64,000 nucleotides of DNA from the NCBI RefSeq assembly GCF_021560175.1, contig NZ_CP091110.1:2160001-2224000 (forward strand), written 5' to 3'. Source of the DNA: Neobacillus drentensis. Its GTDB lineage: Bacteria; Bacillota; Bacilli; Bacillales; Cytobacillaceae. The notes beneath the pieces were generated by a model. That model worked only from the letters and a program-made list of their open reading frames with translations, ran no database searches and had not been told where the DNA came from. This document shows positions 1 through 64,000 of the stretch, one piece after another (the stretch's first letter is position 1; each line of letters opens with the position of its first letter). The position numbers were made by a program, and so were the translations under genes.

Positions 1-132
1 AAACGAGTGCACTGGGGATTTGATGACCCTGCTAAAGCAGAAGGAACGGAAGAAGAAAAATGGGCATACTTCCAACGTGTTCGAGATGAAATCGAAGATC
101 GCATTAAGCGTTTTGCTGAAACTGGTGAGTAA
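1..132 (+). CDS. arsC: Arsenate reductase, thioredoxin-coupled (ArsC), C-terminal end only
   Basis: The last 43 codons of a gene that begins outside the window. The visible tail contains [18 protein letters not shown] and ends RFAETGE, which is the C-terminal signature of the low-molecular-weight-phosphatase-type arsenate reductase of Bacillus. That family reduces As(V) to As(III) with three catalytic Cys and thioredoxin as electron donor; the catalytic Cys lie upstream and cannot be checked here. It is followed by a clear rho-independent terminator. The adjacent arsI, MarR and ArsN1-like genes support an arsenic-resistance region. Confidence is high for the family because the tail is very characteristic. 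Confidence 0.88.
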
Positions 133-143
133 GAGGATTGAAT

Positions 144-180
144 AGCCAGGAGATTTTATAATCTCCTGGCTTTAAGTTTT
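144..180 (+). terminator. Rho-independent terminator after arsC
   Basis: Perfect 11-bp inverted repeat AGCCAGGAGAT / ATCTCCTGGCT with a 6-nt loop, followed by a T-rich stretch. It separates arsC from the HesB-like gene. Confidence 0.85.
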
Positions 181-252
181 AAGCAATTTTATTACTTTAT
201 TATAAAGAAGTGGATTAAAATAAATAGGTAAAACAAGCAGGAGGGAATGGAC

Positions 253-531
253 ATGAAAATCACTGATGAAGCACGTGATGAATTTAAAAAAATGTTCAAA
301 GAAGAGAATGCTAAAAACATTCGTATCTTTTTTGATGGCTTTGGCTGAGGACAGCCGAGGATTGGACTGGCTCTGGATGAGCCAGAAGCAGACGATATTA
401 TCGTCACTATAAATGATATAAAAGTAGCAATCGACCCAATTATTGAACCGAGCACCGAAGACCTTATCCTTGATCGTAGTGGAAATGGTTATGGAATTTC
501 GATGATCGGTAATACGGGAAGATGCTGTTAG
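253..531 (+). CDS. HesB-like selenoprotein (in-frame UGA read as Sec)
   Basis: A 92-residue HesB/IscA-like protein if the TGA at 346-348 is read as selenocysteine (residue 32). The frame is open on both sides: MKITDEARDEFKKMF before it, GQPRIGLALDEPEADD after it, and the protein ends GRCC. The context FDGFG-U-GQPRIGLALDEP matches the HesB-related selenoprotein family (TIGR01911 type), in which Sec replaces the conserved HesB Cys. The start is the second ATG, 6-7 nt after an AGGAGG-like site; the ATG at 247 is too close to it. A hairpin fitting the bacterial SECIS rules lies downstream of the UGA. The likely role is Fe-S or metal handling, but the function of this subfamily is not established. 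The alternative is a Cys-to-stop pseudogene, which the intact downstream frame makes unlikely. Confidence 0.8.
367..385 (+). promoter_or_regulatory. Putative bacterial SECIS hairpin
   Basis: CTGGCTC / GAGCCAG forms a perfect 7-bp stem closing a 5-nt loop (TGGAT) inside the HesB-like coding sequence. The loop starts 25 nt after the UGA and has G in its second position. Known bSECIS elements have 16-37 nt between UGA and apical loop and a G in the first two loop positions, so this one fits. Whether SelB binds it is not shown. Confidence 0.65.
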
Positions 532-556
532 AAAAGACCTTTACTGGTCTTTTTTT
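532..556. terminator. Bidirectional terminator between convergent genes
   Basis: AAAAGACC / GGTCTTTT with a 6-nt loop and runs of A and T on either side. It serves the selenoprotein gene (plus) and the small gene ending at 541 (minus). Confidence 0.8.
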
Positions 557-756
557 AATTTATCTGTTAGTTCATGAAATGCAGCTAAAAATTGTTGATA
601 AGTTTGGGAGCCGTATTCCTCGATGTTGTAATGGAAAAATAGCTCCATGGCAATTTCTTTTGCTTGCTCAATCGTGCAATTTCGTGAAAGTCTAATTAGG
701 TTTAAATAAGATAAAAAATACTCCTTCTTTAATGCACCTGCATGATTCACGGTCAT
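541..756 (-). CDS. Hypothetical protein, 71 aa
   Basis: Small helical protein of 71 residues with no family I recognise. It has one Cys (NCTIEQAKE), a predicted amphipathic middle and a charged end (DKLKKDQ). The start ATG has an AGGGGG ribosome binding site 9 nt upstream. It is the last gene of the minus-strand arsI series but is separated from arsI by a terminator hairpin, so it may be expressed mostly on its own. It has no Cys pairs like its neighbours, so a direct arsenic role is not indicated. Confidence 0.6.
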   Translation of the reverse strand: MTVNHAGALKKEYFLSYLNLIRLSRNCTIEQAKEIAMELFFHYNIEEYGSQTYQQFLAAFHELTDKLKKDQ

Positions 757-770
757 ACAATTATCCCCCT

Positions 771-802
771 AAAAAAGGGTCTCTTCCTAAAATGAGACCC
801 TT
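771..802 (-). terminator. Terminator after arsI
   Basis: AAGGGTCTC / GAGACCCTT 9-bp stem; on the minus strand it is followed by TTTTTT. It lies between the arsI stop and the 71-aa gene. Confidence 0.8.
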
Positions 803-822
803 CGTTAACTCATTATAATATT

Positions 823-1305
823 TCAAGAACAGCATTTAGTTGTATTTTTGCTTAGAGCCGTCGTTGAACAACACTCCACTTTTTCATCTTTCGGTTCATG
901 TGTGCAACAAGAAGAAGCATTTTCACTGTTAACTTCAACATCTGCTTTTGTATAGAAAAACTCCCACTCGTTTCCATCAGGGTCAAGAATCCAAAATTTA
1001 TCTTGTAGGGCATAGCAGCATGTGGTGTTTATTTCTTCGTATTGTGTACGAATACCGTTTGCTTCGAGTCTATTCTTGTGCGCACTAACCTCATCTGTGC
1101 TTTCAACCTGAATACCAAAATGTCCTACTTGATTTCCACTTACTTCATCTCGAAGATTAAGGGTAAAGTTTAATCCTGGTGTTTGAAGAAGAAACTTTGC
1201 ATAATCAGGCTTTACTTTAACTGGTTCAACTCCAAAAACTTTACTATAGAACTTGATGGATTTTTCTAGGTTAGTAACATTAAGACCAATATGTGCATAT
1301 TTCAT
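823..1305 (-). CDS. arsI: ArsI C-As lyase (VOC dioxygenase) with Cys-rich tail
   Basis: Vicinal-oxygen-chelate protein of 160 aa, matching ArsI, the Fe(II) dioxygenase that cleaves the C-As bond of trivalent organoarsenicals such as MAs(III). The metal triad is visible as H5, H62 and E115, and the As-binding vicinal pair as C96-C97 (TCCYAL). These are the same positions as in characterised Bacillus ArsI. The family core ends near residue 122. The remaining tail of about 38 residues carries three Cys pairs (SSCC, ECCS, KCCS) and probably binds or delivers As(III). The ribosome binding site AGGAGG is well placed. It is the second gene of the minus-strand series that starts near 1690. Confidence 0.93.
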   Translation of the reverse strand: MKYAHIGLNVTNLEKSIKFYSKVFGVEPVKVKPDYAKFLLQTPGLNFTLNLRDEVSGNQVGHFGIQVESTDEVSAHKNRLEANGIRTQYEEINTTCCYALQDKFWILDPDGNEWEFFYTKADVEVNSENASSCCTHEPKDEKVECCSTTALSKNTTKCCS

Positions 1306-1379
1306 TTAAATTTCCTCCTAAAAATTTATTTTGATTAATCATCAATAATATGATTGGGATTTATTTTTTAAACAACGGT

Positions 1380-1571
1380 TTAATAGGCGCAACAGCAGCA
1401 ATTTGGTTGTACTCTTGATGACTTTCGACCTTCATTCCATTTCTTTACGACTTTTTCAAGGAATGTTTCCTTTTGGATGTCTCCAAATTTCCAAGCATTT
1501 TGGGCTTTCATTTCCTTTTCCTCCTGACGTATTTTCATGGTTTGATATACTTCATACTCGTTAAACACCAT
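1380..1571 (-). CDS. Small protein with C-terminal CCCC motif in the arsenic operon
   Basis: A 63-aa, charged, helical protein that ends PNCCCCAY, with AGGAGG upstream of its ATG. It lies 74 bp upstream of arsI on the same strand, so the two are probably cotranscribed. I recognise no family. Four consecutive Cys in an arsenic cluster suggest a soft-metal (As(III)) binding role, perhaps a small chaperone or sequestering peptide; this is inference. It shares the Cys-pair habit with the arsI tail and the MarR protein. Confidence 0.7.
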   Translation of the reverse strand: MVFNEYEVYQTMKIRQEEKEMKAQNAWKFGDIQKETFLEKVVKKWNEGRKSSRVQPNCCCCAY

Positions 1572-1695
1572 AAATCCCTCCTATTTATCAAAGAACTAAG
1601 AAATTAAAACAGGTAAGATTGAAAACTGGTAAAGTGGACAGTAAACGGATCAATGTGAAAATTTATTGACTACAAAATAATCCCTCCTTTCATTC

Positions 1696-1712
1696 ACTTG
1701 CGATTTGCAAGT
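1696..1712. promoter_or_regulatory. Operator-like palindrome upstream of the arsI operon
   Basis: ACTTGC-gattt-GCAAGT, a 6+6 bp inverted repeat with a 5-bp centre. Its core TTGC-N5-GCAA recurs at 2229-2241 upstream of the marR gene. One copy before each of the two minus-strand transcription units suggests sites for the MarR protein. Confidence 0.6.
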
Positions 1713-1729
1713 ATTAATTTTTAATAAAA

Positions 1730-1748
1730 GAGCAAGTGATTCTTGCTC
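1730..1748 (-). terminator. Terminator at the end of the marR gene
   Basis: GAGCAAG / CTTGCTC stem with a 5-nt loop, overlapping the marR stop codon. On the minus strand it is followed by CTTTTATT. Confidence 0.65.
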
Positions 1749-2193
1749 AAATTAATGGTTTACAACAAACAGTGGATTTTGACATTGCTTCGTTAAGTAA
1801 TTTTACTGATTTAATAACCATTTCTCGTTCAAATTCGCTCATATGTGAGAATACTTCATTTAAGTATTGATTCATTTCCGCATTAATTTTAGCAGCAACA
1901 TAATTTCCTTGTGTAGTTAAAGTAAGAATTGAAACACGTCTATCATCAGGAAGAGGCGACTTTTTAACCAGCTCCATCTTTACTAGAGTTTGAATTTGGC
2001 GACTAAAAGTGGTTATATCGATCCCCAGAGTATCAGCAACCTGTTGCATCGAAGGTTTATCATTTCGTAGAATTTCATAAAGGATATGACTCTGTACAAG
2101 GGATATTTCAGTTTCACCTATCTGACAACAGTTTTTATTTAAAAGACCAAATCTCCTAGTCATAACTTGAAACAATTCTCTAACGTTTTCCAT
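1747..2193 (-). CDS. MarR-family transcriptional regulator with Cys pairs (probable arsenic sensor)
   Basis: A 148-aa winged-helix repressor of the MarR type. The recognition region is MQQVADTLGIDITTFSRQIQ and the wing contains SPLPDDRRV, the usual MarR DxRxx motif. The start MENVRELF is chosen because AGAGGTG lies 7 nt upstream; an upstream ATG in frame has no site. It carries a Cys pair in the N-terminal helix (NKNCCQIG) and another at the C-terminus (VCCKPLI), unusual for MarR proteins and suited to As(III) or thiol sensing. It probably represses itself and the downstream 63-aa/arsI unit through the two TTGC-N5-GCAA palindromes. The sensing role is inferred. Confidence 0.85.
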   Translation of the reverse strand: MENVRELFQVMTRRFGLLNKNCCQIGETEISLVQSHILYEILRNDKPSMQQVADTLGIDITTFSRQIQTLVKMELVKKSPLPDDRRVSILTLTTQGNYVAAKINAEMNQYLNEVFSHMSEFEREMVIKSVKLLNEAMSKSTVCCKPLI

Positions 2194-2228
2194 TATTTTC
2201 ACCTCTGATCTATTTATATTATAATTAT

Positions 2229-2241
2229 TTGCAAAATGCAA
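2229..2241. promoter_or_regulatory. Operator-like palindrome upstream of marR
   Basis: TTGC-AAAAT-GCAA, the same core and spacing as the palindrome at 1698-1710. On the minus strand it sits just upstream of a TATAAT for the marR gene, a position fit for autorepression. Confidence 0.55.
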
Positions 2242-2313
2242 CTAGTATTCCTTTTAAAATGGAAAATTTTTTATATAATGGTTATATGCCAATAAAAATT
2301 AGGAGGTAAAGAA

Positions 2314-2823
2314 ATGAAAAATGATGATGAGTTTAAAACAAGGCTTGCTTCAATAAATGACCTAAAATCGATTTTACACATTTATAATCAAGGGATTGAG
2401 GATAGGATTGCAACGTTGGAGGAAGACCAAAAAGATATTGGATACATGACAGAATGGTTTGACATCCATAACGGACGTTTTACGGTTATCGTAATCGAAA
2501 ATAACGATGAAATAGTTGGATGGACTTCATTAAATCCATATTCCAATCGTTGCGCCTATGTTGGGGTTGCCGATTTATCCATTTATATTAGAAGGGATTA
2601 TAGAGGAAGAGGAGTTGGATCATTTTTGTTAAAGGAAATCGAGTGTACTGCCATACGAAATCAATTTAATAAAATTGTTCTATTTACATTACCTTTCAAT
2701 CACTTGGGGCAGGGTCTTTATAGAAAAAATGGATACAGGGAAGTTGGGGTATTTAAGAACCAAGGTAAATTAGATGGGCGTTTTGTTGATGTAATGATTA
2801 TGGAAAAAATCCTTATTCCTTAA
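2314..2823 (+). CDS. GNAT acetyltransferase, ArsN1-like (arsinothricin/phosphinothricin type)
   Basis: A 169-aa GNAT-fold N-acetyltransferase. The acetyl-CoA binding motif A is visible as RRDYRGRGVGSFLL. The start RLASINDLKSILHIYNQGIE, plus LFTLPFNHLGQGLYRKNGYREVG, resembles the phosphinothricin-type acetyltransferases and the Bacillus ArsN1 (family A) enzymes that acetylate the arsenical antibiotic arsinothricin. It is transcribed divergently from the MarR gene with AGGAGG before its ATG and a TATAAT at 2274-2279. The arsenic context supports ArsN1 over a general PAT, but substrate cannot be settled from sequence. Confidence 0.75.
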   Translation: MKNDDEFKTRLASINDLKSILHIYNQGIEDRIATLEEDQKDIGYMTEWFDIHNGRFTVIVIENNDEIVGWTSLNPYSNRCAYVGVADLSIYIRRDYRGRGVGSFLLKEIECTAIRNQFNKIVLFTLPFNHLGQGLYRKNGYREVGVFKNQGKLDGRFVDVMIMEKILIP

Positions 2824-2973
2824 TTAAATGTCATTTGTTTAGGAAGATAGCAAAAGTCAGAAATCCAATGTAATTTAAAGTGTTTCCTTTTATTTAAATA
2901 AAAGTTTTTTAAACATACACACTACGGATCTATTTCTCGATATATAAATAATACATAGATGGGGTGTAATTAG

Positions 2974-3450
2974 ATGAAAAATTTTGGTAGTAAAGAGGTA
3001 GGATTAGAAGAAGTATTCAGTATTAATATTGTCGTTGATAAACCTATTGTTGTAGGTGAAGATGATATTGTTGGCAGACGGCAATTAATTCCGATTTTAT
3101 CTGGTGAAGTAAACGGGAATGGCTTTAAAGGAACGGTTTTGCCAGGTGGTGTGGATAGCCAAATTATTCGTCCAGATGGTAGGTGTGAACTTTTAGCTAG
3201 ATATGCCATTCAATTAGAGGATGGCACTGCCATTTATATTGAAAACAATGGAATACGTACAGTACCAGAAAAATATGTAGAAGATGTGAAGGCTGGAAAG
3301 TTTGTTGACCCTGGCGTCTATTATTTCCGGACTACTCCGACTTTTGAAACATATAGTGACAAATATAAATGGATGATGAATTGCATTTTTGTGTGTTATG
3401 CTACTAGATTGCCAGAGAATGTACTATTAAAGTTCTTTAAGGTTACCTGA
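2974..3450 (+). CDS. DUF3237 (UPF0311) family protein
   Basis: A 158-aa protein of the DUF3237 family, a small beta-barrel group often found next to aromatic or lactone catabolic genes. The hallmarks seen are GRRQLIPILSGEVNGNGFKGTVLPGGVD and YFRTTPTFET. There is no signal peptide or membrane segment. The start ATG follows GGGGTG by 8 nt. It stands alone, ending at a strong bidirectional terminator shared with the convergent MFS operon. The biochemical role of the family is not established as far as I know. Confidence 0.85.
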   Translation: MKNFGSKEVGLEEVFSINIVVDKPIVVGEDDIVGRRQLIPILSGEVNGNGFKGTVLPGGVDSQIIRPDGRCELLARYAIQLEDGTAIYIENNGIRTVPEKYVEDVKAGKFVDPGVYYFRTTPTFETYSDKYKWMMNCIFVCYATRLPENVLLKFFKVT

Positions 3451-3473
3451 TAAATTTTGCGTAAATATCATTT

Positions 3474-3521
3474 GAAAAAGCTAGAAGGTTCACCAGGGAG
3501 GGTGAACCTTCTAGCTTTTTT
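3474..3521. terminator. Strong bidirectional terminator
   Basis: AAAAAGCTAGAAGGTTCACC pairs with its complement across a 6-nt loop (20-bp stem, A-run and T-run on the flanks). It separates the DUF3237 gene from the convergent AAHS transporter gene. Confidence 0.92.
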
Positions 3522-3566
3522 CAGTAGTTTTTAGAATTTTTGCTAGAAAATTAATGGTACTTCGGT

Positions 3567-4904
3567 TTAAGTAAATTGCTCAGTTTGATCTTCATGGATC
3601 GTCATTGAGCTTAATTTATTATTTGTCAGATATATAACAAACGCGGCAATTGCCCCAGGTATCGCAAAGGCAATAAAATTAAATTGAATGGATGTGCCTG
3701 AAGAGAGTAATATCCCTCCAACAGTTGGACCAACAATGGCACCAATACGTCCAATTCCAAGTGCCCAGCCTAAACCAGTAGAGCGCATGGAAATAGGATA
3801 GTATTGTGAAACATAGGAGTTAGCTATATTTTGTGTGCCAATCGTCGCAGCACCTGCAAGCGCTACTAATAGATACAATAAAAACATATTATGAGCATAT
3901 CCCAAGCACATAATGGTTAGTGAAGCAAGACTATAAAATAGAATGAGGATTCGTTTTGCGCCCCAGGTATCTGCTAACCATCCCATAACGAAAGCACCAA
4001 TGGTAGCTCCAATATTTAATGCAAGCAGGAAGCTTAAACTTGAACCAAGCGGAAATCCAGCTGTCGTCATTAATTTTGGAAGCCAAGTGTTTAAACCATA
4101 AACCATTAGAAGGGACATAAAGAACGCAATCCAAAATAGAATGGTGGATACCCCTCTGCTTTCCTTAAATAAGGTAAAGACAGGGAAGGAAGATTTAGTA
4201 GAACTATTAATCGTGAGTTGTTCACGGTCATCCGGGCTGTAAAGTGGATTTAGTTTTCCAAGTATCTCCTTTGTTTTGGTAATTTCTTTTCTGGCCAGAT
4301 GTGACCCGATTGTGTCGGGTAAGTAACGTATCATAAAGGGAATAAATAAGAGTGGCAGGCCGGCGAAGAAAAAAACAGATTGCCAGCCAAAGTTAGGTAC
4401 TAAGACAATGCTAAGGGTAGCAGCAATCATTCCCCCGATTGAATACCCAGCCATCATTATGGACACCATTCGGCTGCGAAGAGCTTTAGGTGAATATTCG
4501 CTAATAAGCGCAATAACATTTGGCATTACGCCGCCAAGCCCCAAACCGGTAATAAACCGACATAGCCCGAAGGCTCCTGGACTGGTAGTTAAAGCTGTGA
4601 GGATCATAAATATACTAAAAATGCACACACAGATCAAGATGACTTTTTTTCTGCCTAATTTATCAGCAAGAGTGCCAAAAATCATCGCACCAAACATCAT
4701 TCCGAATAAGGCATAACTACCAAGAACGCCCGCCTCAATAGGCGAAATATTCCAATTTTTCATAAGTACAGGTACAACGGCCCCATATACGGTTAAGTCA
4801 AAGCCATCAAAGATCATTAAAAATGAACACCATAAGAGTATCATCAGATGATACTTATTAAACTTTGCCTGATCGATTAACTGTTGCGTATTCGTAATCT
4901 TCAT
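3567..4904 (-). CDS. MFS transporter, aromatic acid:H+ symporter (AAHS) family
   Basis: A 445-aa 12-helix major facilitator. Family marks are DGFDLTVYG in TM1 (about 33-41), an Asp-containing motif typical of AAHS aromatic-acid symporters such as PcaK, and motif A GTLADKLGRKK (77-87). It probably imports a hydroxybenzoate-type acid. The start MKITNTQQ is preferred because GGGGGG lies 6 nt upstream; a longer frame exists without a good site. It is the third gene of a minus-strand operon after the extradiol dioxygenase and the ACMSD-like decarboxylase. It is a paralog of the transporter at 15475. Confidence 0.87.
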   Translation of the reverse strand: MKITNTQQLIDQAKFNKYHLMILLWCSFLMIFDGFDLTVYGAVVPVLMKNWNISPIEAGVLGSYALFGMMFGAMIFGTLADKLGRKKVILICVCIFSIFMILTALTTSPGAFGLCRFITGLGLGGVMPNVIALISEYSPKALRSRMVSIMMAGYSIGGMIAATLSIVLVPNFGWQSVFFFAGLPLLFIPFMIRYLPDTIGSHLARKEITKTKEILGKLNPLYSPDDREQLTINSSTKSSFPVFTLFKESRGVSTILFWIAFFMSLLMVYGLNTWLPKLMTTAGFPLGSSLSFLLALNIGATIGAFVMGWLADTWGAKRILILFYSLASLTIMCLGYAHNMFLLYLLVALAGAATIGTQNIANSYVSQYYPISMRSTGLGWALGIGRIGAIVGPTVGGILLSSGTSIQFNFIAFAIPGAIAAFVIYLTNNKLSSMTIHEDQTEQFT

Positions 4905-4953
4905 AATTTCCCCCCTATATATTCCTTCCCGCAAGACTCCTTACACTATTACT

Positions 4954-5949
4954 CTACTTTTCTAAAAAGCGTAAAGCGTTTCCTCCTAACATAGCCATTT
5001 TTATTTCTAGGCTCACATCTTCAAGTTCTAAAATTGCTCTACCAGGAGGGGTTTCTCTGATGATAAAGGGGTCATCTGAGCCCATTAATAGTCTTTCATA
5101 GCCAATCAAATCAATCAGATATTTCGTATTGACCTTGTCATAAACTAATACATCATAATAAAATTTATTGGCATAAAAACTAGGCGGATTTTCTGTTTTT
5201 CTTAATGCCGGCCATGAGTTCCAGCCAGTATCTACTCGTGGGAGAATATAAGGGAATGCTCCGCCTCCATGTGCCAGGCAAATTTTAATCGCTGGAAACT
5301 TATCGAAAATTCCGGACCACACCAATCTAGTTGCAGTGAGCGCTAATTCCATTGGCATTCCTACCGTAATGCTAAGGTTATCGTTCACTGTGCGTTCCTT
5401 TCCTATCATTTCATAGGGATGGATAAATAGTGGAACGTTCCATTGTGATGCTTTCTCAAAAAAGGGTAAAAAACTAGGGTCATCTAACCCTTTACCATTT
5501 ACATTAGAGCCTATTTGAAGGCCGCTTAACTTAAGCTGCTGGATACACCGCTCCATTTCAAGGATGGCAGCGTCAACATCTTGAAGTGGAACGGTCCCTA
5601 GCCCTAAAAAGTGGTTGGGATGCTCTCTGATAACATTTGCAATAAAGTTATTCTGCCATCTAGCAAATTCGACAGCCCCTTGTATAGGTGCCCAGTAACA
5701 TAGTGTTACTGGGATAGGGGAAAGGACCTGTATATCGATTCCTTCTGCCTGCATTTTTTCTATTCGCCTAGACGGATCCCAAGCTTCTTTTGATATTTTT
5801 CTAAAAACGTTTCCTTGAACCATTATGTTGGCTGTATCTTCATCCAATCTCTTGATCCAAGGCCATCGATCACCTTCAAATGATTTCCCGAAATCTGGGA
5901 TATCGAATGGGATAATATGAGTGTGAAAGTCAATTCGCTTTACGGTCAT
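4954..5949 (-). CDS. ACMSD-like amidohydrolase (probable ring-fission product decarboxylase)
   Basis: A 331-aa amidohydrolase of the aminocarboxymuconate-semialdehyde decarboxylase family. Zinc and catalytic residues are visible: H9 and H11 (DFHTH), H177 (LFIHPYE), H227 (LAHGGG) and D292 (GSDDPF), with R50 at the place of the substrate-binding Arg. These positions are nearly those of Pseudomonas ACMSD. Non-oxidative decarboxylation of a carboxymuconate semialdehyde is the expected chemistry. It follows the extradiol dioxygenase gene by 26 bp. The pairing resembles the protocatechuate 2,3-cleavage route of Paenibacillus (PraA then PraH), so a PraH-like role is plausible but unproven. Confidence 0.85.
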   Translation of the reverse strand: MTVKRIDFHTHIIPFDIPDFGKSFEGDRWPWIKRLDEDTANIMVQGNVFRKISKEAWDPSRRIEKMQAEGIDIQVLSPIPVTLCYWAPIQGAVEFARWQNNFIANVIREHPNHFLGLGTVPLQDVDAAILEMERCIQQLKLSGLQIGSNVNGKGLDDPSFLPFFEKASQWNVPLFIHPYEMIGKERTVNDNLSITVGMPMELALTATRLVWSGIFDKFPAIKICLAHGGGAFPYILPRVDTGWNSWPALRKTENPPSFYANKFYYDVLVYDKVNTKYLIDLIGYERLLMGSDDPFIIRETPPGRAILELEDVSLEIKMAMLGGNALRFLEK

Positions 5950-5975
5950 TGTTTTTGCTCTCCAATTCCGGGATT

Positions 5976-6887
5976 TTATCCAATTTTACCGATTGAACCA
6001 AACCTTGGATCTGGAGTCCCTCCCCACATATCTAACGTTTCAAGAGTCGGTTGCAGAACCCTTGGCTGGCGTGGAGCTTCTTCAGAAAACTCTTCCATTC
6101 CTTGGCTGTATTCTAATGTTAATCCATCAGGATCTAAGTAATATAAAAATAGACTGCCAGATGGGGCGTGTCGGCCTGGACCGAATACGATTGGGACATT
6201 ATTTTCTACTAACCGTTTTTGACTAATTCCTAAGTCATCGATTGCCTCGATTTGGAATGAAATATGATTAAGCTTTCGCTCTTTTCCACGATTAATCGCG
6301 AACGAATGATGTAATGGATTCGGAAAGGCCCTCAACCATGCCCAGCCAATTTGGTCGCCGGAAACGTCCGATATTTTGAAGTTTAATGTTTCTGTTAAAA
6401 ACTTATATAGGTCATCAAAGTCTTGATCTTCAACCTCAAGGACAGCGTGGCCTAACTGAGTAATATTCACTGGTTTGGAGTTGATTGGTTTGGAGGCAAA
6501 AGGTAATTCAAAATGCTCAATATCAGAATATAATTCAAATGTGACCCCGGATGTAGGCTCGGTAAAGCGAATCGTACGACTTTGATGGAGTGATTCAACT
6601 TCTGAATCATCCACCTCCTGCCAGTTTACTCCTGCTTTAGTAATCCGCTTAATGGCAATGTCGAGCTGGTTTTCGTCTTCCACCTCGAAGGCAACTCGTT
6701 TTAATCCAGGATGTTGAGCGGGATAAAGAACCAGATTATGATGATCATTGCTGCATCTAAAATAGGCTATTTTATTTGAGACTAATTCTACCAGTTCAAG
6801 ACCAACAATATCTCGGTAAAATTGGGCTGATTTGTTTACATCGGTAACATTTAATGCAACATATCCTAATTTTTTATAACGAATCAT
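5976..6887 (-). CDS. Extradiol ring-cleavage dioxygenase, two-domain VOC type
   Basis: A 303-aa type I extradiol dioxygenase of two VOC modules (about 5-125 and 143-265). The Fe(II) ligands are visible in the second module as H147 (LGHAVLEV), H208 (LNHISFQI) and E259 (LTLEYSQ), with H193, H240 and Y250 at second-sphere positions of the family. It opens a catechol-type ring by meta cleavage. It is the first gene of the minus-strand operon with the ACMSD-like decarboxylase and an AAHS transporter, and is divergent from a LysR gene. A carboxylated catechol such as protocatechuate (2,3-cleavage) or 2,3-dihydroxybenzoate is the best guess because a decarboxylase follows. AAGGAGAG precedes the ATG. 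Confidence 0.87.
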   Translation of the reverse strand: MIRYKKLGYVALNVTDVNKSAQFYRDIVGLELVELVSNKIAYFRCSNDHHNLVLYPAQHPGLKRVAFEVEDENQLDIAIKRITKAGVNWQEVDDSEVESLHQSRTIRFTEPTSGVTFELYSDIEHFELPFASKPINSKPVNITQLGHAVLEVEDQDFDDLYKFLTETLNFKISDVSGDQIGWAWLRAFPNPLHHSFAINRGKERKLNHISFQIEAIDDLGISQKRLVENNVPIVFGPGRHAPSGSLFLYYLDPDGLTLEYSQGMEEFSEEAPRQPRVLQPTLETLDMWGGTPDPRFGSIGKIG

Positions 6888-6959
6888 TCAAAACTCTCCT
6901 TTTTGATAAATATAATTTTTTAAAAAAATGTCTCTTAGTCATTAACCTCCTTTACTTAA

Positions 6960-6989
6960 TTAAAACGCTTACATCCGTACATAGGATGT
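6960..6989. promoter_or_regulatory. Palindromic LysR-type operator and cre-like box
   Basis: ACATCC-GTACATA-GGATGT (6971-6989) is a 6+6 bp palindrome in the divergent region between the dioxygenase operon and the lysR gene. An outer GCTTA / TAAGC pair (6968-6998) surrounds it. This is a likely binding site of the LysR protein. TTAAAACGCTTACA at 6960-6973 overlaps it and matches the CcpA cre consensus with one mismatch, suggesting carbon catabolite repression of the operon. Confidence 0.55.
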
Positions 6990-7007
6990 GACATAAGCCT
7001 TGTAAAT

Positions 7008-7036
7008 ATAGTGTAAATGAAATTGAATAGTGTAAA
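7008..7036. repeat. Direct repeat ATAGTGTAAA before lysR
   Basis: ATAGTGTAAA occurs at 7008-7017 and 7027-7036, a 19-bp period (two helical turns), just upstream of the TATAAT at 7053-7058. It is probably a regulator binding site. Confidence 0.45.
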
Positions 7037-7096
7037 CAATTCCAATTTTCTGTATAATTAATTCCAAACGGGAATAAATCAGGAAGGAAGGTTCAC

Positions 7097-8038
7097 TTGA
7101 ATATTGAGCAATTAAAATATGTTATGGCCATTGTCAAACATCAACATCTTACGAATGCTTCCTATGAGGTTTCCATCTCACAGTCTTCTTTATCCAAATA
7201 CCTTATTAAGTTGGAAAAAGAACTAGGCGGGGTACAATTATTCGATCGTACGACTAGAACGGTTAAACTCACTGCCGCTGGTCAGGAGTTTGCTAAATAT
7301 GCCAATCGCATTTTGGATGAATATGATCATATGTTGAATGAAATGAGAACGTTTACAAATGGAGAAAGAGGAGTACTTTCGGTAGGAACCATACCTGTAT
7401 ATAGCAGCAGGGGACTGATTAGTCTTTTTGCATCTTTCCAGAAAAAGTATCCAGAAATACAATTAGATATCACGGAAAAGATGAGCAGTGAACTAATTGG
7501 TCTTCTAAAAAAAGCGGAGCTAGATATGGCCTTTATTGCCCTGCCTGAAAACTTTGAAAAACTAGAGGCGTTCTCGGCCTATCCCATGATAAAGGATGAA
7601 GTGGTATTGATTACCCAAAGGGGTCACCCTTATGCAAATCGTGAAGCTATAAGTCTATCAGAGGTTAAGTATGAACCGTTTATCTTGATGAATCAAGCAA
7701 GTACTCTTTTTCAAATTTGTATGGATGCCTGTAAAAAGGCTGGATTTACACCAGATATTACTCATGAAAGCAGTCAAATAGATATTATTGTGGGGCTTGT
7801 TGCGGAAGGATTAGGTGTCTCATTAATAACATCTAAGGAAGCTGAATATTTTTCAACGGCTAATATCTCATTAATCAGGCTGGAGAAATCAATCAACCAT
7901 ACCACCGCACTTGTTGTTAATAATCGAATGAAAAGGTCAAACGCTATGAAGGCTTTTCTAAACCATGCCCAGGATTGGGAAGGAAGAACTTCGGAAGCTG
8001 CTCCTCTAAATAGTGATAGGGAAGGAAATATCTCATAA
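7097..8038 (+). CDS. LysR-family transcriptional regulator
   Basis: A 313-aa LysR-type regulator with an N-terminal HTH (NASYEVSISQSSLSKYLIKLEKELGG, about 20-46) and a periplasmic-binding-like effector domain from about 90 to 295. It starts at TTG, 5 nt after AGGAAGGAAGG. It is divergent from the dioxygenase/decarboxylase/transporter operon and most likely activates it in response to the aromatic substrate, using the palindrome at 6971-6989. It ends before a strong terminator and so is monocistronic. Confidence 0.88.
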   Translation: MNIEQLKYVMAIVKHQHLTNASYEVSISQSSLSKYLIKLEKELGGVQLFDRTTRTVKLTAAGQEFAKYANRILDEYDHMLNEMRTFTNGERGVLSVGTIPVYSSRGLISLFASFQKKYPEIQLDITEKMSSELIGLLKKAELDMAFIALPENFEKLEAFSAYPMIKDEVVLITQRGHPYANREAISLSEVKYEPFILMNQASTLFQICMDACKKAGFTPDITHESSQIDIIVGLVAEGLGVSLITSKEAEYFSTANISLIRLEKSINHTTALVVNNRMKRSNAMKAFLNHAQDWEGRTSEAAPLNSDREGNIS

Positions 8039-8193
8039 ATAAAAAACCTATATCTTTTTATTGATGTATCCGTTGTTCCTCATCCTACTGTCCCATTTCT
8101 TACGCTAAACGGTAATTTTACTTAATTTTGGATATTATTTAAAAAGGTCGTTACTAAATAAATTTAATGTTAGAAGAAAGCAGAATAAATAGT

Positions 8194-8240
8194 AAAAAGC
8201 TAACAAGTTATGGACGAATTGTCCAGTTGTTAGCTTTTTT
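8194..8240 (+). terminator. Terminator after lysR
   Basis: AAAAAGCTAACAA / TTGTTAGCTTTTT with an inner GGAC/GTCC stem and a T-run. The 8039-8193 stretch before it shows no gene. Confidence 0.88.
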
Positions 8241-8280
8241 ATATGCCAGTTTCCACATTTTTTATGAAATTACTAACGTC

Positions 8281-8328
8281 TTTTAGCACATCGTGTACGT
8301 ATTCTTTTAAAAATCCATCACCTATAAT
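8281..8328 (+). promoter_or_regulatory. Promoter with conserved box, site 1 (esterase)
   Basis: The box TTTTAGCACATCGTGTACGT starts at 8281 (palindrome GCACATCGTGTAC, centre 8292) and is followed by TATAAT at 8323-8328. The centre-to-(-10) distance is 31 bp. The same arrangement recurs at 10401, 19357 and 29245. It has no good -35 hexamer, as expected for an activator-dependent promoter with the activator centred near -43. Confidence 0.7.
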
Positions 8329-8402
8329 TAAATTACAAATTCAATATCTATCATCTATGTGAACAAGATTTTATTCGAATAAAAGAAGAAAGGAGAATAG
8401 TT

Positions 8403-10208
8403 GTGAACAAGAAGAAAAGTTTTTCCATTCTACTAACGATTATCCTAATCATGATGTCCCTTTTTCCTTCCTTTGTTATGGCGGAAAGTGGAAGCGCTTT
8501 AAAAAAGGATAAACCTTCACCACTAAAAAATACTGAGGATTTAAAAACAGAGCGGGGATCATCCAGACCAATTCCGCAGCTATCTCCTGCTCAGCCAGGC
8601 ACACTAAAGAAGTGCGAGGCACTGTTATCTTTTGACTTTAAGAATACCAAGATCACGAAAGCAGAGCTCGTTCCTGAAGGAGCCCTGTCCAATGGAGGTA
8701 AGCCAGTTGGCCAACATTGCCTTATCCAGGGCAAAATGAATGAGCGCGTTAGCCCTGTAGACGGACAGACCTATGCGATCGGTTTTGAGATGCGTCTTCC
8801 TGTCGACTGGGCAGGCCGATTCCTTTACCAAGCCAATGGCGGCTTAGATGGTGTTGTCGCTTCTGCTCTTGGCAGTATCACAGGTGGCCAGCTTAATAAC
8901 GGTTTGCAGATGGGATTTGCTGTTATGAGCTCAGACGCAGGCCACAATGGAGCGCAGAATCCTCTGTTCGGGCTCGATCCGCAGGCCCGTTTGGATTACG
9001 GCTATCAGGCAGTTGGAACACTCACTCCAATGGCGAAGAGTTTGATTAAGGCTGCGTACGGTCGTGAGCCGGACCGCTCCTACTTTGCTGGAGGATCCAA
9101 CGGAGGACGGCACACCATGGTTGCTGCTTCCCGTTATGCGGATCAGTACGACGGATTCCTCGCAGTTGCTCCAGGCTTCAACCTGCCAAAGGCAGCGGTA
9201 GCCCAATTGTGGGGAGCTCAGCAGTGGGCCAAGGTAGCGACTACGACAGATAACCTTGAGACGGCGCTTCCACCGGCTGAGCGACAAGTGCTAGCGCAAG
9301 CGATCCTAGCCCGCTGTGATAGCCTGGACCGATTGGTTGACGGCATGGTGCAGGACAGCAATCGTTGCCAGAAGGTTTTCGACGTTCAGCGGGACGTCCC
9401 AACTTGCGATACGGTACGAGATGGAACCTGCTTGACAGAAGAGCAGAAGCATGTTGTGCAGGATGTTTTCGCAGGAGCTAAGACAAGTTCTGGAAAAGAG
9501 CTCTACTCTTCCTTCCCATTTGATCCAGGGATCGTTCAGGGCGGCTGGGCCGAATGGAAGTTCAGGAGCTCTGTGGGTCCACGTGACCCCGTTGCTGTCG
9601 GCTTCATCTTCTCAACACCACCGGTGGATAAAAGCATGTTAAAGGACACCTTAGGCTATGCCCTTAACTTTAATGTGGATACTCAGGCGGGGGTGATTTA
9701 CAAGTCCAACGAACTGTACACCGAAAGCGCCATGGAGTTCATGACACCGCCAAACCCGACTAATTTGGATACGATGCGCAATTCAGGGGCCAAGATGATC
9801 GTGGTTCACGGTGCCGCGGATGGAGTTTTCTCCCCTGCAGACACAGCACGCTGGTATGAGAATCTCGACGCGAACTACCAGAACAAAGCCGAGGAGTTCG
9901 TCCGCTACTTCGAGGTTCCTGGCATGGGGCACGTCCGTGGCGGTCCCGCCACCGATCAGTTTGACGGGCTTGGTGCGCTAATCAAGTGGGTTGAGAACGG
10001 CTCAGCGCCAGACCGAATAATCGCCACGGCGCGCGGTGAGGGCAATCCGGGCGGAGTAAACCCGGATGTACCATCCACCTGGGCACCTGACCGTTCCCGT
10101 CCTCTTTGCCCATACCCGCTTGTGGCCCGCTATACAAAGGGCGATCCGGAAGTAGCCTCAAGCTTCCAGTGTAAGCCTAGTTCAGGGGGTTCGGGACTTA
10201 ACCAATAG
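8403..10208 (+). CDS. Secreted tannase/feruloyl esterase family hydrolase
   Basis: A 601-aa protein with a signal peptide (MNKKKSFSILLTIILIMMSL, cleavage near AESG at 28-30). The rest is a tannase/feruloyl esterase (PF07519-type) alpha/beta hydrolase. The nucleophile is S232 in FAGGSNGGRH, the acid probably D473 in HGAADGVFS and the base H510 in GMGHVRGG, with at least eight Cys for the disulfides of this family. It should release aromatic acids from esters such as feruloyl, chlorogenic or gallate esters outside the cell. It starts at GTG. From about codon 50 the DNA is much richer in G and C than its neighbours, which suggests transfer onto a local signal sequence. Its promoter carries the shared box of the aromatic regulon. 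Confidence 0.88.
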   Translation: MNKKKSFSILLTIILIMMSLFPSFVMAESGSALKKDKPSPLKNTEDLKTERGSSRPIPQLSPAQPGTLKKCEALLSFDFKNTKITKAELVPEGALSNGGKPVGQHCLIQGKMNERVSPVDGQTYAIGFEMRLPVDWAGRFLYQANGGLDGVVASALGSITGGQLNNGLQMGFAVMSSDAGHNGAQNPLFGLDPQARLDYGYQAVGTLTPMAKSLIKAAYGREPDRSYFAGGSNGGRHTMVAASRYADQYDGFLAVAPGFNLPKAAVAQLWGAQQWAKVATTTDNLETALPPAERQVLAQAILARCDSLDRLVDGMVQDSNRCQKVFDVQRDVPTCDTVRDGTCLTEEQKHVVQDVFAGAKTSSGKELYSSFPFDPGIVQGGWAEWKFRSSVGPRDPVAVGFIFSTPPVDKSMLKDTLGYALNFNVDTQAGVIYKSNELYTESAMEFMTPPNPTNLDTMRNSGAKMIVVHGAADGVFSPADTARWYENLDANYQNKAEEFVRYFEVPGMGHVRGGPATDQFDGLGALIKWVENGSAPDRIIATARGEGNPGGVNPDVPSTWAPDRSRPLCPYPLVARYTKGDPEVASSFQCKPSSGGSGLNQ

Positions 10209-10217
10209 CCATCCAGA

Positions 10218-10262
10218 AACAGAGGGGCGTGCTCTATAGGGAACAGGGCATGCCCCTCTGTT
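10218..10262 (+). terminator. Long hairpin after the esterase gene
   Basis: AACAGAGGGGCGTGC pairs with GCATGCCCCTCTGTT (15 bp, one G-U) across a 15-nt loop. It lacks a T-run, so it may be a terminator of weak type or an mRNA stabiliser. Confidence 0.7.
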
Positions 10263-10400
10263 ACGTATGTAAGAACTGTGAAGACTATCAATCTATCATA
10301 TTAATCATAGCTAAAGGAAGCGATCCTTGCGTTATCTTTGAAGTGTCTAATCAAATTATGGGTAAGAGTTCCACAATTTTAATGAAAATCATCCTATTTT

Positions 10401-10446
10401 TTAGTACATCGTGTACGTATTTTTTTATTTTTCCTTCACCTATAAT
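10401..10446 (+). promoter_or_regulatory. Promoter with conserved box, site 2 (ABC transporter)
   Basis: The box contains the perfect palindrome GTACATCGTGTAC (10404-10416) and TATAAT at 10441-10446, with 31 bp from palindrome centre to the -10. This is the cleanest of the four sites. It would give a leader of about 280 nt before the binding-protein gene. No other gene is supported in 10263-10731. Confidence 0.75.
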
Positions 10447-10577
10447 GAAAATACAAATATTCAGAACATTCATAAATATAAACTTGAGCTTGCAGGCAGG
10501 AGCTAGTTGCTAGATGGCAGTTTTTGAAAAAGCGATTCCTGTTTATTATCCTTATTAATCGTTTCATTGCTTTAAGA

Positions 10578-10591
10578 TGAAAACGATTACA
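10578..10591. promoter_or_regulatory. cre box (CcpA) in the ABC transporter leader
   Basis: TGAAAACGATTACA fits the catabolite-responsive element consensus TGWAANCGNTNWCA. It lies about 130 bp downstream of the predicted -10, where CcpA acts as a roadblock, and suggests repression of aromatic uptake by preferred sugars. Confidence 0.6.
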
Positions 10592-10731
10592 TCACTAGAA
10601 GTTAGCTTCTCTGTTCAAGTCTATTCTACTTGCGTAAATGGAGGTGAAAGGGAAAAGTAAGAATCTTAGAAAAGAGTGTCATTACTTTATGGGATTAGTT
10701 TGCGATCTTTCAATAGAAAAGGGGATTGAAT

Positions 10732-11904
10732 ATGAAAAAGATAATTAAAAAGTTAAGTATTTTAAGTTTCATTCTTGGACTAGTCTTTGCTTTGGCCGCC
10801 TGTAATGCGGAAAGCTCTGGCGGCAGCGGTGGTGACGGTGAAAAAGCAGGTGGAAAGGTCATTAAGATCGGTGCCATTTTTGCTGAAACCGGTCCCGCTT
10901 CCACTCTAGGAAAAACCCAAGCAAATTATGTGAAGCTTCTTCAAAAGCAATTAGACGAAGCAGGTCCGATCAATGGAAAGAAAATTGAAATTGTCATGCA
11001 AGATTATGAAACAGATGACACCAAAGCCGTAGTGGCGGCTGATAAATTAATTTCTGAGGGAGTAGTCGCGGTCGTGGGCGCCACGCAAGCTAGTACTTCC
11101 ATGGCGATTTTACCAAAGATTTCAGGAGCAGGCATTCCGTTAATGACGGTTGCTCCGGTCAATCCAGCCACAAAAAATATCTATCAAATGGCACCAAGTA
11201 ACTCAACTAGTGCCAAACTAATTATTAAATTCTTAAAAGAAAATAATATTTCGAAAGTGGCATGGATTAATGCCAGAGATGGTTTTGGTGTGGATGGACT
11301 TCCACCATTCGAAAAGGCTGCAAAAGAGAATAAAATTGAGATTGTTGCCCACGAAGAGTTTGATGCTACGGCTACAGATATGACTGTACAATTAACCAAT
11401 ATTCGCAAAAAGAATCCTGAAGCCGTAATCGTATGGTCAAGAACTCCAGGTGCTGGAATCGTTGCCCGGAACTTTAAAACACTTGGATTCGATATTCCAA
11501 TGATTCAATCCTCTGCATCTGCAAATCAAGGTTTCTTAGACCAAGTGAAGGATAACAATGAGAACCTCTATGTAATCGGAAGCAAATTAAGTGTTGTTGA
11601 TCAATTGGCTGATAGTGAGCAAAAGGAGCGTTTAAATAAGTTTCGTGAAGAATACCGGGCGATGTTTAATAGTGACCCAGATAACTTTACTGCCCATGCA
11701 GCTGATGGTTTCCATCTAATTATTGAAGCGATCAAAGCAGGGAATACGACACCTGCTAAAATCCATAATTATCTAAAAAAAGAAGTAGGTAAATATCCAG
11801 GCCTTACAGGTACCTTCGAACTCCAGTCTAATTATGTAGGTCCTTATGAAGATGGCTTCGCCGTTCTTGGTATTGAAAATAACAAATGGAAGTATCGCGA
11901 TTAA
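10732..11904 (+). CDS. ABC transporter substrate-binding lipoprotein, branched-chain amino acid type (probable aromatic acid binder)
   Basis: A 390-aa periplasmic-binding-protein type I of the Leu/Ile/Val group. The lipobox is LAAC with C24 as the lipidated Cys, after a hydrophobic signal of about 16 residues. Family marks are GAIFAETGPASTLGK and SAKLIIKFLKENNISKVAW. The start MKKIIKK is chosen because AAGGGG lies 7 nt upstream; an in-frame TTG two codons earlier is too close. It is followed by the permease and ATPase genes. In Rhodopseudomonas, proteins of this group (CouP) bind hydroxycinnamates, and the catabolic context here favours a similar ligand over amino acids. Confidence 0.85.
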   Translation: MKKIIKKLSILSFILGLVFALAACNAESSGGSGGDGEKAGGKVIKIGAIFAETGPASTLGKTQANYVKLLQKQLDEAGPINGKKIEIVMQDYETDDTKAVVAADKLISEGVVAVVGATQASTSMAILPKISGAGIPLMTVAPVNPATKNIYQMAPSNSTSAKLIIKFLKENNISKVAWINARDGFGVDGLPPFEKAAKENKIEIVAHEEFDATATDMTVQLTNIRKKNPEAVIVWSRTPGAGIVARNFKTLGFDIPMIQSSASANQGFLDQVKDNNENLYVIGSKLSVVDQLADSEQKERLNKFREEYRAMFNSDPDNFTAHAADGFHLIIEAIKAGNTTPAKIHNYLKKEVGKYPGLTGTFELQSNYVGPYEDGFAVLGIENNKWKYRD

Positions 11905-11971
11905 ATTTTAATTGAAATTAGAAGAGGTCAAATGGAACCTAAGCAGTGAATACTTTCAAAGAATAGATGAA

Positions 11972-12003
11972 CCAATGGCAGAATCTCAGGTTTCTGCCAT
12001 TGG
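11972..12003 (+). terminator. Intercistronic hairpin between binding protein and permease
   Basis: CCAATGGCAGAA / TTCTGCCATTGG, a perfect 12-bp stem with an 8-nt loop and no T-run. Such hairpins often stabilise the upstream message or attenuate, giving more binding protein than permease. Confidence 0.65.
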
Positions 12004-12024
12004 CATGAAGAAAGGGGCGCGTCC

Positions 12025-12897
12025 ATGGATTTACTCATGCAATATATTGTAACGGGGTTAACCGTTGGAAGTATCTATGCATTACTGTCAATTGGATTTG
12101 TCACCATCTATAACATTACTGGAATATTAAATTTCGCTCAAGGCGAGTTTGCCATGATTGGAGCCATGACATGCATTACTTTAGTCAATGCGGGGGTACC
12201 TATGTTTGCAGCGATCATTCTTGCCATTTTGATTACGGCAGTGATTGGATTCATTGTAGAGAGAACGGCTATCCTTCATGCACGAAATACGTCCGTTATT
12301 GTTTTAATCATTATTACAATCGGATTATCGACGTTCCTAAAAGGAATGGGTCTGATTGTGTGGGGAACAAATCCAAAACAGCTATCTCCAATCATAAAAG
12401 CAAATCCCATTCAATTTATGGGGGCTGTTATTAATCCGCAGAGTATCGTTATTTTTATTATTTTATTTGTCCTCCTAGCCGTATTATACGTATTTTTTGA
12501 AAAAACGTATATCGGTTCTGCCTTAAGGGCAAGTGAAAAGAATCCACGCGCTGCAAGGTTGATGGGGATTAACACGAGTACGATGTCTGCTTTGGCTTTT
12601 ACTTTAGCAGCTGCTTTAGGTGCCATTGCCGGTATCCTGATTACCCCTATAACTGATGCAACCTATGAAATGGGATTTCTTATTGGGGTGAAAGGATTTG
12701 TAGGTATGGTTATTGGCGGCATGCATAGCATTCCGGGAGCCGTAGCGGGTGCTTTAATCGTTGGTTTATTAGAAACCTTTTCGGGCGCCTATATTTCTAC
12801 CTTTTATAGTGATGCGATTATGTTCACCGTATTAATCTTAGTCTTATTCTTAAAACCCAATGGGATATTCGCAAGAGCTTCTGGTGAAAGAGTTTAA
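12025..12897 (+). CDS. livH: ABC transporter permease, LivH type
   Basis: A 290-aa inner-membrane permease with about eight hydrophobic segments. The LivH hallmark GLTVGSIYALLSIGFVTIYN is at residues 11-30, followed by NFAQGEFAMIGA. With the LivM protein it forms the membrane channel of the importer served by the lipoprotein upstream. AAAGGGG precedes the ATG by 7 nt. It is the second gene of the operon and is followed 15 bp later by the LivM gene. Confidence 0.92.
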   Translation: MDLLMQYIVTGLTVGSIYALLSIGFVTIYNITGILNFAQGEFAMIGAMTCITLVNAGVPMFAAIILAILITAVIGFIVERTAILHARNTSVIVLIIITIGLSTFLKGMGLIVWGTNPKQLSPIIKANPIQFMGAVINPQSIVIFIILFVLLAVLYVFFEKTYIGSALRASEKNPRAARLMGINTSTMSALAFTLAAALGAIAGILITPITDATYEMGFLIGVKGFVGMVIGGMHSIPGAVAGALIVGLLETFSGAYISTFYSDAIMFTVLILVLFLKPNGIFARASGERV

Positions 12898-12912
12898 TAG
12901 GGAGGAATTTGG

Positions 12913-13950
12913 ATGTCGAAACTAGAAAACGTTTTATATGGGAGTCGATTAAAACCTCTCCTATTTTTAGGTGCACTCGTTCTAATCTTGCCTTTAGTGG
13001 TGAAGTCTCAATATCTCTTTACAATTTTTATTTTAATCGGAATTTATTCAATTGTATCCATAGGTTTATGTCTCTTGATCGGATATGCCGGACAGATCTC
13101 GCTCGGGCATGCGGCCTTCTTTGGAATCGGGGCCTATACATCCGGAATATTGACGACACACTTTCAAATCTCTCCCTGGCTTGCCATTGTCATTGGAATG
13201 GCCGCTACTTTTTTCATTGCTTACCTGATTGGAATCCCCATTTTAAAGCTGAAAGGACATTTTCTTGCCTTGGCTACGCTTGGAATTAATATTATTTTTT
13301 TCATTTTGATCTTAGGTTTAAACCAGTGGACAGGAGGGGCAGCAGGTTTAGTTGGTATACCTACCCTGTCTGTATTTGGGGTTTCACTGATAGATAAAGT
13401 ATTTTTTTACTTCTTTGTATGGGCCTCTTGCTTAGTTGTGCTGTTGCTGTCTTTAAATATTGTTCGCTCACATGTAGGCCGAGTACTTAGAAGTATCCAC
13501 GATAGTGAAATAGCCACAGAGACACTTGGCGTTCAGGTTTCTAACTATAAAGTCGCAATCTTTGCATTAAGTGCAGCCTTTGCTTCGCTGGCTGGAAGTA
13601 TTTATGCCCATTATATTACTTTTGTTGCCCCACCTACTTTTTATATAACCAAATCGATTCTCTTTTTGATCATGGTCATGGTAGGGGGAGCAAGTTCTGT
13701 ATGGGGTGCACTCTTAGGTACTGCTATTATTATGTTTTTAAATGAGATCATTCGGTTTGTGGGACATACGTACTTTGGAATCAGCGGCGAGGTAGAAATC
13801 GTTGTTTATGGCTTAATCATTATTTTGATCATGATGTATTTACCAAAGGGATTGATTTCGGTTATTTCCCAGCCTTTGCAAAAACTCAAACACAAAAAAC
13901 AGCTACCTGCAAAAACAACAAAAGATATGATTTCTCAAAAAGGAGTATAA
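12913..13950 (+). CDS. livM: ABC transporter permease, LivM type
   Basis: A 345-aa permease with about ten membrane segments. LivM-family marks are IGYAGQISLGHAAFFGIGAY near residue 56 and the EAA-like region DSEIATETLGVQV near residue 197. It pairs with the LivH protein. The basic tail (KLKHKKQLPAKTTK) faces the cytoplasm. The stop is 2 nt before the ATPase gene, indicating coupled translation. Confidence 0.92.
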   Translation: MSKLENVLYGSRLKPLLFLGALVLILPLVVKSQYLFTIFILIGIYSIVSIGLCLLIGYAGQISLGHAAFFGIGAYTSGILTTHFQISPWLAIVIGMAATFFIAYLIGIPILKLKGHFLALATLGINIIFFILILGLNQWTGGAAGLVGIPTLSVFGVSLIDKVFFYFFVWASCLVVLLLSLNIVRSHVGRVLRSIHDSEIATETLGVQVSNYKVAIFALSAAFASLAGSIYAHYITFVAPPTFYITKSILFLIMVMVGGASSVWGALLGTAIIMFLNEIIRFVGHTYFGISGEVEIVVYGLIIILIMMYLPKGLISVISQPLQKLKHKKQLPAKTTKDMISQKGV

Positions 13951-13952
13951 CC

Positions 13953-14720
13953 ATGTCTAAACTACTTGAAGTAAAGGAATTAACGAAACAATTTGGCGGA
14001 GTTACGGCTGTGTCAGATGTAAGTTTTGGAGTAGGAGAAGGAGAAATTGTCGCTGTGATCGGACCAAATGGAGCAGGTAAAACGACTTTATTTAATATGA
14101 TTTCTTGTTTTCTTGCTCCAACAAGCGGAGAGGTAAATTACAAAGGAAAAAAGCTAACAGGGCAAAAAATTCCGCAGCTAGCTGCTTTAGGAATGGCTAG
14201 GACCTTTCAGAATCTGCAGATCTTTCACAATATGACGGTTCTTGAAAATGTGATGATGGGGGCACATGTCAAACTGAAAACCAATGTATTAAATGCAGCA
14301 TTTAGGCTCCCAAGGATAAAAAAGGATGAAACATTAGCTTATGAATTGGCATTTGATGTCATTAAGTTAGTCGGATTAGAGGAGTTAATGTATGAAAAGG
14401 CTGGACAATTATCCTACGGCCTTCAAAAACAGCTGGAATTTGCAAGAGCAATCGTTTATGGACCGGATTTGATTATGCTCGATGAACCGATGGCAGGATT
14501 AAACGACTCCGAAACCAATCGAATGGGTGGGTTTATTCAAGAGTTAAAAAGAAAAGGAAGTTCCTTTTTGTTTGTTGAACATAAGATGTCCACTGTTATG
14601 GAACTGGCGGACCGAATTGTTGTCCTTGACTTTGGAAAGAAGATTGCCGAAGGAACGCCTGAAGACATCCAGCGAAATCCAAAGGTTATTGCGGCGTATC
14701 TAGGGGAGGAGGTTGGATAA
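13953..14720 (+). CDS. livG: ABC transporter ATP-binding protein, LivG type
   Basis: A 255-aa ATPase. Walker A is GPNGAGKTT (about 36-44), the signature is the LivG variant LSYGLQKQLEFARA, and Walker B is LIMLDEPMAGL followed by the switch His in LFVEHKM. It overlaps the next gene by one base (TAATG). It energises uptake with the LivF protein. Confidence 0.93.
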   Translation: MSKLLEVKELTKQFGGVTAVSDVSFGVGEGEIVAVIGPNGAGKTTLFNMISCFLAPTSGEVNYKGKKLTGQKIPQLAALGMARTFQNLQIFHNMTVLENVMMGAHVKLKTNVLNAAFRLPRIKKDETLAYELAFDVIKLVGLEELMYEKAGQLSYGLQKQLEFARAIVYGPDLIMLDEPMAGLNDSETNRMGGFIQELKRKGSSFLFVEHKMSTVMELADRIVVLDFGKKIAEGTPEDIQRNPKVIAAYLGEEVG

Positions 14721-15448
14721 TGTTATCAGTGCAAGGTTTATGCACCCATATTGGAAAAATACAAATCCTTCATGATATCAACTTTCAAGTGAACAAAGGT
14801 GAAATTGTTTCGATTATTGGCGCAAACGGAGCAGGTAAAAGTACATTATTAAATACAATGGCTGGGCTATATCGTCCAACTGCCGGAACGGTAACACTTG
14901 AAGGTGAAACGATAAGTGGTTTCCAGGCCTTTAAAGTGGTCAAAAAAGGATTAAGCCTCGTACCTGAGGGGAGGCAGATCTTTTCTAATCTTACTGTTAA
15001 GGAAAATCTAATGCTAGGAATGTTCTCTAAATATTATAAAGATAAAAAGCTAGTTAGTGAAAACCTAACCAAAATGCTTGATATGTTTCCAGGTTTAAAA
15101 AAGCACTTAAATAATCTTGGCGGGAATTTAAGCGGCGGGGAGCAGCAAATGCTAGCGATTGGCAGAGGGTTAATGTCCAATCCAAAAATTATCCTGCTTG
15201 ATGAACCAAGTATGGGTCTAGCTCCCAAAATCGTCAACGAAATATTAGATACGTTAGTGATTATAAAAGAGGATCTTGGAACGATGGTGATTTTAGTAGA
15301 GCAGAATGTCAAAGCGGCACTAAAAGTTTCAGATAAAGCTTATGTCCTAGATCAAGGTAAAATCATATTAAATGGAACAAGTGAGGAAATCAGCTCTGAC
15401 CCACAGGTAATGTCTGCTTATTTAGGTATTAAGACCGTTGGAGCATGA
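14720..15448 (+). CDS. livF: ABC transporter ATP-binding protein, LivF type
   Basis: A 242-aa ATPase. Walker A is GANGAGKST, the signature LSGGEQQMLAIGRGL and Walker B IILLDEPSMGL; VEQNVKAAL is typical of LivF (Gln-Asn after the switch region). It completes a five-gene high-affinity importer. The AAHS transporter gene follows within 30 bp, so both uptake systems probably share a transcript. Confidence 0.93.
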   Translation: MLSVQGLCTHIGKIQILHDINFQVNKGEIVSIIGANGAGKSTLLNTMAGLYRPTAGTVTLEGETISGFQAFKVVKKGLSLVPEGRQIFSNLTVKENLMLGMFSKYYKDKKLVSENLTKMLDMFPGLKKHLNNLGGNLSGGEQQMLAIGRGLMSNPKIILLDEPSMGLAPKIVNEILDTLVIIKEDLGTMVILVEQNVKAALKVSDKAYVLDQGKIILNGTSEEISSDPQVMSAYLGIKTVGA

Positions 15449-15474
15449 GGAAGTAATACATGGAGGTTATGACA

Positions 15475-16833
15475 ATGAAAGCAAATTCTATTAATCCTAA
15501 CAATGTAATCGATCATAGTAGATTTCATTCCTACCATTTGAGGCTTATTTTTTGGATGTTCCTTGTCATCATGTTTGATGGATATGATGTGGTTATTTAC
15601 GGTGCTGCTGTTCCTTCTCTTATTAAGGAATGGGGGATATCCGATGTCACGGCTGGAGCGATTGGAAGTTATACCGTCATTGGTACCGCAATTGGCGCGA
15701 TAATGTTCGGAATGGCCGCAGATAAATTAGGGCGCAAGAATATTATTCTATTAACGACGTTATTATTTAGCTTGTTTACTTTACTTTCTGGCTTTGCTAG
15801 TAACCCTGTTACATTTACCGTTTTTCGTGTCATGGCTGGTATTGGTTTGGGAGGAGTTATGCCAAATGTTATTGCCTTAACAACCGAGTATGCTCCTAAA
15901 CGTATACGTTCTGCAATTGTCTCGTTTGTATTCTGTGGCTATTCCGTTGGTGCGATTGTGGCTGCTTTAACGAGCCGGACTCTTCTTCCAACGGCGGGCT
16001 GGGAGCCTGTTTTTTGGCTGGCAGGAGTTCCATTATTGTTTCTTCCATTTATGCTGAGAAATATTCCAGAATCTATTGGTATTCTAGTAAATAAGGGCAA
16101 AGAAGAGAAGGTAAAGAAAATCCTTTATAAGATAGATTCTAGCTTGGATTTAAAAGCAGCGATTCATGTTGAAAAACAGCAAGCTAAAACACCTGGATCG
16201 CCTGTTATCAAGTTATTTGAAGAAAAAAGAGCATTGAGTACGTTGATGTTTTGGATTTCTTGTTTTAGCGCCTTTGTCCTTATTTATTCTATGAATACCT
16301 GGTTACCACGGCTGATGATGCAGTCAGGCTATGACCTTAGCTCAAGTCTCACCTTTACAGCAGTAATGCAATTAGGTGCGATTGCAGGTACTTTAATTTT
16401 TGGCCGTCTAGTTGATAAATGGGGTTTTAAAAAAGTTCTTGTTCCGTTATTTTTCTGTGGAGCGATTGCCCTATCGTTAATCGGCTTTACTAAAAGCACA
16501 ATGCTAGCGTTTATCTACATTTCAGTCATTGGGGCTTCCTCTGTAGGAGTGCAAAATATGTCAAATGCTTTTGTTTCTCAATATTACCCGTTTTCCATGC
16601 GGTCAACCTCTTTGGGCAGTACGATGGCTTTTGGCAGAATGGGAGGAATTGTAGCACCTATATTTGTTGGAGTCTTACTTTCTATGAACTTAATGCCTCA
16701 GTTTAACTTTGCAGCGATTGCATCGGCTGCTGTTCTTGGTGGTTTTGCGATGTTGTTTGTTCAAGAAAAGCATGGAGATTATCATAAAGATAGAAAAGCT
16801 TCTCATGATAAGAATTTGAAAATAGCAAAATAA
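15475..16833 (+). CDS. MFS transporter, aromatic acid:H+ symporter (AAHS) family
   Basis: A 452-aa 12-helix major facilitator with DGYDVVIYG in TM1 and motif A GMAADKLGRKN, both AAHS marks. The start MKANSINPNN is preferred because GGAGG lies 8 nt upstream; an ATG 15 nt earlier also has a possible site. It is a paralog of the transporter at 3567. Together with the ABC system it gives the cell a low-affinity and a high-affinity route for an aromatic acid. It is the last gene before a hairpin. Confidence 0.88.
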   Translation: MKANSINPNNVIDHSRFHSYHLRLIFWMFLVIMFDGYDVVIYGAAVPSLIKEWGISDVTAGAIGSYTVIGTAIGAIMFGMAADKLGRKNIILLTTLLFSLFTLLSGFASNPVTFTVFRVMAGIGLGGVMPNVIALTTEYAPKRIRSAIVSFVFCGYSVGAIVAALTSRTLLPTAGWEPVFWLAGVPLLFLPFMLRNIPESIGILVNKGKEEKVKKILYKIDSSLDLKAAIHVEKQQAKTPGSPVIKLFEEKRALSTLMFWISCFSAFVLIYSMNTWLPRLMMQSGYDLSSSLTFTAVMQLGAIAGTLIFGRLVDKWGFKKVLVPLFFCGAIALSLIGFTKSTMLAFIYISVIGASSVGVQNMSNAFVSQYYPFSMRSTSLGSTMAFGRMGGIVAPIFVGVLLSMNLMPQFNFAAIASAAVLGGFAMLFVQEKHGDYHKDRKASHDKNLKIAK

Positions 16834-16840
16834 TGATTAA

Positions 16841-16868
16841 AAATCCCGGAGATTGTTCTTCGGGATTT
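16841..16868 (+). terminator. Hairpin after the transporter operon
   Basis: AAATCCCG / CGGGATTT, 8-bp stem with a 12-nt loop; the T-run is short. Confidence 0.6.
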
Positions 16869-16968
16869 AACTAATTAGAAATTAAATAGGTCTAAAAATA
16901 GTAAATTACCAATTGTTATACTTTTCAAAAAATATTTTTCTATTAAAATAAGAAGGGAAGAAGAAAAT

Positions 16969-19227
16969 ATGGATGAGGGGAAATGGGTTATGCCGTATAT
17001 AGACAAGGATAAACTAATGAAGAAATTAGAAAACCATTTACGCTCTACAGCCAGACAACTGATTAAATTTGATACGGAAGATGAAGTTCTCCAATATTTA
17101 ACAGCTGTATTTCACTCTGAGCTGTATTGTGATTTTGTCGGTGTGATCCTAAATGAAACAGGGAATTTTGTACCCAAAGCATGGAGCGGAAACCTGCCTG
17201 CGGTGACAAATTCTTTTCCAATCGAAATACATAAATGTTCCCCGAAGCTTCTGCGTCAGAGTTTAACAAACGATCGTGCCGACTCACCTGAAAGCTGCCA
17301 ACTTTCAAAAGTACTTAAAGATGCCAATGTTAAAACTTGGTTTACTGTGCCCCTTTATGATAACGACTACAATTTAGGGTTCTGTATTGTCGGTTTTTTA
17401 AATTATGTGCCATTATTAGATATGGAGATGCCTTTTGAAGAATTCGGAAAAGATATTGCGGTAGCCATGGCTATGGCAAGAGAAAAGAAATCCCAATTGA
17501 AAAAAATTGAGGGGATTGAATGGATCAGTAAGAATCTATCCCTCAATGCACCGATTGAGAAACATATTGCAGAGCTGACAATGCGAGCAGGTAAGGGAAC
17601 GAATGCCGACTTTGCTTGTATATATTTATATAATGAAAAGGAAAATAGTTTTGTATTTCAGCCGCCAGCTTATGGAGAAAGTGAGTTTCCGCATAGGATC
17701 ATGATCGAAGACAACTATATGCTTAATAAGTATTTTCCGTTTTTAGAGACTCCTGGCGGAACACAAATGACGATCCCCTTAATCATTGATTTAAAAACGA
17801 TTGGTGTTTTGCATATTGAGAATAATAAGGATGTTATTTTTACCGAAAATGATTTAAAAATGTTAGAGTTATTATCGAATCATGTTGCTGCCATTTTGGA
17901 AAATGCCCGTTTATTTAACAATGAAAAGGAGAGTAAGAACCGTCTCCAATTTTTGTTGGATTTCCAACAAGCGCTTGTGAAAGAAACAGTAGAAGTCGAT
18001 AACTTTGATGGGATTACATCTATGCTTGCAAACTTATTCCAAAATCCAGTTATCTTATTTGACCGATTTATGCAGCCCATTTCGTTTAGTATGTTTGATA
18101 ATCAGACTCGGGTGCTGCTTCCAGAACAGATCGCTGACATTGCTAAAAATAGGAGAAATAAAAATAGAGGTCTCGATTATTTTTCAGTTGAGGATCCGGA
18201 AGATTCCTCAAGTAGTTTCTCCTTTTTGATGATAAATGGTGGAGGAAGTTTACTAGGGTTTCTTGCCGTATGCAGACCAAATGGAGAAATGGACGAGATT
18301 GATCGTTTAACCATGGAATTATCGCGAAATATTTGTTCCATCCAATTTATCAAACAAAAATTGGTTCTCGATGCCAAAGAGCAGGCAAAAGATAGTTTTA
18401 TCAATAAATTGCTAACGGAGAACATTGAAGATCAAGAGGGCATTCTTCAATACGCTAACCTTTTCCAGTGGGATCTTTTTCAAAGTCATCAAATTGCCGT
18501 TCTGTCAATCACGCTTGATGACAGAGAGATGAAAGACAGCAATCTTTTTGACCAGCAGTCGAAAAAAAACCAAGTATGGGAATATATTAAATCTCATTTA
18601 CAAGAGATAGAAGATTCTATTATCACTGCCTATCATGATGAGAAATATGTATTAATTGTACCGTTAAAAAATGAAAGCGCTCTTCCTAAAAAATACTGGC
18701 AATCGCTTTATTCTAAAATAAACAAGTGGACCTTAGAAACCGCTATAAAATGCAAGGTTTTAATGGGTGTGGGCGGAAAAACAAATAACTTGCAAGATTA
18801 TTTTGTGAGTTATCAACAAGCCATCCAGGCATTAAACATTGTTACCAGTCGTTTACGGCAAAGCGGTTTTACATTATTTGATGAATTAGGTTCTTATGCG
18901 ATTCTTCATCATTTAAATTATTCTGTGGCCATTGATTTATTTGTAAAAAAACAACTCGGACCCCTGCTATCCTATTCAGAAAGTAAAAATACAGATCTTT
19001 CTAATACACTTCATACGTTTCTCCAAAACAATGGAAATGTCAAAAATACAGCTGAAGAACTTTATATCCATCGAAGTTCATTACTTTATCGTCTTGAAAA
19101 AATTGAATCACTCTTAGATATTCAGCTAAGCGATGCGGAAGTAAGATTTAATTTAATGATGGCTTTAAAACTTTATGATATGTATGGTAACGAAATGGTG
19201 AAAAACATATTATTAAATGTAAAGTAA
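16969..19227 (+). CDS. GAF-domain PucR-type transcriptional regulator
   Basis: A 752-aa cytoplasmic regulator. Roughly 30-165 and 180-310 look like two GAF sensory domains (the second ends IGVLHIENNKDVIFTENDLK). A PucR/CdaR-like middle domain spans about 340-640, and the C-terminus carries an HTH_30 helix-turn-helix (GNVKNTAEELYIHRSSLLYR, about 686-705). The first ATG has AAGGGAAG 8 nt upstream; a second possible start lies 21 nt later. It stands between the uptake and beta-oxidation genes and has its own transcript between two hairpins. I infer that it senses an aromatic ligand or CoA ester and binds the box shared by four promoters; this is the only regulator inside the block. Confidence 0.85.
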   Translation: MDEGKWVMPYIDKDKLMKKLENHLRSTARQLIKFDTEDEVLQYLTAVFHSELYCDFVGVILNETGNFVPKAWSGNLPAVTNSFPIEIHKCSPKLLRQSLTNDRADSPESCQLSKVLKDANVKTWFTVPLYDNDYNLGFCIVGFLNYVPLLDMEMPFEEFGKDIAVAMAMAREKKSQLKKIEGIEWISKNLSLNAPIEKHIAELTMRAGKGTNADFACIYLYNEKENSFVFQPPAYGESEFPHRIMIEDNYMLNKYFPFLETPGGTQMTIPLIIDLKTIGVLHIENNKDVIFTENDLKMLELLSNHVAAILENARLFNNEKESKNRLQFLLDFQQALVKETVEVDNFDGITSMLANLFQNPVILFDRFMQPISFSMFDNQTRVLLPEQIADIAKNRRNKNRGLDYFSVEDPEDSSSSFSFLMINGGGSLLGFLAVCRPNGEMDEIDRLTMELSRNICSIQFIKQKLVLDAKEQAKDSFINKLLTENIEDQEGILQYANLFQWDLFQSHQIAVLSITLDDREMKDSNLFDQQSKKNQVWEYIKSHLQEIEDSIITAYHDEKYVLIVPLKNESALPKKYWQSLYSKINKWTLETAIKCKVLMGVGGKTNNLQDYFVSYQQAIQALNIVTSRLRQSGFTLFDELGSYAILHHLNYSVAIDLFVKKQLGPLLSYSESKNTDLSNTLHTFLQNNGNVKNTAEELYIHRSSLLYRLEKIESLLDIQLSDAEVRFNLMMALKLYDMYGNEMVKNILLNVK

Positions 19228-19246
19228 TAAATATTTCCTCATTTTT

Positions 19247-19282
19247 GGTCAATAATCCATTTAGCAGATTATTGACCTTTTT
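19247..19282 (+). terminator. Terminator after the PucR-type regulator
   Basis: GGTCAATAATC / GATTATTGACC, 11 bp, then TTTTT. Confidence 0.9.
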
Positions 19283-19356
19283 ATCGACCTGTTGCTGTAG
19301 CGTCTCATGCCTTTTATTCTATTAAACCGTAAAATAGATGAAAAATAGTCTGTTTT

Positions 19357-19403
19357 TTCCTACATTGTGTAGGTACAATTCAACCGTACAAATTCGCTAT
19401 AAT
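19357..19403 (+). promoter_or_regulatory. Promoter with conserved box, site 3 (beta-oxidation genes)
   Basis: TTTTCCTACATTGTGTAGGT contains the palindrome CTACATTGTGTAG (19360-19372); TATAAT follows at 19398-19403, 32 bp from the palindrome centre. It drives the dehydrogenase/hydratase pair. Confidence 0.7.
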
Positions 19404-19450
19404 AAATTTACAGAAATCACAAAAAATTTAAAATTTAAGGAGATGCAGAT

Positions 19451-20305
19451 ATGGCCATTCAAACAATTGGTGTTGTAGGAGCAGGATCGATGGGGACAGG
19501 TATTGCAAACCTTGCCGCTATAAATGGATTTAATGTAGTTTTAAGAGATATTGAGGAACACTTTTTAGAAAGCGCTTTAAACCGAATGAGTAAATTTATG
19601 GATAAGAGTGTCGCAAGAGGAAAAATGACAGAGGAACAAAAGCAAGAGGCATTAGGTCGTATACAAACTACGACTAGCTTAGAAGATTTTAAAGATGTGG
19701 ATCTTGTTATTGAAGCAGTCCTTGAGGATCTTAATCTTAAAAAAGAAGTATTTTCAAATCTGGACAAAATTGTTCGAGAAGGAGTCATTTTAACAACAAA
19801 TACCTCTTCCATGTCCATTACGGAAATTGCGGCAGCAACAAACCGCCCTGAGCTGGTTGCCGGCATGCACTTCTTTAATCCAGCACAAATCATGAAACTG
19901 GTTGAAGTGGTACGAGGATTTAAAACAAGTGATGAAACCGTGCAAGAATTGAAAGCGTTATCTAAGAGACTATCAAAAGAGCCGGTTGAAGTAAAAAAGG
20001 ATTCTCCTGGATTTATTGTCAACCGAATTATGCTTCCTCAGTTTATTGAAGCGATTAGGCTGGTCCAAGAAGGCGTTGCATCCTACGAGGACATCGATAA
20101 GGCCGTAAAACTTGGATTAAATTATCCAATGGGTCCATTTGAACTTCAGGATTTTGCCGGTGTCGATATTGGCTACCATGTTATGAACTATTTTAAAGAG
20201 GAATATAGCGAAAACTATTATGCACCGCCGCTTTTATTAAAACAAATTGTTAAAGCAGGCAGATTAGGGAAGAAAACGGGTGCAGGATTCTACGATTACG
20301 AATAA
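19451..20305 (+). CDS. 3-hydroxyacyl-CoA dehydrogenase (3-hydroxybutyryl-CoA dehydrogenase type)
   Basis: A 284-aa NAD-dependent dehydrogenase. The Rossmann motif GVVGAGSMGTGIA is at 7-19, and the catalytic dyad His is H140 (GMHFFNP) with E152 (LVEVV). It oxidises a 3-hydroxyacyl-CoA to the 3-ketoacyl-CoA. The C-terminal dimerisation domain ends GKKTGAGFYDYE, the normal family end. AAGGAG precedes the ATG by 8 nt. The hydratase gene follows within 20 bp. In this cluster the natural substrate is probably an aryl-3-hydroxypropionyl-CoA rather than a fatty acid; that is inferred from the neighbours. Confidence 0.92.
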   Translation: MAIQTIGVVGAGSMGTGIANLAAINGFNVVLRDIEEHFLESALNRMSKFMDKSVARGKMTEEQKQEALGRIQTTTSLEDFKDVDLVIEAVLEDLNLKKEVFSNLDKIVREGVILTTNTSSMSITEIAAATNRPELVAGMHFFNPAQIMKLVEVVRGFKTSDETVQELKALSKRLSKEPVEVKKDSPGFIVNRIMLPQFIEAIRLVQEGVASYEDIDKAVKLGLNYPMGPFELQDFAGVDIGYHVMNYFKEEYSENYYAPPLLLKQIVKAGRLGKKTGAGFYDYE

Positions 20306-20324
20306 TCATTTGGAGGGGAAAATT

Positions 20325-21104
20325 ATGAGTTATGAATTTTTATTATGTGAAATCGAAAATAAAGTAGCGGTTGTAACGATCAACAGACCACCTGTAAACC
20401 CATTGAACACACAGGTGTTTAACGAATTGTCCGATTTATTCGACTATCTGGAAACAAATGAAGAAGTACGGGCGATTGTTTTAACTGGAAGAGGGGAGAA
20501 GGCTTTTGTAGCTGGTGCGGACATCACTGAAATGGCTAACTTGGACCTTGTCGGTGTAAATAAAATGAACAAAACATCCAGAGCTGTTTTCTCCAAAATT
20601 GAAAATCTAGCAAAACCTGTTATTGCAGCACTAAATGGGCTTGCTCTTGGCGGTGGTCTTGAACTCGCACTAGCATGTGATTTACGTATTAGTTCAAGTA
20701 AAGCGAAATTTGCCTTCCCTGAAGTGGGTCTTGGAATTATCCCTGGCGGCGGCGGTACCCAGCGCCTGCAAAAAATCGTTGGTCAGGGAGTAGCAAAGGA
20801 ATTGCTTTATTTTGGGGAAATGTTTGATGCTTATCGTGCCTTAGAACTACAAATTGTAAACAAAGTGGTACCTGGGGAAGAACTTCTTGAGACAGCTAAG
20901 GAATGGGCCAACAAATTAGCCCAAAAACCGCCAGTTGCCCTGCAAATGTTGAAATTGGCTGTTAATACGGGAGGAAACACTGATATCGAATCGGGATTAA
21001 TTATTGAAAGTACCTGCTTTGCAAATGCCTTCTCAACAGAGGATCGTAAAGAAGGATTGAAGGCATTTGTAGAAAAAAGAAAACCGGTGTTTGCAGGACG
21101 ATAA
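20325..21104 (+). CDS. Enoyl-CoA hydratase
   Basis: A 259-aa crotonase-family enzyme. Both catalytic Glu of true hydratases are present: E113 in GGGLELA and E133 in FPEVGLG, with the oxyanion loops AGADI and GLALGG. It hydrates an enoyl-CoA (for a cinnamoyl-CoA, the 2,3 double bond). The start MSYEFLLCE is chosen by GGAGGGG 6 nt upstream; a longer frame overlaps the upstream gene. It is cotranscribed with the dehydrogenase. Both Glu favour a hydratase over a retro-aldol hydroxycinnamoyl-CoA hydratase-lyase, though the latter cannot be excluded. Confidence 0.9.
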   Translation: MSYEFLLCEIENKVAVVTINRPPVNPLNTQVFNELSDLFDYLETNEEVRAIVLTGRGEKAFVAGADITEMANLDLVGVNKMNKTSRAVFSKIENLAKPVIAALNGLALGGGLELALACDLRISSSKAKFAFPEVGLGIIPGGGGTQRLQKIVGQGVAKELLYFGEMFDAYRALELQIVNKVVPGEELLETAKEWANKLAQKPPVALQMLKLAVNTGGNTDIESGLIIESTCFANAFSTEDRKEGLKAFVEKRKPVFAGR

Positions 21105-21147
21105 CTTTTTTCTGACCATATTATATTGCTAACACTTAAACCAACAT

Positions 21148-21183
21148 GAAGTATCCGGGATCATGTGACGGATACTTCCTTTT
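21148..21183 (+). terminator. Terminator after the hydratase gene
   Basis: GAAGTATCCG / CGGATACTTC stem with an 11-nt loop, then CTTTTC. Confidence 0.8.
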
Positions 21184-21240
21184 CGAATTTATTTTAAATA
21201 AGAAAGTATCATAGTGAAACTATTGGAGTGATGATACGAA

Positions 21241-22806
21241 ATGGTGAATGATCGTAATCATTTTACGGTTTATGGAATCCTTGAACATGCTGCAAAAGTT
21301 TTTGGTGAAAAAGAAGCTGTATTTGATTTAAATAATCGAATAACATTCTCACAAATTAAAGCTAATGTGGACAAAATGGCAGCCGCATTCGTCAGGCGTG
21401 GAATTAAAAAAACGGATCGAATCGCCGTCTCCGTACCGAATTGGTATGAAACGATTGTAATATTTTTCGCTGCTGCAAAAATTGGAGCTGTACTTGTACC
21501 ATTCAACCCCAAATATAAGGCCCATGAAGTCAGCCATATTTTAAGGAATTCAGAACCTAAAGCGTTAATCGCCACAGAAGAATTTGAAAAAAATTTCGGA
21601 TTTAACGATGCACTTTACTTTGTACCTGAAATCATTACGGTAAGGTCTATCATCAATAATTTCCCATCTTATGAAGATTTACTAAATGATGATACGTTAG
21701 AAATTAGCCAAGAAGAAGTAATTGATGTAAATAACGATTTATTTTGTATTCTTTATACTTCGGGTACGACCGGTGTTCCAAAGGGCGTTATGATTACCCA
21801 TCGCAGTGTTGTGCAATCCGCTAATGTAATGGGGATTGAACTGCGCTGTACAGATAATGATGTTTTAATTCTTCCCTCACCTTTATTCCACATCTTTGGT
21901 ATGGCTGTAAATTTGTTTAATGCCGCTTTTACAGGTACGCGGATCGTTTTAGTAGAAAAATTTCATCCTTCAGACATTCTCAGTTTAATTGAACAGGAAA
22001 AAGTGACCATTCTTCATGGAGTACCCACCATGTTTATAAAATTATTAGAAACGCAGGATTTTGACTCCTACGATTTATCCTCATTAAGAACAGGTGTTGT
22101 CGGAGCCTCACCTATTCCAGCGACGAAAGTTAAAGAAATAAGGGATCGAATGGGCATCAATCTTTGTCAGTCATTTGGAATTACGGAGACTGTTTCGGTT
22201 ACTTTGACACCTTATGATGACGAGGAAAAGAATATGATTGAAACACTTGGAAAACCACTTCCAGGTGTAAAGTTAAAAATAGTCGATGATAATAGGATGC
22301 CATTACCTCCTGGAGAAAAAGGGGAAATCGCGATTCACAGCTTTGGCACAATGAAGGGTTATTATAAATTGCCTGAACAGACAGCTGCTGTTTTGGATCA
22401 CGAAGGCTGGTATTACACCGGTGATCTAGGTATTCTCGATGATCAGGGCAATCTGAAATTTATTGGCAGGAAAAAGGAAATTATCATTCGAGGCGGCTTT
22501 AATATTTACCCTCAAGAAATTGAAGCCGTTTTGTCTAAGCACCCTAAAGTAGTAGAAGCTGCGGTCATCGGTATTCCACACGAAACACTTGGTGAAGTCG
22601 TCTGTGCAGTGATTCAGCTCAAGGACGGGAAAGAAAGCACAGAGGAAGAAATGAAAAATTACTTAAAGGAAAAAATGGCAAATTTCAAGGTTCCGCAAAC
22701 GGTCGTATTTACAGATAAGTTCCCTGTAACCGCGAGTGGAAAAATTCAAAAACTTAGACTAAAGGAAGAGATTAATGCTAAAACAAGTCCAACGATTAAA
22801 AGTTGA
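21241..22806 (+). CDS. Acyl/aryl-CoA ligase (AMP-forming)
   Basis: A 521-aa adenylate-forming ligase. The P-loop is YTSGTTGVPKG (172-182), the second core motif SFGITET (311-317), the adenylate-contact Asp D395 (YYTGDLG) and the catalytic Lys K501 (TASGKIQK). It activates a carboxylic acid to its CoA thioester with ATP. The size and motifs fit medium-chain acyl or hydroxycinnamoyl/benzoyl ligases; substrate choice cannot be read from sequence. Its neighbours (thioesterase, acyl-CoA dehydrogenase, gentisate dioxygenase) suggest an aromatic acid. It starts the second beta-oxidation operon (ligase, thioesterase, dehydrogenase). Confidence 0.9.
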   Translation: MVNDRNHFTVYGILEHAAKVFGEKEAVFDLNNRITFSQIKANVDKMAAAFVRRGIKKTDRIAVSVPNWYETIVIFFAAAKIGAVLVPFNPKYKAHEVSHILRNSEPKALIATEEFEKNFGFNDALYFVPEIITVRSIINNFPSYEDLLNDDTLEISQEEVIDVNNDLFCILYTSGTTGVPKGVMITHRSVVQSANVMGIELRCTDNDVLILPSPLFHIFGMAVNLFNAAFTGTRIVLVEKFHPSDILSLIEQEKVTILHGVPTMFIKLLETQDFDSYDLSSLRTGVVGASPIPATKVKEIRDRMGINLCQSFGITETVSVTLTPYDDEEKNMIETLGKPLPGVKLKIVDDNRMPLPPGEKGEIAIHSFGTMKGYYKLPEQTAAVLDHEGWYYTGDLGILDDQGNLKFIGRKKEIIIRGGFNIYPQEIEAVLSKHPKVVEAAVIGIPHETLGEVVCAVIQLKDGKESTEEEMKNYLKEKMANFKVPQTVVFTDKFPVTASGKIQKLRLKEEINAKTSPTIKS

Positions 22807-22821
22807 AGGGAGCAAAATAAG

Positions 22822-23241
22822 GTGAAATCTGAACATCATTTCCAAGTACGCTGGGGAGATACGGATGCTGCAGGAATTGTTTTTTACCCGAATTTTTATA
22901 AATGGATGGATGACGCCACACATGCGTATTTAGCCGCGATTGGCTATCCATCCTCCAAGCTGTTTGCTGAAGAACAGATTGGAGTACCATTATTGGAGGC
23001 AAATTGTGCTTTTAAACGACCGCTCTTGTTTGAAGACCAGGTGATCGTAAAGAGTTATGTGGAAGAACTACATAACAAGGTTTTTAAAATCAAGCATGTA
23101 TTTGTAAAAGGGGATCAAAATGCAGCAGAAGGGTATGAAGTTCGTGCATGGACATCCTTTAAAGATAAACCAAAAGCACAGCCTATTCCAGATCGTATCC
23201 GAGAAAAAATGATGCCAAAAGCGGAAACCGTGGAGGGATAA
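22822..23241 (+). CDS. Acyl-CoA thioesterase, 4-hydroxybenzoyl-CoA thioesterase type
   Basis: A 139-aa hot-dog-fold thioesterase. The motif WGDTDAAGIVFYPNFYKWMD (11-30) is the signature of the Pseudomonas 4-hydroxybenzoyl-CoA thioesterase group, with D15 at the catalytic Asp position. It starts at GTG. It should hydrolyse an aromatic acyl-CoA such as a hydroxybenzoyl-CoA or gentisyl-CoA to the free acid. It lies between the CoA ligase and the acyl-CoA dehydrogenase, 4 nt before the latter. Its place just upstream of gentisate dioxygenase makes release of gentisate from gentisyl-CoA an attractive idea, which is inference. Confidence 0.88.
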   Translation: MKSEHHFQVRWGDTDAAGIVFYPNFYKWMDDATHAYLAAIGYPSSKLFAEEQIGVPLLEANCAFKRPLLFEDQVIVKSYVEELHNKVFKIKHVFVKGDQNAAEGYEVRAWTSFKDKPKAQPIPDRIREKMMPKAETVEG

Positions 23242-23245
23242 CATC

Positions 23246-24949
23246 GTGTTAACCGAAAAAAAGGATCAAAAACACTTTTTATATGATGAAATTTTTCCGG
23301 AGGATGTGTTTACCCCTGAGGATTTTGAAGATGAACAGATCATGCTCGCGGATATGGCAACTAAATTTGTCATAAATGAAGTCTATCCAAAACTAGAGAA
23401 AATCGAGAATCAGGAATTTTCGGAAACGGTTAATCTGATTAAAAAAGCCGGGGAGCTTGGTCTGATTGGAGCCGATATCCCCGAAGAAGATGGCGGGTTG
23501 GAATTAGGGAAGGTATGTGCCACGATTATTTCTGAAAAAATGGCATCTGGCCGCTCGTTCTCGATCACCTTTGGCGGCCAAACAGGTATTGGGGCGCTGC
23601 CAATTGCATATTTTGGAACAAAAAGACAGAAGGAAAAGTATCTTCCGGACATTTTGACTGGCGAAAAAATAGCAGCCTATGCTTTAACAGAGCCATCTTC
23701 CGGTACAGATGCTATGAGTGTTAGAACCAATGCTGTATTGTCAGATTGTGAAAAGTATTATGTGATAAATGGCGAAAAACAATGGATCACAAACTCTGCA
23801 TTCGCCGATATTTTTATCGTCTATGCAAAGGTAGATGGACAAAAGTTTACCGCTTTTATTGTAGAAAAAGGTTACCAGGGTGTTTCTACAAGCCCAGAGG
23901 AAAAGAAAATGGGGCTAAAAGGTTCCTCGACTCGATCACTTATTTTAGAAAATGTGAGAGTACCTGTTGAAAATGTGATCGGTGAAGTTGGAAGAGGGCA
24001 TATTATTGCATTCAATGTATTAAATATAGGCCGTCATAAAATTTCGGCAACCTCGCTTGGGACAGCTAAACGAGCGATCGAAATTGCTGTCAACTATGCA
24101 AATGAACGCAGGCAATTTGGTCAGTCTCTATCTAGTTTCAATTTAATCAAAAGTAAAATTGCCGATATGGTTATAAAAACGTTTGTGAATGAAAGTGCTG
24201 TCTACCGAACAGCAGGATTGATGCAGGATGGGTTCGAGGGAATGAAGCAGACTGGCAATGATTATGGAGAAACCATTGCCCGATATGCAATGGAATGCTC
24301 GATCAATAAAGTGATGTCCACAGAATTTCTTGATTTTGTTGTCGATGAGGCCTTACAAATCCATGGCGGTTATGGTTATATGGCAGAATATGAAATTGAA
24401 ACCCTTTACCGGGATTCCCGAATCAATCGAATCTTTGAAGGAACCAATGAGATTAATCGAATACTTATCGCTACTACTGCGGCAAAAAATCATCATGTGC
24501 GAACGGAGGACAATGATATTAAAAACGGTGTGTTCCAGCGTGAGAAGCAAGTGCTTCACCTGTTGAAAAAACTGTTTGATGCCGCAATTGAGTCTGTAAA
24601 TAAAAAATCAATGGGCAATTTGAATATCGAGCAAGAAATTGCGGCTTTCCTTGCAGATTTAGTTATGACGATTTTTGGCATGGAAAGCGCCATCCTTAGA
24701 ACAGAAAAAGCAATCCAGAAATCCGGGGAGGAAGCGAATAGACAAAAGATTGACTGTACTAAGGTATATTCGCTTGAAACCTCTCAACAATTTGCTCTTA
24801 GAGTGTTAAATATGATTAATCATTTCGGCGATGGCGAGATTTTTTCACGAATTGCCAGTCTCCTCATTATGAGCAGTTCGGAAAATATTATAGTCGTTAA
24901 ACGCAGAATTGCAGATGCTGTCATTATGAAAGAATGCTATTTTTGCTAA
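23246..24949 (+). CDS. Acyl-CoA dehydrogenase with C-terminal extension
   Basis: A 567-aa FAD enzyme that makes the 2,3 double bond of an acyl-CoA. Core motifs are YALTEPSSGTDA (145-156), GRHKISATSLG and the end of the catalytic domain IHGGYGYMAEY, with the catalytic Glu E398 in RIFEGTNEINR. About 150 residues follow the usual 400-residue core, as in the larger Bacillus FadE-type dehydrogenases. GTG start with GGAGGG upstream. It would handle a saturated side chain (arylpropionyl-CoA) before the hydratase step. It ends before a terminator. Confidence 0.9.
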   Translation: MLTEKKDQKHFLYDEIFPEDVFTPEDFEDEQIMLADMATKFVINEVYPKLEKIENQEFSETVNLIKKAGELGLIGADIPEEDGGLELGKVCATIISEKMASGRSFSITFGGQTGIGALPIAYFGTKRQKEKYLPDILTGEKIAAYALTEPSSGTDAMSVRTNAVLSDCEKYYVINGEKQWITNSAFADIFIVYAKVDGQKFTAFIVEKGYQGVSTSPEEKKMGLKGSSTRSLILENVRVPVENVIGEVGRGHIIAFNVLNIGRHKISATSLGTAKRAIEIAVNYANERRQFGQSLSSFNLIKSKIADMVIKTFVNESAVYRTAGLMQDGFEGMKQTGNDYGETIARYAMECSINKVMSTEFLDFVVDEALQIHGGYGYMAEYEIETLYRDSRINRIFEGTNEINRILIATTAAKNHHVRTEDNDIKNGVFQREKQVLHLLKKLFDAAIESVNKKSMGNLNIEQEIAAFLADLVMTIFGMESAILRTEKAIQKSGEEANRQKIDCTKVYSLETSQQFALRVLNMINHFGDGEIFSRIASLLIMSSSENIIVVKRRIADAVIMKECYFC

Positions 24950-24975
24950 ATGAATGAAAGAAGAAAGATGAGAGG

Positions 24976-25015
24976 GCTGATTCAGATTTTTTTCCCTGGA
25001 TCAGTTTTTATTTTT
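24976..25015 (+). terminator. Terminator after the acyl-CoA dehydrogenase gene
   Basis: CTGATTCAG / CTGGATCAG (9 bp with one G-U) followed by TTTTTATTTTT. Confidence 0.75.
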
Positions 25016-25051
25016 AGACAATTTACTATATTACTATGGGAGTGAACCATT

Positions 25052-26173
25052 ATGACAAAAAATGATGTACAAACGCAGGAACATTTAGATTTGTATTATG
25101 AGGGGATGAAGAAAAACCACTTGGGTCCACTCTGGTATGATCTTGGCCATATGGTTACAAAAGAACCTGTGCATGATGTTGAGCCCTATTTATGGAAATG
25201 GAAAACAATTCGTGAGTATGTACTGAAAGCTGGGGAGTTGCTAAAACCTGGTAAAGATGCAGAAAGGCGGGTTGTGTATCTTCAGAATCCAAGTCTATTA
25301 AAACATGGACTTGTCGGGTACGGAACGCATACTCTCTATGCTGGGATTCAGTTGCTGCTTCCAGGAGAAAATGCTCCTTCCCATCACCATTCACAGTCTG
25401 CCATTCGGTTCATTATTGAAGGGAGCGGAGCCTATACCGCCGTAAATGGGGAGAAAACCTATATGGAAAGAGGCGATATGGTTTTGACCCCTGCATGGAC
25501 ATGGCATGAACACAAGCATGAAGGAACCGAACCGGTATTTTGGCTTGATGGTCTGGATGTGGGGCTTGTTCGCACATTAGCTGCCTCCTTTTTTGAACCA
25601 TATGAAGAGGAAAACTATCCAATGGAAGCTCCTGAAAATTATTCAAACATGCAATTTTCAATGGGAGCTTTTAAAAAGCTGAACGAATCCAAACAGCCTG
25701 GCTATCCATCTCCCATTTATGGATACAAGTTTGATAGAGTAAAATATTTGCTAGATCAAATGAAGGAAACGGATCATGATCCATTTGATGGTTATGCGAT
25801 TGAATATATTAACCCAATAACAGGGGGCTCTGCTGATTCCCGTATTGGTACCATGATGCAAAAATTAAAATCAGGACAGCAAACAAAAGCACACCGGCAT
25901 GTGCATAGTGCTATTTACCATGTGCTTGAGGGGAATGGTTATACCGTTATTGATGGGCAAAAGTTTGAGTGGGAGAAGGGTGACTTCTTTATTTTACCGC
26001 CGTGGAGTCAGCATGAACACGTAAATACTGGATCTAGCGATGTCTATCTTTTCTCTTTTAATGATAAACCTGTTATGGAGAAATTGGAGCTTGAATATGG
26101 TGAGGCTTATCAAGACAATGGCGGTCATCAAGTAATTGAAAAGGTCTTTGTTCCAGATACTTCAGTTGAATAA
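25052..26173 (+). CDS. Gentisate 1,2-dioxygenase
   Basis: A 373-aa bicupin. The first cupin carries the iron ligands in SHHHSQSAIRFIIEG (H111-H113) and H152 in TWHEHKHEG; the second, probably structural, cupin has KAHRHVHSAIYHVLEG and QHEHVN. The N-terminal LGPLWYDL motif is typical of gentisate dioxygenases. The enzyme opens gentisate (2,5-dihydroxybenzoate) between C1 and C2 to maleylpyruvate. GGGAGTG precedes the ATG by 7 nt. The FAH-family hydrolase follows 15 bp downstream, which is the expected next step. Salicylate or 1-hydroxy-2-naphthoate dioxygenase are close relatives and cannot be fully excluded. Confidence 0.92.
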   Translation: MTKNDVQTQEHLDLYYEGMKKNHLGPLWYDLGHMVTKEPVHDVEPYLWKWKTIREYVLKAGELLKPGKDAERRVVYLQNPSLLKHGLVGYGTHTLYAGIQLLLPGENAPSHHHSQSAIRFIIEGSGAYTAVNGEKTYMERGDMVLTPAWTWHEHKHEGTEPVFWLDGLDVGLVRTLAASFFEPYEEENYPMEAPENYSNMQFSMGAFKKLNESKQPGYPSPIYGYKFDRVKYLLDQMKETDHDPFDGYAIEYINPITGGSADSRIGTMMQKLKSGQQTKAHRHVHSAIYHVLEGNGYTVIDGQKFEWEKGDFFILPPWSQHEHVNTGSSDVYLFSFNDKPVMEKLELEYGEAYQDNGGHQVIEKVFVPDTSVE

Positions 26174-26188
26174 GTAGGGGGATACAAA

Positions 26189-27058
26189 ATGAAAATTGCT
26201 ATTTTTAATGAAAATCTGCTTGGACTAGTAATGGGTGAAAGAGTAGCAGATATTTCTAGCGTGGTAGGGTGGGATACGGTTAATCCAAATGAATCATTTT
26301 TGAAGTTGGTAGAAAACTATCAGGATTTAAAAAGTAAAATTTACGCTGAGATTGAGTTTTGTCCTACGTATCATTTGTCAGAGGTGAAACTTAAGTCCCC
26401 TGTTCCTGAAACTAGAAAAATATGGGCAGCACCTGTTAATTATCGCAATCATCAACTAGAAATGAATAAAATGTTTAACAATGCACCTCGGACGATTGAA
26501 GAGATTAAACTGTTTTTAAAATCCCCAGAGTCGCTATCAGGGCCAGCAGATCCGATTTTACTGCCAATCAAGGGGCGGAGAACGGACCATGAGGCTGAAC
26601 TAGGTTATGTTGTTGGAAAGAAGGCAAAAAATGTTCCGGCATCTGAAGCCAAGGATTACATTTTCGGTTATTTCGCTTTGTTGGATATTTCTATTAGAGG
26701 TAACGAAGAAAGAACATGGCGAAAATCGTTTGATACGTTTACACCGATTGGTCCATGGATTGTGACGGCAGATGAGATTGAGGATCCTAATGATTTAGCA
26801 ATGAAGCTATGGGTAAATGATGAAATACGTCAGGATGGCAGTACCAAGCACTTGATCTATGATTGTTACCAATGTTTTGAAGCAGCCAATCAAAATATGA
26901 CACTTCATCCTGGTGATATTATTGCCACGGGTACCCCTGAAGGAGTGGGGCCAATCAAGGCTGGCGATTGCGTTCGAATTGAGATTGAAAAAGTTGGGGC
27001 GTTTACCGTCAATGTCCAATATGCGGAGAAAGTTGTAACGGAATATTGCGTCAGGTAA
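26189..27058 (+). CDS. FAH-family hydrolase (maleylpyruvate or fumarylpyruvate hydrolase)
   Basis: A 289-aa fumarylacetoacetate-hydrolase-family protein. The metal-binding Glu pair is E135 and E137 (DHEAELGYV) with D166 (LLDISIR), and the signature FDTFTPIGPW is at 181-190. It should cleave the ring-fission product to pyruvate plus maleate or fumarate. No glutathione-, mycothiol- or DinB-type maleylpyruvate isomerase gene is recognised nearby, so it may act directly on maleylpyruvate, or an unknown protein supplies the isomerase. It is cotranscribed with gentisate dioxygenase. Confidence 0.87.
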   Translation: MKIAIFNENLLGLVMGERVADISSVVGWDTVNPNESFLKLVENYQDLKSKIYAEIEFCPTYHLSEVKLKSPVPETRKIWAAPVNYRNHQLEMNKMFNNAPRTIEEIKLFLKSPESLSGPADPILLPIKGRRTDHEAELGYVVGKKAKNVPASEAKDYIFGYFALLDISIRGNEERTWRKSFDTFTPIGPWIVTADEIEDPNDLAMKLWVNDEIRQDGSTKHLIYDCYQCFEAANQNMTLHPGDIIATGTPEGVGPIKAGDCVRIEIEKVGAFTVNVQYAEKVVTEYCVR

Positions 27059-27074
27059 ATAAGTTAGCTGAATG

Positions 27075-27115
27075 ATCCCTTATGAAGGAGTATATCCTTC
27101 GTGAGTGATTTTTTG
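27075..27115 (+). terminator. Terminator after the FAH-family gene
   Basis: Stem with core GAAGGA / TCCTTC, extended by CTTA/TGAG and ATC/GAT pairs, followed by TTTTTT. Confidence 0.8.
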
Positions 27116-27198
27116 TTAAATAATGTCAATGCTAATCCGTGATTTACAAGAAACTCCGTCGCCGATAAGGTTGATTGTCTACCGAAAAGTTAGAATTA

Positions 27199-27259
27199 CT
27201 AGAATCGCGGTCGTTAATAGACAACGACATATTATTCTAGCAATCCCATTTCTTATAAT
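27199..27259 (+). promoter_or_regulatory. Nested inverted repeat at the monooxygenase promoter
   Basis: CTAGAAT / ATTCTAG (27199-27205, 27234-27240) encloses GTCGTT / AACGAC (27210-27215, 27223-27228). A TATAAT lies at 27254-27259, so the outer arm covers the -35 region. This looks like an operator different from the box used at the four other promoters. Confidence 0.5.
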
Positions 27260-27304
27260 TAACTTAACAAATAATAAAACATTTCAAAAGGGGAGCGAAA
27301 CAGC

Positions 27305-28531
27305 ATGGTAAAAAATAAATGTGATGTGATTGTAGTAGGAGCTGGTCCTGTTGGTCTCACAGCAGCTCTTGCATTAAAACAAAAGGGAATTTCATCTGTT
27401 GTGATTGAGGCGGACCCGTTTGGGCGTCCACGCCCTGGAAGCAGAGCCATCTATATCCACAATGCCACACTTAACCATCTGGAAGAAACATACCCAGGAT
27501 TAGGCTTTACATTAGCCCGTAATGGGATCATCTGGCCAATCAATCGAACTCTATATAAAGGTAAAGAAGTATACGTTCGCAATTATGGTATCACCAATAA
27601 CCAAGATCCAACTAAATTGCCGCATTTTACTTCTCTTCATCAGGATGAAATTGAAAAACACCTATATGAAGCGTGCGTTGAAGCCGGGGTAGAGGTAATT
27701 TGGGATTTGCCTGTAGCTAAACTTGATATTAGTGATAATGGGGTCGTCGTCACCAATGTATCGGGTGAAGTTTGGGAAGCACAGTATGTTATCGGGTGCG
27801 ATGGTGCCCGCTCTGTTGTAAGACAACAAGCAGGATTGACCTTTGAAGGGCCTAGGACGGAGGATACATTCTTAGTACTGGATGTAAAAGAAGACGAAGA
27901 GAACCCTCTGCCGCTAGAACGTACCTTCCATTATCAGCATCCTGCAACAGATGGAAGAAATGTGATGTTTGTTCCATTTAAAGGAGGTTGGCGTGTTGAC
28001 CTTCAATTGTTAGAAGGTGACAACCCAGACGATTTTACTAGCATCGAAGGTGTAAAACAGTGGCTCCCAAAGGTGATGGATCCTAAGTATGCGGAACGGG
28101 TTACATGGGTATCGACTTATCGATTCCACCAGGTAGTTGCCAATTCCTTTACCGATGAAAAGCACCGAGTTTTACTCGCTGGAGAAGCCGCTCATTTATT
28201 TGCTCCATTTGGTGCTCGGGGTCTTAATTCAGGTGTTCCAGATGCTCTCAAGGCAATAGCTGGAATTGAAAAAGCACTTGACTCCCATTCAGAGGAGGAC
28301 CGAAGACAGGCAATTCATTTAGCTGCTAATGAACGATATATTGCTGCCAATTGGAATCGTGACTGTTCAACCACAGCGCTGCATCACCTGCAAGGGAACT
28401 CTCCGGAGATGAATATGAAACGTGAACTTGCTGCTTCACTTGTTTCGATTGTACCAAGATTAGGCCGGTGGTTAGAAGAGGGTCCCTATGGTCCTAAATT
28501 TGGTCCGCCGGAATTAACGACAAAATATTAA
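27305..28531 (+). CDS. FAD-dependent aromatic monooxygenase
   Basis: A 408-aa class A flavoprotein hydroxylase. The dinucleotide motif GAGPVGLTAALAL is at 12-24, the DG motif GCDGARS at 164-170 and the GD-type motif as GEAAH at 293-297 (Glu in place of the usual Asp). It hydroxylates an aromatic ring using NAD(P)H and O2. In a gentisate cluster it most likely makes gentisate from 3-hydroxybenzoate (6-hydroxylase) or gentisyl-CoA from salicylyl-CoA (as SdgC of Streptomyces does). A CoA ligase and a 4HBT thioesterase nearby favour the CoA-linked version. Substrate is not settled by sequence. Confidence 0.85.
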   Translation: MVKNKCDVIVVGAGPVGLTAALALKQKGISSVVIEADPFGRPRPGSRAIYIHNATLNHLEETYPGLGFTLARNGIIWPINRTLYKGKEVYVRNYGITNNQDPTKLPHFTSLHQDEIEKHLYEACVEAGVEVIWDLPVAKLDISDNGVVVTNVSGEVWEAQYVIGCDGARSVVRQQAGLTFEGPRTEDTFLVLDVKEDEENPLPLERTFHYQHPATDGRNVMFVPFKGGWRVDLQLLEGDNPDDFTSIEGVKQWLPKVMDPKYAERVTWVSTYRFHQVVANSFTDEKHRVLLAGEAAHLFAPFGARGLNSGVPDALKAIAGIEKALDSHSEEDRRQAIHLAANERYIAANWNRDCSTTALHHLQGNSPEMNMKRELAASLVSIVPRLGRWLEEGPYGPKFGPPELTTKY

Positions 28532-28554
28532 TCTGCGTGAAAGGAGAGAATAGA

Positions 28555-29112
28555 ATGGCAGTGGCACAGTTAATGAATGAAGGAAAATATGGTCTTACAG
28601 CTCGGTTGGTAAATGAGTTAATTGAAAAACTAACCTCGATTAACTGGTATTCAAAAGCAGGTCAATATAATCCGGATGTGGAAGGCAAACTAGCCAGGTT
28701 TATGAGTGGTCTTGGTGTTCATAATTATGAAATTAAATGGATTACAAAAGGACAGACCGCTGAAACAATTGAAAAACTTTCATTTGAAAATAGTGAACTT
28801 TGGGAAGTTATGAAAGAATTACCTGGTCAGCTTAGTAATAAGATAGATAGCCTAGGTCACCAACAACTTCTAATTGATGTTGTGGATAAGGTCCCAGAGG
28901 CTGTGTTTCATGGAGTATATAAACATGCTTACGAGGCTTTTAATCAAGAGAATACGATTAAATTTCTAGTTGGTCATGCGATGTATATATGTATACTTGC
29001 CTGCACAGCTGAACTTGCTGATGAAAAAGAAATGATTTCAATTTTAGTAAACATTTTAAATGAAGGACATCTTCCGTTAGGACCAAACGGTAATACCTTT
29101 TACCTTTTATAA
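28555..29112 (+). CDS. Unrecognised 185-aa protein in the gentisate gene cluster
   Basis: A 185-residue, mostly helical soluble protein that I cannot assign to a family. Features seen are NWYSKAGQYNP near residue 24, a His/Cys-containing C-terminal third (VGHAMYICILACTAELADEKE, about 142-162) and the end LPLGPNGNTFYLL. There is no signal peptide. AAAGGAGAG lies 7 nt before the ATG, and it follows the monooxygenase by 23 bp, so the two form one operon. The cluster lacks a recognised maleylpyruvate isomerase and a flavin reductase partner, so this protein may fill a missing step or assist the hydroxylase. Both ideas are speculative. Confidence 0.75.
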   Translation: MAVAQLMNEGKYGLTARLVNELIEKLTSINWYSKAGQYNPDVEGKLARFMSGLGVHNYEIKWITKGQTAETIEKLSFENSELWEVMKELPGQLSNKIDSLGHQQLLIDVVDKVPEAVFHGVYKHAYEAFNQENTIKFLVGHAMYICILACTAELADEKEMISILVNILNEGHLPLGPNGNTFYLL

Positions 29113-29123
29113 AGATAATAATG

Positions 29124-29160
29124 AATCAGCCCTGCGAGTTTAAAAGGGCTGATTTTATTT
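29124..29160 (+). terminator. Terminator after the 185-aa protein gene
   Basis: AATCAGCCCT / AGGGCTGATT 10-bp stem, then TTATTT. Confidence 0.88.
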
Positions 29161-29244
29161 CTCAACCGTAATAAACCCTCCAAACCGTTATATGTATTAA
29201 AGCATAAACAAATTCAACAATATTAACGAAGAATAGTGGTGTTT

Positions 29245-29290
29245 TTCCTATATAGTGCGGATAACAAAATGTAAGTTAAGTCATTACAAT
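29245..29290 (+). promoter_or_regulatory. Promoter with conserved box, site 4 (thiolase)
   Basis: TTTTCCTATATAGTGCGGAT aligns with the other three boxes (half-site less perfect); TACAAT is at 29285-29290, 31 bp from the box centre at 29254. The fixed spacing supports the match. Confidence 0.6.
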
Positions 29291-29352
29291 AAAAATAAGA
29301 TCTTGAAAAAAGAGATTTTAATAGAAATAGAATAAGTTATTTTATATAAAAA

Positions 29353-29366
29353 TGAAAGCGTTTTGA
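29353..29366. promoter_or_regulatory. cre-like box before the thiolase gene
   Basis: TGAAAGCGTTTTGA matches the cre consensus TGAAAGCGYTWWCA except for the C near the end. It abuts the ribosome binding site of the thiolase gene. Confidence 0.45.
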
Positions 29367-29382
29367 AAAGGAGATGGAGAAG

Positions 29383-30558
29383 ATGAGCAATATCGTTTTA
29401 GTAGAAGGGGCTAGAACCGCATTTACAGAAATATCTGGGACATTCAAAGGTATATCTGCAACAGATCTAGGTGCAGAGGCAGCAAGAGGGGCGATTCGAA
29501 AAGCAAATATCAATCCGGAAGACATTGATCAGGTGGTCTTCGCAAATGTTCAGCAGTCTAGTAAAGATGCTCATCTTTTAGCGAGGCATGTTGGCTTAAA
29601 GGCAGGGCTGCCAATCCATGTACCAGGGTTAACTATAAATCGTCTATGTGGAAGTGGTGTAGAAGCGATTCTAACGGCAGCACGTTACATTTTGACAGGG
29701 GAAGCAAGGGCTGTACTTGCTGGAGGAACAGAGAGCATGAGTAATGTGCCCCATGTCATTCCAGGGATGAGATGGGGGAGTCCGCTAGGCGGACCAGTTA
29801 TTGAGGACTGGGTATGGGATGGTTTATACGATACAGTAGGCGGCTGTACCATGGCTGATACAGCAGAAAATTTGGCGGAAAAATATGAGATTACGCGTAA
29901 AGAGGTCGATCAACACGCACTTTCTAGTCATGAACTGGCCTTAGCAGCGATTGAAAAAGGTTATTTACAAGAAGAAATTATACCAGTAACCGTACAAGGC
30001 AGAAAAGAAGAAATCATTGTGGACCGTGATGAACATGTCCGAAAAACAAGTCTGGAAAAACTAGCGAAATTAAAGCCTCGGTTTATCGAAAATGGTGTGG
30101 TTACTCCTGGCAATGCAAGCGGGATGGTAGATGGAGCTGCGGCTGTGATTGTTACTTCAAGTGACTATGCAGAAGAAAAAGGATTAAAACCACTCGCAAG
30201 ACTTGTGTCATGGAGTGTGGTTGGAGTTGACCCTAAATATATGGGGATCGGTCCTGTTCCTGCGATTCAAACTGCGTTGAAAAAAGCAGATCTGAAGGTT
30301 GAAGACTTAGATTTAATCGAAATCAACGAAGCTTTCTCAGCACAATATTTAGCATGTCAAAAAGTATTAGGTTTCGATCCGGCAATTGGAAATGTCAATG
30401 GGGGAGCGATTGCGCTTGGACATCCACTGGCGGCAAGCGGTACTAGAATTACATTATCGTTAATCTATGAATTACAACGAAGAAACGCACGATTCGGTGT
30501 ATCTGCTGTTTGTATTGGCGGCGGGCAAGGAATTGCCTCGATTTGGGAACGTATCTAA
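29383..30558 (+). CDS. Acetyl-CoA acyltransferase (thiolase)
   Basis: A 391-aa degradative thiolase. The nucleophile is C89 (NRLCGSGVEA), with H347 (GGAIALGHPLAASGTR) and the second Cys C377 (CIGGGQG). It cleaves a 3-ketoacyl-CoA with CoA; for an aryl substrate the products are acetyl-CoA and a hydroxybenzoyl-CoA. The start MSNIVLVEGARTAF is the usual thiolase start; an ATG three codons earlier is too near the AAAGGAG site. It has its own promoter with the regulon box and its own terminator. It completes the side-chain beta-oxidation set with the ligase, dehydrogenase, hydratase and 3-hydroxyacyl-CoA dehydrogenase. Confidence 0.92.
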   Translation: MSNIVLVEGARTAFTEISGTFKGISATDLGAEAARGAIRKANINPEDIDQVVFANVQQSSKDAHLLARHVGLKAGLPIHVPGLTINRLCGSGVEAILTAARYILTGEARAVLAGGTESMSNVPHVIPGMRWGSPLGGPVIEDWVWDGLYDTVGGCTMADTAENLAEKYEITRKEVDQHALSSHELALAAIEKGYLQEEIIPVTVQGRKEEIIVDRDEHVRKTSLEKLAKLKPRFIENGVVTPGNASGMVDGAAAVIVTSSDYAEEKGLKPLARLVSWSVVGVDPKYMGIGPVPAIQTALKKADLKVEDLDLIEINEAFSAQYLACQKVLGFDPAIGNVNGGAIALGHPLAASGTRITLSLIYELQRRNARFGVSAVCIGGGQGIASIWERI

Positions 30559-30573
30559 AACATTTAAAACAAC

Positions 30574-30606
30574 GAACCAATCTGTTTAAAATGATTGGTT
30601 CTTTTT
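30574..30606 (+). terminator. Terminator after the thiolase gene
   Basis: GAACCAATC / GATTGGTTC 9-bp stem followed by TTTTT. Confidence 0.88.
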
Positions 30607-30850
30607 CCAACCATTGCTCTTGCATAAAACGTTCTAATTGCCGTGAATAAACACCATTTGATTCAAACACAAAGTAAGGCTGGTCCCCATATCCTTCGAT
30701 TAATTCCCCAATCCCAACTCAAAGCTTCTCAAACTCAGGTTTGCTGTGCTTAATTTCACCTTCAAAAATACACTTTTTTAAAGCATTGTATACAGGGTAG
30801 GCCTGCGCCTCCTTAGTCAATAGTAAAAGAATTGGGGATCTTACTAGAGA
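30600..30850 (-). pseudogene. IS110-type transposase remnant
   Basis: On the minus strand the conceptual translation reads EAQAYPVYNALKKCIFEGE, then a stop codon, then YFVFESNGVYSRQLERFMQE. The phrase VFES-GVYSRxLERF resembles the RuvC-like N-terminal part of IS110-family transposases. The frame is cut by an in-frame TGA, and neither the start nor the C-terminal part is present. It marks the right edge of the aromatic block and suggests past mobile-element activity. No terminal repeats were found. Confidence 0.5.
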
Positions 30851-30897
30851 GAATTCTATAACATTTCGTAAACGAAACAAAGATTAAATAAATTAAC

Positions 30898-31722
30898 TTA
30901 GTTAGGACGCTGCTTCTCTTTGGACCGGGCACTCTGGCTGAATTCGCTTGGAGTCAGACCTACATACTTGCGGAACTGCCGGGTAAAATGGTTGTAATTC
31001 TGAAAGCCTACGTCATGGGCTGCTTCCGTTGCATTCCGATTCGTATGTGCAAGAAGTAAGGCGGCCTGCTTAATTCGCATTCGATTAAGTGCCTCCACAA
31101 TTGATTCGCCGGTATATTCTTTAAATAAATGCGACAGTCTCGATGCGGAGAGCCCCACACTGCGTGCCAGTTCCTCGACTCGAACCGTCTCCTGCATCCG
31201 CTGGGCGAGCAAATACAGCGTTTCTTCAATTCGAGGGTCAACCCCGCTGGTTTGCTGCTTTGCGAGCAGCATTAGAATCTCCCGCAGTGCACTCAAGCAG
31301 AGCTCGTGCCAATAAGCGGCACGTTCCCGGGAGTCAGACAGAATACGGAGAAAAGCGTGGTAGATACGCTCCCGAACCGCTTGCTGCTCAATTTGCCGGA
31401 TGGTCAGCGCATCAATTGGCAGAAGACTCGCATCCATGAACCCGCCAGTAAAATGCGCCCAAACAAAATGCCACCTTTTTCCTTTAGGTGTACCGTAACG
31501 ATGGGGTGTTCCCGGCTTTAACAGTGCTATGTCACCGACCCTTACCCGTAGTTCGCGGCCGTCTGCCTCGAAATAACCTTCACCATCTAGTGTGTACGTG
31601 ATTAGCCAGTCACTCATGCCGTCCGGACGAACGGTAGAATAGGTTTCGTGCTCATGAAAATGCCCGGCAATCACCATACCGTTGGCCAATCCGTCATAAT
31701 TAGAAGGGCGGTCAAGCTCCAT
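30898..31722 (-). CDS. AraC-family transcriptional regulator
   Basis: A 274-aa regulator with an N-terminal cupin-like AraC sensing domain (about 20-110; VGDIALLKPGTPHRYGTPKG) and two C-terminal HTH motifs (VEELARSVGLSASRLSHLF, then NATEAAHDVGFQNYNHFTRQF). GGGGGGA precedes the ATG. It is divergent from the PhyH-type dioxygenase and isomerase genes and probably controls them in response to a sugar or polyol-like ligand. The DNA is clearly more GC-rich than the flanks and resembles Paenibacillus-type genes, so transfer is likely. Confidence 0.88.
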   Translation of the reverse strand: MELDRPSNYDGLANGMVIAGHFHEHETYSTVRPDGMSDWLITYTLDGEGYFEADGRELRVRVGDIALLKPGTPHRYGTPKGKRWHFVWAHFTGGFMDASLLPIDALTIRQIEQQAVRERIYHAFLRILSDSRERAAYWHELCLSALREILMLLAKQQTSGVDPRIEETLYLLAQRMQETVRVEELARSVGLSASRLSHLFKEYTGESIVEALNRMRIKQAALLLAHTNRNATEAAHDVGFQNYNHFTRQFRKYVGLTPSEFSQSARSKEKQRPN

Positions 31723-31922
31723 GGTTATCCCCCTTTTCTTAGAAGTACTTTATTAAGATTAGTTTAGTTTAACTGTCGGCGGCAAACAAGTGGAATTGTT
31801 GAGATATAGCAGAATCGTATGCATTGTTAGCAAGATCCATCCTTCTTCTACTCCTTATTCCAACTATATAATAAAGACAGTGATATATGTCACTTATAGT
31901 AGAAATAGGGGAGGGTAAAGAA

Positions 31923-32732
31923 GTGGTATATAAGAACCGAGTACTAACGGATGAGCAAAAGGGTAAGTTTGAAACGGAAGGTTATTTAATCGTAAAAGGA
32001 TTGTTTACGGAGGAGCAACTGGCGGAGATTGACCAAACCTTTGAGGACATTAGCCGTCAGGCAATCCCGGGTCATTTTGAACCAGATTTGCAGCAGGAAA
32101 CGATTGACCCGCTAAAACGGTATCCGAGGGTCATGCATCCGCACCAGTTTAATGAAACGGCTAAACGCTATATGCTGCATCCACAGGTAATGGATGTACT
32201 TGCTGATTTGTATGAGGAAGAACCGTTGGCTGCCCAAAGTATGTTTTATTATAAACCTCCCGGCGCACGGGGGCAGGCTCTTCATCAGGATAACTTTTAT
32301 TTAAAAGTCGAGCCGGGTAACTGCATTGCCGCTTGGACGGCGATCGATGCCGCGGATGAGCAGAACGGCGGGCTGTTAGTTGTGCCAAAGACGAGTGCCT
32401 ATGATATTGTTTGTCCTGAATTGTCCGATGCCAAGGAATCGTTCACTACCCACTACGTGAAGCCGCCGAAGGACCAGAAGGCCATTCCGGCTGTGATGGA
32501 CAGGGGCGATGTGCTCTTTTTCAATGGGAACCTGATTCACGGTTCATACCGCAATAAGACAAAAGATCGTTTCCGCCGCTCGTTCATTTGCCACTATGCC
32601 AACAGCTCGGCCACGCGTATTGCCACGTATTATCGTCCGCTGTTCAAAGTTGACGGCACCGAGGTGGAACTGGAGACCAATCCGAATGGAGGTCCGTGTG
32701 GAGTTGAATATGAATCACCATATATCCACTAA
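31923..32732 (+). CDS. Phytanoyl-CoA dioxygenase (PhyH) family protein
   Basis: A 269-aa Fe(II)/2-oxoglutarate dioxygenase. The metal triad is H121-x-D123 (ALHQDNFYL) and H206 (NLIHGSYR), with Arg residues after RNKTKDRFRR available for 2-oxoglutarate. The start is GTG at 31923 because AGGGGAGGG lies 7 nt upstream; an ATG 36 nt earlier has no site. Bacterial PhyH proteins hydroxylate small metabolites, and the substrate here is unknown. It overlaps the isomerase gene by about 20 nt, so the two are translationally coupled and likely act on one compound. Confidence 0.85.
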   Translation: MVYKNRVLTDEQKGKFETEGYLIVKGLFTEEQLAEIDQTFEDISRQAIPGHFEPDLQQETIDPLKRYPRVMHPHQFNETAKRYMLHPQVMDVLADLYEEEPLAAQSMFYYKPPGARGQALHQDNFYLKVEPGNCIAAWTAIDAADEQNGGLLVVPKTSAYDIVCPELSDAKESFTTHYVKPPKDQKAIPAVMDRGDVLFFNGNLIHGSYRNKTKDRFRRSFICHYANSSATRIATYYRPLFKVDGTEVELETNPNGGPCGVEYESPYIH

Positions 32733-33621
32733 ACGTGAACCTAGGCTCGAGGTGCAAATGTCCTGGTGGGGGATGAACGGACTGGGTGTTCAAAATGGCG
32801 CTGGTGACGAATGGAGTATGGAGGAGAAGGTGGGTCGCATCGCCGAAGCAGGCTACGACGGCATTAACGGCTTCCTGCCTGAGGGCAGGGAGGGCGAACG
32901 CTTGTTTAGGCTGCTGGATCATTACAACCTTTCATACAGCGTAAACGCGTATCCGAAAACAGCGGAGGAGCTGGACGTTTTTCTTCGCAAGGCAAAATCG
33001 TTCGGAAGGGTTGATTTCGTCAATGTACAGGTAATAAGGCCGTTTCTCGTCGGAGAACAAGCGATGCAACTGCTTGCCGACATGGCAGAGGTGTCGCATT
33101 CTGTGGGTATCCCGGCTTATATAGAGACACACCGCGGAACAGTCACGCAGGATCTACTGCGCACGGCAGAGTATGCTCAAGCTTTACCTGAACTTGAGCT
33201 GACAATCGACTTCTCACATTATGTCGTGGCAGGGGAAATGACTACGGTGACGGACGAGGCAGAAAAGCTGCTTCAGACCCTGCTTTCACGTACGAAGAGC
33301 ATACATGCCCGTGTATCGAACGGGGAACAGGTGCAGATTGATATTCCCATGTTAGAAATTGTGGGGGAGGAGGGTGTCAAGGACTTTGAGTTCGAACACC
33401 CGATGTTGAAGCACTTTAAACGTTGGTGGCTTGAAGGGATGCGCAGCTGGCGTCAAACAGCACTGGAAAACGAAGTGCTGCCGTTTGTCTGCGAGCTGGG
33501 GCCGCCACCTTATGCAATAACGGTTCGCGGTCCGGACGACACGGCGTGTGAGGTGAGCGACCGCTGGACGCAAGCACTGCTCTTTGCAAGGATCGCCCGG
33601 TCGTTATGGGAACAGGTTTAA
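32710..33621 (+). CDS. Sugar phosphate isomerase/epimerase-like TIM-barrel protein
   Basis: A 303-aa TIM barrel of the xylose-isomerase-like (AP endonuclease family 2) type. It begins QMSWWGMNGLGVQNG, and the barrel includes FVNVQVIRPFL, YIETHRGTVTQD and LTIDFSHYVVAG, the usual places of metal-binding Glu, Asp and His. The start is uncertain: ATG at 32710 is used, and a GTG at 32698 sits 4 nt after GGAGGT. It is the second gene of the GC-rich islet with the PhyH protein and AraC regulator. A role in breaking down a sugar or inositol-like compound is plausible but not shown. Confidence 0.8.
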   Translation: MNHHISTKREPRLEVQMSWWGMNGLGVQNGAGDEWSMEEKVGRIAEAGYDGINGFLPEGREGERLFRLLDHYNLSYSVNAYPKTAEELDVFLRKAKSFGRVDFVNVQVIRPFLVGEQAMQLLADMAEVSHSVGIPAYIETHRGTVTQDLLRTAEYAQALPELELTIDFSHYVVAGEMTTVTDEAEKLLQTLLSRTKSIHARVSNGEQVQIDIPMLEIVGEEGVKDFEFEHPMLKHFKRWWLEGMRSWRQTALENEVLPFVCELGPPPYAITVRGPDDTACEVSDRWTQALLFARIARSLWEQV

Positions 33622-33663
33622 ATGATAAATAGCAGGTGAGTTTACTACTTGTTTACCAATTGG

Positions 33664-33694
33664 AAAAGCTCTTGAAAGAATCAAGGGCTTTTTT
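33664..33694 (+). terminator. Terminator after the isomerase gene
   Basis: AAAAGCTCTTGA / TCAAGGGCTTTT (12 bp, one G-U), followed by TT. Confidence 0.85.
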
Positions 33695-33742
33695 GGATTG
33701 GAAGCTAACTCTTAGCCATGCGGGAACTCTATGAGTAGTTAG

Positions 33743-33930
33743 ATAAGCGGAGATTTTTCGGTTATATGTAAAATGGTGCTCGTTTAGGGGGTGATAAGGG
33801 GAGTTTTTCCGTTTATGCAAAACAAAATCTCCCCTTATCACGTATTTTGAGTCAATAGGCGGAATTCCTGCGTCTATTTAAGCGATTTTCAATGCTATTT
33901 ACTAATTTAGAGAAATTTTTCCGTCTATTT
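33743..33930. repeat. Array of four degenerate AT-rich repeats with a 13-bp inverted repeat
   Basis: Four related units of the form ATAAGCGGAGATTTTTCCG-TTTAT start near 33743, 33793, 33854 and 33906, spaced about 50-60 bp. The third and fourth are more diverged. Unit two also forms GTGATAAGGGGAG / CTCCCCTTATCAC (33791-33803 and 33829-33841), a perfect 13-bp stem. No gene is seen in 33695-34019. It looks like a family of small dispersed intergenic repeats of Bacillaceae. Confidence 0.6.
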
Positions 33931-34019
33931 AAAACAATTTTAAATCATTTGTTGAATAAACAACGAATTGCGCTAATTTACCTTTTAAATTTTTCTCAGC
34001 ATTTATTAATTTAAGAAAT

Positions 34020-34907
34020 TTAAAATTTCGCCTGAATCTCTTTAAAAAACAGATCAGCAGCAGCGGAAAAAACCTGATGCTTTTTCCAAACAATATTTAA
34101 GCCAGATTCAAGCCGCGGTTCTAACGGTTTAAAACAAAGGTTACTATCACTAGACGTATTGACTATTTTATCAAGGGTGACTGCATAACCAATTCCCTCT
34201 TCAACCATAATCGCAGCATTGTAGGCAAGATTGTATGTAGTTACGACGTTTAATTTATCAAAATCTTCACCAAACCAATCGGCAAATTCATTTTTAGAAA
34301 ATGTCTGTTTTATAGCCTGTCGGGAACAGATTAGCGGAACATTTAATAAATCCACAGCTTGAATGGTATTTTTGGAAGCTAGAGGACTGTCTTTCCTCAT
34401 CACAACACCCCAGACATCTTTAGCAGGGATATTGATATAATTGTATTTTGATAAATCAGCTGGTTGAATTAAAATCCCAAAGTCAAGCAACCCTCTATCA
34501 AGCCTCTCCGTCACATCGTCTTCATTTCCACTGTAAAGGTGATACCGTATATTTGGATAATGTAACTGTAACTCTTTCACTACCCGTGCAATCTGTTTCA
34601 TGGCTTCTGTTTCCCCGCCGCCTATGTAAACATCCCCACTTATTATTTCTTCCATGGAACTAAATTCTGCCTCTAATTTATCGACCATATCAACGATTTC
34701 TTCTGCTCTCTTTCGAAGCAGCATACCTTCATCTGTGAGAATGATACTGTGACTACTGCGAATAAATAGTTTTTTCCCTAACTCTTGTTCAAGGTCTTTT
34801 AATTGTCTTGATAAGGTTGGCTGTGTAATATGCAAAAAATCAGCAGCCCCCGTAATGCTTCCTTCTCTTGCAACTGTAAGAAAATATCGTAAAACTCTAA
34901 TTTCCAA
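34020..34907 (-). CDS. LysR-family transcriptional regulator
   Basis: A 295-aa LysR protein with HTH about residues 18-45 (SITGAADFLHITQPTLSRQLK) and an effector-binding domain from about 90. The start is TTG at 34907, 8 nt after AAGGAGG; the longer frame to 34961 has no site. It is divergent from the MFS exporter/SDR genes and probably regulates them. The effector is unknown. Confidence 0.86.
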   Translation of the reverse strand: MEIRVLRYFLTVAREGSITGAADFLHITQPTLSRQLKDLEQELGKKLFIRSSHSIILTDEGMLLRKRAEEIVDMVDKLEAEFSSMEEIISGDVYIGGGETEAMKQIARVVKELQLHYPNIRYHLYSGNEDDVTERLDRGLLDFGILIQPADLSKYNYINIPAKDVWGVVMRKDSPLASKNTIQAVDLLNVPLICSRQAIKQTFSKNEFADWFGEDFDKLNVVTTYNLAYNAAIMVEEGIGYAVTLDKIVNTSSDSNLCFKPLEPRLESGLNIVWKKHQVFSAAADLFFKEIQAKF

Positions 34908-35093
34908 CCAACACTCCTCCTTAATGTGTTTTAGTATATCCACTTTAGAAATACCTATCAAGCATATCTTGATATATGATATAAGTATTTGGCATATAAA
35001 AAAGGCACGGTTACAATAAATAACAAAGGATGAAAAAAGAGTAAGAAAGAATGTTATCTAATTTGTCTATTATTTAATATAGGAGTTGTTTTT

Positions 35094-36263
35094 TTGACTA
35101 AACGAAATAATTTGTTGATTTTCATATTAACCATAGGAGTCTTCGGTATTTTAAATACTGAAATGGGGTTTATTGGAATATTGCCTTCCATTTCTGAACA
35201 CTTTCATGTCAGCATATCAAAAGCTGGATGGCTGGTGAGTTTATTTGCGCTTGTTGTTGCCGTATCCGGTCCAACGATGCCGTTAGTGTTTTCGGGGATA
35301 AATCGGAAGAAGGTTATGTTACTGGTACTAGGTGTTTTCGTTGTGGGGAACACCGTATCCATATTTACCTCTAACTTTACCATTCTATTAATTGCACGTA
35401 TCATTCCAGCCTTTTTCCATCCAATTTATTGTTCTTTGGCATTTTCTGTGGCTGCTGCCTCGGTAAGTAAAGAAGAAGCTCCAAAAGCTGTTTCTAAAGT
35501 ATTTATAGGGGTGTCTGCGGGTATGGTTGTCGGCGTACCGATCGCAAGTTTTATTGCAAGTGCAACTTCTTTACAAATGGCGATGGTATTTTTTGCTCTT
35601 GTTAATGCTTTTTGTTTCCTTGCTACATTAATTTTTATACCATCTATGCCAGTTGAGGAAAGACTTTCTTATGGTTCACAATTTTCCGTCTTAAAAAAAT
35701 CGATTACATGGCTTTCGATCGTGACTGTTATTCTATTAAACTCAGCCGTATTTGGAGTTTTTAGTTATCTGGCTGATTATCTGAAAACTGTTACGAATAT
35801 GCCTGCGAACACCATTAGTTTACTATTATTCGTATACGGCGGAGCCAATATTATTGGAAATATTCTGGCAGGAAAATTACTAACGAAAAATGCAAACAAG
35901 TTTGTTGCAGCTTTTCCTTTTGTATTAGGGATCGTTTACATCCTATTGTTCTTATTTGGACAGTTTACCTTCCCTATGGCGTTCATTACGTTAATTTGGG
36001 GGATATTAGGTGGAGTAGGGGGTAACATCAATCAATATTGGCTTTCGACTGCAGCTCCAGAAGCGCCTGATTTTGCCAACGGTTTATTTATCGCATCCTG
36101 TAATATAGGAACAACTATTGGTGCAGCTGCAGGCGGGTTATTTATAACAGAAATGGGCACCCAGTACGTTGTATTAGTCGGAATCCTATCATTAATACTA
36201 AGTTTGGTAACCATTTTACTAAGAAATTATCGGTATAGTCCTACAAAACAACTCTCCACTTAG
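35094..36263 (+). CDS. MFS exporter, DHA1/AraJ-like
   Basis: A 389-aa 12-helix major facilitator of the drug:H+ antiporter-1 (arabinose-efflux-like, YdhP/AraJ) group. It opens LLIFILTIGVFGILNTEMGF and has the proton motif region SGINRKKVMLLVLGVF. TTG start with AGGAG 8 nt upstream. It is divergent from the LysR gene and followed by an SDR gene in the same direction. It likely exports a small organic compound; which one cannot be told. Confidence 0.85.
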   Translation: MTKRNNLLIFILTIGVFGILNTEMGFIGILPSISEHFHVSISKAGWLVSLFALVVAVSGPTMPLVFSGINRKKVMLLVLGVFVVGNTVSIFTSNFTILLIARIIPAFFHPIYCSLAFSVAAASVSKEEAPKAVSKVFIGVSAGMVVGVPIASFIASATSLQMAMVFFALVNAFCFLATLIFIPSMPVEERLSYGSQFSVLKKSITWLSIVTVILLNSAVFGVFSYLADYLKTVTNMPANTISLLLFVYGGANIIGNILAGKLLTKNANKFVAAFPFVLGIVYILLFLFGQFTFPMAFITLIWGILGGVGGNINQYWLSTAAPEAPDFANGLFIASCNIGTTIGAAAGGLFITEMGTQYVVLVGILSLILSLVTILLRNYRYSPTKQLST

Positions 36264-36324
36264 GAGTATACCCTTTAAGTTTATAGAATTCATTCAATCA
36301 AAGAGCGTGGAATGGAGGATTAGA

Positions 36325-37029
36325 ATGCACGATAAACAAGTTGCGCTTGTAACTGGCGGTAATCGGGGAATTGGAAATGAACTGGTCAAACAATTGGCTT
36401 TGAATGGTTTCAAGGTGATTTTGACAAGTCGGGATCTAGAAAAGGGTCAAATAGCGGCACAGAAACTTAGGGAGTTAGATTTGGATGTTTCGTTTGTGGA
36501 AATGGATGTGACCAATCAAGAAAGCATCCATCAAGCTGCGGTTACCATCAAAGAGGAGTATGGAAGATTAGACGTATTGATTAATAATGCTGGTGTGTAT
36601 TTGGATGAGAATAAGAAGTTGTTGACTATGGACCCTTCCATTTTAGAGAAAACGATGGCAACTAATTTCTTTGGTGTTTACAACTGTCTCCAATCTTTTC
36701 TGCCGCTCATGGAAAAAAGAGGTTATGGCAGAATTATTAATATTTCTTCAGAATATGGGGCGATGAGTGAAATGGCTGAACGAGGTGTAGGTGCTTATAA
36801 GTTGTCTAAATTTGCCCTAAATGGATTGACCCAATTAGTCGCTGCAGAAATCAAAGGGGATATTAAAATAAACGCTGCCGATCCAGGCTGGGTAAGCTCA
36901 GATATGGGTGGACCTTCTGCTCCAAGAACCCCGAAACAAGCAGCTAAGTCGATCCTTTGGTTGGCGACACTTGGACCTGAAGGACCTAGCGGGGGATTCT
37001 TCAGAGATGGAAAACGAATCGATTGGTAA
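36325..37029 (+). CDS. Short-chain dehydrogenase/reductase (carbonyl reductase type)
   Basis: A 234-aa SDR. The NAD(P) motif TGGNRGIG is at 10-17, NNAG at 87-90 and the catalytic S142, Y158 and K162 (YKLSK). SRD after the second strand (about 35-37) favours NADPH. The Tyr motif and LINNAGVYLDE resemble plant-type carbonyl reductases. GGAGG lies 6 nt before the chosen ATG; an ATG 18 nt upstream overlaps that site. It probably shares a transcript with the MFS exporter 60 bp upstream and may act in detoxifying aldehydes or quinones. Confidence 0.87.
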   Translation: MHDKQVALVTGGNRGIGNELVKQLALNGFKVILTSRDLEKGQIAAQKLRELDLDVSFVEMDVTNQESIHQAAVTIKEEYGRLDVLINNAGVYLDENKKLLTMDPSILEKTMATNFFGVYNCLQSFLPLMEKRGYGRIINISSEYGAMSEMAERGVGAYKLSKFALNGLTQLVAAEIKGDIKINAADPGWVSSDMGGPSAPRTPKQAAKSILWLATLGPEGPSGGFFRDGKRIDW

Positions 37030-37050
37030 CATGATATTATACAAGTAAGT

Positions 37051-37095
37051 AAAATACCCCTGGGCAGGCACAAACGCCCAGAGGTATTTTTTTAT
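37051..37095 (+). terminator. Terminator after the SDR gene
   Basis: AAAATACCCCTGGGC / GCCCAGAGGTATTTT (one mismatch), followed by TTT. Confidence 0.9.
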
Positions 37096-37312
37096 TTAAG
37101 TGCCGACTGCTGTTCGTACGATATATAAATGGAAATGAACTTAGTTTCATGCAAGTTAAACGAACAGCTTAATTAGGAAGTATTCCTGCTTGCCTTTGAT
37201 TTTAAAAATTATATTAAAATACTTTGTAATGAAATTGTTATATAGCTGTGATGAGTCCGTTATATCTTTCTAGTATAGTAAGGCTATCAACTCACACAAG
37301 GAGGAAACAATC

Positions 37313-37768
37313 ATGCTAAAGAAATTCATCGTAGCCTTTACTATATTAGCTTCTTGTGGCTCTTTGTTCGCCGCCAAGGGTGAAAAAGCGGAAGCAGCAA
37401 CTTATAATTATCATACAGCCGCAATTTCAATTGCGAAATCTCATATTGGAGTTCCTTACCGATGGGGCGGGATATCGCCTAGCGGATTTGATTGTTCAGG
37501 TCTTGTGAAGTATTCATACGGAAAAGCGGGAAGAACACTAAATCGTACTGCTGCCCAAATGTACTATGGAAACGGATATCGACCATCCAACTTACAGATT
37601 GGTGACTTACTGTTTTATGGCCCGTCCAAAGTAAGTGCTCCTACCCATGTTGCCATTTATATCGGATACGGGAAAATGATCATGGCATCTTCTTCAAAAG
37701 GGGTTATTATCACCAACACTAGCAACCCATATTGGCATCCAAGATATATTGGAGCAAAGCGAGTTTAA
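37313..37768 (+). CDS. Secreted NlpC/P60 peptidoglycan endopeptidase
   Basis: A 151-aa exported protein: signal peptide about 1-29 (ends KAEAAT), then one NlpC/P60 domain. The nucleophile is C61 (GFDCSGLV) and the His is H112 (THVAIYIG). It cleaves gamma-D-Glu to diamino acid bonds in peptidoglycan. No LysM or SH3b repeats are present, so it is a minimal, freely secreted enzyme. AAGGAGG precedes the ATG. It is monocistronic with its own terminator. Confidence 0.9.
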   Translation: MLKKFIVAFTILASCGSLFAAKGEKAEAATYNYHTAAISIAKSHIGVPYRWGGISPSGFDCSGLVKYSYGKAGRTLNRTAAQMYYGNGYRPSNLQIGDLLFYGPSKVSAPTHVAIYIGYGKMIMASSSKGVIITNTSNPYWHPRYIGAKRV

Positions 37769-37800
37769 AAGATCATCATGACGATGGTCTTTTTTTCTTT
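37767..37800 (+). terminator. Terminator after the NlpC/P60 gene
   Basis: AAAAGATCATC / GATGGTCTTTT stem (one G-U) followed by a T-run; it overlaps the stop codon by 2 nt. Confidence 0.88.
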
Positions 37801-37995
37801 TTAAAAATATTGCTCTTAATAAAGAGTTCCCAATAATCAGTTATCATTTTGATATTTTTTACCGTAATGAACGAGGTTATGTTTTGAATCTTTTGGTAAA
37901 AATGGGCTGAATCCGTGTACAAAGGAATTTCACACATAGAATGTTTTTTTGCTGTCTGGTTAAATTATAACCATCTTAACAGTGGTGGTGAAAAC

Positions 37996-38121
37996 ATGAC
38001 AAAACGGAATATTAAAACTAAATCAGGGAAGCAAAGTGCGAAAAGTATAACAAGTACCGAATTTGCTTCTGAAATGAAACCGCAAGATAAAAAAACAGAA
38101 AAAACAAGACCTTCCTCTTAA
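37996..38121 (+). CDS. Short gamma-type small acid-soluble spore protein-like peptide
   Basis: A 41-aa Lys/Ser/Thr-rich peptide, MTKRNIKTKSGKQSAK at its start, containing STEFASEMKPQ. TEFASE is the cleavage site of the germination protease GPR in gamma-type SASPs (SspE). This is shorter than B. subtilis SspE (84 aa) and has one site rather than repeats. The ATG with GGTGGTG 5 nt upstream is used; a longer frame upstream is not supported. It is likely an amino-acid store of the spore, made in the forespore under SigG, but no SigG promoter was verified. Confidence 0.6.
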   Translation: MTKRNIKTKSGKQSAKSITSTEFASEMKPQDKKTEKTRPSS

Positions 38122-38135
38122 GCCTAACATACGTC

Positions 38136-38184
38136 TTAAGTTAGAAAGCGCTAGAGATCTATCCTCTAGCGCTTTCTAACTTAA
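38136..38184 (+). terminator. Perfect 21-bp hairpin after the SASP-like gene
   Basis: TTAAGTTAGAAAGCGCTAGAG pairs base for base with its complement across a 7-nt loop. There is no T-run, but the stem length and place after a stop codon fit a terminator or a very stable 3' end. Confidence 0.75.
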
Positions 38185-38309
38185 TAACCTAGTCTACTAC
38201 TATGTAGTAAGTAAAGCCTGTCTGAAAAATATCATAAAAAACAAAGCAATTACGGTTCAATCCAATCGTAAATTTCGTTATAATGATAAATTAAAGGGGG
38301 TGTTAACAG

Positions 38310-38402
38310 ATGGAGAATCAGTTACGATTGTCTGGGAATTCTTCCACTCATGCAAAGCCTATTATTAGAAAGGCGATACTTTGCATGGGGCGAAACCTTT
38401 AG
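38310..38402 (+). CDS. Possible 30-aa peptide
   Basis: ATG at 38310 follows AAAGGGGGTG by 7 nt and opens 30 codons beginning MENQLRLSGNSSTHAKP and ending CMGRNL. A TATAAT-like TTATAATG at about 38278 could be its promoter. An imperfect hairpin (ATGCAAAG / CTTTGCAT, 38350-38387) lies inside. No family is recognised. It could be a leader peptide for the CD3324-type gene 78 bp downstream. Confidence 0.35.
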   Translation: MENQLRLSGNSSTHAKPIIRKAILCMGRNL

Positions 38403-38479
38403 TTTTATCGCTGAACAAGCTTTCTAATATTTTGGCTTTGCACCTTATTTTTTCTAAATCAAAATAAGGAGCGGGCAAA

Positions 38480-38749
38480 ATGAAATATATTAACGCAACC
38501 AAAGTTTTACCTGAGAAGCTAATTGTGGAAATCCAAAAGTATATCCAAGGGGAAACCTTATACATTCCCAAGCAGGAAACAAAGTATCAAAAATGGGGAA
38601 CCTCAAGTGGCGGGAGACGGCTGCTTGATCGTCGTAATGCCGCCATTAAAAATTCTTTTAGTAGTGGCAGCAGTATCCAGCAATTAGCTGAGGAATATTA
38701 CCTTTCAACCGAAACCATCAAAAAGATCGTTTATTCACATAAAAAGTAA
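38480..38749 (+). CDS. CD3324-family protein (Mor-like HTH)
   Basis: An 89-aa protein with the family core MKYINATKVLPEKLIVEIQK, YIPK, GGRRLLDRRNAAIKNSF and a C-terminal helix-turn-helix (SIQQLAEEYYLSTETIKKIV, about 65-84). It resembles the Mor transcription-activator fold but is free-standing, as in many Firmicutes. AAGGAGCGGG lies 5 nt before the ATG. Its targets are unknown. Confidence 0.82.
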   Translation: MKYINATKVLPEKLIVEIQKYIQGETLYIPKQETKYQKWGTSSGGRRLLDRRNAAIKNSFSSGSSIQQLAEEYYLSTETIKKIVYSHKK

Positions 38750-38889
38750 AAAGAACGGCACTGATGAAAGTCCTCATTAGTGCTTTTTTATGTATAAAAC
38801 GATTCTAAGTCATTTTCTCCATTTCTAAAGCTGACTTTATTTTATAAAATGTGTTAAGAGACGTTGCAAAATGATTGGAGAAATATGTA

Positions 38890-39540
38890 ATGACCGAGAA
38901 ATTTATCAAAAATGAACAGTTAAATTTTATAAAAAAACAGATTAAATTGATTAAAGACACGACCAAAAAGAATGTACCTCAAAACGTTTTGATGGCTACA
39001 ATTGACTTAGCCAATGCTAAAATACTGGACCTCTTTCCAAATGCTTCATATGATCAACAAGAAATGCTGGATCTATCCAGACTGAGAACAGATGACGAAT
39101 ATGAGGAATATATCCAGCGTATTTCGTCCTTGTTGCTGCCCTTTCCACAAATCACTGATCAGCAACTGAAAAAAATGTTTCCGAAGAATAAGAAATTAAA
39201 GCTGCCTGATTTATCAAAAATAGATCACAGTCAGTTAACCTATTTAAGCTGGAACGATTTAAGATCCAATAAAAAATTCATCGTATATGAGCTGGAGGGA
39301 ACTATGGTTGGGATTGAATGTAAATTTACGCCTACTAGCAAATATAATTATTGTTCCGTCTGCCATTGTTTAGGCGAGGTTGCCTATTTTTCCACCGTAA
39401 CAAAAGAAAAAAAGGCTAAAAACCCGGATTATTACAAGTCCATTGGCAATCTAATTTGTGCAGATAGCAGCGAATGCAATAAAAAGATAACCAATGTAGA
39501 CTATTTAACCACTTTTTTAAAAAACTCACTAGAAATATGA
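38890..39540 (+). CDS. FusB/FusC-type EF-G-binding protein
   Basis: A 216-aa protein matching the fusidic-acid resistance proteins FusB/FusC in length and layout. It has an N-terminal helical domain and a C-terminal zinc-binding domain with C155-x2-C158 and C190-x5-C196. Also matching are LSWNDLRSNKKFIVYE (compare VGWNELASNRKYIIY of FusB) and CADSSECNKKITN. These proteins bind EF-G and free it from ribosomes stalled by fusidic acid. The chosen ATG has GGAG 9 nt upstream. Whether this chromosomal copy gives resistance or has a translation housekeeping role is unknown. Confidence 0.85.
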   Translation: MTEKFIKNEQLNFIKKQIKLIKDTTKKNVPQNVLMATIDLANAKILDLFPNASYDQQEMLDLSRLRTDDEYEEYIQRISSLLLPFPQITDQQLKKMFPKNKKLKLPDLSKIDHSQLTYLSWNDLRSNKKFIVYELEGTMVGIECKFTPTSKYNYCSVCHCLGEVAYFSTVTKEKKAKNPDYYKSIGNLICADSSECNKKITNVDYLTTFLKNSLEI

Positions 39541-39633
39541 ATAAATTCATGCAGTTTTTGGTTTATCTTTCTAAAATACGGGTATGTAATAATTAGCTAC
39601 ATTCCCCCATATCCTTATGTTGCTGCTAACTTT

Positions 39634-39662
39634 GACTATCTTATGGATAGTCCTTTTTTTTG
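39634..39662 (+). terminator. Terminator after the fusB-like gene
   Basis: GACTATC / GATAGTC stem with a 5-nt loop, then CCTTTTTTTT. Confidence 0.88.
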
Positions 39663-39804
39663 ATTACTCAGTTTAAGCCATTCAAAATAAGATAATTTTA
39701 AACTGGGAAACCGACAGCTTCCTAGAGTTACCGCTTTTCTTAGTATTCATGTTATTGGTATAATACTATTAATAGCGTGTTTGTATAAGAAAGGAGGAAA
39801 TTAA

Positions 39805-40617
39805 ATGGGGGAGCCTATTACTATTCTTGAATATATTCAAAAAAATAGAGAACAGCTGGTCCATGAGTGGGTAGATAAACTAAACAATTTAGTAGAAAAT
39901 CAGACACCAGACCAAAGCTATTTCAATATTTGTAATGGATACATAAATCTATTAAATTATGATTCAATTGATGAGGATATAGTTAAACTCAAAATAAGTG
40001 CGTTCACTCAAAAGTTAATTCAATTCGGGTGGACATTAAATTTTATGATGGATTGTATAAACGAATTTGGAAAGATTGTTTTCTTTCAAATGACCAAAGG
40101 TGACATAGACCAAAAGCAAATAGAGTTTGTGTGGGATTACGATAAGTGGATCAGTCCGATTAACAATCAATTATACAGTCAGTACGCAGCTTCCTGGCAA
40201 AAAACGATCTCTCTACAAAGAATCGCACTTGATGAATTAGCTGCACCACTTATTCCTGTTTTTGATGATATTTCCGTTATGCCGCTCGTTGGAACTATTG
40301 ATACAGAGCGGGCAAAAAGTATTATGGAAAATTTGCTTGACGGTGTTGTCAAATATCGGTCCCAAGTTGTCTTAATTGATATAACAGGGGTCCCTGTAGT
40401 GGATACAATGGTAGCTCATTACATTATGCAAGCCATTGAAGCAGTTCGATTAGTTGGGGCAAAATGCTTACTTGTGGGGATAAGGCCCGAGATAGCCCAA
40501 ACCATTGTGAATTTAGGAATTAATCTAAATCAGGTTATAACAAAAAGCAACTTGCAAAAGGGGATAATGGCTGCATTAGAAATGACAAATCGAAAGATTG
40601 TATCAACGGAGGAATAA
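39805..40617 (+). CDS. rsbRA: Stressosome scaffold protein RsbR (RsbRA-like)
   Basis: A 270-aa protein with an N-terminal non-heme globin-like sensor domain (about 1-140) and a C-terminal STAS domain (about 148-265). Both phosphorylation sites of B. subtilis RsbRA are conserved: T167 in GTIDTERA (T171 there) and T201 in VVDTMVAH (T205 there). It co-assembles with RsbS into the stressosome that holds RsbT until stress. AAGGAGG lies before the ATG, and a TATAAT is seen near 39760. RsbS follows after 1 nt. It closely resembles RsbRA across the STAS domain. Confidence 0.93.
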
Positions 40618-40618
40618 A

Positions 40619-40981
40619 ATGAATACAAGAATCCCAATTCTAAAGCTATATAATTGTTTGTTTGTTTCCATTCAGTGGGAGCTTGATGACAAAACAGCAT
40701 TACAATTTCAAGAATTATTGCTTGAAAGAATACATGAAACTGGTGCTAGCGGTGTAGTGATCGATTTAACTTCTGTCGATATGATTGATTCGTTTATTGC
40801 TAAGGTTCTAGGTGATGTGATTAGTATGTCCAAACTGATGGGTGTAAAAGTAGTTTTGACTGGCATTCAACCAGCTGTAGCGATTACGTTAGTTGAACTC
40901 GGGATTCACCTCCAAGATGTACTTACAGCAATAGATCTAGAAAAGGGGTTAGAGACAATACAAAGGGAGTTGGAGGATTAA
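40619..40981 (+). CDS. rsbS: Stressosome antagonist RsbS
   Basis: A 120-aa single STAS domain. The kinase target Ser is S58 ([13 protein letters not shown]), S59 in B. subtilis. It sequesters RsbT, and phosphorylation by RsbT releases it. The start [12 protein letters not shown] is set by GGAGGA 6 nt upstream and by homology. RsbT starts 3 nt after its stop. Confidence 0.95.
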
Positions 40982-40984
40982 AGC

Positions 40985-41401
40985 ATGGAAAACGAATCCT
41001 CTGTACAGATAATATCAGAATGGGATATTGTTGCAGCTAGGCAACTAGGGAGAAATATTGCCAAAGAGCTAGGATTTGGAACCGTTGACCAGGCAAGAAT
41101 CACCACAGCAATTTCTGAGTTGGCACGTAATATTTATTTATATGCCGGGCATGGAGAGATTCATTTCGAGCCAGTCAATGATTTCGAAAAAAGAGGTTTA
41201 AAAGTAATGGCGGTTGATCATGGCCCAGGAATTCAGGATATTCGGAGAGTGATGGAGGATGGGTTTTCAACATCTGGGGGTTTAGGGGCAGGATTACCAG
41301 GAGTGAAACGTTTAATGGATGAATTCGATCTGACCTCGTCACTTGGAGAAGGGACTACCATTCGGGTAGCAAAATGGCTTCGAGATAGGAGGGTTGGTTA
41401 G
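40985..41401 (+). CDS. rsbT: Switch kinase RsbT
   Basis: A 138-aa GHKL serine/threonine kinase. The N box is ISELARNIYLYA (N49), the G1 box AVDHGPGI with D78 (the Asp needed in B. subtilis RsbT), and the G2 box GGLGAGLPGV. It phosphorylates RsbS and RsbR, then binds and activates the phosphatase RsbU, which starts 3 nt downstream. Confidence 0.95.
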   Translation: MENESSVQIISEWDIVAARQLGRNIAKELGFGTVDQARITTAISELARNIYLYAGHGEIHFEPVNDFEKRGLKVMAVDHGPGIQDIRRVMEDGFSTSGGLGAGLPGVKRLMDEFDLTSSLGEGTTIRVAKWLRDRRVG

Positions 41402-41404
41402 AAG

Positions 41405-42409
41405 ATGGATTTTAAACCGATATTAGAATCAAGTTATCGAGAGATCCTTCGGAGGTATATAGAAAATTCTTCTGAAGAAGCACTTTATCAAGGACAAATG
41501 TTCAGCAGGAAATCGATTGAACAGCAAATATCTCCTGAAGAAATTATAAGTATCCATTGTAAAGCTTTAAAGGAGTTATTTCCAAATATTAATCCTGACA
41601 TATTAGCATCGTTTGATTTCCTAATTGAATTTATGATGAACTATGGTTTAGCCTATCAAGAACATCTGAGCTTACGGGACCAGCAGTTTGAAATAAAATC
41701 AGAAATTGAAATCGCCGCCAGCATCCAAGAAACCTTATTAGAAACGCCTATTCCGGAGCTTGAGGAAGTCGATATCGGTGCCATAAGTATACCAGCCAAG
41801 AAAATGAATGGGGACTTTTATCGCTTTGTTCAGGATGGAAATAGTATTAGTGTTGCGATCGCAGATGTAATTGGCAAAGGAATACCTGCTGCACTTTGTA
41901 TGTCTATGATGAAGTATGCAATGGACAGTGTAGCAAATTCTAGAAAAAATCCGAATGATGTGTTAACCAATTTAAATAGAGTCGTAGAAAATAATGTGGA
42001 TTCAACTATGTTTATTACCATGTTTTACGGAATATATGATTTCGTTAAGCATTCATTTACCTATGCTGCTGCGGGGCATGAGGAAGGGTTTTATTACCAT
42101 GCCTCTTCTCAATCCTTTGAGGACATTAAAACAAGGGGCATTGTGTTAGGGGTAGAACCGAATTTTACATATGAACAGTATGAAAAAAAGGTTCAACCTG
42201 GAGATATGATCGTTTTATTATCAGACGGTGTGACTGAATCCAGGACGGAGAATGGATTTATTGAACGTTCGGTCATTACTGATTTAATTCAATCCTTTAT
42301 GCATTTACCCGCACAAGAAATGGTGGAAAACATTTATCGTCATATCGAGAGACTCCAGAATTTTGAGATTAGAGATGATTTTACGCTCATCATTTTAAAA
42401 AGAGTTTAA
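41405..42409 (+). CDS. rsbU: PP2C-type phosphatase RsbU
   Basis: A 334-aa protein with an N-terminal RsbT-binding helical domain (about 1-85), a linker coiled coil (about 88-112) and a PP2C/SpoIIE phosphatase domain. Metal Asp residues are D137 (MNGDFYRF) and D154 (AIADVIGKG), with LSDGVTE and DDFTLIIL later. In Bacillus it dephosphorylates RsbV to free SigB. Here the rsbV, rsbW and sigB genes that normally follow are absent, and rsbX comes next. Its substrate must therefore be encoded elsewhere. Confidence 0.94.
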   Translation: MDFKPILESSYREILRRYIENSSEEALYQGQMFSRKSIEQQISPEEIISIHCKALKELFPNINPDILASFDFLIEFMMNYGLAYQEHLSLRDQQFEIKSEIEIAASIQETLLETPIPELEEVDIGAISIPAKKMNGDFYRFVQDGNSISVAIADVIGKGIPAALCMSMMKYAMDSVANSRKNPNDVLTNLNRVVENNVDSTMFITMFYGIYDFVKHSFTYAAAGHEEGFYYHASSQSFEDIKTRGIVLGVEPNFTYEQYEKKVQPGDMIVLLSDGVTESRTENGFIERSVITDLIQSFMHLPAQEMVENIYRHIERLQNFEIRDDFTLIILKRV

Positions 42410-42482
42410 AACTCCCTAAATCGGGTAGATTTTATTTGAAACATATGAAAAGTAACTAAAAATCAATGAAAGGCACTTGGTA

Positions 42483-43100
42483 ATGATGCAGAGTGAAAGA
42501 ATGCTTGAACTTGACCTTAACCAACATATTCAGGCAATTGCCTATCAAGTTCCAAAGGAAGGGAATGTATTTAACGGGGATAGCTTTTTTATGAAAGTTA
42601 CGGCCGAATACTTTATATGTGTGGTTGCTGATGGTTTAGGGAGCGGGGAGCATGCGTATCATTCGTCCAACGCGATTAGTCAAGAAGTGGAAAAAAACCA
42701 TGATAAAGAGGTAGAGGTATTAATCGATAGCTGCAATCAGGTCCTAAAAGATAAAAGGGGTGCTACTATATCGATATTAAAGGTGCATTTTTTACAAAAG
42801 ACCTTCACCTATAGCTCGGTAGGAAACATTCAATTTGTTCTTTCTTGCCCTTCTGGTCGGTTTATCTATCCACTGCCTATCCTAGGATATTTATCTGGGA
42901 AGCCCCAAAAATACCGCTGCCAAACATATTCCTATGAAGAGGGATCAAAATTTATTCTTCATACGGACGGTCTTGCCATTCCCGGTATTAAGTCATTAGT
43001 AAGTTCCTCTTGTTCGATTGAAGAAATCTCGAACTATTTAGAGAGGAATGCGAAAACAGGAAAAGATGACCTGACTTATATTGTAGGTCAACTTCTCTAA
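42483..43100 (+). CDS. rsbX: PP2C-type feedback phosphatase RsbX
   Basis: A 205-aa PP2C phosphatase close to B. subtilis RsbX. Matches are GDSFFMK, VADGLGSGE, KRGATISILKVHF, PLPILGYLSGKPQKY, HTDGL and KDDLTYIVGQL. It dephosphorylates RsbR and RsbS to reset the stressosome. The ATG at 42483 is used; a TTG two codons earlier is possible. In B. subtilis it follows sigB, but here it follows rsbU directly after a 73-bp gap. Confidence 0.92.
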   Translation: MMQSERMLELDLNQHIQAIAYQVPKEGNVFNGDSFFMKVTAEYFICVVADGLGSGEHAYHSSNAISQEVEKNHDKEVEVLIDSCNQVLKDKRGATISILKVHFLQKTFTYSSVGNIQFVLSCPSGRFIYPLPILGYLSGKPQKYRCQTYSYEEGSKFILHTDGLAIPGIKSLVSSSCSIEEISNYLERNAKTGKDDLTYIVGQLL

Positions 43101-43173
43101 CAAAAACCTCTCTTATATGATTGAATATATAATAAATAAAAGTTGTACTTAGACTTCTAGGGAGGAATAAAGT

Positions 43174-43995
43174 TTGGAAAACGTCTATGATACGAAAAGT
43201 ATTTCGGAATATATTACCAACCATAATGAAGATTTTCAGAATAAACTTTTAACTGAAGCTGTCAATGTTGCCTCAAATATTGAAGGTATTTTAAGAGAAG
43301 GTAATATTGATTTATTGAAAAATGCTCAAAAGCTAGTTCTTTATGTTGTGGAAAATAGAAAAGATGACCTTACTATCTTTGCGAAAGAAGAAGGAATTGC
43401 TTGGGCGAAACATTCATTAACTCTAGCGTTCAAATTAGAATGGGTACATGCCATAAGGCGTGCTTTATGGTATTTTATCAGACTTTATGATCAAACACAT
43501 GAGAATGAGCAATTGGCTAAAGGTTTTTTTGAATTGGAAGAGTTGGTTAATGATGGAATTGATGAGTTTCTTAATTCATTTTTCATTAGCTATTCACAGT
43601 ATAAAGATGAACTCATCCTTTCCCAAAGGCAATTAGTTGAACATCTTTCTGTACCAATTATTCCAGTTAGCCAAACAGTAGCTGTATTGCCATTAATTGG
43701 TACTTTTGATTCTTATCGAATGGATATTATAGAAGAGAAAGTATTAACAGACATATCAAAGCATAGGATTCTAACCCTAATTATAGATTTATCAGGAATA
43801 TCAGATATGGACGAAGTAACGATTACTCATTTTCAAAAAGTGTTGATTGGTATAACGTTAATGGGAGCTAAATCAGTCATAACGGGTTTACGCCCAGAAC
43901 TTGTTCGGAAAATGGTACATTTAGGTATTGATCTTACTAGTTTTACTGAAACCAAAGCAACCTTACAGCAAACATTAAATAATTATCTCGGTTAA
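43174..43995 (+). CDS. RsbR paralog with altered phosphorylation sites
   Basis: A 273-aa RsbR-like protein: N-terminal sensor domain (about 1-145) and STAS domain (about 155-270). At the two RsbRA phosphothreonine positions it has S180 (LIGTFDSYR) and E214 (ISDMDEVTI). Glu at the second site imitates a phosphate and cannot be switched. TTG start with GGGAGG 8 nt upstream, and its own TATAAT-like region near 43128. It could be a stressosome subunit held in the signalling-ready state. It belongs to the RsbRB/RC/RD group in a broad sense; the exact subgroup is not assigned. Confidence 0.88.
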   Translation: MENVYDTKSISEYITNHNEDFQNKLLTEAVNVASNIEGILREGNIDLLKNAQKLVLYVVENRKDDLTIFAKEEGIAWAKHSLTLAFKLEWVHAIRRALWYFIRLYDQTHENEQLAKGFFELEELVNDGIDEFLNSFFISYSQYKDELILSQRQLVEHLSVPIIPVSQTVAVLPLIGTFDSYRMDIIEEKVLTDISKHRILTLIIDLSGISDMDEVTITHFQKVLIGITLMGAKSVITGLRPELVRKMVHLGIDLTSFTETKATLQQTLNNYLG

Positions 43996-44054
43996 CCTCT
44001 ACATATTTTCAGGTATCTATAGTATGAAATAGTAGTAATAATAAGAGAATTGAG

Positions 44055-44090
44055 AACCGGCGGCCGCTATTGGGCAGGCGGTTTTTTTTT
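44055..44090 (+). terminator. Terminator after the stressosome genes
   Basis: Imperfect GC-rich hairpin closed by AACCG / CGGTT around GGCGGCCGC, followed by a run of nine T. Confidence 0.75.
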
Positions 44091-44233
44091 GCTGTTTTGC
44101 CTCACTTGATGCGACTTTTCTTTCTTTTTTGACAAAAAGTTAGTTTATTAGACAGAAACAAGGGTATACGTTTAATAGAAAAGATTCCGGAAGTCTTTTA
44201 ACCTGATTAACCACCTAAGGAGCTACATATTAT

Positions 44234-45526
44234 ATGAAAAAAATAATTGGAAGTCTATCTCTTATCGTACTCTTACTCTTATCAACCATCCTATCAGGAT
44301 GTTCAAGCAAAAGCAGTGCCGCTAGTTCAAATGGGAAGGTAGTGGTTGATTTTTGGACATTTTGGGGTTCGGAAACAAGAAGGCCGGTGATTGAAAAATT
44401 GGTCGACGACTTTAACAAATCCCAGGACAAAATCTTGGTTAAACATACCTTTATCCCTTGGGGAGATATTTGGACCAAAAATCTTGCCGCTGTGGCAGCA
44501 GGCAACCCTGCCGACGTCGTAATCAATGATATCAATAGTGTTTCGCAGCGAGCTGAAAACAATCAAGCAGAGGATTTATCAAAATACATAAATCAAGATA
44601 CATTAAAAAAACAATTTTACCCGAATCTTTGGGAAACAGTCTTATATAAAAACAAGCCCTATGCAGTTCCGTTCACAACCGATACAAGATTGCTATTTTA
44701 CAATAAAGATGCATTTAAGGAGGCGGGCTTAGACCCTAATAGACCGCCTGCTACCTGGAAAGAGCTTGAAGAAGATGCCAAGAAGCTAGATGTGAAACAA
44801 GACGGCAAATATACCCGGATTGGATTTTATCCATTGTTTGGCGGCTTTGGTGCTCCAAGTTGGCTGAAAAATGCGGATAATGGCATTGGGTACGTCGAAA
44901 ACGGAGAGTTAAAAATAAACACGCCAAACAAATTAAAAGGATTAGAATGGTTAGCTGACTGGCAAAAACGCTACGGAGTTAAGACGATCCAAAACTATCA
45001 AGCTGAATTCAGCAACGGGCAAACCAATCCATTTATTGCAGGAAAGGTTGCCATGTTTACAGATGTAGCCACCTTCTATACTCAAATCCGTGACTCTGGT
45101 ACAAAGATGAATTTTGGTGTAACTACGATGCCTGCATTTGATGAAAACAGCAAGCCATGGAGTGATGGCGGCGGATTTGTGGCGGAGATTCCAAAAGGAG
45201 CAAAACATCCTAAAGAAGCGATGGAATTTATTAAATATTTAACTGGAGAAAAAGCTCAAAAATACTGGGCTGAGAAGAACTATGATAACGTCGCCAATAT
45301 TAAAGCGGCTGAGAGCGTTTTGAATGATTTAAATGGTAACGCTAAGACGGTGTACCAAAACGCAGTAGATTCCTTGAAGTATACAACTCTATCTCCAGTT
45401 CCTAATAAGTATCCTGACTATCAAGAACGAATTAATCCTCTAATAGAGTCAGCAATCGACGGCAAAATGACACCGGCGCAAGCCTTAAACGAGGCAGAAA
45501 AAGATGTCGCAAAGATGAAAAAATAA
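44234..45526 (+). CDS. Sugar ABC transporter substrate-binding lipoprotein (family 1)
   Basis: A 430-aa extracellular solute-binding protein (MalE/UgpB type). The lipobox is LSGC with C23 after a hydrophobic stretch. Typical features are VDFWTFWGSETRRP, DVVINDI and YAVPFTTDTRLLFYNKDAF. It binds an oligosaccharide or sugar-phosphate-type ligand outside the cell. It starts an operon with two permeases. No ATPase gene is present, so it probably uses a shared MsmX-type ATPase, as is common in Bacillus. Confidence 0.9.
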   Translation: MKKIIGSLSLIVLLLLSTILSGCSSKSSAASSNGKVVVDFWTFWGSETRRPVIEKLVDDFNKSQDKILVKHTFIPWGDIWTKNLAAVAAGNPADVVINDINSVSQRAENNQAEDLSKYINQDTLKKQFYPNLWETVLYKNKPYAVPFTTDTRLLFYNKDAFKEAGLDPNRPPATWKELEEDAKKLDVKQDGKYTRIGFYPLFGGFGAPSWLKNADNGIGYVENGELKINTPNKLKGLEWLADWQKRYGVKTIQNYQAEFSNGQTNPFIAGKVAMFTDVATFYTQIRDSGTKMNFGVTTMPAFDENSKPWSDGGGFVAEIPKGAKHPKEAMEFIKYLTGEKAQKYWAEKNYDNVANIKAAESVLNDLNGNAKTVYQNAVDSLKYTTLSPVPNKYPDYQERINPLIESAIDGKMTPAQALNEAEKDVAKMKK

Positions 45527-45535
45527 CGACGAGAA

Positions 45536-45560
45536 AAGAGAAGCGTTCAACGCTTCTCTT
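45536..45560 (+). terminator. Intercistronic hairpin after the sugar-binding protein gene
   Basis: AAGAGAAGCGT / ACGCTTCTCTT, a perfect 11-bp stem with a 3-nt loop and no T-run. As with the other importer in this window, it probably raises the level of the binding protein relative to the permeases. Confidence 0.65.
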
Positions 45561-45581
45561 ACTCGTGTGAGATAGGATAGG

Positions 45582-46577
45582 ATGAGCAGAATGGAAAAAG
45601 TAACAGGTCAAGTGGATACAAGAATGTCGAGTATCCCGCTTAGCACACAGGAGAAAAGAGCCCAAGTTCCGTCGGTTCCCAGGGTAAAGTGGAAACGGAA
45701 TCTGATCGGCTATGTATTTATTTTACCCTGGCTGATTGGTTTTGTTGGATTGACAGCAGGTCCTCTCGTTTTTTCCCTGTTTGCCAGCTTTACAGACTAT
45801 AATATTACTTCCAAAATGAATTTTATTGGACTGGAAAATTATAAAAGAATGTTCACATTAGACGATATGTTCTGGACAGCGCTATGGAACACTCTTTACT
45901 ATGTGATTTTTTCTGTACCCTTAACAACGGCCGGAGCCATTATGATTGCGGTTTTATTAAACCAAAAGGTGAAAGGGATGAAGGTGTTCCGGACTATTTA
46001 TTATCTTCCATCTATTTTGTCCGGGGTAGCAGTCTACTTCTTATGGATGCAGATGTTAAGCCCGTCTACAGGGTTAGTCAACCAATTTTTACATCTATTC
46101 GGAATCGATGGTCCTTCATGGCTCTTCGACCCCCACTGGACAAAGCCGGCACTGATATTGATGAAAATGTGGAGTGTAGGGGGAGGCATGCTGTTATATC
46201 TCGGTAGAATGCAAGGCATTTCTCCCTCGTTATATGAAGCTGCTGATTTAGATGGGGCAAGTGGACCTCAAAAATTTTTCCATATTACCCTTCCGATGAT
46301 AACGCCGATTATCTTCTTTGACATCATTACGAGTACTATTGGATCGTTTCAAATTTTCCAAGAAGCTTATGTCATGACACAGAATGGACAAGGCGGACCA
46401 AGCAATTCGCTGCTCTTCTACAATCTTCATATGTGGAACAACGCGTTCAAATCGTTTGATATGGGATATGCTTCTGCCATGGCTTGGTTCTTATTTATCA
46501 TAATAATGGGTCTGACCTTTATTAATCTAAAAGCAGGAAAGAAATGGGTTTATTATGATGGAGGAGATGACAAGTGA
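45582..46577 (+). CDS. Sugar ABC transporter permease 1 (UgpA/MalF type)
   Basis: A 331-aa permease with six membrane segments. The EAA loop is visible as LYEAADLDGASGPQKFFHITLP (near residue 215). The N-terminal 40 residues are polar and cytoplasmic. It could start at the ATG at 45582 or three codons later; the site is weak for both. The next gene overlaps its stop by 4 nt. Confidence 0.9.
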   Translation: MSRMEKVTGQVDTRMSSIPLSTQEKRAQVPSVPRVKWKRNLIGYVFILPWLIGFVGLTAGPLVFSLFASFTDYNITSKMNFIGLENYKRMFTLDDMFWTALWNTLYYVIFSVPLTTAGAIMIAVLLNQKVKGMKVFRTIYYLPSILSGVAVYFLWMQMLSPSTGLVNQFLHLFGIDGPSWLFDPHWTKPALILMKMWSVGGGMLLYLGRMQGISPSLYEAADLDGASGPQKFFHITLPMITPIIFFDIITSTIGSFQIFQEAYVMTQNGQGGPSNSLLFYNLHMWNNAFKSFDMGYASAMAWFLFIIIMGLTFINLKAGKKWVYYDGGDDK

Positions 46578-47437
46578 TTGGAGCAGAAGTAAAAAGGTCC
46601 GTGCAAAACAGGAAGCAAAACGTCAAAAAATCGATGGTGTTTCTAATTCTTTTCGTAGGCAGTATCGTATTACTAATTCCTTTATGGTGGATGATCTCTA
46701 CTTCTCTAAAATCTCCTGAGGAGATCATGCAATACCCGCCAACCTTTTTTCCAAAGGGTTTTCATTTTTCCAATTACATAGAAGTATGGAAAACCGGTGA
46801 TTTTACGAGATGGAGTTTGAATACCTTACTGATTGCTGTTGTCAATACCATTGGTAATGTCTTTGTCAACGCCTTTATCGCCTATGGGTTTGCACAGGTA
46901 CGTTTTAAGGGAAGGAATGCTCTCTTTGTTTTGGTACTTTCCACGATGCTGATTCCCGGTTTTGTAACGATGGTGCCGCAATATGTTTTGTTTTCAAAAT
47001 TAGGCTGGGTTAACACCTACTTGCCGCTCATCGTGCCGGCCTTTTTGGGAAGTGCATTTAATATCTTTCTCATTAGACAATTTATGTTGACGATTCCGAA
47101 AGATATCATTGAGGCTGCGACGATTGATGGGGCCAGCCACTTTCGGATTTGGTGGTCGATTGCGATGCCGCTTGTTAAGCCAGCGTTAATCACCGTGGCG
47201 ATTTTCTCCTTTACCGGCGCATGGAATGACCTGCTGGGTCCATTATTGTATTTAAGTGATGAAAAGCTGTATACCCTTCAGTTGGGGCTTCAGACATTTA
47301 AAGGCAGTGTCCAAACGCAGTGGAATTATTTAATGGCCATGTCTGTGATGGTATTGATTCCGACGCTATTGATTTTCTTCCTGTTCCAGCAATATTTTAT
47401 TAAAGGTTCCAATATTTCAGCAGGAATGAAAGAATAA
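46574..47437 (+). CDS. Sugar ABC transporter permease 2 (UgpE/MalG type)
   Basis: A 287-aa permease with six membrane segments. The EAA loop is IIEAATIDGASHFRIWWSIAMP, with the typical start LWWMISTSLKSPEEIMQYPP. GTG start in a GTGA overlap with the upstream stop, with GGAGGAG 7 nt before. It ends before a large terminator, so the operon has only these three genes. Confidence 0.9.
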   Translation: MIGAEVKRSVQNRKQNVKKSMVFLILFVGSIVLLIPLWWMISTSLKSPEEIMQYPPTFFPKGFHFSNYIEVWKTGDFTRWSLNTLLIAVVNTIGNVFVNAFIAYGFAQVRFKGRNALFVLVLSTMLIPGFVTMVPQYVLFSKLGWVNTYLPLIVPAFLGSAFNIFLIRQFMLTIPKDIIEAATIDGASHFRIWWSIAMPLVKPALITVAIFSFTGAWNDLLGPLLYLSDEKLYTLQLGLQTFKGSVQTQWNYLMAMSVMVLIPTLLIFFLFQQYFIKGSNISAGMKE

Positions 47438-47448
47438 GGTACTGATAA

Positions 47449-47526
47449 AAAAACGGCTCTGTTTCACCGAAAACGTTTCGCTAACGTTATTGGTGAACTA
47501 GAGTCGTTTTTATTTTGTCATTTTAT
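47449..47526 (+). terminator. Large terminator after the sugar transporter operon
   Basis: A long interrupted stem (AAAACG, CTCT and TTCACC against GGTGAA, AGAG and CGTTTT) capped by AACGTT repeats and followed by TATTTT. Confidence 0.8.
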
Positions 47527-47591
47527 TAAATTTGCCACCCCATTAGAGTTTAATCATTCTCTACATTTTAAATGAGTGAAATAGATAAGAA

Positions 47592-49004
47592 TTATGGAAC
47601 CAATTCAAAAACAGTACCTAGGTTAAAATCAGTCACTTTCATAGAGCCATAAACCGCTAAATAAAGTCTGGTTTGATCCAGATTCGCTCCCAAACTTACA
47701 TAATATGAAGATTGGGATCCAAAGTTATAATCGGTTTCAATCACACTAAAATCATTTTGTTTACCATCTGTTCTTATCCTGGTATAAGCTAAAACCCCTC
47801 TAACCGGGGAAGGAGGTTCTTTTCGGGCAAGGTCGGTAAACAAAACGCTGCCCGTTAAATCAGGGATTCCATTCCCCAGATAGGCTTGGACTGCTGTCAG
47901 GGCAGTTCCCGCAAACTTATCGGGACGTTGATCTTGATGAAAATAACTCGTTAGAGGCTCGAGACGCCTCGCTGAAGTGTTTACAGCTTCATTGTAATAG
48001 GCCATTGTTTTCTCGTCCAAATTCGAATTATTCGGGCAGCCCCTGATAATGGAAGTGGGAAAAGCACCTTCCCACCCACGCCAGCCAAGGTTGATAAATG
48101 CTTCTTGGTCAGGTTCGGTGTTTCTTACATGGTCTTGAATAAGCTGTGTAACCGGGATGGGTTTATAGTGAAGGAATGAAAAAATTGACTCTGCCAAATC
48201 CTGACCGACATTTCCCACATATTTAATATACTGATTATAAAGACGTTGATATGAAATGCCTGGTATATTGCGAACCCCCTTGGCCATTACTGTAAGTGTT
48301 TCCTGAATAGGGACAGGAAGTTCATTAAAACGTGTAACCACAGGTGGATGATGGCTAACGGTATTCTTGGATACGTCGATTTCGATTATTTTACCGGCTA
48401 TCTCCATATTGTCCTGACTTAAATTAAAAGGATCATAGCCTGATCCTCCATCACCGGTAGTTAAAACAAGTTTTCTTGTTTCAGGTGAAAAGTTTAAGCT
48501 ATTGACACCATTATGATTCATAAATGGTCTTCTTAAGTTAAGTAAGGTCCGGCGTTTTTGAGGTTGACCGTTCAATGGTACAATCCATTCTTCTACCGTA
48601 TCAATATGATCATAGTGAGTTTCTCTATTTTTCCACGTTTGGTTTAAGGTTTTGGGATCACACGGGTTAGGGCTAAAATGTTCAGAAAGAGCCCCTGGAC
48701 CTTGTGTTCCTGCCACAGAATAATGAAGATAAAACAAACCATTATAATAAAATTCGGGATGAAAGGCTAGACCCAGCAATCCCCGTTCATCATAACCGCC
48801 ACTTGATGCACCTAGTTTTATGATTTGGGGCCGAATATCTAAAAATGTCCTTATCCCTCCGTTTTCTATATAAAAGATCTCACCTACCTGGGTTGCAATA
48901 AATAATCCTTCCATTGTGCCACCCGGGAGGATAGCAGTTTTTATAACGGTGGGTAAATTGATCTTACTTACAATGGGTTGTAAACGAACCTTCACTTTTT
49001 TCAC
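47592..49004 (-). CDS. PQQ-type glucose/sorbosone dehydrogenase family protein
   Basis: A 470-aa six-bladed beta-propeller of the soluble glucose dehydrogenase / sorbosone dehydrogenase (GSDH) family. The family marks are GLLGLAFHPEFYYNGLFYLHY, NHNGVNSLNFSPETRKLVLTTGDGG and FINLGWRGWEGAFP. No signal peptide is visible, unlike many relatives, so the protein may be cytoplasmic or start elsewhere. It starts at GTG (49004); a second GTG three codons later has a better-spaced AGGTG. Cofactor (PQQ) use cannot be judged. It is convergent with the sugar transporter operon. Confidence 0.82.
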   Translation of the reverse strand: MKKVKVRLQPIVSKINLPTVIKTAILPGGTMEGLFIATQVGEIFYIENGGIRTFLDIRPQIIKLGASSGGYDERGLLGLAFHPEFYYNGLFYLHYSVAGTQGPGALSEHFSPNPCDPKTLNQTWKNRETHYDHIDTVEEWIVPLNGQPQKRRTLLNLRRPFMNHNGVNSLNFSPETRKLVLTTGDGGSGYDPFNLSQDNMEIAGKIIEIDVSKNTVSHHPPVVTRFNELPVPIQETLTVMAKGVRNIPGISYQRLYNQYIKYVGNVGQDLAESIFSFLHYKPIPVTQLIQDHVRNTEPDQEAFINLGWRGWEGAFPTSIIRGCPNNSNLDEKTMAYYNEAVNTSARRLEPLTSYFHQDQRPDKFAGTALTAVQAYLGNGIPDLTGSVLFTDLARKEPPSPVRGVLAYTRIRTDGKQNDFSVIETDYNFGSQSSYYVSLGANLDQTRLYLAVYGSMKVTDFNLGTVFELVP

Positions 49005-49320
49005 CTAATTTTACACCCCTTCGTATGGTTTCCTTTTAAAAGAATATGAGTTGAAATGTTCTAATAGTACCATATGAGGGGTGATGAATCGGTCAGGCTT
49101 AGGACCATATTCTGAACAGCATGCCGGTTGCGCCTTTCTTATCATTTAAAACAAGAGTTGTTAAGAGGATACTGTAGAAATCGAAGTTTATTTGCAGTCT
49201 GTTATTATGTTAAGAAAATTTCATTTACCAACCATAAAGCAACTAGTTTATAATATAAGGATGGCCAAAATAGGTTTTGAAATCTATCTATGATAATTAG
49301 GAGATTTAAGAGTTAAGTAG
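49005..49320. other. Intergenic region with a short gene-end remnant
   Basis: No complete gene is seen. On the minus strand (about 49105-49205) a 33-codon stretch reads NFDFYSILLTTLVLNDKKGA and ends MLFRIWS with a stop but has no start; it may be the tail of a lost gene. TATAAT at 49249-49254 is a plausible -10 for the Wadjet operon. Confidence 0.35.
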
Positions 49321-50394
49321 GTGAGGACAATCGATGTTATTGAAACAAGGGTGAGGGGTTTTATTGGAGATATTCAACACCCTAAACAAAAGAAGAAGAT
49401 TAATATAAACGATTTAGAAATCCAGTTGCGTAAACTATTGAATGATTATTTTGAGATGGACGGCTATTCGTTGTTTTATCATGCCATAGAAACATTGCAA
49501 GCTGAAGGCCAGCTTATTCCGATTCAAAATAACCAATATAACGGCAGATTACCTGCTCTTCCATTATATTACTGGGTTAATATAAAAGTTCAGGTCTCCA
49601 AATGGGATCGTCTTGAGATGATGAAATTAAGTGATCAGTTTGATTTTTCCTATTATGAACGGCATCCCGAATGGCAAACGAAAGATGAATGGGAGCGAAT
49701 CCAGAATGTATATATGTTTCTTAAGTCCAGTCAGGAACGGGAAATTGTGTCATTAGAAGAAAGAAGCTTGGAACTCTTTGGACATGAAAAATTTATACAA
49801 GATAGAGATAGTTTTCCTGACGGTAAAGGCTTTTTGGCTAGAATCGGAGTATCAGAAGAGCAGCTTAAAATGGTGAACTACGGGGAGCCATTTGTATTCT
49901 GGATCAAGCAAGGGAAAGAACTCAAAGATATTCAGCGGATCCTGATTGTAGAGAATCTATCTTTCTTTCATACTTCCATTAAATTATTGGAAGCAAATGA
50001 ACTGGATTATGAACCTGAACTGATTATTTATGGGGAAGGGACGAAGATTGAACGGAGCTTTTCCTTTTTCTTTCGGATGTTTCCACCTAAGCCATACCTT
50101 TTCTATTATGCAGGAGATCTTGATGCTGCAGGATATGGGATCCTCATTCGTCTGATTGAAAAATATCCAGATTGTTGTATCCAGCCGGCCTTGAAAATTT
50201 ATCGCAAAATGCTTGAATGTCTCGATCAAAAGAATGACCAGAAAGCCGGCCAAACACAAAACACCCAATACCGCGATCGTTTTTTTCAATGGTTTACTGA
50301 CGACGAGCAAGCGATATTACAGCAATTATGGCAGAACAATCAAAGGATCGCTCAAGAAGTGTTAACTATCGAATCATGGAGGAGATGGAAGTGA
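49321..50394 (+). CDS. jetD: Wadjet nuclease subunit JetD
   Basis: A 357-aa protein with a C-terminal Toprim-like (DUF2220) domain. The acidic residues expected for metal are E211 (ILIVENLSFFH) and D266/D268 (YYAGDLDAAGYG). In Wadjet systems JetD is the topoisomerase-VI-A-like nuclease that cuts extruded plasmid DNA. It starts at GTG, with an AGGAG about 17 nt upstream, so the exact start is uncertain. JetA starts within its last codons (GTGA overlap). It is first in the operon, unlike type I systems where it is last. Confidence 0.88.
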   Translation: MRTIDVIETRVRGFIGDIQHPKQKKKININDLEIQLRKLLNDYFEMDGYSLFYHAIETLQAEGQLIPIQNNQYNGRLPALPLYYWVNIKVQVSKWDRLEMMKLSDQFDFSYYERHPEWQTKDEWERIQNVYMFLKSSQEREIVSLEERSLELFGHEKFIQDRDSFPDGKGFLARIGVSEEQLKMVNYGEPFVFWIKQGKELKDIQRILIVENLSFFHTSIKLLEANELDYEPELIIYGEGTKIERSFSFFFRMFPPKPYLFYYAGDLDAAGYGILIRLIEKYPDCCIQPALKIYRKMLECLDQKNDQKAGQTQNTQYRDRFFQWFTDDEQAILQQLWQNNQRIAQEVLTIESWRRWK

Positions 50395-51896
50395 ACGAAT
50401 CATGGGAAGGATTTGGCAAGCGGCTGCAACGGCTGAATCCACTGTTTGAGCTTGGGAGGGGAATGGAAGTTGGTGAGCTGAAACCGTATATCCAAACCAT
50501 CCTCATGCAAGTGCTCCTCATCATCTTTTATCGAGAATTAAATGATGATGATCATAGACGCAAAGCGGATATCAAGTATATGGTGCAAGATTCCATTAAG
50601 CAGATGAGGTTACTGGCAGACGATAAGCAGATTGAACGGATTACAAGCGGGCTTTTATATCAGGGAAAAGAAGAGTATAGTAAACCGTTTGAAGCCTTCT
50701 ATTATGATGAAATCAAACAATCTTGGGAAACACAGACTTTCCGCTATGTCGCAATGGATGAATTATATACCAATCTAGAGATGGGCGGATCGATTGTGTA
50801 TAAACTGACGGATGTTGCGCAAGAAATGATTTTTATGAGCAGGGAAATGGCGGAGGAGTTCTCCATCACCATTGAGCAGCTCTATAGTATGCAGCTGATT
50901 AAAAACGGTAATTTCCGCAAAGCTACGCGAAACCTCGATCACCTCATTTCACGAGTAAACCGCCTGATGGCCAATGAATTTACCTTTCAGAAGGAAATGA
51001 TTAACAATCCCAAAATCTTATTGATTGAAGAAGAATGGCAGCGGGCAGACAATCGTGTGGAAATTGAAAAGCAGTTTGAAGAAGAAAAAAACCACTTCCG
51101 TACGATCACTAGTATGATTGAAAAAACAAAACGTAGGAACGAAGAAGATGATTATATTCAGAAGGAACTCGTTCTTCTTCAAGAAAAAATTGGCCATACA
51201 AGACAATTACATGATCGTTTTGCTAAATTAGTGATTCAAAATATCTCTTATGAGATGAAATTAAAGGCGGAGAACCCCTCCTTGTTCTGGGAAAATAGCC
51301 TGGTTTCCTTCCGTGAGCATTTTTATGAAAATTGGTTCATGAAGGAAGGCGTTCAAAGTTTTAATGAATTAGAACGAGTGCTTTCCCCTTTATTTTCACC
51401 GAAGAATGAGTTTATTTTGCCGCTCGATTGGATTTGGGGTGAACAAGAGTTTGACGAAGCTCAAACGAAGGATGTTGTACTCGAAGATGAGGTGGAAGAA
51501 AGCATTACTCGTCAGCGCGTAACAAACTGGGAATCTGTCATCAAGGCCTGGAGTTATGTTTTTCAATTTCTACAAACTTCCAGAGAGTTTTCGTTAGCTG
51601 ATCTTGAAGAACTGCCTTTAGAAGTGCAGGACTTATGGCTTGAAGAATCTGAAACAATTGATTTATGGATGATGTTTGATAAAAAGCCGCTGAAGGTTCA
51701 GGTGCTGCATCGAAAAGAAGATACTCTAAGCGATGAGAGGGAAATCCTTCTTTATAAATTAATGATGGAGTATCCGCAATTTCAAGTGTTTGAAGGCTCT
51801 AAGCTCTTTACAACTTTTGATCATCGAGCGGAGCCTTTCACCTGGTACAGAATGAAAATCACTCCTTTTAAAATATGTGTACAGGAGGAGAAGTAA
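50391..51896 (+). CDS. jetA: Wadjet kleisin subunit JetA (MukF/MksF-like)
   Basis: A 501-aa cytoplasmic protein, second in the operon. It starts FGKRLQRLNPLFELGRG and resembles the DUF5716-type JetA of Bacillus, with long helices and a charged coiled-coil region about 215-300. As kleisin it bridges the JetC heads and recruits JetB. GTG at 50391 is chosen because GGAGGAG lies 6 nt upstream and it forms the standard 4-nt overlap with jetD; a longer frame exists upstream. The assignment rests mainly on operon context. Confidence 0.82.
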   Translation: MNESWEGFGKRLQRLNPLFELGRGMEVGELKPYIQTILMQVLLIIFYRELNDDDHRRKADIKYMVQDSIKQMRLLADDKQIERITSGLLYQGKEEYSKPFEAFYYDEIKQSWETQTFRYVAMDELYTNLEMGGSIVYKLTDVAQEMIFMSREMAEEFSITIEQLYSMQLIKNGNFRKATRNLDHLISRVNRLMANEFTFQKEMINNPKILLIEEEWQRADNRVEIEKQFEEEKNHFRTITSMIEKTKRRNEEDDYIQKELVLLQEKIGHTRQLHDRFAKLVIQNISYEMKLKAENPSLFWENSLVSFREHFYENWFMKEGVQSFNELERVLSPLFSPKNEFILPLDWIWGEQEFDEAQTKDVVLEDEVEESITRQRVTNWESVIKAWSYVFQFLQTSREFSLADLEELPLEVQDLWLEESETIDLWMMFDKKPLKVQVLHRKEDTLSDEREILLYKLMMEYPQFQVFEGSKLFTTFDHRAEPFTWYRMKITPFKICVQEEK

Positions 51897-52642
51897 TGAA
51901 CGCAGAAACGATTAAACAGGCGTCGGCCGTCTATTTTACTCTATTAAAAGAAAAAGTAATCGATGAGAATAGTGAACACTTCGAGGCTTATTTTCATCCT
52001 GAAGTGAGGCAGACCGTTCTTTTATTAGCTGACGAATCTGGTACCTATATCATTGAATCACCGAAGCGCATTCAATTGGTGGTCCAGCCAACCGGCTCTG
52101 TCTTTGCGACTAATTTTACTCATTTGAAAGATAAACATCGGCAAGTTGAAACGAAGAAACACTTCCATTTGATGAGCGTTGTTATGATGGCGTTTTTGGG
52201 AGCCATCGACCGTAACCAAGCAGCAAAAATTCGCACCAAGCGGGAAGGAATCAGCTACTACGCGTTAGAGCGGCAAGTGAACGATCTTATTATGAATTGG
52301 GATAGCATCCTTAAAACAAAACCTTCCTTTGGAGAAGAAGAACGAATTGATATGAAAGAAGTGGTGACTACCTGGAAATACATGGAGGTCGACACGGACG
52401 ATTATGGGGTTAAAAAAGGCAATCGACGAACCAGAATTGGGTTAATTGCCGGCGCGATGCGTTTATTAGAGACGGAAGGGTTAATTGTCATCCTTGACCG
52501 CGACGATATTCCAAAGGCAATTCCCAAACAAGAGCTTTTTGAGCGGATTGAATACTTATATCATGATTATGACCGTTATGAATTATTTAAACAGTTAATG
52601 ACTTCAAAGGAGGATGAGCATGCCGAAAATCCACAGAATTAG
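51896..52642 (+). CDS. jetB: Wadjet KITE subunit JetB (MukE/MksE-like)
   Basis: A 248-aa protein, third in the operon. It looks like tandem winged-helix domains (KITE fold): LIVILDRDDIPKAIPKQELFERIEYLY near the C-terminus and a polar N-terminal half. It should dimerise and bind the JetA kleisin. It starts at the ATG overlapping the jetA stop by one base (TAATG) with AGGAGGAG upstream. JetC begins inside its last 23 nt. Sequence alone is not distinctive; context decides the call. Confidence 0.82.
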   Translation: MNAETIKQASAVYFTLLKEKVIDENSEHFEAYFHPEVRQTVLLLADESGTYIIESPKRIQLVVQPTGSVFATNFTHLKDKHRQVETKKHFHLMSVVMMAFLGAIDRNQAAKIRTKREGISYYALERQVNDLIMNWDSILKTKPSFGEEERIDMKEVVTTWKYMEVDTDDYGVKKGNRRTRIGLIAGAMRLLETEGLIVILDRDDIPKAIPKQELFERIEYLYHDYDRYELFKQLMTSKEDEHAENPQN

Positions 52643-55600
52643 AATTGTTGGCCTCAAGTATGATGGCATGCAAAAGCAATACAAAGATACCACTTTTAAT
52701 TTCCATAATGAGGAGACATCGACAAACGGCCTCATTGCGATGATGAATGGCGGCGGAAAAGGTGTGTTCCTGCAAACGATTTTCCAGATATTGAAACCTG
52801 GAACTTCGTGGGGAAAACAAAACAACCGTTATTATCAGCAGTTCTTTTTTAATAATAAAGAACAATTTATTCCCTATACCTTTCATGTCCTGATTCAATG
52901 GGAATTGGACGGAGCTGACCGCAGGCATCTGGTCACGGGAGGAATGTTCTCTGCTGAACAGCGGATTTCGATGAGTGAAGAAAGTGGAAATGAAAGTAAA
53001 ACACTAGAACAAGAAGCCAAGATCCTTCCTACTATTACTTTTTATACAAGAGAATTTGACCGAAAAGAAGAGGCAGCACTTGAGCATATTCCACTCTTTG
53101 AAAATGATGAGGTGGCTGAAACTGAAAGCTTGAAGGATTATTTAAAATGGAATGGATATGACGTTTACCGAGATACGAAGAAGCACTATCGCATCCTTGA
53201 TACATACGGAATTAACCGTAAAGATTGGGATATTATGAAGGACATCAACAAGGATGAAGGGGGCGTTGGGAAATACTTTGAAGGAGCGGAGGATGATTTT
53301 TCCTTGTTCCAAAAGAGAATTATACCGACCGTCAGCCAAGTCTTACATCGAACCGAACATCAAAAGAACGATCTTGTGGAGATTTTCAAGAGTCAAGCCA
53401 GTATCGCAAAAGACCTGCCTGTTCTGTTAAAAAGAGAACAAGCCCATAAAGAGTTTTTAGAAGACATTGTTCCCTTTGAAGAGCACCTTGCTAAAGGCGT
53501 AGAACATAAAGAAATTGTTCAGGAAAGCATTAAGGCAGGCAGACAGCTGCTTGGGGCTTTAGAGCATTTAAAACAAACGGAAGAGGAAACACTAGTTACT
53601 TTAGAAAAAGAGATTGAAAAATTAATAGTAAGGCAGGCAGATCTGCGTTTTCAAAAAGACAACTTAGAGTATGCAAAAGCGCACAGAGAAGTGATGGATT
53701 GGGAAAAGAAATTAGCCGAAGAACGGACCAAGCATACTTCGTTGCAAGAGGTTGTGAAAGAAAAGCTGGATCGAAAAGATCAATACTCGTTTCAACTTTT
53801 ACTGAAAGAGTGGTTTGAAAACGAACAGAGCATCCGATCGCTTTCACAGCAAATCGAGAAATTGGAACAAAATAGCGGTTTAGAGCAAGTGAATCAAAGA
53901 ATGAATGAAATCAAAAAAGAAGCAAACTCGCAATGGGAACATGCCTATCTCTCCGTTCAAGAAGCAGTTAAACAATATGCAGGATATCAAAAGTACTTAA
54001 CTAAAAAAGGAACAGAGCTGTCGAGACAGGATAATCAAAAGACAAAAGACATTGCCAAGCTTAGTACTGAAATTGATTATCTTTATACGGATATACATAA
54101 CTTTGAGTCGAAGGAAGCGGAATTGGTGAAAGAATTTGGCGACCGCTTAACCTATGATTTAAAGGGACTGATTGAAAGCCTTCAAAAACAAATGGAAGAC
54201 AAAAAGGTTACCTTAGAGGAGCTGCAAGCAAAAGAGAAGGAATCTAGTGAAAGGCAAAATCAACTAGCCACCTCACATGGGACACTGTTCCAATCCATTC
54301 AATTTTCAGAAGAAAAATGTGAAGAGTTAAAGGCTGCCAATGAAGCGCAAAAGCAAAAAGAAACGAAACTGCTAGATAAGCTGCATGGTTTATTAGATGA
54401 TGTAACAGCGCCGTTTACTCATTCTCTTCTTTCGAAGTATGTCATCCAGATCGAAGAAATGCTCGTAGATAACCGTGAACAAGGGGAACAAATTAAAAAA
54501 GATCTTTGGGAAACCCAACTCGACCATTCCTTAAATGATGAGCATTTCTGGATTGCCAACAAAGATGTAAAAGAATTAAAGGAATGGATCGACGAGAAGA
54601 CGGGCATTGATGTCTTTTATGGAACTCAGTTTCTGCAATCATTAAGTACGGAGGAAATGACAAACTACCTTTTGAACTATCCGCTTCTTCCATATGGTTT
54701 GGTTGTCAGCCAGCATCAATGGCAAAAGATTAATCAGCAGGTCCTCTCCGGAAGGTTGTTTAAAAGTCCTGTTCCGATATTCTTGCGTGAGGAAATGAAC
54801 CGCGAAAATCAGCAGCCATCCTTTGTGATTATCAACGGTACTGAGAGAGAGCTATTAACCGATAAGAATCAATTTACCAACTGGAAAATAAAGATTGCTA
54901 AACAAATAGAGGAAAAGAAAGATACTCTAGTTGAAATTGAAAAAACAGAAGCCTTGTACCGTCGTATTTTAAAGGAAATAGATCGTTTTTTATCAGGCGA
55001 GTTATCGAGTGATATCGAAAAAGCACTCCAACAAGAACAGAACGCCCTTCTTTCAAAGAAAGCGAACCTACAGGAAATCACCACCAGGGAAGATAAAGAA
55101 AGAGAATTACAGCTTCAGCTCAAAGAAAAGCTTGAAACAACGAAGCGAAAAATAGGGAAGTTTTCAAAAAATATTGAGACATTAGAGCTGTTTGACCAAG
55201 AAACGAGACTTTATCAAGAAAATAAACGGGTGAGACTAGAAAAAGAGAAACAAAAGGATGCTTTAGGTTCGAAGCAGCAAGAAATTGTCAAAGAGCATCA
55301 AGACATTCTTGACCTGCAAAATAAGTGGAGTCAAACGTATCTAGAATGGAAGCTTACAACCGAACAAGCTATTAAAGAGATAAGCTTCTTTATAGAAGGG
55401 GCAGCTTTTCCTGCGGATGAAAAAACAGATCTTAGTGAAGAGGTTCCGAGTTTATCCCCACATTTATTAGAAGAGATCAATGGAAGTACGCATGAGTTAA
55501 AACAGCTCCAAAAATCAAAAGAGGAACAGGCGAGAGAATTGCTTGTGATCCAAGCTAGAAAAGAAACCGAACAAAAGCAGCAAAAGAAATTAGAGAAGAA

Positions 55601-57089
55601 ACTCGATTCGCAAAATAAGGAATGGAATCAAGCTCCAGAACCAGAGGAACCGATTAGTATATTAGAAAATATGCTGCAAACCTCACAAAAGGAAGCGAAG
55701 ACAGCGGAAAAAGAGGAACGGGAACAAGGAACGGCTGTAACCGTAGCAGAAACCTCCTTAAAACTTGCGACCGAGCAACGCAGCAAGTCAGGAAAAAAGA
55801 TCGAAAAGCATGAAAAACAGGCTGAAGCATGGGAAGACCTCGACCTAGAGATTAAGGAAGTAGAAATTAAAGACCAAACAAAGCTCACGAAAGACGAAGT
55901 AAAGAAGGCAGAGAAACGCCAAAAAGAAACAGAAACGAAAATTACGGGTTATGAAGGGGATTTATTAACCTTATCCGTTATCTTAAAGGAGGAAGCAGCA
56001 GCCTTTACAGACGATGATGTCGAAAGAATTCACAGCCAAGGAAAAGCAGGGATCCTATCCTGGTGTGAAGACCATCAAGCGATTCAGGACGAAGGCCAAG
56101 AAAAGCACGCGAAAATCGAACAATCCTTGCGTAACTTAAAGCTTGCGATTGAGGGGAAAGATTGGGAGATACGCTTTAAAAATGAAGTCCTCACCACACT
56201 CGATCATATGGATACAAGGCATTATGCACATATCCAAACCATCGTGAAAAACATGAAGCGTTTTTCACAAAGTGGTTTGGAGCAATTAGAACGAGATAAA
56301 GAACGGGCAGAAAATGCTCAAAACTTCTGGGCAAGCCGGGCCAGCATGAAAGTGATGAGTATTGCAGAGGCCATTCGTTCGATGATTGCAAAAATGAAGT
56401 TAAAAAATGAACGAGGTTCTTTTCCGCTCGTCCAGCTCAAAGAAGATATCTTACCGAAAAAAGCAGAAGATATCGAACCATTATTGAAGCAGCATTTTGT
56501 TACTGCAATTAATAAAATAACAAAACAATTTGATGTCATAGATGATGGAAATCAAGCCTTAGATCAAGAAATAAAACAGCTCATTAGTGATGAGCAAATC
56601 TTATTTGTCTCACTGCGGAATCGTTATCCTGAGCTGCTTGTCTATAATATGCGGACGGATAATGCCTTTATGTACGGAAAACCGCAAAGGGAGCATTATT
56701 CAACCTGGCAGACGATTAATCAGGGTTCTAGGACGAAATCCGATGGCAGCGGCGGACAAAAGTTATCGGCGCGAATGGTCATGATGATGATGTTATTATC
56801 CGTTAAAAGTGAAACCGATCAAAGCTGGGTTCCGTTAGTTTGTGATAACCCGTTTGGGCAAGCTGCATCAGCGCATGTTCTTGACCCGATCTTCGCAGTT
56901 GCCGAAAAATTGAAGTTCCAATTCATTGTCGTCACGCCGCCTGAACTGGTGAAAACGGAAATTAGTCAAAGATTTGAGGCCTATTATAAATTGGACTTCA
57001 TTCGTGAAAAAGGAAAAGAAATTGTTACAGATACGATTGTTCCTGCTTTTCGAATCTATCAGGGAACGGAAGTAGCGCAGGTAAAATGA
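52620..57089 (+). CDS. jetC: Wadjet SMC-like ATPase JetC (MukB-like)
   Basis: A 1489-aa SMC-type ATPase. Walker A is at about 41-50 as MMNGGGKGVF, the signature motif near 1375 as SDGSGGQKLSARM, and Walker B near 1405 as VPLVCDNPFG. Long charged coiled coils fill about 240-700 and 800-1250 with a hinge-like break between (around 650-730). It loops plasmid DNA, which JetD then cuts. The start MPKIHRIRIVG follows AAAGGAGG by 7 nt; the ATG six nt earlier is too close. The P-loop has Gly where most SMCs have Ser or Thr after the Lys. It ends the operon before a terminator. Confidence 0.93.
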   Translation: MPKIHRIRIVGLKYDGMQKQYKDTTFNFHNEETSTNGLIAMMNGGGKGVFLQTIFQILKPGTSWGKQNNRYYQQFFFNNKEQFIPYTFHVLIQWELDGADRRHLVTGGMFSAEQRISMSEESGNESKTLEQEAKILPTITFYTREFDRKEEAALEHIPLFENDEVAETESLKDYLKWNGYDVYRDTKKHYRILDTYGINRKDWDIMKDINKDEGGVGKYFEGAEDDFSLFQKRIIPTVSQVLHRTEHQKNDLVEIFKSQASIAKDLPVLLKREQAHKEFLEDIVPFEEHLAKGVEHKEIVQESIKAGRQLLGALEHLKQTEEETLVTLEKEIEKLIVRQADLRFQKDNLEYAKAHREVMDWEKKLAEERTKHTSLQEVVKEKLDRKDQYSFQLLLKEWFENEQSIRSLSQQIEKLEQNSGLEQVNQRMNEIKKEANSQWEHAYLSVQEAVKQYAGYQKYLTKKGTELSRQDNQKTKDIAKLSTEIDYLYTDIHNFESKEAELVKEFGDRLTYDLKGLIESLQKQMEDKKVTLEELQAKEKESSERQNQLATSHGTLFQSIQFSEEKCEELKAANEAQKQKETKLLDKLHGLLDDVTAPFTHSLLSKYVIQIEEMLVDNREQGEQIKKDLWETQLDHSLNDEHFWIANKDVKELKEWIDEKTGIDVFYGTQFLQSLSTEEMTNYLLNYPLLPYGLVVSQHQWQKINQQVLSGRLFKSPVPIFLREEMNRENQQPSFVIINGTERELLTDKNQFTNWKIKIAKQIEEKKDTLVEIEKTEALYRRILKEIDRFLSGELSSDIEKALQQEQNALLSKKANLQEITTREDKERELQLQLKEKLETTKRKIGKFSKNIETLELFDQETRLYQENKRVRLEKEKQKDALGSKQQEIVKEHQDILDLQNKWSQTYLEWKLTTEQAIKEISFFIEGAAFPADEKTDLSEEVPSLSPHLLEEINGSTHELKQLQKSKEEQARELLVIQARKETEQKQQKKLEKKLDSQNKEWNQAPEPEEPISILENMLQTSQKEAKTAEKEEREQGTAVTVAETSLKLATEQRSKSGKKIEKHEKQAEAWEDLDLEIKEVEIKDQTKLTKDEVKKAEKRQKETETKITGYEGDLLTLSVILKEEAAAFTDDDVERIHSQGKAGILSWCEDHQAIQDEGQEKHAKIEQSLRNLKLAIEGKDWEIRFKNEVLTTLDHMDTRHYAHIQTIVKNMKRFSQSGLEQLERDKERAENAQNFWASRASMKVMSIAEAIRSMIAKMKLKNERGSFPLVQLKEDILPKKAEDIEPLLKQHFVTAINKITKQFDVIDDGNQALDQEIKQLISDEQILFVSLRNRYPELLVYNMRTDNAFMYGKPQREHYSTWQTINQGSRTKSDGSGGQKLSARMVMMMMLLSVKSETDQSWVPLVCDNPFGQAASAHVLDPIFAVAEKLKFQFIVVTPPELVKTEISQRFEAYYKLDFIREKGKEIVTDTIVPAFRIYQGTEVAQVK

Positions 57090-57112
57090 ATCAGTACTAA
57101 ATATAGTATAAG

Positions 57113-57150
57113 AAAGAAACTCTTCTAAATGGAGAGTTTCTTTTCTTTTT
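57113..57150 (+). terminator. Terminator after the Wadjet operon
   Basis: AAAGAAACTCT / AGAGTTTCTTT stem, followed by TCTTTTT. Confidence 0.88.
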
Positions 57151-57204
57151 AACCCATTCTGTGGAACTAGCAACCAGCCCAATTGTTTAGGGATGCCCTC
57201 TGTT

Positions 57205-57537
57205 TCAAATAGATTTTCTTGTTGAATATTCAGTTAGCCAATCGGGAATTGTGATTCGTTTTGTTTGGTTGTGTTCCATTCTTTCAGGTCCTGTCTTCAT
57301 CCATTTCTGTAGGAGCGCTGGAAAATTGTTTTCTTCAAAGGGGAATACCGCAATGTCCGCAATTGTTGGAGGGTAAGGACTTTTTCGAATGTGTTTTTTC
57401 AGTTTCGCCATCACTTTTTCAACATCCATTTCAGAACAGAATTGGAACCATTGCTGAACCGTCTCGTCCTTGAATACGAAGTTGGAATAAACGGATTCGA
57501 TTAGTATTAATAAATTAACTACCTCTGTTTTAGTCAT
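57205..57537 (-). CDS. G39P-like replicative helicase loader/inhibitor
   Basis: A 110-aa protein resembling the N-terminal domain of phage SPP1 G39P, the loader and inhibitor of the G40P helicase. The match is MTKTEVVNLLILIESVYSNF, FQFCSEMDVEKVMAKLKKHI and SPYPPTIADI. It may bind the replicative helicase. No other phage genes surround it, so it may be a leftover of a prophage or a chromosomal relative. It is convergent with jetC. The start follows AGGAGAAAAAAC on the minus strand. Confidence 0.75.
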   Translation of the reverse strand: MTKTEVVNLLILIESVYSNFVFKDETVQQWFQFCSEMDVEKVMAKLKKHIRKSPYPPTIADIAVFPFEENNFPALLQKWMKTGPERMEHNQTKRITIPDWLTEYSTRKSI

Positions 57538-57695
57538 TGTTTTTTCTCCTCCACTAAAATATCAACTTTGTTTGTTTTTTTGAGCTGCTTCCCTTTTTTC
57601 TCCGCTACTAGTATCGACCTGATGTCCTTTTCGCAATACAAAAAGCTGTTAATTTTCCCATCTCGATTTTTCAATTGAAACTCCTATCGTGGGAC

Positions 57696-57725
57696 AAAAA
57701 AAGGCGACCTGCGACGCCTATTTTT
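57696..57725. terminator. Small bidirectional hairpin
   Basis: AAAAAAAGGCG / CGCCTATTTTT, a 5-bp GC stem extended by A-T pairs. The rest of 57538-57804 shows no gene; TATAAT at 57755-57760 may serve the next small gene. Confidence 0.6.
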
Positions 57726-57804
57726 GATGTCCTATTTAGAGATTATGAATAGTTTATAATACGCAACTTGTACCATCCATTCCAAGGAAATAGAGGTGAT
57801 GATT

Positions 57805-57915
57805 ATGGCAAAAAAATCAAACAACAATAAAAAAAATTCTTCGGCTTCAAAGAATAGCAATAACAAAAATAATAATAATTCTAAAAAATCAAACCAAAAA
57901 AACAAGAAAAAATAA
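57805..57915 (+). CDS. 36-aa Asn/Lys-rich peptide
   Basis: MAKKSNNNKKNSSASK, then Asn/Lys/Ser repeats to the end (NQKNKKK). GAGGTGATG lies just before the ATG, TATAAT is 45 bp upstream and a hairpin follows, so the unit looks like a real gene. It is too short and too simple for a family call. Small basic peptides like this are common among spore-specific proteins of Bacillus, which is only a suggestion. Confidence 0.55.
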   Translation: MAKKSNNNKKNSSASKNSNNKNNNNSKKSNQKNKKK

Positions 57916-57941
57916 ATTGAAGAGGAAGGTAAAATAAAATA

Positions 57942-57996
57942 GTCCCCTCCATAAACAGATAAAGAAAAGCATTTAAATCTGTTTTGGAAGGGGACT
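57942..57996 (+). terminator. Hairpin after the 36-aa gene
   Basis: GTCCCCT-CCA-AAACAGAT pairs with ATCTGTTT-TGG-AAGGGGAC, a stem of about 18 bp with one small bulge on each arm. Confidence 0.7.
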
Positions 57997-58027
57997 TCTT
58001 ATGGAGAAAAATAAAAAAAACAGGAAC

Positions 58028-58624
58028 TCACTTTAAACTAGTGGATATAAACATTGAGGCATCTTGATTCATAAAAATACGATTACCATGATAGAATGTC
58101 TTAATTTCAATGGAATGAAATCCTACTTCTGATAATCCTTTTTTCAGTTCTTCATGCGAAAACCCGTTATGAACTTTCGGATGATCTATTTTATCGTTTT
58201 TGTCAAAATCAATAATAATTAGCATGCCACCATTAGTTAAAATGTTGAACAATTCTTGTAAAATCTTTTTAGTATCCGGAATGTGAAGAAGGACTAGTGA
58301 CATTAAAATTATGTCTGCCTTAAGTTCAGGGGTTTCTTGAGTGAAATCTGAATAAAGCACTTTCGCATTGGTTATTCCTTTATGTGAAACTTTAGCTTTC
58401 GCCACCTCCAGCATTTGTTTTGATGAATCCACCAACAAAACCGAATCTAATAAATCAGATAACTCCAAACTAATTAGACCAGTACCACTTCCATAGTCTA
58501 GTAAAGATTTAGATTTATTATTATGTAATTCTGATCTTACTTCCTTCACAATCACTTTAGCTAATTCAATTCTTTCTTCTGTTTCATATCTTTTTGCCAT
58601 CTGTTCAAAAACATTATTTTCCAT
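58028..58624 (-). CDS. Class I SAM-dependent methyltransferase
   Basis: A 198-aa methyltransferase. Motif I is LLDYGSGTGLISLEL (41-55), motif II LLVDSSKQML, motif IV ADIILMSLVLLHI and motif post-I NAKVLYSDFTQ. The small C-terminal domain has KTFYHGNRIFMNQ. Substrate is unknown; it resembles the stand-alone UbiE/YcgJ-like proteins of Bacillus. GGGGAG precedes the ATG. Confidence 0.85.
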   Translation of the reverse strand: MENNVFEQMAKRYETEERIELAKVIVKEVRSELHNNKSKSLLDYGSGTGLISLELSDLLDSVLLVDSSKQMLEVAKAKVSHKGITNAKVLYSDFTQETPELKADIILMSLVLLHIPDTKKILQELFNILTNGGMLIIIDFDKNDKIDHPKVHNGFSHEELKKGLSEVGFHSIEIKTFYHGNRIFMNQDASMFISTSLK

Positions 58625-58702
58625 ATTCCACTCCCCACTATTTATATACGGGAATACACAAATTTTACGTTTTGTTTTTTGACTTTGCGGTAGATTTTCT
58701 GC

Positions 58703-58734
58703 CCCTGAGACGTTGGTCTTGTCTAGTCTCAGGG
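58703..58734 (-). terminator. Hairpin downstream of the 100-aa gene
   Basis: CCCTGAGAC / GTCTCAGGG, a 9-bp stem with a 14-nt loop, between two minus-strand genes. T-run weak. Confidence 0.6.
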
Positions 58735-58741
58735 ACTAGTT

Positions 58742-59044
58742 TTAATCATATCGAACTTGATCTTCTCCGTCTATAATGAGCTCAAGTTCTGTAAGAAAGT
58801 TAAGTTCAAGCGGTGCAGGTAATCGTTCCATTATTTCCTTAATTTCTAAAAGATTTTCTGCTTCCTCGATCGTAGAGGGAGGTTGTTTTAAATGCTGGTA
58901 CCAATTCTTTAATTCGTCAATAAACTCATAAAAATGCCGTTCAAACCTTTCAGCGCATTCTTCGCTTTCATCCTCTGAGGCTTTCTTCATCAATTCCCAA
59001 TCTTCTAAAGCGGTTTCCAATTTCTCTTTTACTCTATTTATCAA
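58742..59044 (-). CDS. Hypothetical protein, 100 aa, acidic and helical
   Basis: Very acidic protein (many Glu), predicted all-helical, with the pattern EKLETALEDWELMKKASEDE at its start and NWYQHLKQPPSTIEEAENLL. TTG start, AGAGGTGA upstream. No family recognised and no membrane or signal segment. It is divergent from the phasin-like gene. Confidence 0.65.
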   Translation of the reverse strand: MINRVKEKLETALEDWELMKKASEDESEECAERFERHFYEFIDELKNWYQHLKQPPSTIEEAENLLEIKEIMERLPAPLELNFLTELELIIDGEDQVRYD

Positions 59045-59171
59045 ATATAATCACCTCTCGTAATTAGTATAATATGGCGCCTAAATAAAAAACAAATCGA
59101 TATGTAGTGATACAGCTCCTCCATTTAAGGGTATGGAATAGTAAATAGCAAATTTAAGGAGGAATAGATGA

Positions 59172-59501
59172 ATGAAAGACCTATTTAAAAATGGATTCCT
59201 TTTAGGGCTTGGGGCTGCACTGTATGGCAAAGAAAAACTGGATGATTTGGTGAAAGGTATGATTGAAAAGGGTATCGTGAGCCAATCAGAAGCAAATTCT
59301 CTAGTCACAGATTTTTTGAAGCGTGGTGAAGAAAAAAGCGAGAGCTGGAATCAACAATATCAAGAAATGGTACAGTCACAACTAAAGGACCTGGGTTTCG
59401 TGGCCTGGGAGGAAATTCATAACATTCAATCCCAACTATTACTGCTTCAACAAGAAATCGTCCAATTGAAAAATAATCAAACAAACGAAGAACAGAAATA
59501 G
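59172..59501 (+). CDS. Phasin-like coiled-coil protein
   Basis: A 109-aa protein beginning MKDLFKNGFLLGLGAALYGK, followed by amphipathic helices (DDLVKGMIEKGIVSQSEANS) and a C-terminal coiled coil (QLLLLQQEIVQLKNNQ). This is the form of short phasin-like proteins that sit next to AarF/UbiB genes. AAGGAGG is 10 nt before the ATG. It is 8 nt upstream of the ABC1 kinase gene and certainly in its operon. A role in binding lipid or polyhydroxyalkanoate granules, or the kinase, is inferred. Confidence 0.72.
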   Translation: MKDLFKNGFLLGLGAALYGKEKLDDLVKGMIEKGIVSQSEANSLVTDFLKRGEEKSESWNQQYQEMVQSQLKDLGFVAWEEIHNIQSQLLLLQQEIVQLKNNQTNEEQK

Positions 59502-59509
59502 GTGGCAGG

Positions 59510-61186
59510 ATGGGGACGAATGGAATCAGACGTTTAAACCGATATAGAGAAATTGTTTCCCTGTTGGTCAAACATGGGTTTGGGTACATAGTTCAGGAGA
59601 TTGGTTTAACCGATACCCTTTCCATGAAAGACCGGGTCATAGCAGATCTTAAACAGGGAAATTCACAGGAAATGGGACAGCGCTTACGCCATTTATTAGA
59701 GGAGCTTGGCCCGACTTTTATTAAATTAGGCCAGCTCCTTAGTATTCGAAGTGACCTGCTTCCAGTAGAGGTCATTTCTGAATTGGAACTTCTTCAGGAC
59801 AATGTGAATCAGGTATCAATTAAGGAGATTAAGGAGAAAATTCAGCTCGAATTCGGACGGACGGTTGAGGACGTATTCACTAGCTTTCATGAAACACCGG
59901 TCGGATCTGCTTCTATTGGCCAAGTTCATGAAGCGGTCTTGCCGACCGGCCAGAAGGTCATGGTAAAGATACAACGGCCTAACATAAAAGAAACGGTTTA
60001 TGCTGACCTTGGAATATTAAAGGATATAGCAAAGATGATGGAAACCCACTACGATTGGGCCGAACATTACCATATAACTGATTTGATGGATGAGCTGGCT
60101 GAATCGATCAAAAATGAACTGGATTACATGGAGGAAGGCCGGAATACGGAAACGATTCAGCTTCAATTTGAAAGCCATTCCGGAATAAAAGTCCCTGAAA
60201 TTTATTGGGATTACACGACAGCCGAAATACTTACGATGGAACGGATAGACGGAATAAAAATAACCGAGATACAGCAGCTTGACCTAACTCAGCAGGAAAA
60301 AAGACAGATAGCTGATTTGTTGATCGAATCATTTATTACGCAAATTTTAAGGGAAGGTTTTTTTCACGGAGACCCGCATCCCGGTAATATTCTTTACATT
60401 CCTGATACGAAGCAGCTCGGGTTTATAGATTTAGGGCAGGTCGGCAGATTGTCCTCGAGAAAAAGATATGATGTGACCACATTGATGATTGGTCTTATGA
60501 ACGAGGATACGGATTTAATCGTGAAGGCCATGTACAGACTGACCTATGTCCCATCATCCGTTGATGATAAGCAATTTTACGACGACATTGACAGAATCAG
60601 AAAAAAATTCAGCCATACTCCTCTAGGTGAATTGAATTTTGGATTGACGATCAATGAACTTTTCTCGACTGCACATAATCATGAGATTTATATCCCAACC
60701 GATTTCATGATGCTGGGAAAAACGTTAATAACGTTGGAAGGAATTATTAAGGATATAGATCCTTCCTTAAACCTGCTTGAACTCGCCAAGCCTTATGGTC
60801 AACAATTACTAATGGAACGCTATAATCCTATTAAATTTGGCAAGAGACTTTTAAAAGATGCAGAGGATATGACGGAAAGCTTTACAAAAATTCCTGGGCA
60901 GCTCGAGGAAGTTCTCCAGAAGACTTCGGAAGGTGACTTAAAGGTAAAAATTAGTGTCCATGAACTGGAAGATATTTTTGCGAAAATTGACCGCTTAAGC
61001 AACAAATTCTCGTTTAGTTTAACCCTACTTGCCTTTAGTATTGTCGTTTTAGGCTTAATAGTAGGGGCTACTTTCGGAACTAACACCATTCTCACCAGCA
61101 TTCACGCAGTAGAAGTTGGCTTTGTTATTGCCTTCTTAATGTTTTTATGGATTATTTATTCGATCATTAAAACAGGCCGCTTCTAA
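59510..61186 (+). CDS. ABC1/UbiB (AarF) family atypical kinase
   Basis: A 558-aa protein of the ABC1 family. The KxGQ motif is IKLGQLLSIRSD, the nucleotide loop VGSASIGQVHEA, the catalytic loop HGDPHPGNIL and the metal motif FIDLGQVG. Two membrane helices close the protein (about 503-525 and 530-552). Family members have ATPase activity linked to isoprenoid quinone handling. Bacillus makes menaquinone, not ubiquinone, so the exact role is open. Cotranscribed with the phasin-like gene. Confidence 0.92.
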   Translation: MGTNGIRRLNRYREIVSLLVKHGFGYIVQEIGLTDTLSMKDRVIADLKQGNSQEMGQRLRHLLEELGPTFIKLGQLLSIRSDLLPVEVISELELLQDNVNQVSIKEIKEKIQLEFGRTVEDVFTSFHETPVGSASIGQVHEAVLPTGQKVMVKIQRPNIKETVYADLGILKDIAKMMETHYDWAEHYHITDLMDELAESIKNELDYMEEGRNTETIQLQFESHSGIKVPEIYWDYTTAEILTMERIDGIKITEIQQLDLTQQEKRQIADLLIESFITQILREGFFHGDPHPGNILYIPDTKQLGFIDLGQVGRLSSRKRYDVTTLMIGLMNEDTDLIVKAMYRLTYVPSSVDDKQFYDDIDRIRKKFSHTPLGELNFGLTINELFSTAHNHEIYIPTDFMMLGKTLITLEGIIKDIDPSLNLLELAKPYGQQLLMERYNPIKFGKRLLKDAEDMTESFTKIPGQLEEVLQKTSEGDLKVKISVHELEDIFAKIDRLSNKFSFSLTLLAFSIVVLGLIVGATFGTNTILTSIHAVEVGFVIAFLMFLWIIYSIIKTGRF

Positions 61187-61238
61187 CTTTTTTCTATATG
61201 AAGGATGATCGTTGATTGATCCTGTTTAAGAATACATT

Positions 61239-61274
61239 AAAATGCCCGGGAAGGTTTCCTTCCCGGGGCATTTT
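61239..61274. terminator. Bidirectional terminator
   Basis: AAAATGCCCGGGAAGG pairs with CCTTCCCGGGGCATTTT across a 3-nt loop. It serves the kinase gene (plus) and the DUF2188 gene (minus). Confidence 0.92.
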
Positions 61275-61542
61275 ACGATTCCATGTAATTAAGCTGTTCT
61301 TCTATTTTACCGTCATCATCATGAATGTAGACCATCGTTTGCGATTCTTCTGCCATCCTTTTGGCTTCTTTTACAGCCTCACTTTTTGTATCAGTTGTAC
61401 AGGCTGGCTCCTCTTTGCCCTCAATCTTCACGGCCCAGCCTTCCTCGTCATGTGGAACTACATGGAACCTTGCCTCATCGGTCCCGGCGCGCTCCTTAAA
61501 ATATTGATCGCGGTCACTATGGTTATCTGTTTTATTTGCCAT
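61273..61542 (-). CDS. DUF2188 domain protein
   Basis: An 89-aa protein with the DUF2188 core: FHVVPHDEEGWAVKIEGKEE, SEAVKEAKRMAEE and YIHDDDGKIEEQ. The DUF is a small beta-alpha domain of unknown function, often stress-linked in Bacillus. GGGAGG before the ATG. The 72-aa gene lies 40 bp downstream relative to its start; both are on the minus strand. Confidence 0.85.
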   Translation of the reverse strand: MANKTDNHSDRDQYFKERAGTDEARFHVVPHDEEGWAVKIEGKEEPACTTDTKSEAVKEAKRMAEESQTMVYIHDDDGKIEEQLNYMES

Positions 61543-61582
61543 CGGTTTTGCCTCCCATTATAAATTCTCTTGCCTTAAAAGA

Positions 61583-61801
61583 TTAAACGCCACCATATTT
61601 TTTTTCACTAGAGGAAGTATTCTTGCTATCACGCTTGTGCTTTTCTTCTTGTTTTTCTTCATTTAGGTCTTCCATCGGAATTGGATCTACTGTTCTTTCA
61701 CTTTCAAATTTATCAAATAAGCTTTCGTTAGTTGTTTCATATTGTTCCGGGTGATCCATTTTATTTGTTTGGTAGCTTTCGCTGTTCTTTTTATTCTCCA
61801 T
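61583..61801 (-). CDS. Hypothetical protein, 72 aa, acidic and disordered
   Basis: Polar, low-complexity protein (MENKKNSESYQTNKMDHPEQ at the start; NEEKQEEKHKRDSKNTSSSE near the end). No family recognised. AAGGAGTGAG precedes the ATG. It lies directly upstream of the DUF2188 gene and is probably cotranscribed. Likely intrinsically disordered. Confidence 0.65.
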   Translation of the reverse strand: MENKKNSESYQTNKMDHPEQYETTNESLFDKFESERTVDPIPMEDLNEEKQEEKHKRDSKNTSSSEKKYGGV

Positions 61802-61962
61802 CCACTCACTCCTTTTTCTTTTGTCTATTTTTTACCCTATTGGTAGTTAAATAAACAGTTTTTTATCATCTCTTTCCAAGAATCTTAGATTAATTGAAAA
61901 AGTGATGAATAGCAGATGAATGGGTATATAAGTAAGAAGATGAAAATGAGGAAGTGGTTTAT

Positions 61963-62862
61963 ATGCGTTTCGAGCGAGCCCTATTAATTTATAATGGAAA
62001 TGCCGGGAAAAAGGATATGAAACAGGCACTCGGGGTCGCTGTCCCGATTCTATCATCCAATATTTCAAATTTAATGATTGTCCAAACACAAAGAAGCGGC
62101 CATGCAAAGGAGCTTTGTCAGCTGCATGGACCAGATGTTGATTTGGTCATTATCCTTGGTGGAGATGGTACTGTCCATGAATGTATAAACGGACTATCAA
62201 ATCTGGACCATCGACCAATCATTGGCATATTACCTGCGGGCACGTGTAATGATTTTTCAAGGAGCTTATTGATTGAACAGGATATCGCCTTAGCTGCGAA
62301 CCAAATTATCTCATGTGGAAGCATGCCAGTGGACGTTCTCAAAGTGGATGATCAGTACAGTTTAAACTTTTGGGGGACAGGATTAATCGCAGAAACTTCC
62401 AATAATATTAGACCAACAGAAAAGGATCATTTTGGTAAAGTAGGTTATATGCTCAGTGCAATCAGAACGATGAATAATATGGATCAATTTAAATATGTAC
62501 TAGATATTGATGGGGAGAAAATGGAAGGAGAGGCGCTCTTAATTATTGCAGCCAATGGGAATTATATAGGAACCAATAGGCTGCCTTTTAAAGCAATCAG
62601 TTATCATGATGGACTCGCAGATGTCTTTATTATTAAACATACAAACTTAACGTTGTTGAAAGAACTGATTACGACAGATATTACGATTCAAGATAATGAA
62701 TTAAGCCAGGAAATGGACCATTATTCTGGGAAATCAATCACCATTTATACAGAAGAGGACATGGATGCAGATATGGATGGGGAAGTGTATACCAGAACGC
62801 CGAGTCATATTACCGTGCTCAAACATCATTTACAAATGGTAACGCCGAGTGGAAAATGGTAG
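61963..62862 (+). CDS. Diacylglycerol kinase-family lipid kinase (YegS/BmrU-like)
   Basis: A 299-aa DAGK-catalytic-domain protein. The nucleotide motif is ILGGDGTVHECINGL (about 63-77), then GILPAGTCNDFSRSL and a C-terminal beta sandwich (DADMDGEVYTRTPSHI). It phosphorylates a lipid such as diacylglycerol or sphingoid base at the membrane face. The start MRFERALLIYNGNAGKK is set by GAGGA 10 nt upstream; a GTG three codons earlier is too close. It is monocistronic. Confidence 0.9.
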   Translation: MRFERALLIYNGNAGKKDMKQALGVAVPILSSNISNLMIVQTQRSGHAKELCQLHGPDVDLVIILGGDGTVHECINGLSNLDHRPIIGILPAGTCNDFSRSLLIEQDIALAANQIISCGSMPVDVLKVDDQYSLNFWGTGLIAETSNNIRPTEKDHFGKVGYMLSAIRTMNNMDQFKYVLDIDGEKMEGEALLIIAANGNYIGTNRLPFKAISYHDGLADVFIIKHTNLTLLKELITTDITIQDNELSQEMDHYSGKSITIYTEEDMDADMDGEVYTRTPSHITVLKHHLQMVTPSGKW

Positions 62863-62895
62863 ACGGCTTTTTAGACGTATATACTTTTTGGGCAT

Positions 62896-62930
62896 AAAAA
62901 AGGAGGTATCTTTTTGCTCATGATACCTCT
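62896..62930 (-). terminator. Terminator of the zincin gene
   Basis: GAGGTATC / GATACCTC stem with A-run at 62896-62901, reading CTTTTTT on the minus strand; it overlaps the stop codon. Confidence 0.85.
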
Positions 62931-63340
62931 TCAAATTGAAAATACGTAAACAATTTCTCTTGTACATGCTGTTCCCACTCATCCAATGGGGCGTCTATCT
63001 CTTTGAGAAGCTGATAAGCATTGACCCATGCCTTCATTTCTGCATTGATACGATAGGGACGGTTCGAAATCCACTGGTCGTAGTCTAAGTTTCCTTCGAT
63101 GAAGTCGATGAGATGCCCAGTCTCATGTGCTAGGGCATAGAGGTTTTCTTGCTCTGCAATCGGCGGGATTGTGACCGTTAGATCGGGTCTAAAGCTTACC
63201 CGATTTTCGTGTGAAAAATGGACAGTTCCTCCCATTTGCTCTACTATATCTATTAAGCTGTTCATGTATTTAGTGATGTCAGCCCTGCCAAATAGACTTC
63301 GCATCTTTCTTTGCCACCCTTTTTCTCTTATTGATTTCAT
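62918..63340 (-). CDS. Putative zinc metallopeptidase-like protein (HETGH)
   Basis: A 140-aa protein with an HExxH zincin motif, H72-E73-T74-G75-H76 in ALAHETGHLIDF, like the ImmA/IrrE-type and related small metallopeptidases. A polar segment follows (NLDYDQWISN) that could hold a third ligand. No signal peptide. Two starts are possible: the ATG at 63340 and one 36 nt later with GGGTGG upstream. No substrate can be named. Confidence 0.72.
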   Translation of the reverse strand: MKSIREKGWQRKMRSLFGRADITKYMNSLIDIVEQMGGTVHFSHENRVSFRPDLTVTIPPIAEQENLYALAHETGHLIDFIEGNLDYDQWISNRPYRINAEMKAWVNAYQLLKEIDAPLDEWEQHVQEKLFTYFQFEEVS

Positions 63341-63486
63341 CTTATCACATTTTATCTTAAATTTTGAAAGTGGTATAAATAAAATTAAATTTAGCTAATC
63401 AATACACGCCACAAACCAAAAACAACTAGATGTACTATCATTTTAAGCTCAGATGACGAACGTTATGACACAATTATCGGTAAAAT

Positions 63487-63542
63487 CATAAAAAACAGCC
63501 CTCCTCATTGTTTGAATGCGTTTAACAATGAGGAGGGCTGTT
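63487..63542 (-). terminator. Perfect 19-bp terminator on the minus strand
   Basis: AACAGCCCTCCTCATTGTT pairs perfectly with its complement across an 11-nt loop; the minus strand continues TTTTTTATG. It ends the 48-aa gene transcript. Confidence 0.9.
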
Positions 63543-63616
63543 CATATTTCAGTCGGCTGGATTAGAGGACCCGTACTTAGTTTATCAAGCTTACCGGTCA
63601 TAAGCCGGCTGCAAGT

Positions 63617-63763
63617 TCAACGGTTGCGTTCTGAATTTTTCTTACCTACATTATCGTTTGGTGAATCACCAGTTCCATTTTTGCTCTTACTATTAGGCGT
63701 TCCATAGATTTGATTATCCTGTGTTACTTTCGCGCCTTCTAGAAAATCATCCTTTGTTTTCAA
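63617..63763 (-). CDS. Hypothetical 48-aa peptide
   Basis: TTG start with AGGAGGTGAGAAGA directly upstream, opening MKTKDDFLEGAKVTQDNQIY and ending GKKNSERNR before TGA. A strong minus-strand terminator lies 75 bp downstream. The peptide is polar and Asn/Lys/Gly-rich, without a recognised family. A similar make-up is found in minor spore proteins, but this is only suggestive. Confidence 0.65.
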   Translation of the reverse strand: MKTKDDFLEGAKVTQDNQIYGTPNSKSKNGTGDSPNDNVGKKNSERNR

Positions 63764-63883
63764 TCTTCTCACCTCCTGAATAGTCTACCTCCCATATTAT
63801 CTGTTAAGATAACTAGAAACATACAATAGGGGATTAGTTAAATAGGCTGTTAAATAGCAATAATTAAAAAAAGCTCAACAAAA

Positions 63884-63914
63884 AAGGGCCTTCCCCAAAA
63901 AAGGGGCAGCCCTT
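63884..63914 (-). terminator. Hairpin with minus-strand T-run
   Basis: AAGGGC and CCCC pair with GGGG and GCCCTT (two small offsets); on the minus strand it is followed by TTTTTTG. It probably ends the gene entering from the right edge. Confidence 0.7.
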
Positions 63915-63943
63915 GTAAATTTAACTATGGATTGAAATCATAT

Positions 63944-64000
63944 TTATTTCTGTAATTCAAAAGACACGGATTCAGGACGCTCACAGGTACTTTCCATTAT
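63944..64000 (-). CDS. C-terminal end of an unidentified gene (partial)
   Basis: The last 18 codons of a minus-strand frame, IMESTCERPESVSFELQK, then TAA, followed after 30 bp by a minus-strand terminator. The fragment is too short to identify. The terminator is the main support for its being a real gene. Confidence 0.4.
   Translation of the reverse strand: MMESTCERPESVSFELQK

Follow-up and report, generated by a model that had tools for sequence, protein, structure and literature searches.

Gene content of the locus

Do the genes at positions 8403-30558 of this stretch encode enzymes that degrade a phenylpropanoid-type acid to gentisate by way of CoA esters, and if so, which intermediate is presented to the flavin monooxygenase (FMO) encoded among them? 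We analysed a window of 64,000 nucleotides of Neobacillus drentensis (GCF_021560175.1, NZ_CP091110.1, 2,160,001 to 2,224,000), with coordinates counted from its start. All ORFs of the block lie on the plus strand and are separated by short gaps (Table 1). The gene list of the first-pass annotation, running from the esterase to the FAH hydrolase, was right, and library searches back the families named in it, except that the Liv permeases and ATPases are named from sequence alone. The list had omitted the PucR-type regulator, a 191-aa protein and a second gentisate locus that the genome carries besides the block.

Table 1. Features of the block, with the matches on which each assignment rests
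Feature	Coordinates	Strand	Basis
Secreted tannase/feruloyl-esterase family hydrolase	8403..10208	+	Tannase PF07519, 450 bits
Liv-type ABC binding lipoprotein	10726..11904	+	PF13458
Liv-type ABC permeases	12025-12897, 12913-13950	+	ORFs, named from sequence
Liv-type ABC ATPases	13953-14720, 14720-15448	+	ORFs, named from sequence
Aromatic acid:H+ symporter family (AAHS-like) MFS carrier	15460..16833	+	TIGR00895, 373.7 bits, below cut-off 418.55
GAF-PucR type regulator	16969..19227	+	PF13556, PF13185
3-Hydroxyacyl-CoA dehydrogenase	19451..20305	+	NF005875 (3-hydroxybutyryl-CoA dehydrogenase), 319.1 bits, cut-off 319
Enoyl-CoA hydratase	20325..21104	+	Best models, all 25 shown below cut-offs
Acyl/aryl-CoA ligase, FACS/4CL class	21241..22806	+	Solved relatives; models shown below cut-off
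4HBT thioesterase, proposed gentisyl-CoA thioesterase	22822..23241	+	Closest solved chain 5wh9
Acyl-CoA dehydrogenase, FadE type	23246..24949	+	NF058590 (Bacillus FadE), 724.9 bits, cut-off 600
Gentisate 1,2-dioxygenase-like two-cupin ring-cleaving enzyme	25052..26173	+	TIGR02272, 337.5 bits, below cut-off 442.1
FAH-family hydrolase of ring-cleavage product	26189..27058	+	PF01557, 197.4 bits, cut-off 23.9
FMO, proposed 4-hydroxybenzoyl-CoA 1-hydroxylase with acyl shift (gentisyl-CoA forming)	27305..28531	+	PF01494 (FAD_binding_3)
191-aa helical protein, found with FMO	28537..29112	+	None matched in Pfam, NCBIfam, PHROGs
Beta-ketothiolase, BktB-like	29374..30558	+	TIGR01930, 450.4 bits, cut-off 240.55

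The tannase-family gene is a compositional outlier (GC 53.4%, GC3 54.2%); GC3 of the other listed genes is 31-38%, with the 191-aa gene (24.5%) as a further exception. Its product, whose signal peptide was judged by eye, has MHETases as its closest solved structures, and shares 52-58% identity with its six best matches among 165 plasmid records, each of them proteobacterial. It was not detected at the other 20 Bacillota FMO loci that we surveyed (1/21, the window itself), and is probably an accessory gene of recent acquisition. The Liv binding lipoprotein, whose best solved relative is 4gnr (branched-chain amino-acid type), followed by other extracellular ligand-binding receptors, was likewise not detected at these 20 loci. 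Both had been counted initially as parts of the module; they lie outside the conserved catabolic module, which spans 15460-30558. Homologues of the MFS carrier were found at four other FMO loci (54-76% identity) and those of the PucR-type regulator at eight (at least 39%). The carrier scored 240.7 bits with MhpT and 221.3 bits with PcaK, both below cut-off.

Among the beta-oxidation enzymes, the 3-hydroxyacyl-CoA dehydrogenase also matched NF004474 below its cut-off (368.6 bits against 408), as did the thiolase the BktB models. E113 and E133 of the hydratase, which we take to be the crotonase-type catalytic Glu pair, were invariant in 14/14 aligned rows, in agreement with the earlier statement that both catalytic residues are present. 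The best solved relatives of the ligase include malonyl-CoA synthetase, feruloyl-CoA synthetase and 4-coumarate-CoA ligase, and do not indicate a single substrate. Homologues of the FadE-type dehydrogenase (at least 52% identity) occur at four other FMO loci, and this enzyme would allow dihydro substrates to be used. A phenolic-acid decarboxylase (PF05870) was not found in the genome, which fits the route proposed below.

The cupin is called gentisate dioxygenase-like because its TIGR02272 score falls below the curated cut-off. The second gentisate dioxygenase of the genome (308.5 bits) also scores below it, as do all matches to this model in control genomes (4/14). H111, H113 and H152 of the block cupin, presumably the metal-ligand histidines, were invariant in 16/16 rows. 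The thioesterase gave 135 bits with 5wh9, a chain named 4-hydroxybenzoyl-CoA thioesterase, and 56.6 bits with the general model TIGR00051 (cut-off 68.7, not reached). Its D15, in the stretch GDTDxxGIV, was invariant in 18/18 rows and matches in position the catalytic Asp described in the accessible part of PMC516016.

The flavin monooxygenase and its relatives

We compared the FMO with models of known aromatic hydroxylases. As PobA (NF006091) its best piece reached 43.8 bits against a cut-off of 351, and the best model for MhpA, 3-(3-hydroxyphenyl)propionate hydroxylase, gave 137.7 bits against 390. A profile search of the genome with NF006101, which we take to be PRK08255, the bifunctional salicylyl-CoA 5-hydroxylase/oxidoreductase, returned six matches, none of them at the FMO; the model has 768 positions and the FMO 408 residues. 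A PobA is encoded elsewhere in the genome (577 bits, cut-off 351). Of the 11 genomes of the class sample with a close FMO, three have PobA, compared with 30/398 overall (hypergeometric p = 0.04; counting the 35% match G558 gives 0.05), so the FMO does not seem to have taken the place of PobA.

FMO homologues lie near genes for a thioesterase, a gentisate-dioxygenase-type cupin and a CoA ligase in several Bacillota families and in some haloarchaea, where identity to the FMO is 44-49%. Among five haloarchaeal loci, those of Halorussus and Halobaculum have thioesterase, cupin, FAH protein and CoA-synthetase genes close by; no thioesterase, cupin or FAH gene was found nearby in Haloarcula and Halostagnicola, and no cupin gene in Halocatena. 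The gene string around a Streptomyces homologue (48%) includes PabB, which scores over its cut-off, and an AMP-binding enzyme whose best models are p-hydroxybenzoate-AMP ligase and benzoate-CoA ligase, both below cut-off. This setting hints at para-substituted benzoyl substrates.

Conservation of the core across Bacillota

Our survey covered 21 Bacillota loci with an FMO, the window included. The FMO had a gentisate-dioxygenase-type cupin nearby at 18 of them and a 4HBT thioesterase at 16; the thioesterase was not detected at 5/21 loci and the dioxygenase at 3/21, one of which is G772. A beta-oxidation feeder (dehydrogenase, hydratase and thiolase) accompanied the FMO in 12/21 loci from several families and in several gene orders, and a single PaaK-like aryl-CoA ligase in 6/21, both kinds of feeder being present in two loci. 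Both kinds of ligase occur in Aeribacillus L028, where thiolase and 4HBT were not detected, and in G730, one of them as a ligase fragment at the stretch end. The window locus has no PaaK-like ligase and carries the FACS/4CL-class enzyme. The FMO tree shows at least two changes of feeder type, and feeder modules are exchanged around one FMO family. In eight FMO-free stretches (132.5 kb, a non-random sample), no beta-oxidation, thioesterase or ligase query found a match. Because the core reappears in further genera and families, its grouping is not due to chance.

Two loci, G772 and G715, carry ligase, thioesterase and FMO without beta-oxidation genes. Such a set would amount to a futile cycle unless the FMO acts on the CoA ester. 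Overall, the results support the earlier proposal that a phenylpropanoid-type acid is converted to gentisate in CoA-dependent steps, and point to ring hydroxylation at the CoA-ester stage.

The 191-aa protein was encoded at 11/21 Bacillota FMO loci and in 3/398 genomes of the class, each of which also has an FMO. Plasmid records gave no match. Its AF2 model has a pLDDT of 91, and a comparison of this model with the PDB gave no fold match at E 0.001 or better. It is possibly a helper of new fold in the pathway of Bacillaceae.

Proposed route and alternatives

We propose, with a probability of roughly 0.57, that beta-oxidation of a p-hydroxycinnamate gives 4-hydroxybenzoyl-CoA, and that the FMO turns this ester directly into gentisyl-CoA. 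After its uptake, a hydroxyphenylpropanoid (p-coumarate or its dihydro derivative being the likeliest) would be activated by the CoA ligase, with the acyl-CoA dehydrogenase acting first on a saturated side chain, and hydratase, hydroxyacyl-CoA dehydrogenase and thiolase would yield 4-hydroxybenzoyl-CoA and acetyl-CoA. With CoA kept on, the FMO would hydroxylate carbon 1 of the ring of the thioester, the acyl-CoA group would shift to carbon 2 (NIH shift), and the 4HBT thioesterase would liberate gentisate from gentisyl-CoA. The cupin dioxygenase would open the ring, and the FAH protein would hydrolyse the product either directly or after isomerisation, for which a DinB-like protein encoded at the second gentisate locus is a candidate. 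Gene content, conservation and the exchange of feeder modules are observed; what we infer is the chemistry as a whole, the choice of the para isomer, action of the FMO on the CoA ester itself and any function of the 191-aa protein. Dioxygenase, hydratase, thioesterase and carrier all score below their cut-offs, which counts against the route, as do the lack of a PaaK-like ligase in the window and the incomplete gene sets at some Bacillota and haloarchaeal loci.

Reportedly, the phgABC work used Brevibacillus laterosporus PHB-7a as host and included isotope experiments. In phgABC, 4-hydroxybenzoate is converted to its CoA thioester, hydroxylated with a 1,2-shift and hydrolysed to gentisate (Zhao et al. 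2018, via PMC7862547), steps that resemble ours by description, not by sequence; against the analogy, the accessible part of PMC7862547 records no significant gentisate from phgABC in the host used there. Unlike phgABC, which starts from free 4-hydroxybenzoate, the block would receive the CoA ester from its beta-oxidation set; the block also has a thioesterase gene, of the 4HBT family that is assumed for phgABC. The salicylyl-CoA 5-hydroxylase SdgC, cited initially as precedent, likewise converts a CoA ester, salicylyl-CoA, to gentisyl-CoA (sdgC; PMC13215587, seen in extract), but the corresponding model NF006101 is unmatched by the FMO. As phgABC is the better precedent, p-coumarate-type substrates are the simplest reading; the 2- or 3-hydroxycinnamates proposed originally are possible and less supported.

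A class A flavin monooxygenase can readily hydroxylate para to a hydroxyl group, and both 2- and 3-hydroxybenzoyl-CoA would yield the same product without a shift, which counts against the para reading. So does the PobA of the genome, which gives free 4-hydroxybenzoate another route. The same CoA route could run from m-coumarate or 3-(3-hydroxyphenyl)propionate through 3-hydroxybenzoyl-CoA; the carrier is slightly nearer MhpT than PcaK, and Haloferax D1227 offers a parallel (see below). Free 3-hydroxybenzoate is usually the form that is hydroxylated, so that G772 and G715 would need no ligase-thioesterase pair; the PABA-linked Streptomyces homologue favours para, and the FMO is far below the MhpA-type cut-offs, a result that bears on free-acid enzymes only. 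We consider this version unlikely. Entry from o-coumarate, melilotate or coumarin, with 5-hydroxylation of salicylyl-CoA, would follow the sdgC precedent, and appears distinctly unlikely given the lack of a match to NF006101/PRK08255, a comparison with the model and not with the Streptomyces SdgC sequence.

Alternatively, the thioesterase could first free a hydroxybenzoate for an ordinary hydroxybenzoate hydroxylase. Enzymes of the 4HBT family hydrolyse 4-hydroxybenzoyl-CoA (PMC516016, in part), and for the bacterium Comamonas it has been proposed that 4-hydroxybenzoyl-CoA formed from p-coumarate undergoes hydrolysis, yielding the free acid (PMC6307125, in part). However, G772 and G715 would then cycle uselessly, and the FMO is not a PobA, making this improbable. 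Chance adjacency of a fatty-acid beta-oxidation operon and a gentisate operon would fit the general fatty-acid families of the enzymes and the FadE match above cut-off; it is very improbable in view of the recurrence of hydratase, dehydrogenase and thiolase with the FMO in various families and gene orders, and of the unmatched queries in FMO-free stretches.

Relation to known systems and significance

A Gram-positive precedent is the phd cluster of Corynebacterium glutamicum, which degrades hydroxycinnamates by CoA-dependent beta-oxidation and ends in free hydroxybenzoates; unlike the proposed route, it is not known to be tied to a CoA-ester monooxygenase. The claim that such an assembly is undescribed in a Bacillus was too wide. 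The accessible text of PMC516016 describes BH1999 of Bacillus halodurans C-125, a 4HBT class I enzyme that acts as gentisyl-CoA thioesterase and is encoded in a cluster for gentisate oxidation. It shares its catalytic Asp with the block thioesterase, and the description mentions no side-chain beta-oxidation module. Some Bacillus species are cited as converting 4-hydroxybenzoate to gentisate (PMC10815724), as is Haloarcula sp. D1 (PMC10815724, PMC4005966), in the portions available. D1 is known to us by description; the haloarchaeal FMO loci differ from the block in their CoA synthetases, seemingly of the NDP-forming type by annotation rather than a FACS ligase, and in that no full beta-oxidation set was found nearby (in Halobaculum, a 3-hydroxyacyl-CoA dehydrogenase gene lies 5 kb away). 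Haloferax D1227, an archaeon likened here by description, uses benzoate, 3-hydroxybenzoate and the phenylpropanoid cinnamate (phenylpropionate/cinnamate) through gentisate, none of them a para-hydroxylated compound, according to the available part of PMC4005966. For Bacillus ligniniphilus L1, a gentisate pathway with three gentisate dioxygenase genes was proposed from the genome, without a link to CoA-ester hydroxylation in the available part of PMC5320714.

The pieces are therefore known elsewhere, and their joined-up layout may be new. We put at slightly less than even odds the combined reading of a complete p-hydroxycinnamate-to-gentisate route in which the beta-oxidation thioester would be retained and would itself migrate in a carboxyl NIH shift, one ATP-driven activation serving both halves. 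In this reading, a CoA-ester monooxygenase core was repeatedly refitted across Bacilli, either with a beta-oxidation feeder or with a ligase acting directly on hydroxybenzoate, and is accompanied in Bacillaceae by a helper protein of possibly new fold. If true, hydroxycinnamate beta-oxidation and a CoA-dependent carboxyl NIH shift would be joined without free hydroxybenzoate, which would account for the CoA thioesterase in gentisate clusters of Bacilli and provide enzymes with which the use of p-coumarate from plants can be tested. Placement of the FMO family would open the CoA-ester NIH shift to testing in many Bacilli and haloarchaea.

Content and neighbourhood of the gene block

All genes that the first-pass annotation had listed in the block, from the esterase and two uptake systems to the beta-oxidation enzymes, monooxygenase, gentisate dioxygenase and FAH hydrolase, are present on the + strand. 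Their families are backed by profile and PDB searches, with the Liv permeases and ATPases named by sequence alone, and that observation stands. Beyond that list, the block encodes a regulator of the GAF-PucR type as well as a 191-aa protein. Scans of the sequence found about as many sites as in shuffles, both for promoters (39 versus 45.8) and for terminators (12 versus 11.6). The genome is a single contig of 6.26 Mb.

Features in the window and in compared loci
Feature	Location	Strand	Remark
Gene block	8403-30558	+
Tannase-family gene	8403-10208	+	Tannase/feruloyl-esterase/MHETase-related
Thioesterase (4HBT)	22822-23241	+	putative gentisyl-CoA thioesterase
Gentisate-dioxygenase-like cupin (GDO)	25052-26173	+	under TIGR02272 cut-off, yet cupin His residues kept
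FAH hydrolase	26189-27058	+
Flavin monooxygenase (FMO)	27305-28531	+	putative 4-hydroxybenzoyl-CoA hydroxylase
191-aa helical protein	28537-29112	+
Divergent cluster	3567-8038		extradiol-type VOC dioxygenase (PF00903; under cut-off for catechol dioxygenase models), amidohydrolase and LysR regulator (both by eye), AAHS-like MFS carrier
1491-aa ORF	52614-57089
Second gentisate locus, same genome (L052)	G000:C1:680-682 kb		FAH, DinB-like ORF, second GDO (type 2)
FMO, Heyndrickxia coagulans 36D1	L031 10001-11168		two overlapping matching pieces; frameshift or sequencing error
HADH, genome G458	L019 about 11955-12807		two overlapping matching pieces; frameshift or sequencing error

Further aromatic genes lie elsewhere in the genome (L070-L072). 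They include a gene like catechol 2,3-dioxygenase, accompanied by FAH and FMO, a PobA gene adjoining two regulators that are IclR-type by eye, and an extradiol dioxygenase closest to MhpB models, under their cut-off.

The FMO is rare yet widely scattered. At a threshold of E 1e-30, and counting the window genome each time, it was found in 2 of 398 genomes drawn across the phylum, 4/151 of the family and 12/398 of the class, where one of the twelve (G558) is just 35% identical. Eight loci came from a scan of named genomes; one of them, in Roseovarius, was dropped, as its match covered 37 residues only. The closest named FMO relatives are Bacillaceae, for example Bacillus renqingensis and Metabacillus niabensis.

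Our comparison covered 21 FMO loci of Bacillota, the window among them; each spans 14 to 36 kb, apart from one of 11 kb (tblastn, E 1e-10, coverage at least 35%). G460 and the B. renqingensis locus count as one, G666 and G730 are near-copies, and some loci that lack parts end at contig or stretch ends (L030, G585). A GDO homologue of either type occurs in 18 of the 21, 4HBT in 16 and FAH in 15. Hydratase and hydroxyacyl dehydrogenase are found together in 13 loci, and with thiolase in 12. A FACS ligase (at least 35%) is present in 14/21 and an acyl-CoA dehydrogenase (at least 50%) in 5/21. Six loci carry a PaaK-like ligase (at least 65%), one being the query's own locus and one a fragment; the name reflects that their best matches include phenylacetate-CoA ligase models, under the cut-offs. 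The 191-aa protein occurs in 11 loci, and the tannase and the Liv binding protein in the window only. Eight FMO-free stretches of the window, of its genome and of two relatives, together 132.5 kb, gave no match to the beta-oxidation, thioesterase, ligase or 191-aa queries; what did match there was the second gentisate locus, plus two FAH homologues at 30%.

A CoA ester as the probable substrate of the monooxygenase

In genomes G772 and G715 a PaaK-like aryl-CoA ligase, 4HBT and the FMO stand together without beta-oxidation genes; in G772 no dioxygenase was detected within 20 kb. Because forming an ester and then hydrolysing it pays only with a step between, the CoA ester is the most likely substrate of the FMO. 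This grouping follows the same logic as phgABC, for which the source describes formation of a CoA thioester, a hydroxylation that involves a 1,2-shift, and hydrolysis of the thioester, and reports no significant gentisate in the host used (PMC7862547). BH1999 of Bacillus halodurans is described as a gentisyl-CoA thioesterase within a gentisate oxidation cluster (PMC516016). The catalytic Asp is kept in the window 4HBT, whose nearest relative among solved chains bears the name 4-hydroxybenzoyl-CoA thioesterase. The predicted structure of the FMO is poor (mean pLDDT 60).

In the window, the beta-oxidation set would act as feeder, and its thiolase would yield the CoA ester itself; a second ligase would therefore be unneeded. 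A published proposal for Comamonas speaks against direct use of the ester: there, hydrolysis of 4-hydroxybenzoyl-CoA, itself derived from p-coumarate, gives the free acid (PMC6307125). An Aeribacillus locus (L028) combines FACS ligase, hydratase and dehydrogenase with a PaaK-like ligase, and 4HBT and thiolase were undetected within its 21 kb.

The window cluster yielded no DinB-like isomerase. The second gentisate locus has a DinB-like ORF, named on sequence grounds only, and the set of FAH, DinB-like gene and GDO lies close to the FMO in several relatives. Maleylpyruvate may therefore be hydrolysed directly by the window cluster, or the cluster may share the putative isomerase of the second locus.

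The ring isomer

Given the CoA route, we favour the para isomer with a probability of about 0.6. Besides the phgABC precedent, Haloarcula D1 is cited for conversion of 4-hydroxybenzoate to gentisate, and FMO homologues occur in haloarchaea; thioesterase, cupin and FAH are found together in two of five haloarchaeal FMO loci (Halorussus and Halobaculum), and Halostagnicola has none of the three. Haloferax D1227, however, takes benzoate, 3-hydroxybenzoate and cinnamate through gentisate, which is against the para isomer or neutral. The same holds for the true PobA elsewhere in the genome. PobA was present in 3 of 15 FMO genomes tested directly, and in 3/11 close-FMO genomes of the class draw versus 30/398 overall, slightly above expectation; as a test of the para isomer these counts are not decisive. 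A Streptomyces plasmid FMO homologue (48%) also favours para, lying in a gene string with two AMP-binding enzymes and a PabB over cut-off. For one of these enzymes, p-hydroxybenzoate-AMP and benzoate-CoA ligase models match best, under cut-off. Salicylyl-CoA as the ring substrate is weakened, because NF006101, which we take to be the salicylyl-CoA 5-hydroxylase model, has no match at the window FMO; the comparison used this model in place of the original SdgC sequence.

Aldehyde dehydrogenases adjoin some FMO loci. The models shown for these and for the PaaK-like ligases are all under cut-off, and either marker left the ring isomer undecided. The cluster around the FMO homologue on Streptomyces plasmids L036 and L075 includes genes for PABA synthesis and for desaturases, an acyl carrier protein and a fatty-acyl-AMP ligase; it may be a natural-product pathway that uses an activated aminobenzoate.

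Accessory genes

The tannase-family gene has a GC content of 53.4% (GC3 54.2%), compared with 35-45% for the other cluster genes and 39.1% for the window. Its best six plasmid matches, at 52-58% identity, are all proteobacterial, and it was probably gained recently by horizontal transfer. Among the 398 genomes of the class draw, three encode the 191-aa protein, and all three are FMO genomes too. Its predicted model is confident; no PDB fold matched (best Foldseek E 0.3), nor did any family in the profile search (best E 0.029, sc-apCC-4). The idea that it partners the FMO is a guess.

Feeder modules on the FMO tree

On the FMO tree (29 rows, eight of them unlabelled, and three labelled loci with pieces of both feeder kinds), neither the beta-oxidation nor the PaaK feeder falls into a single group. 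The beta-oxidation and PaaK labels each require four changes, three of them forced by well-supported branches; four haloarchaeal loci labelled NDP-type synthetase form one group. The deep tree is unsure, with long branches for Streptomyces and the outgroups. The pattern fits an exchange of modules around one FMO activity.

The CoA route that the first-pass annotation had drawn, from 2- or 3-hydroxycinnamates through salicylyl- or 3-hydroxybenzoyl-CoA, holds in outline; the isomer and the precedents with the best support are other than those it named. In the open-licence literature, to the extent its text was available, we found no printed account of hydroxycinnamate conversion to gentisate via hydroxybenzoyl-CoA. 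Portions of the pathway have been described before, and the new element is the module in which beta-oxidation is joined to the putative CoA-ester hydroxylation.
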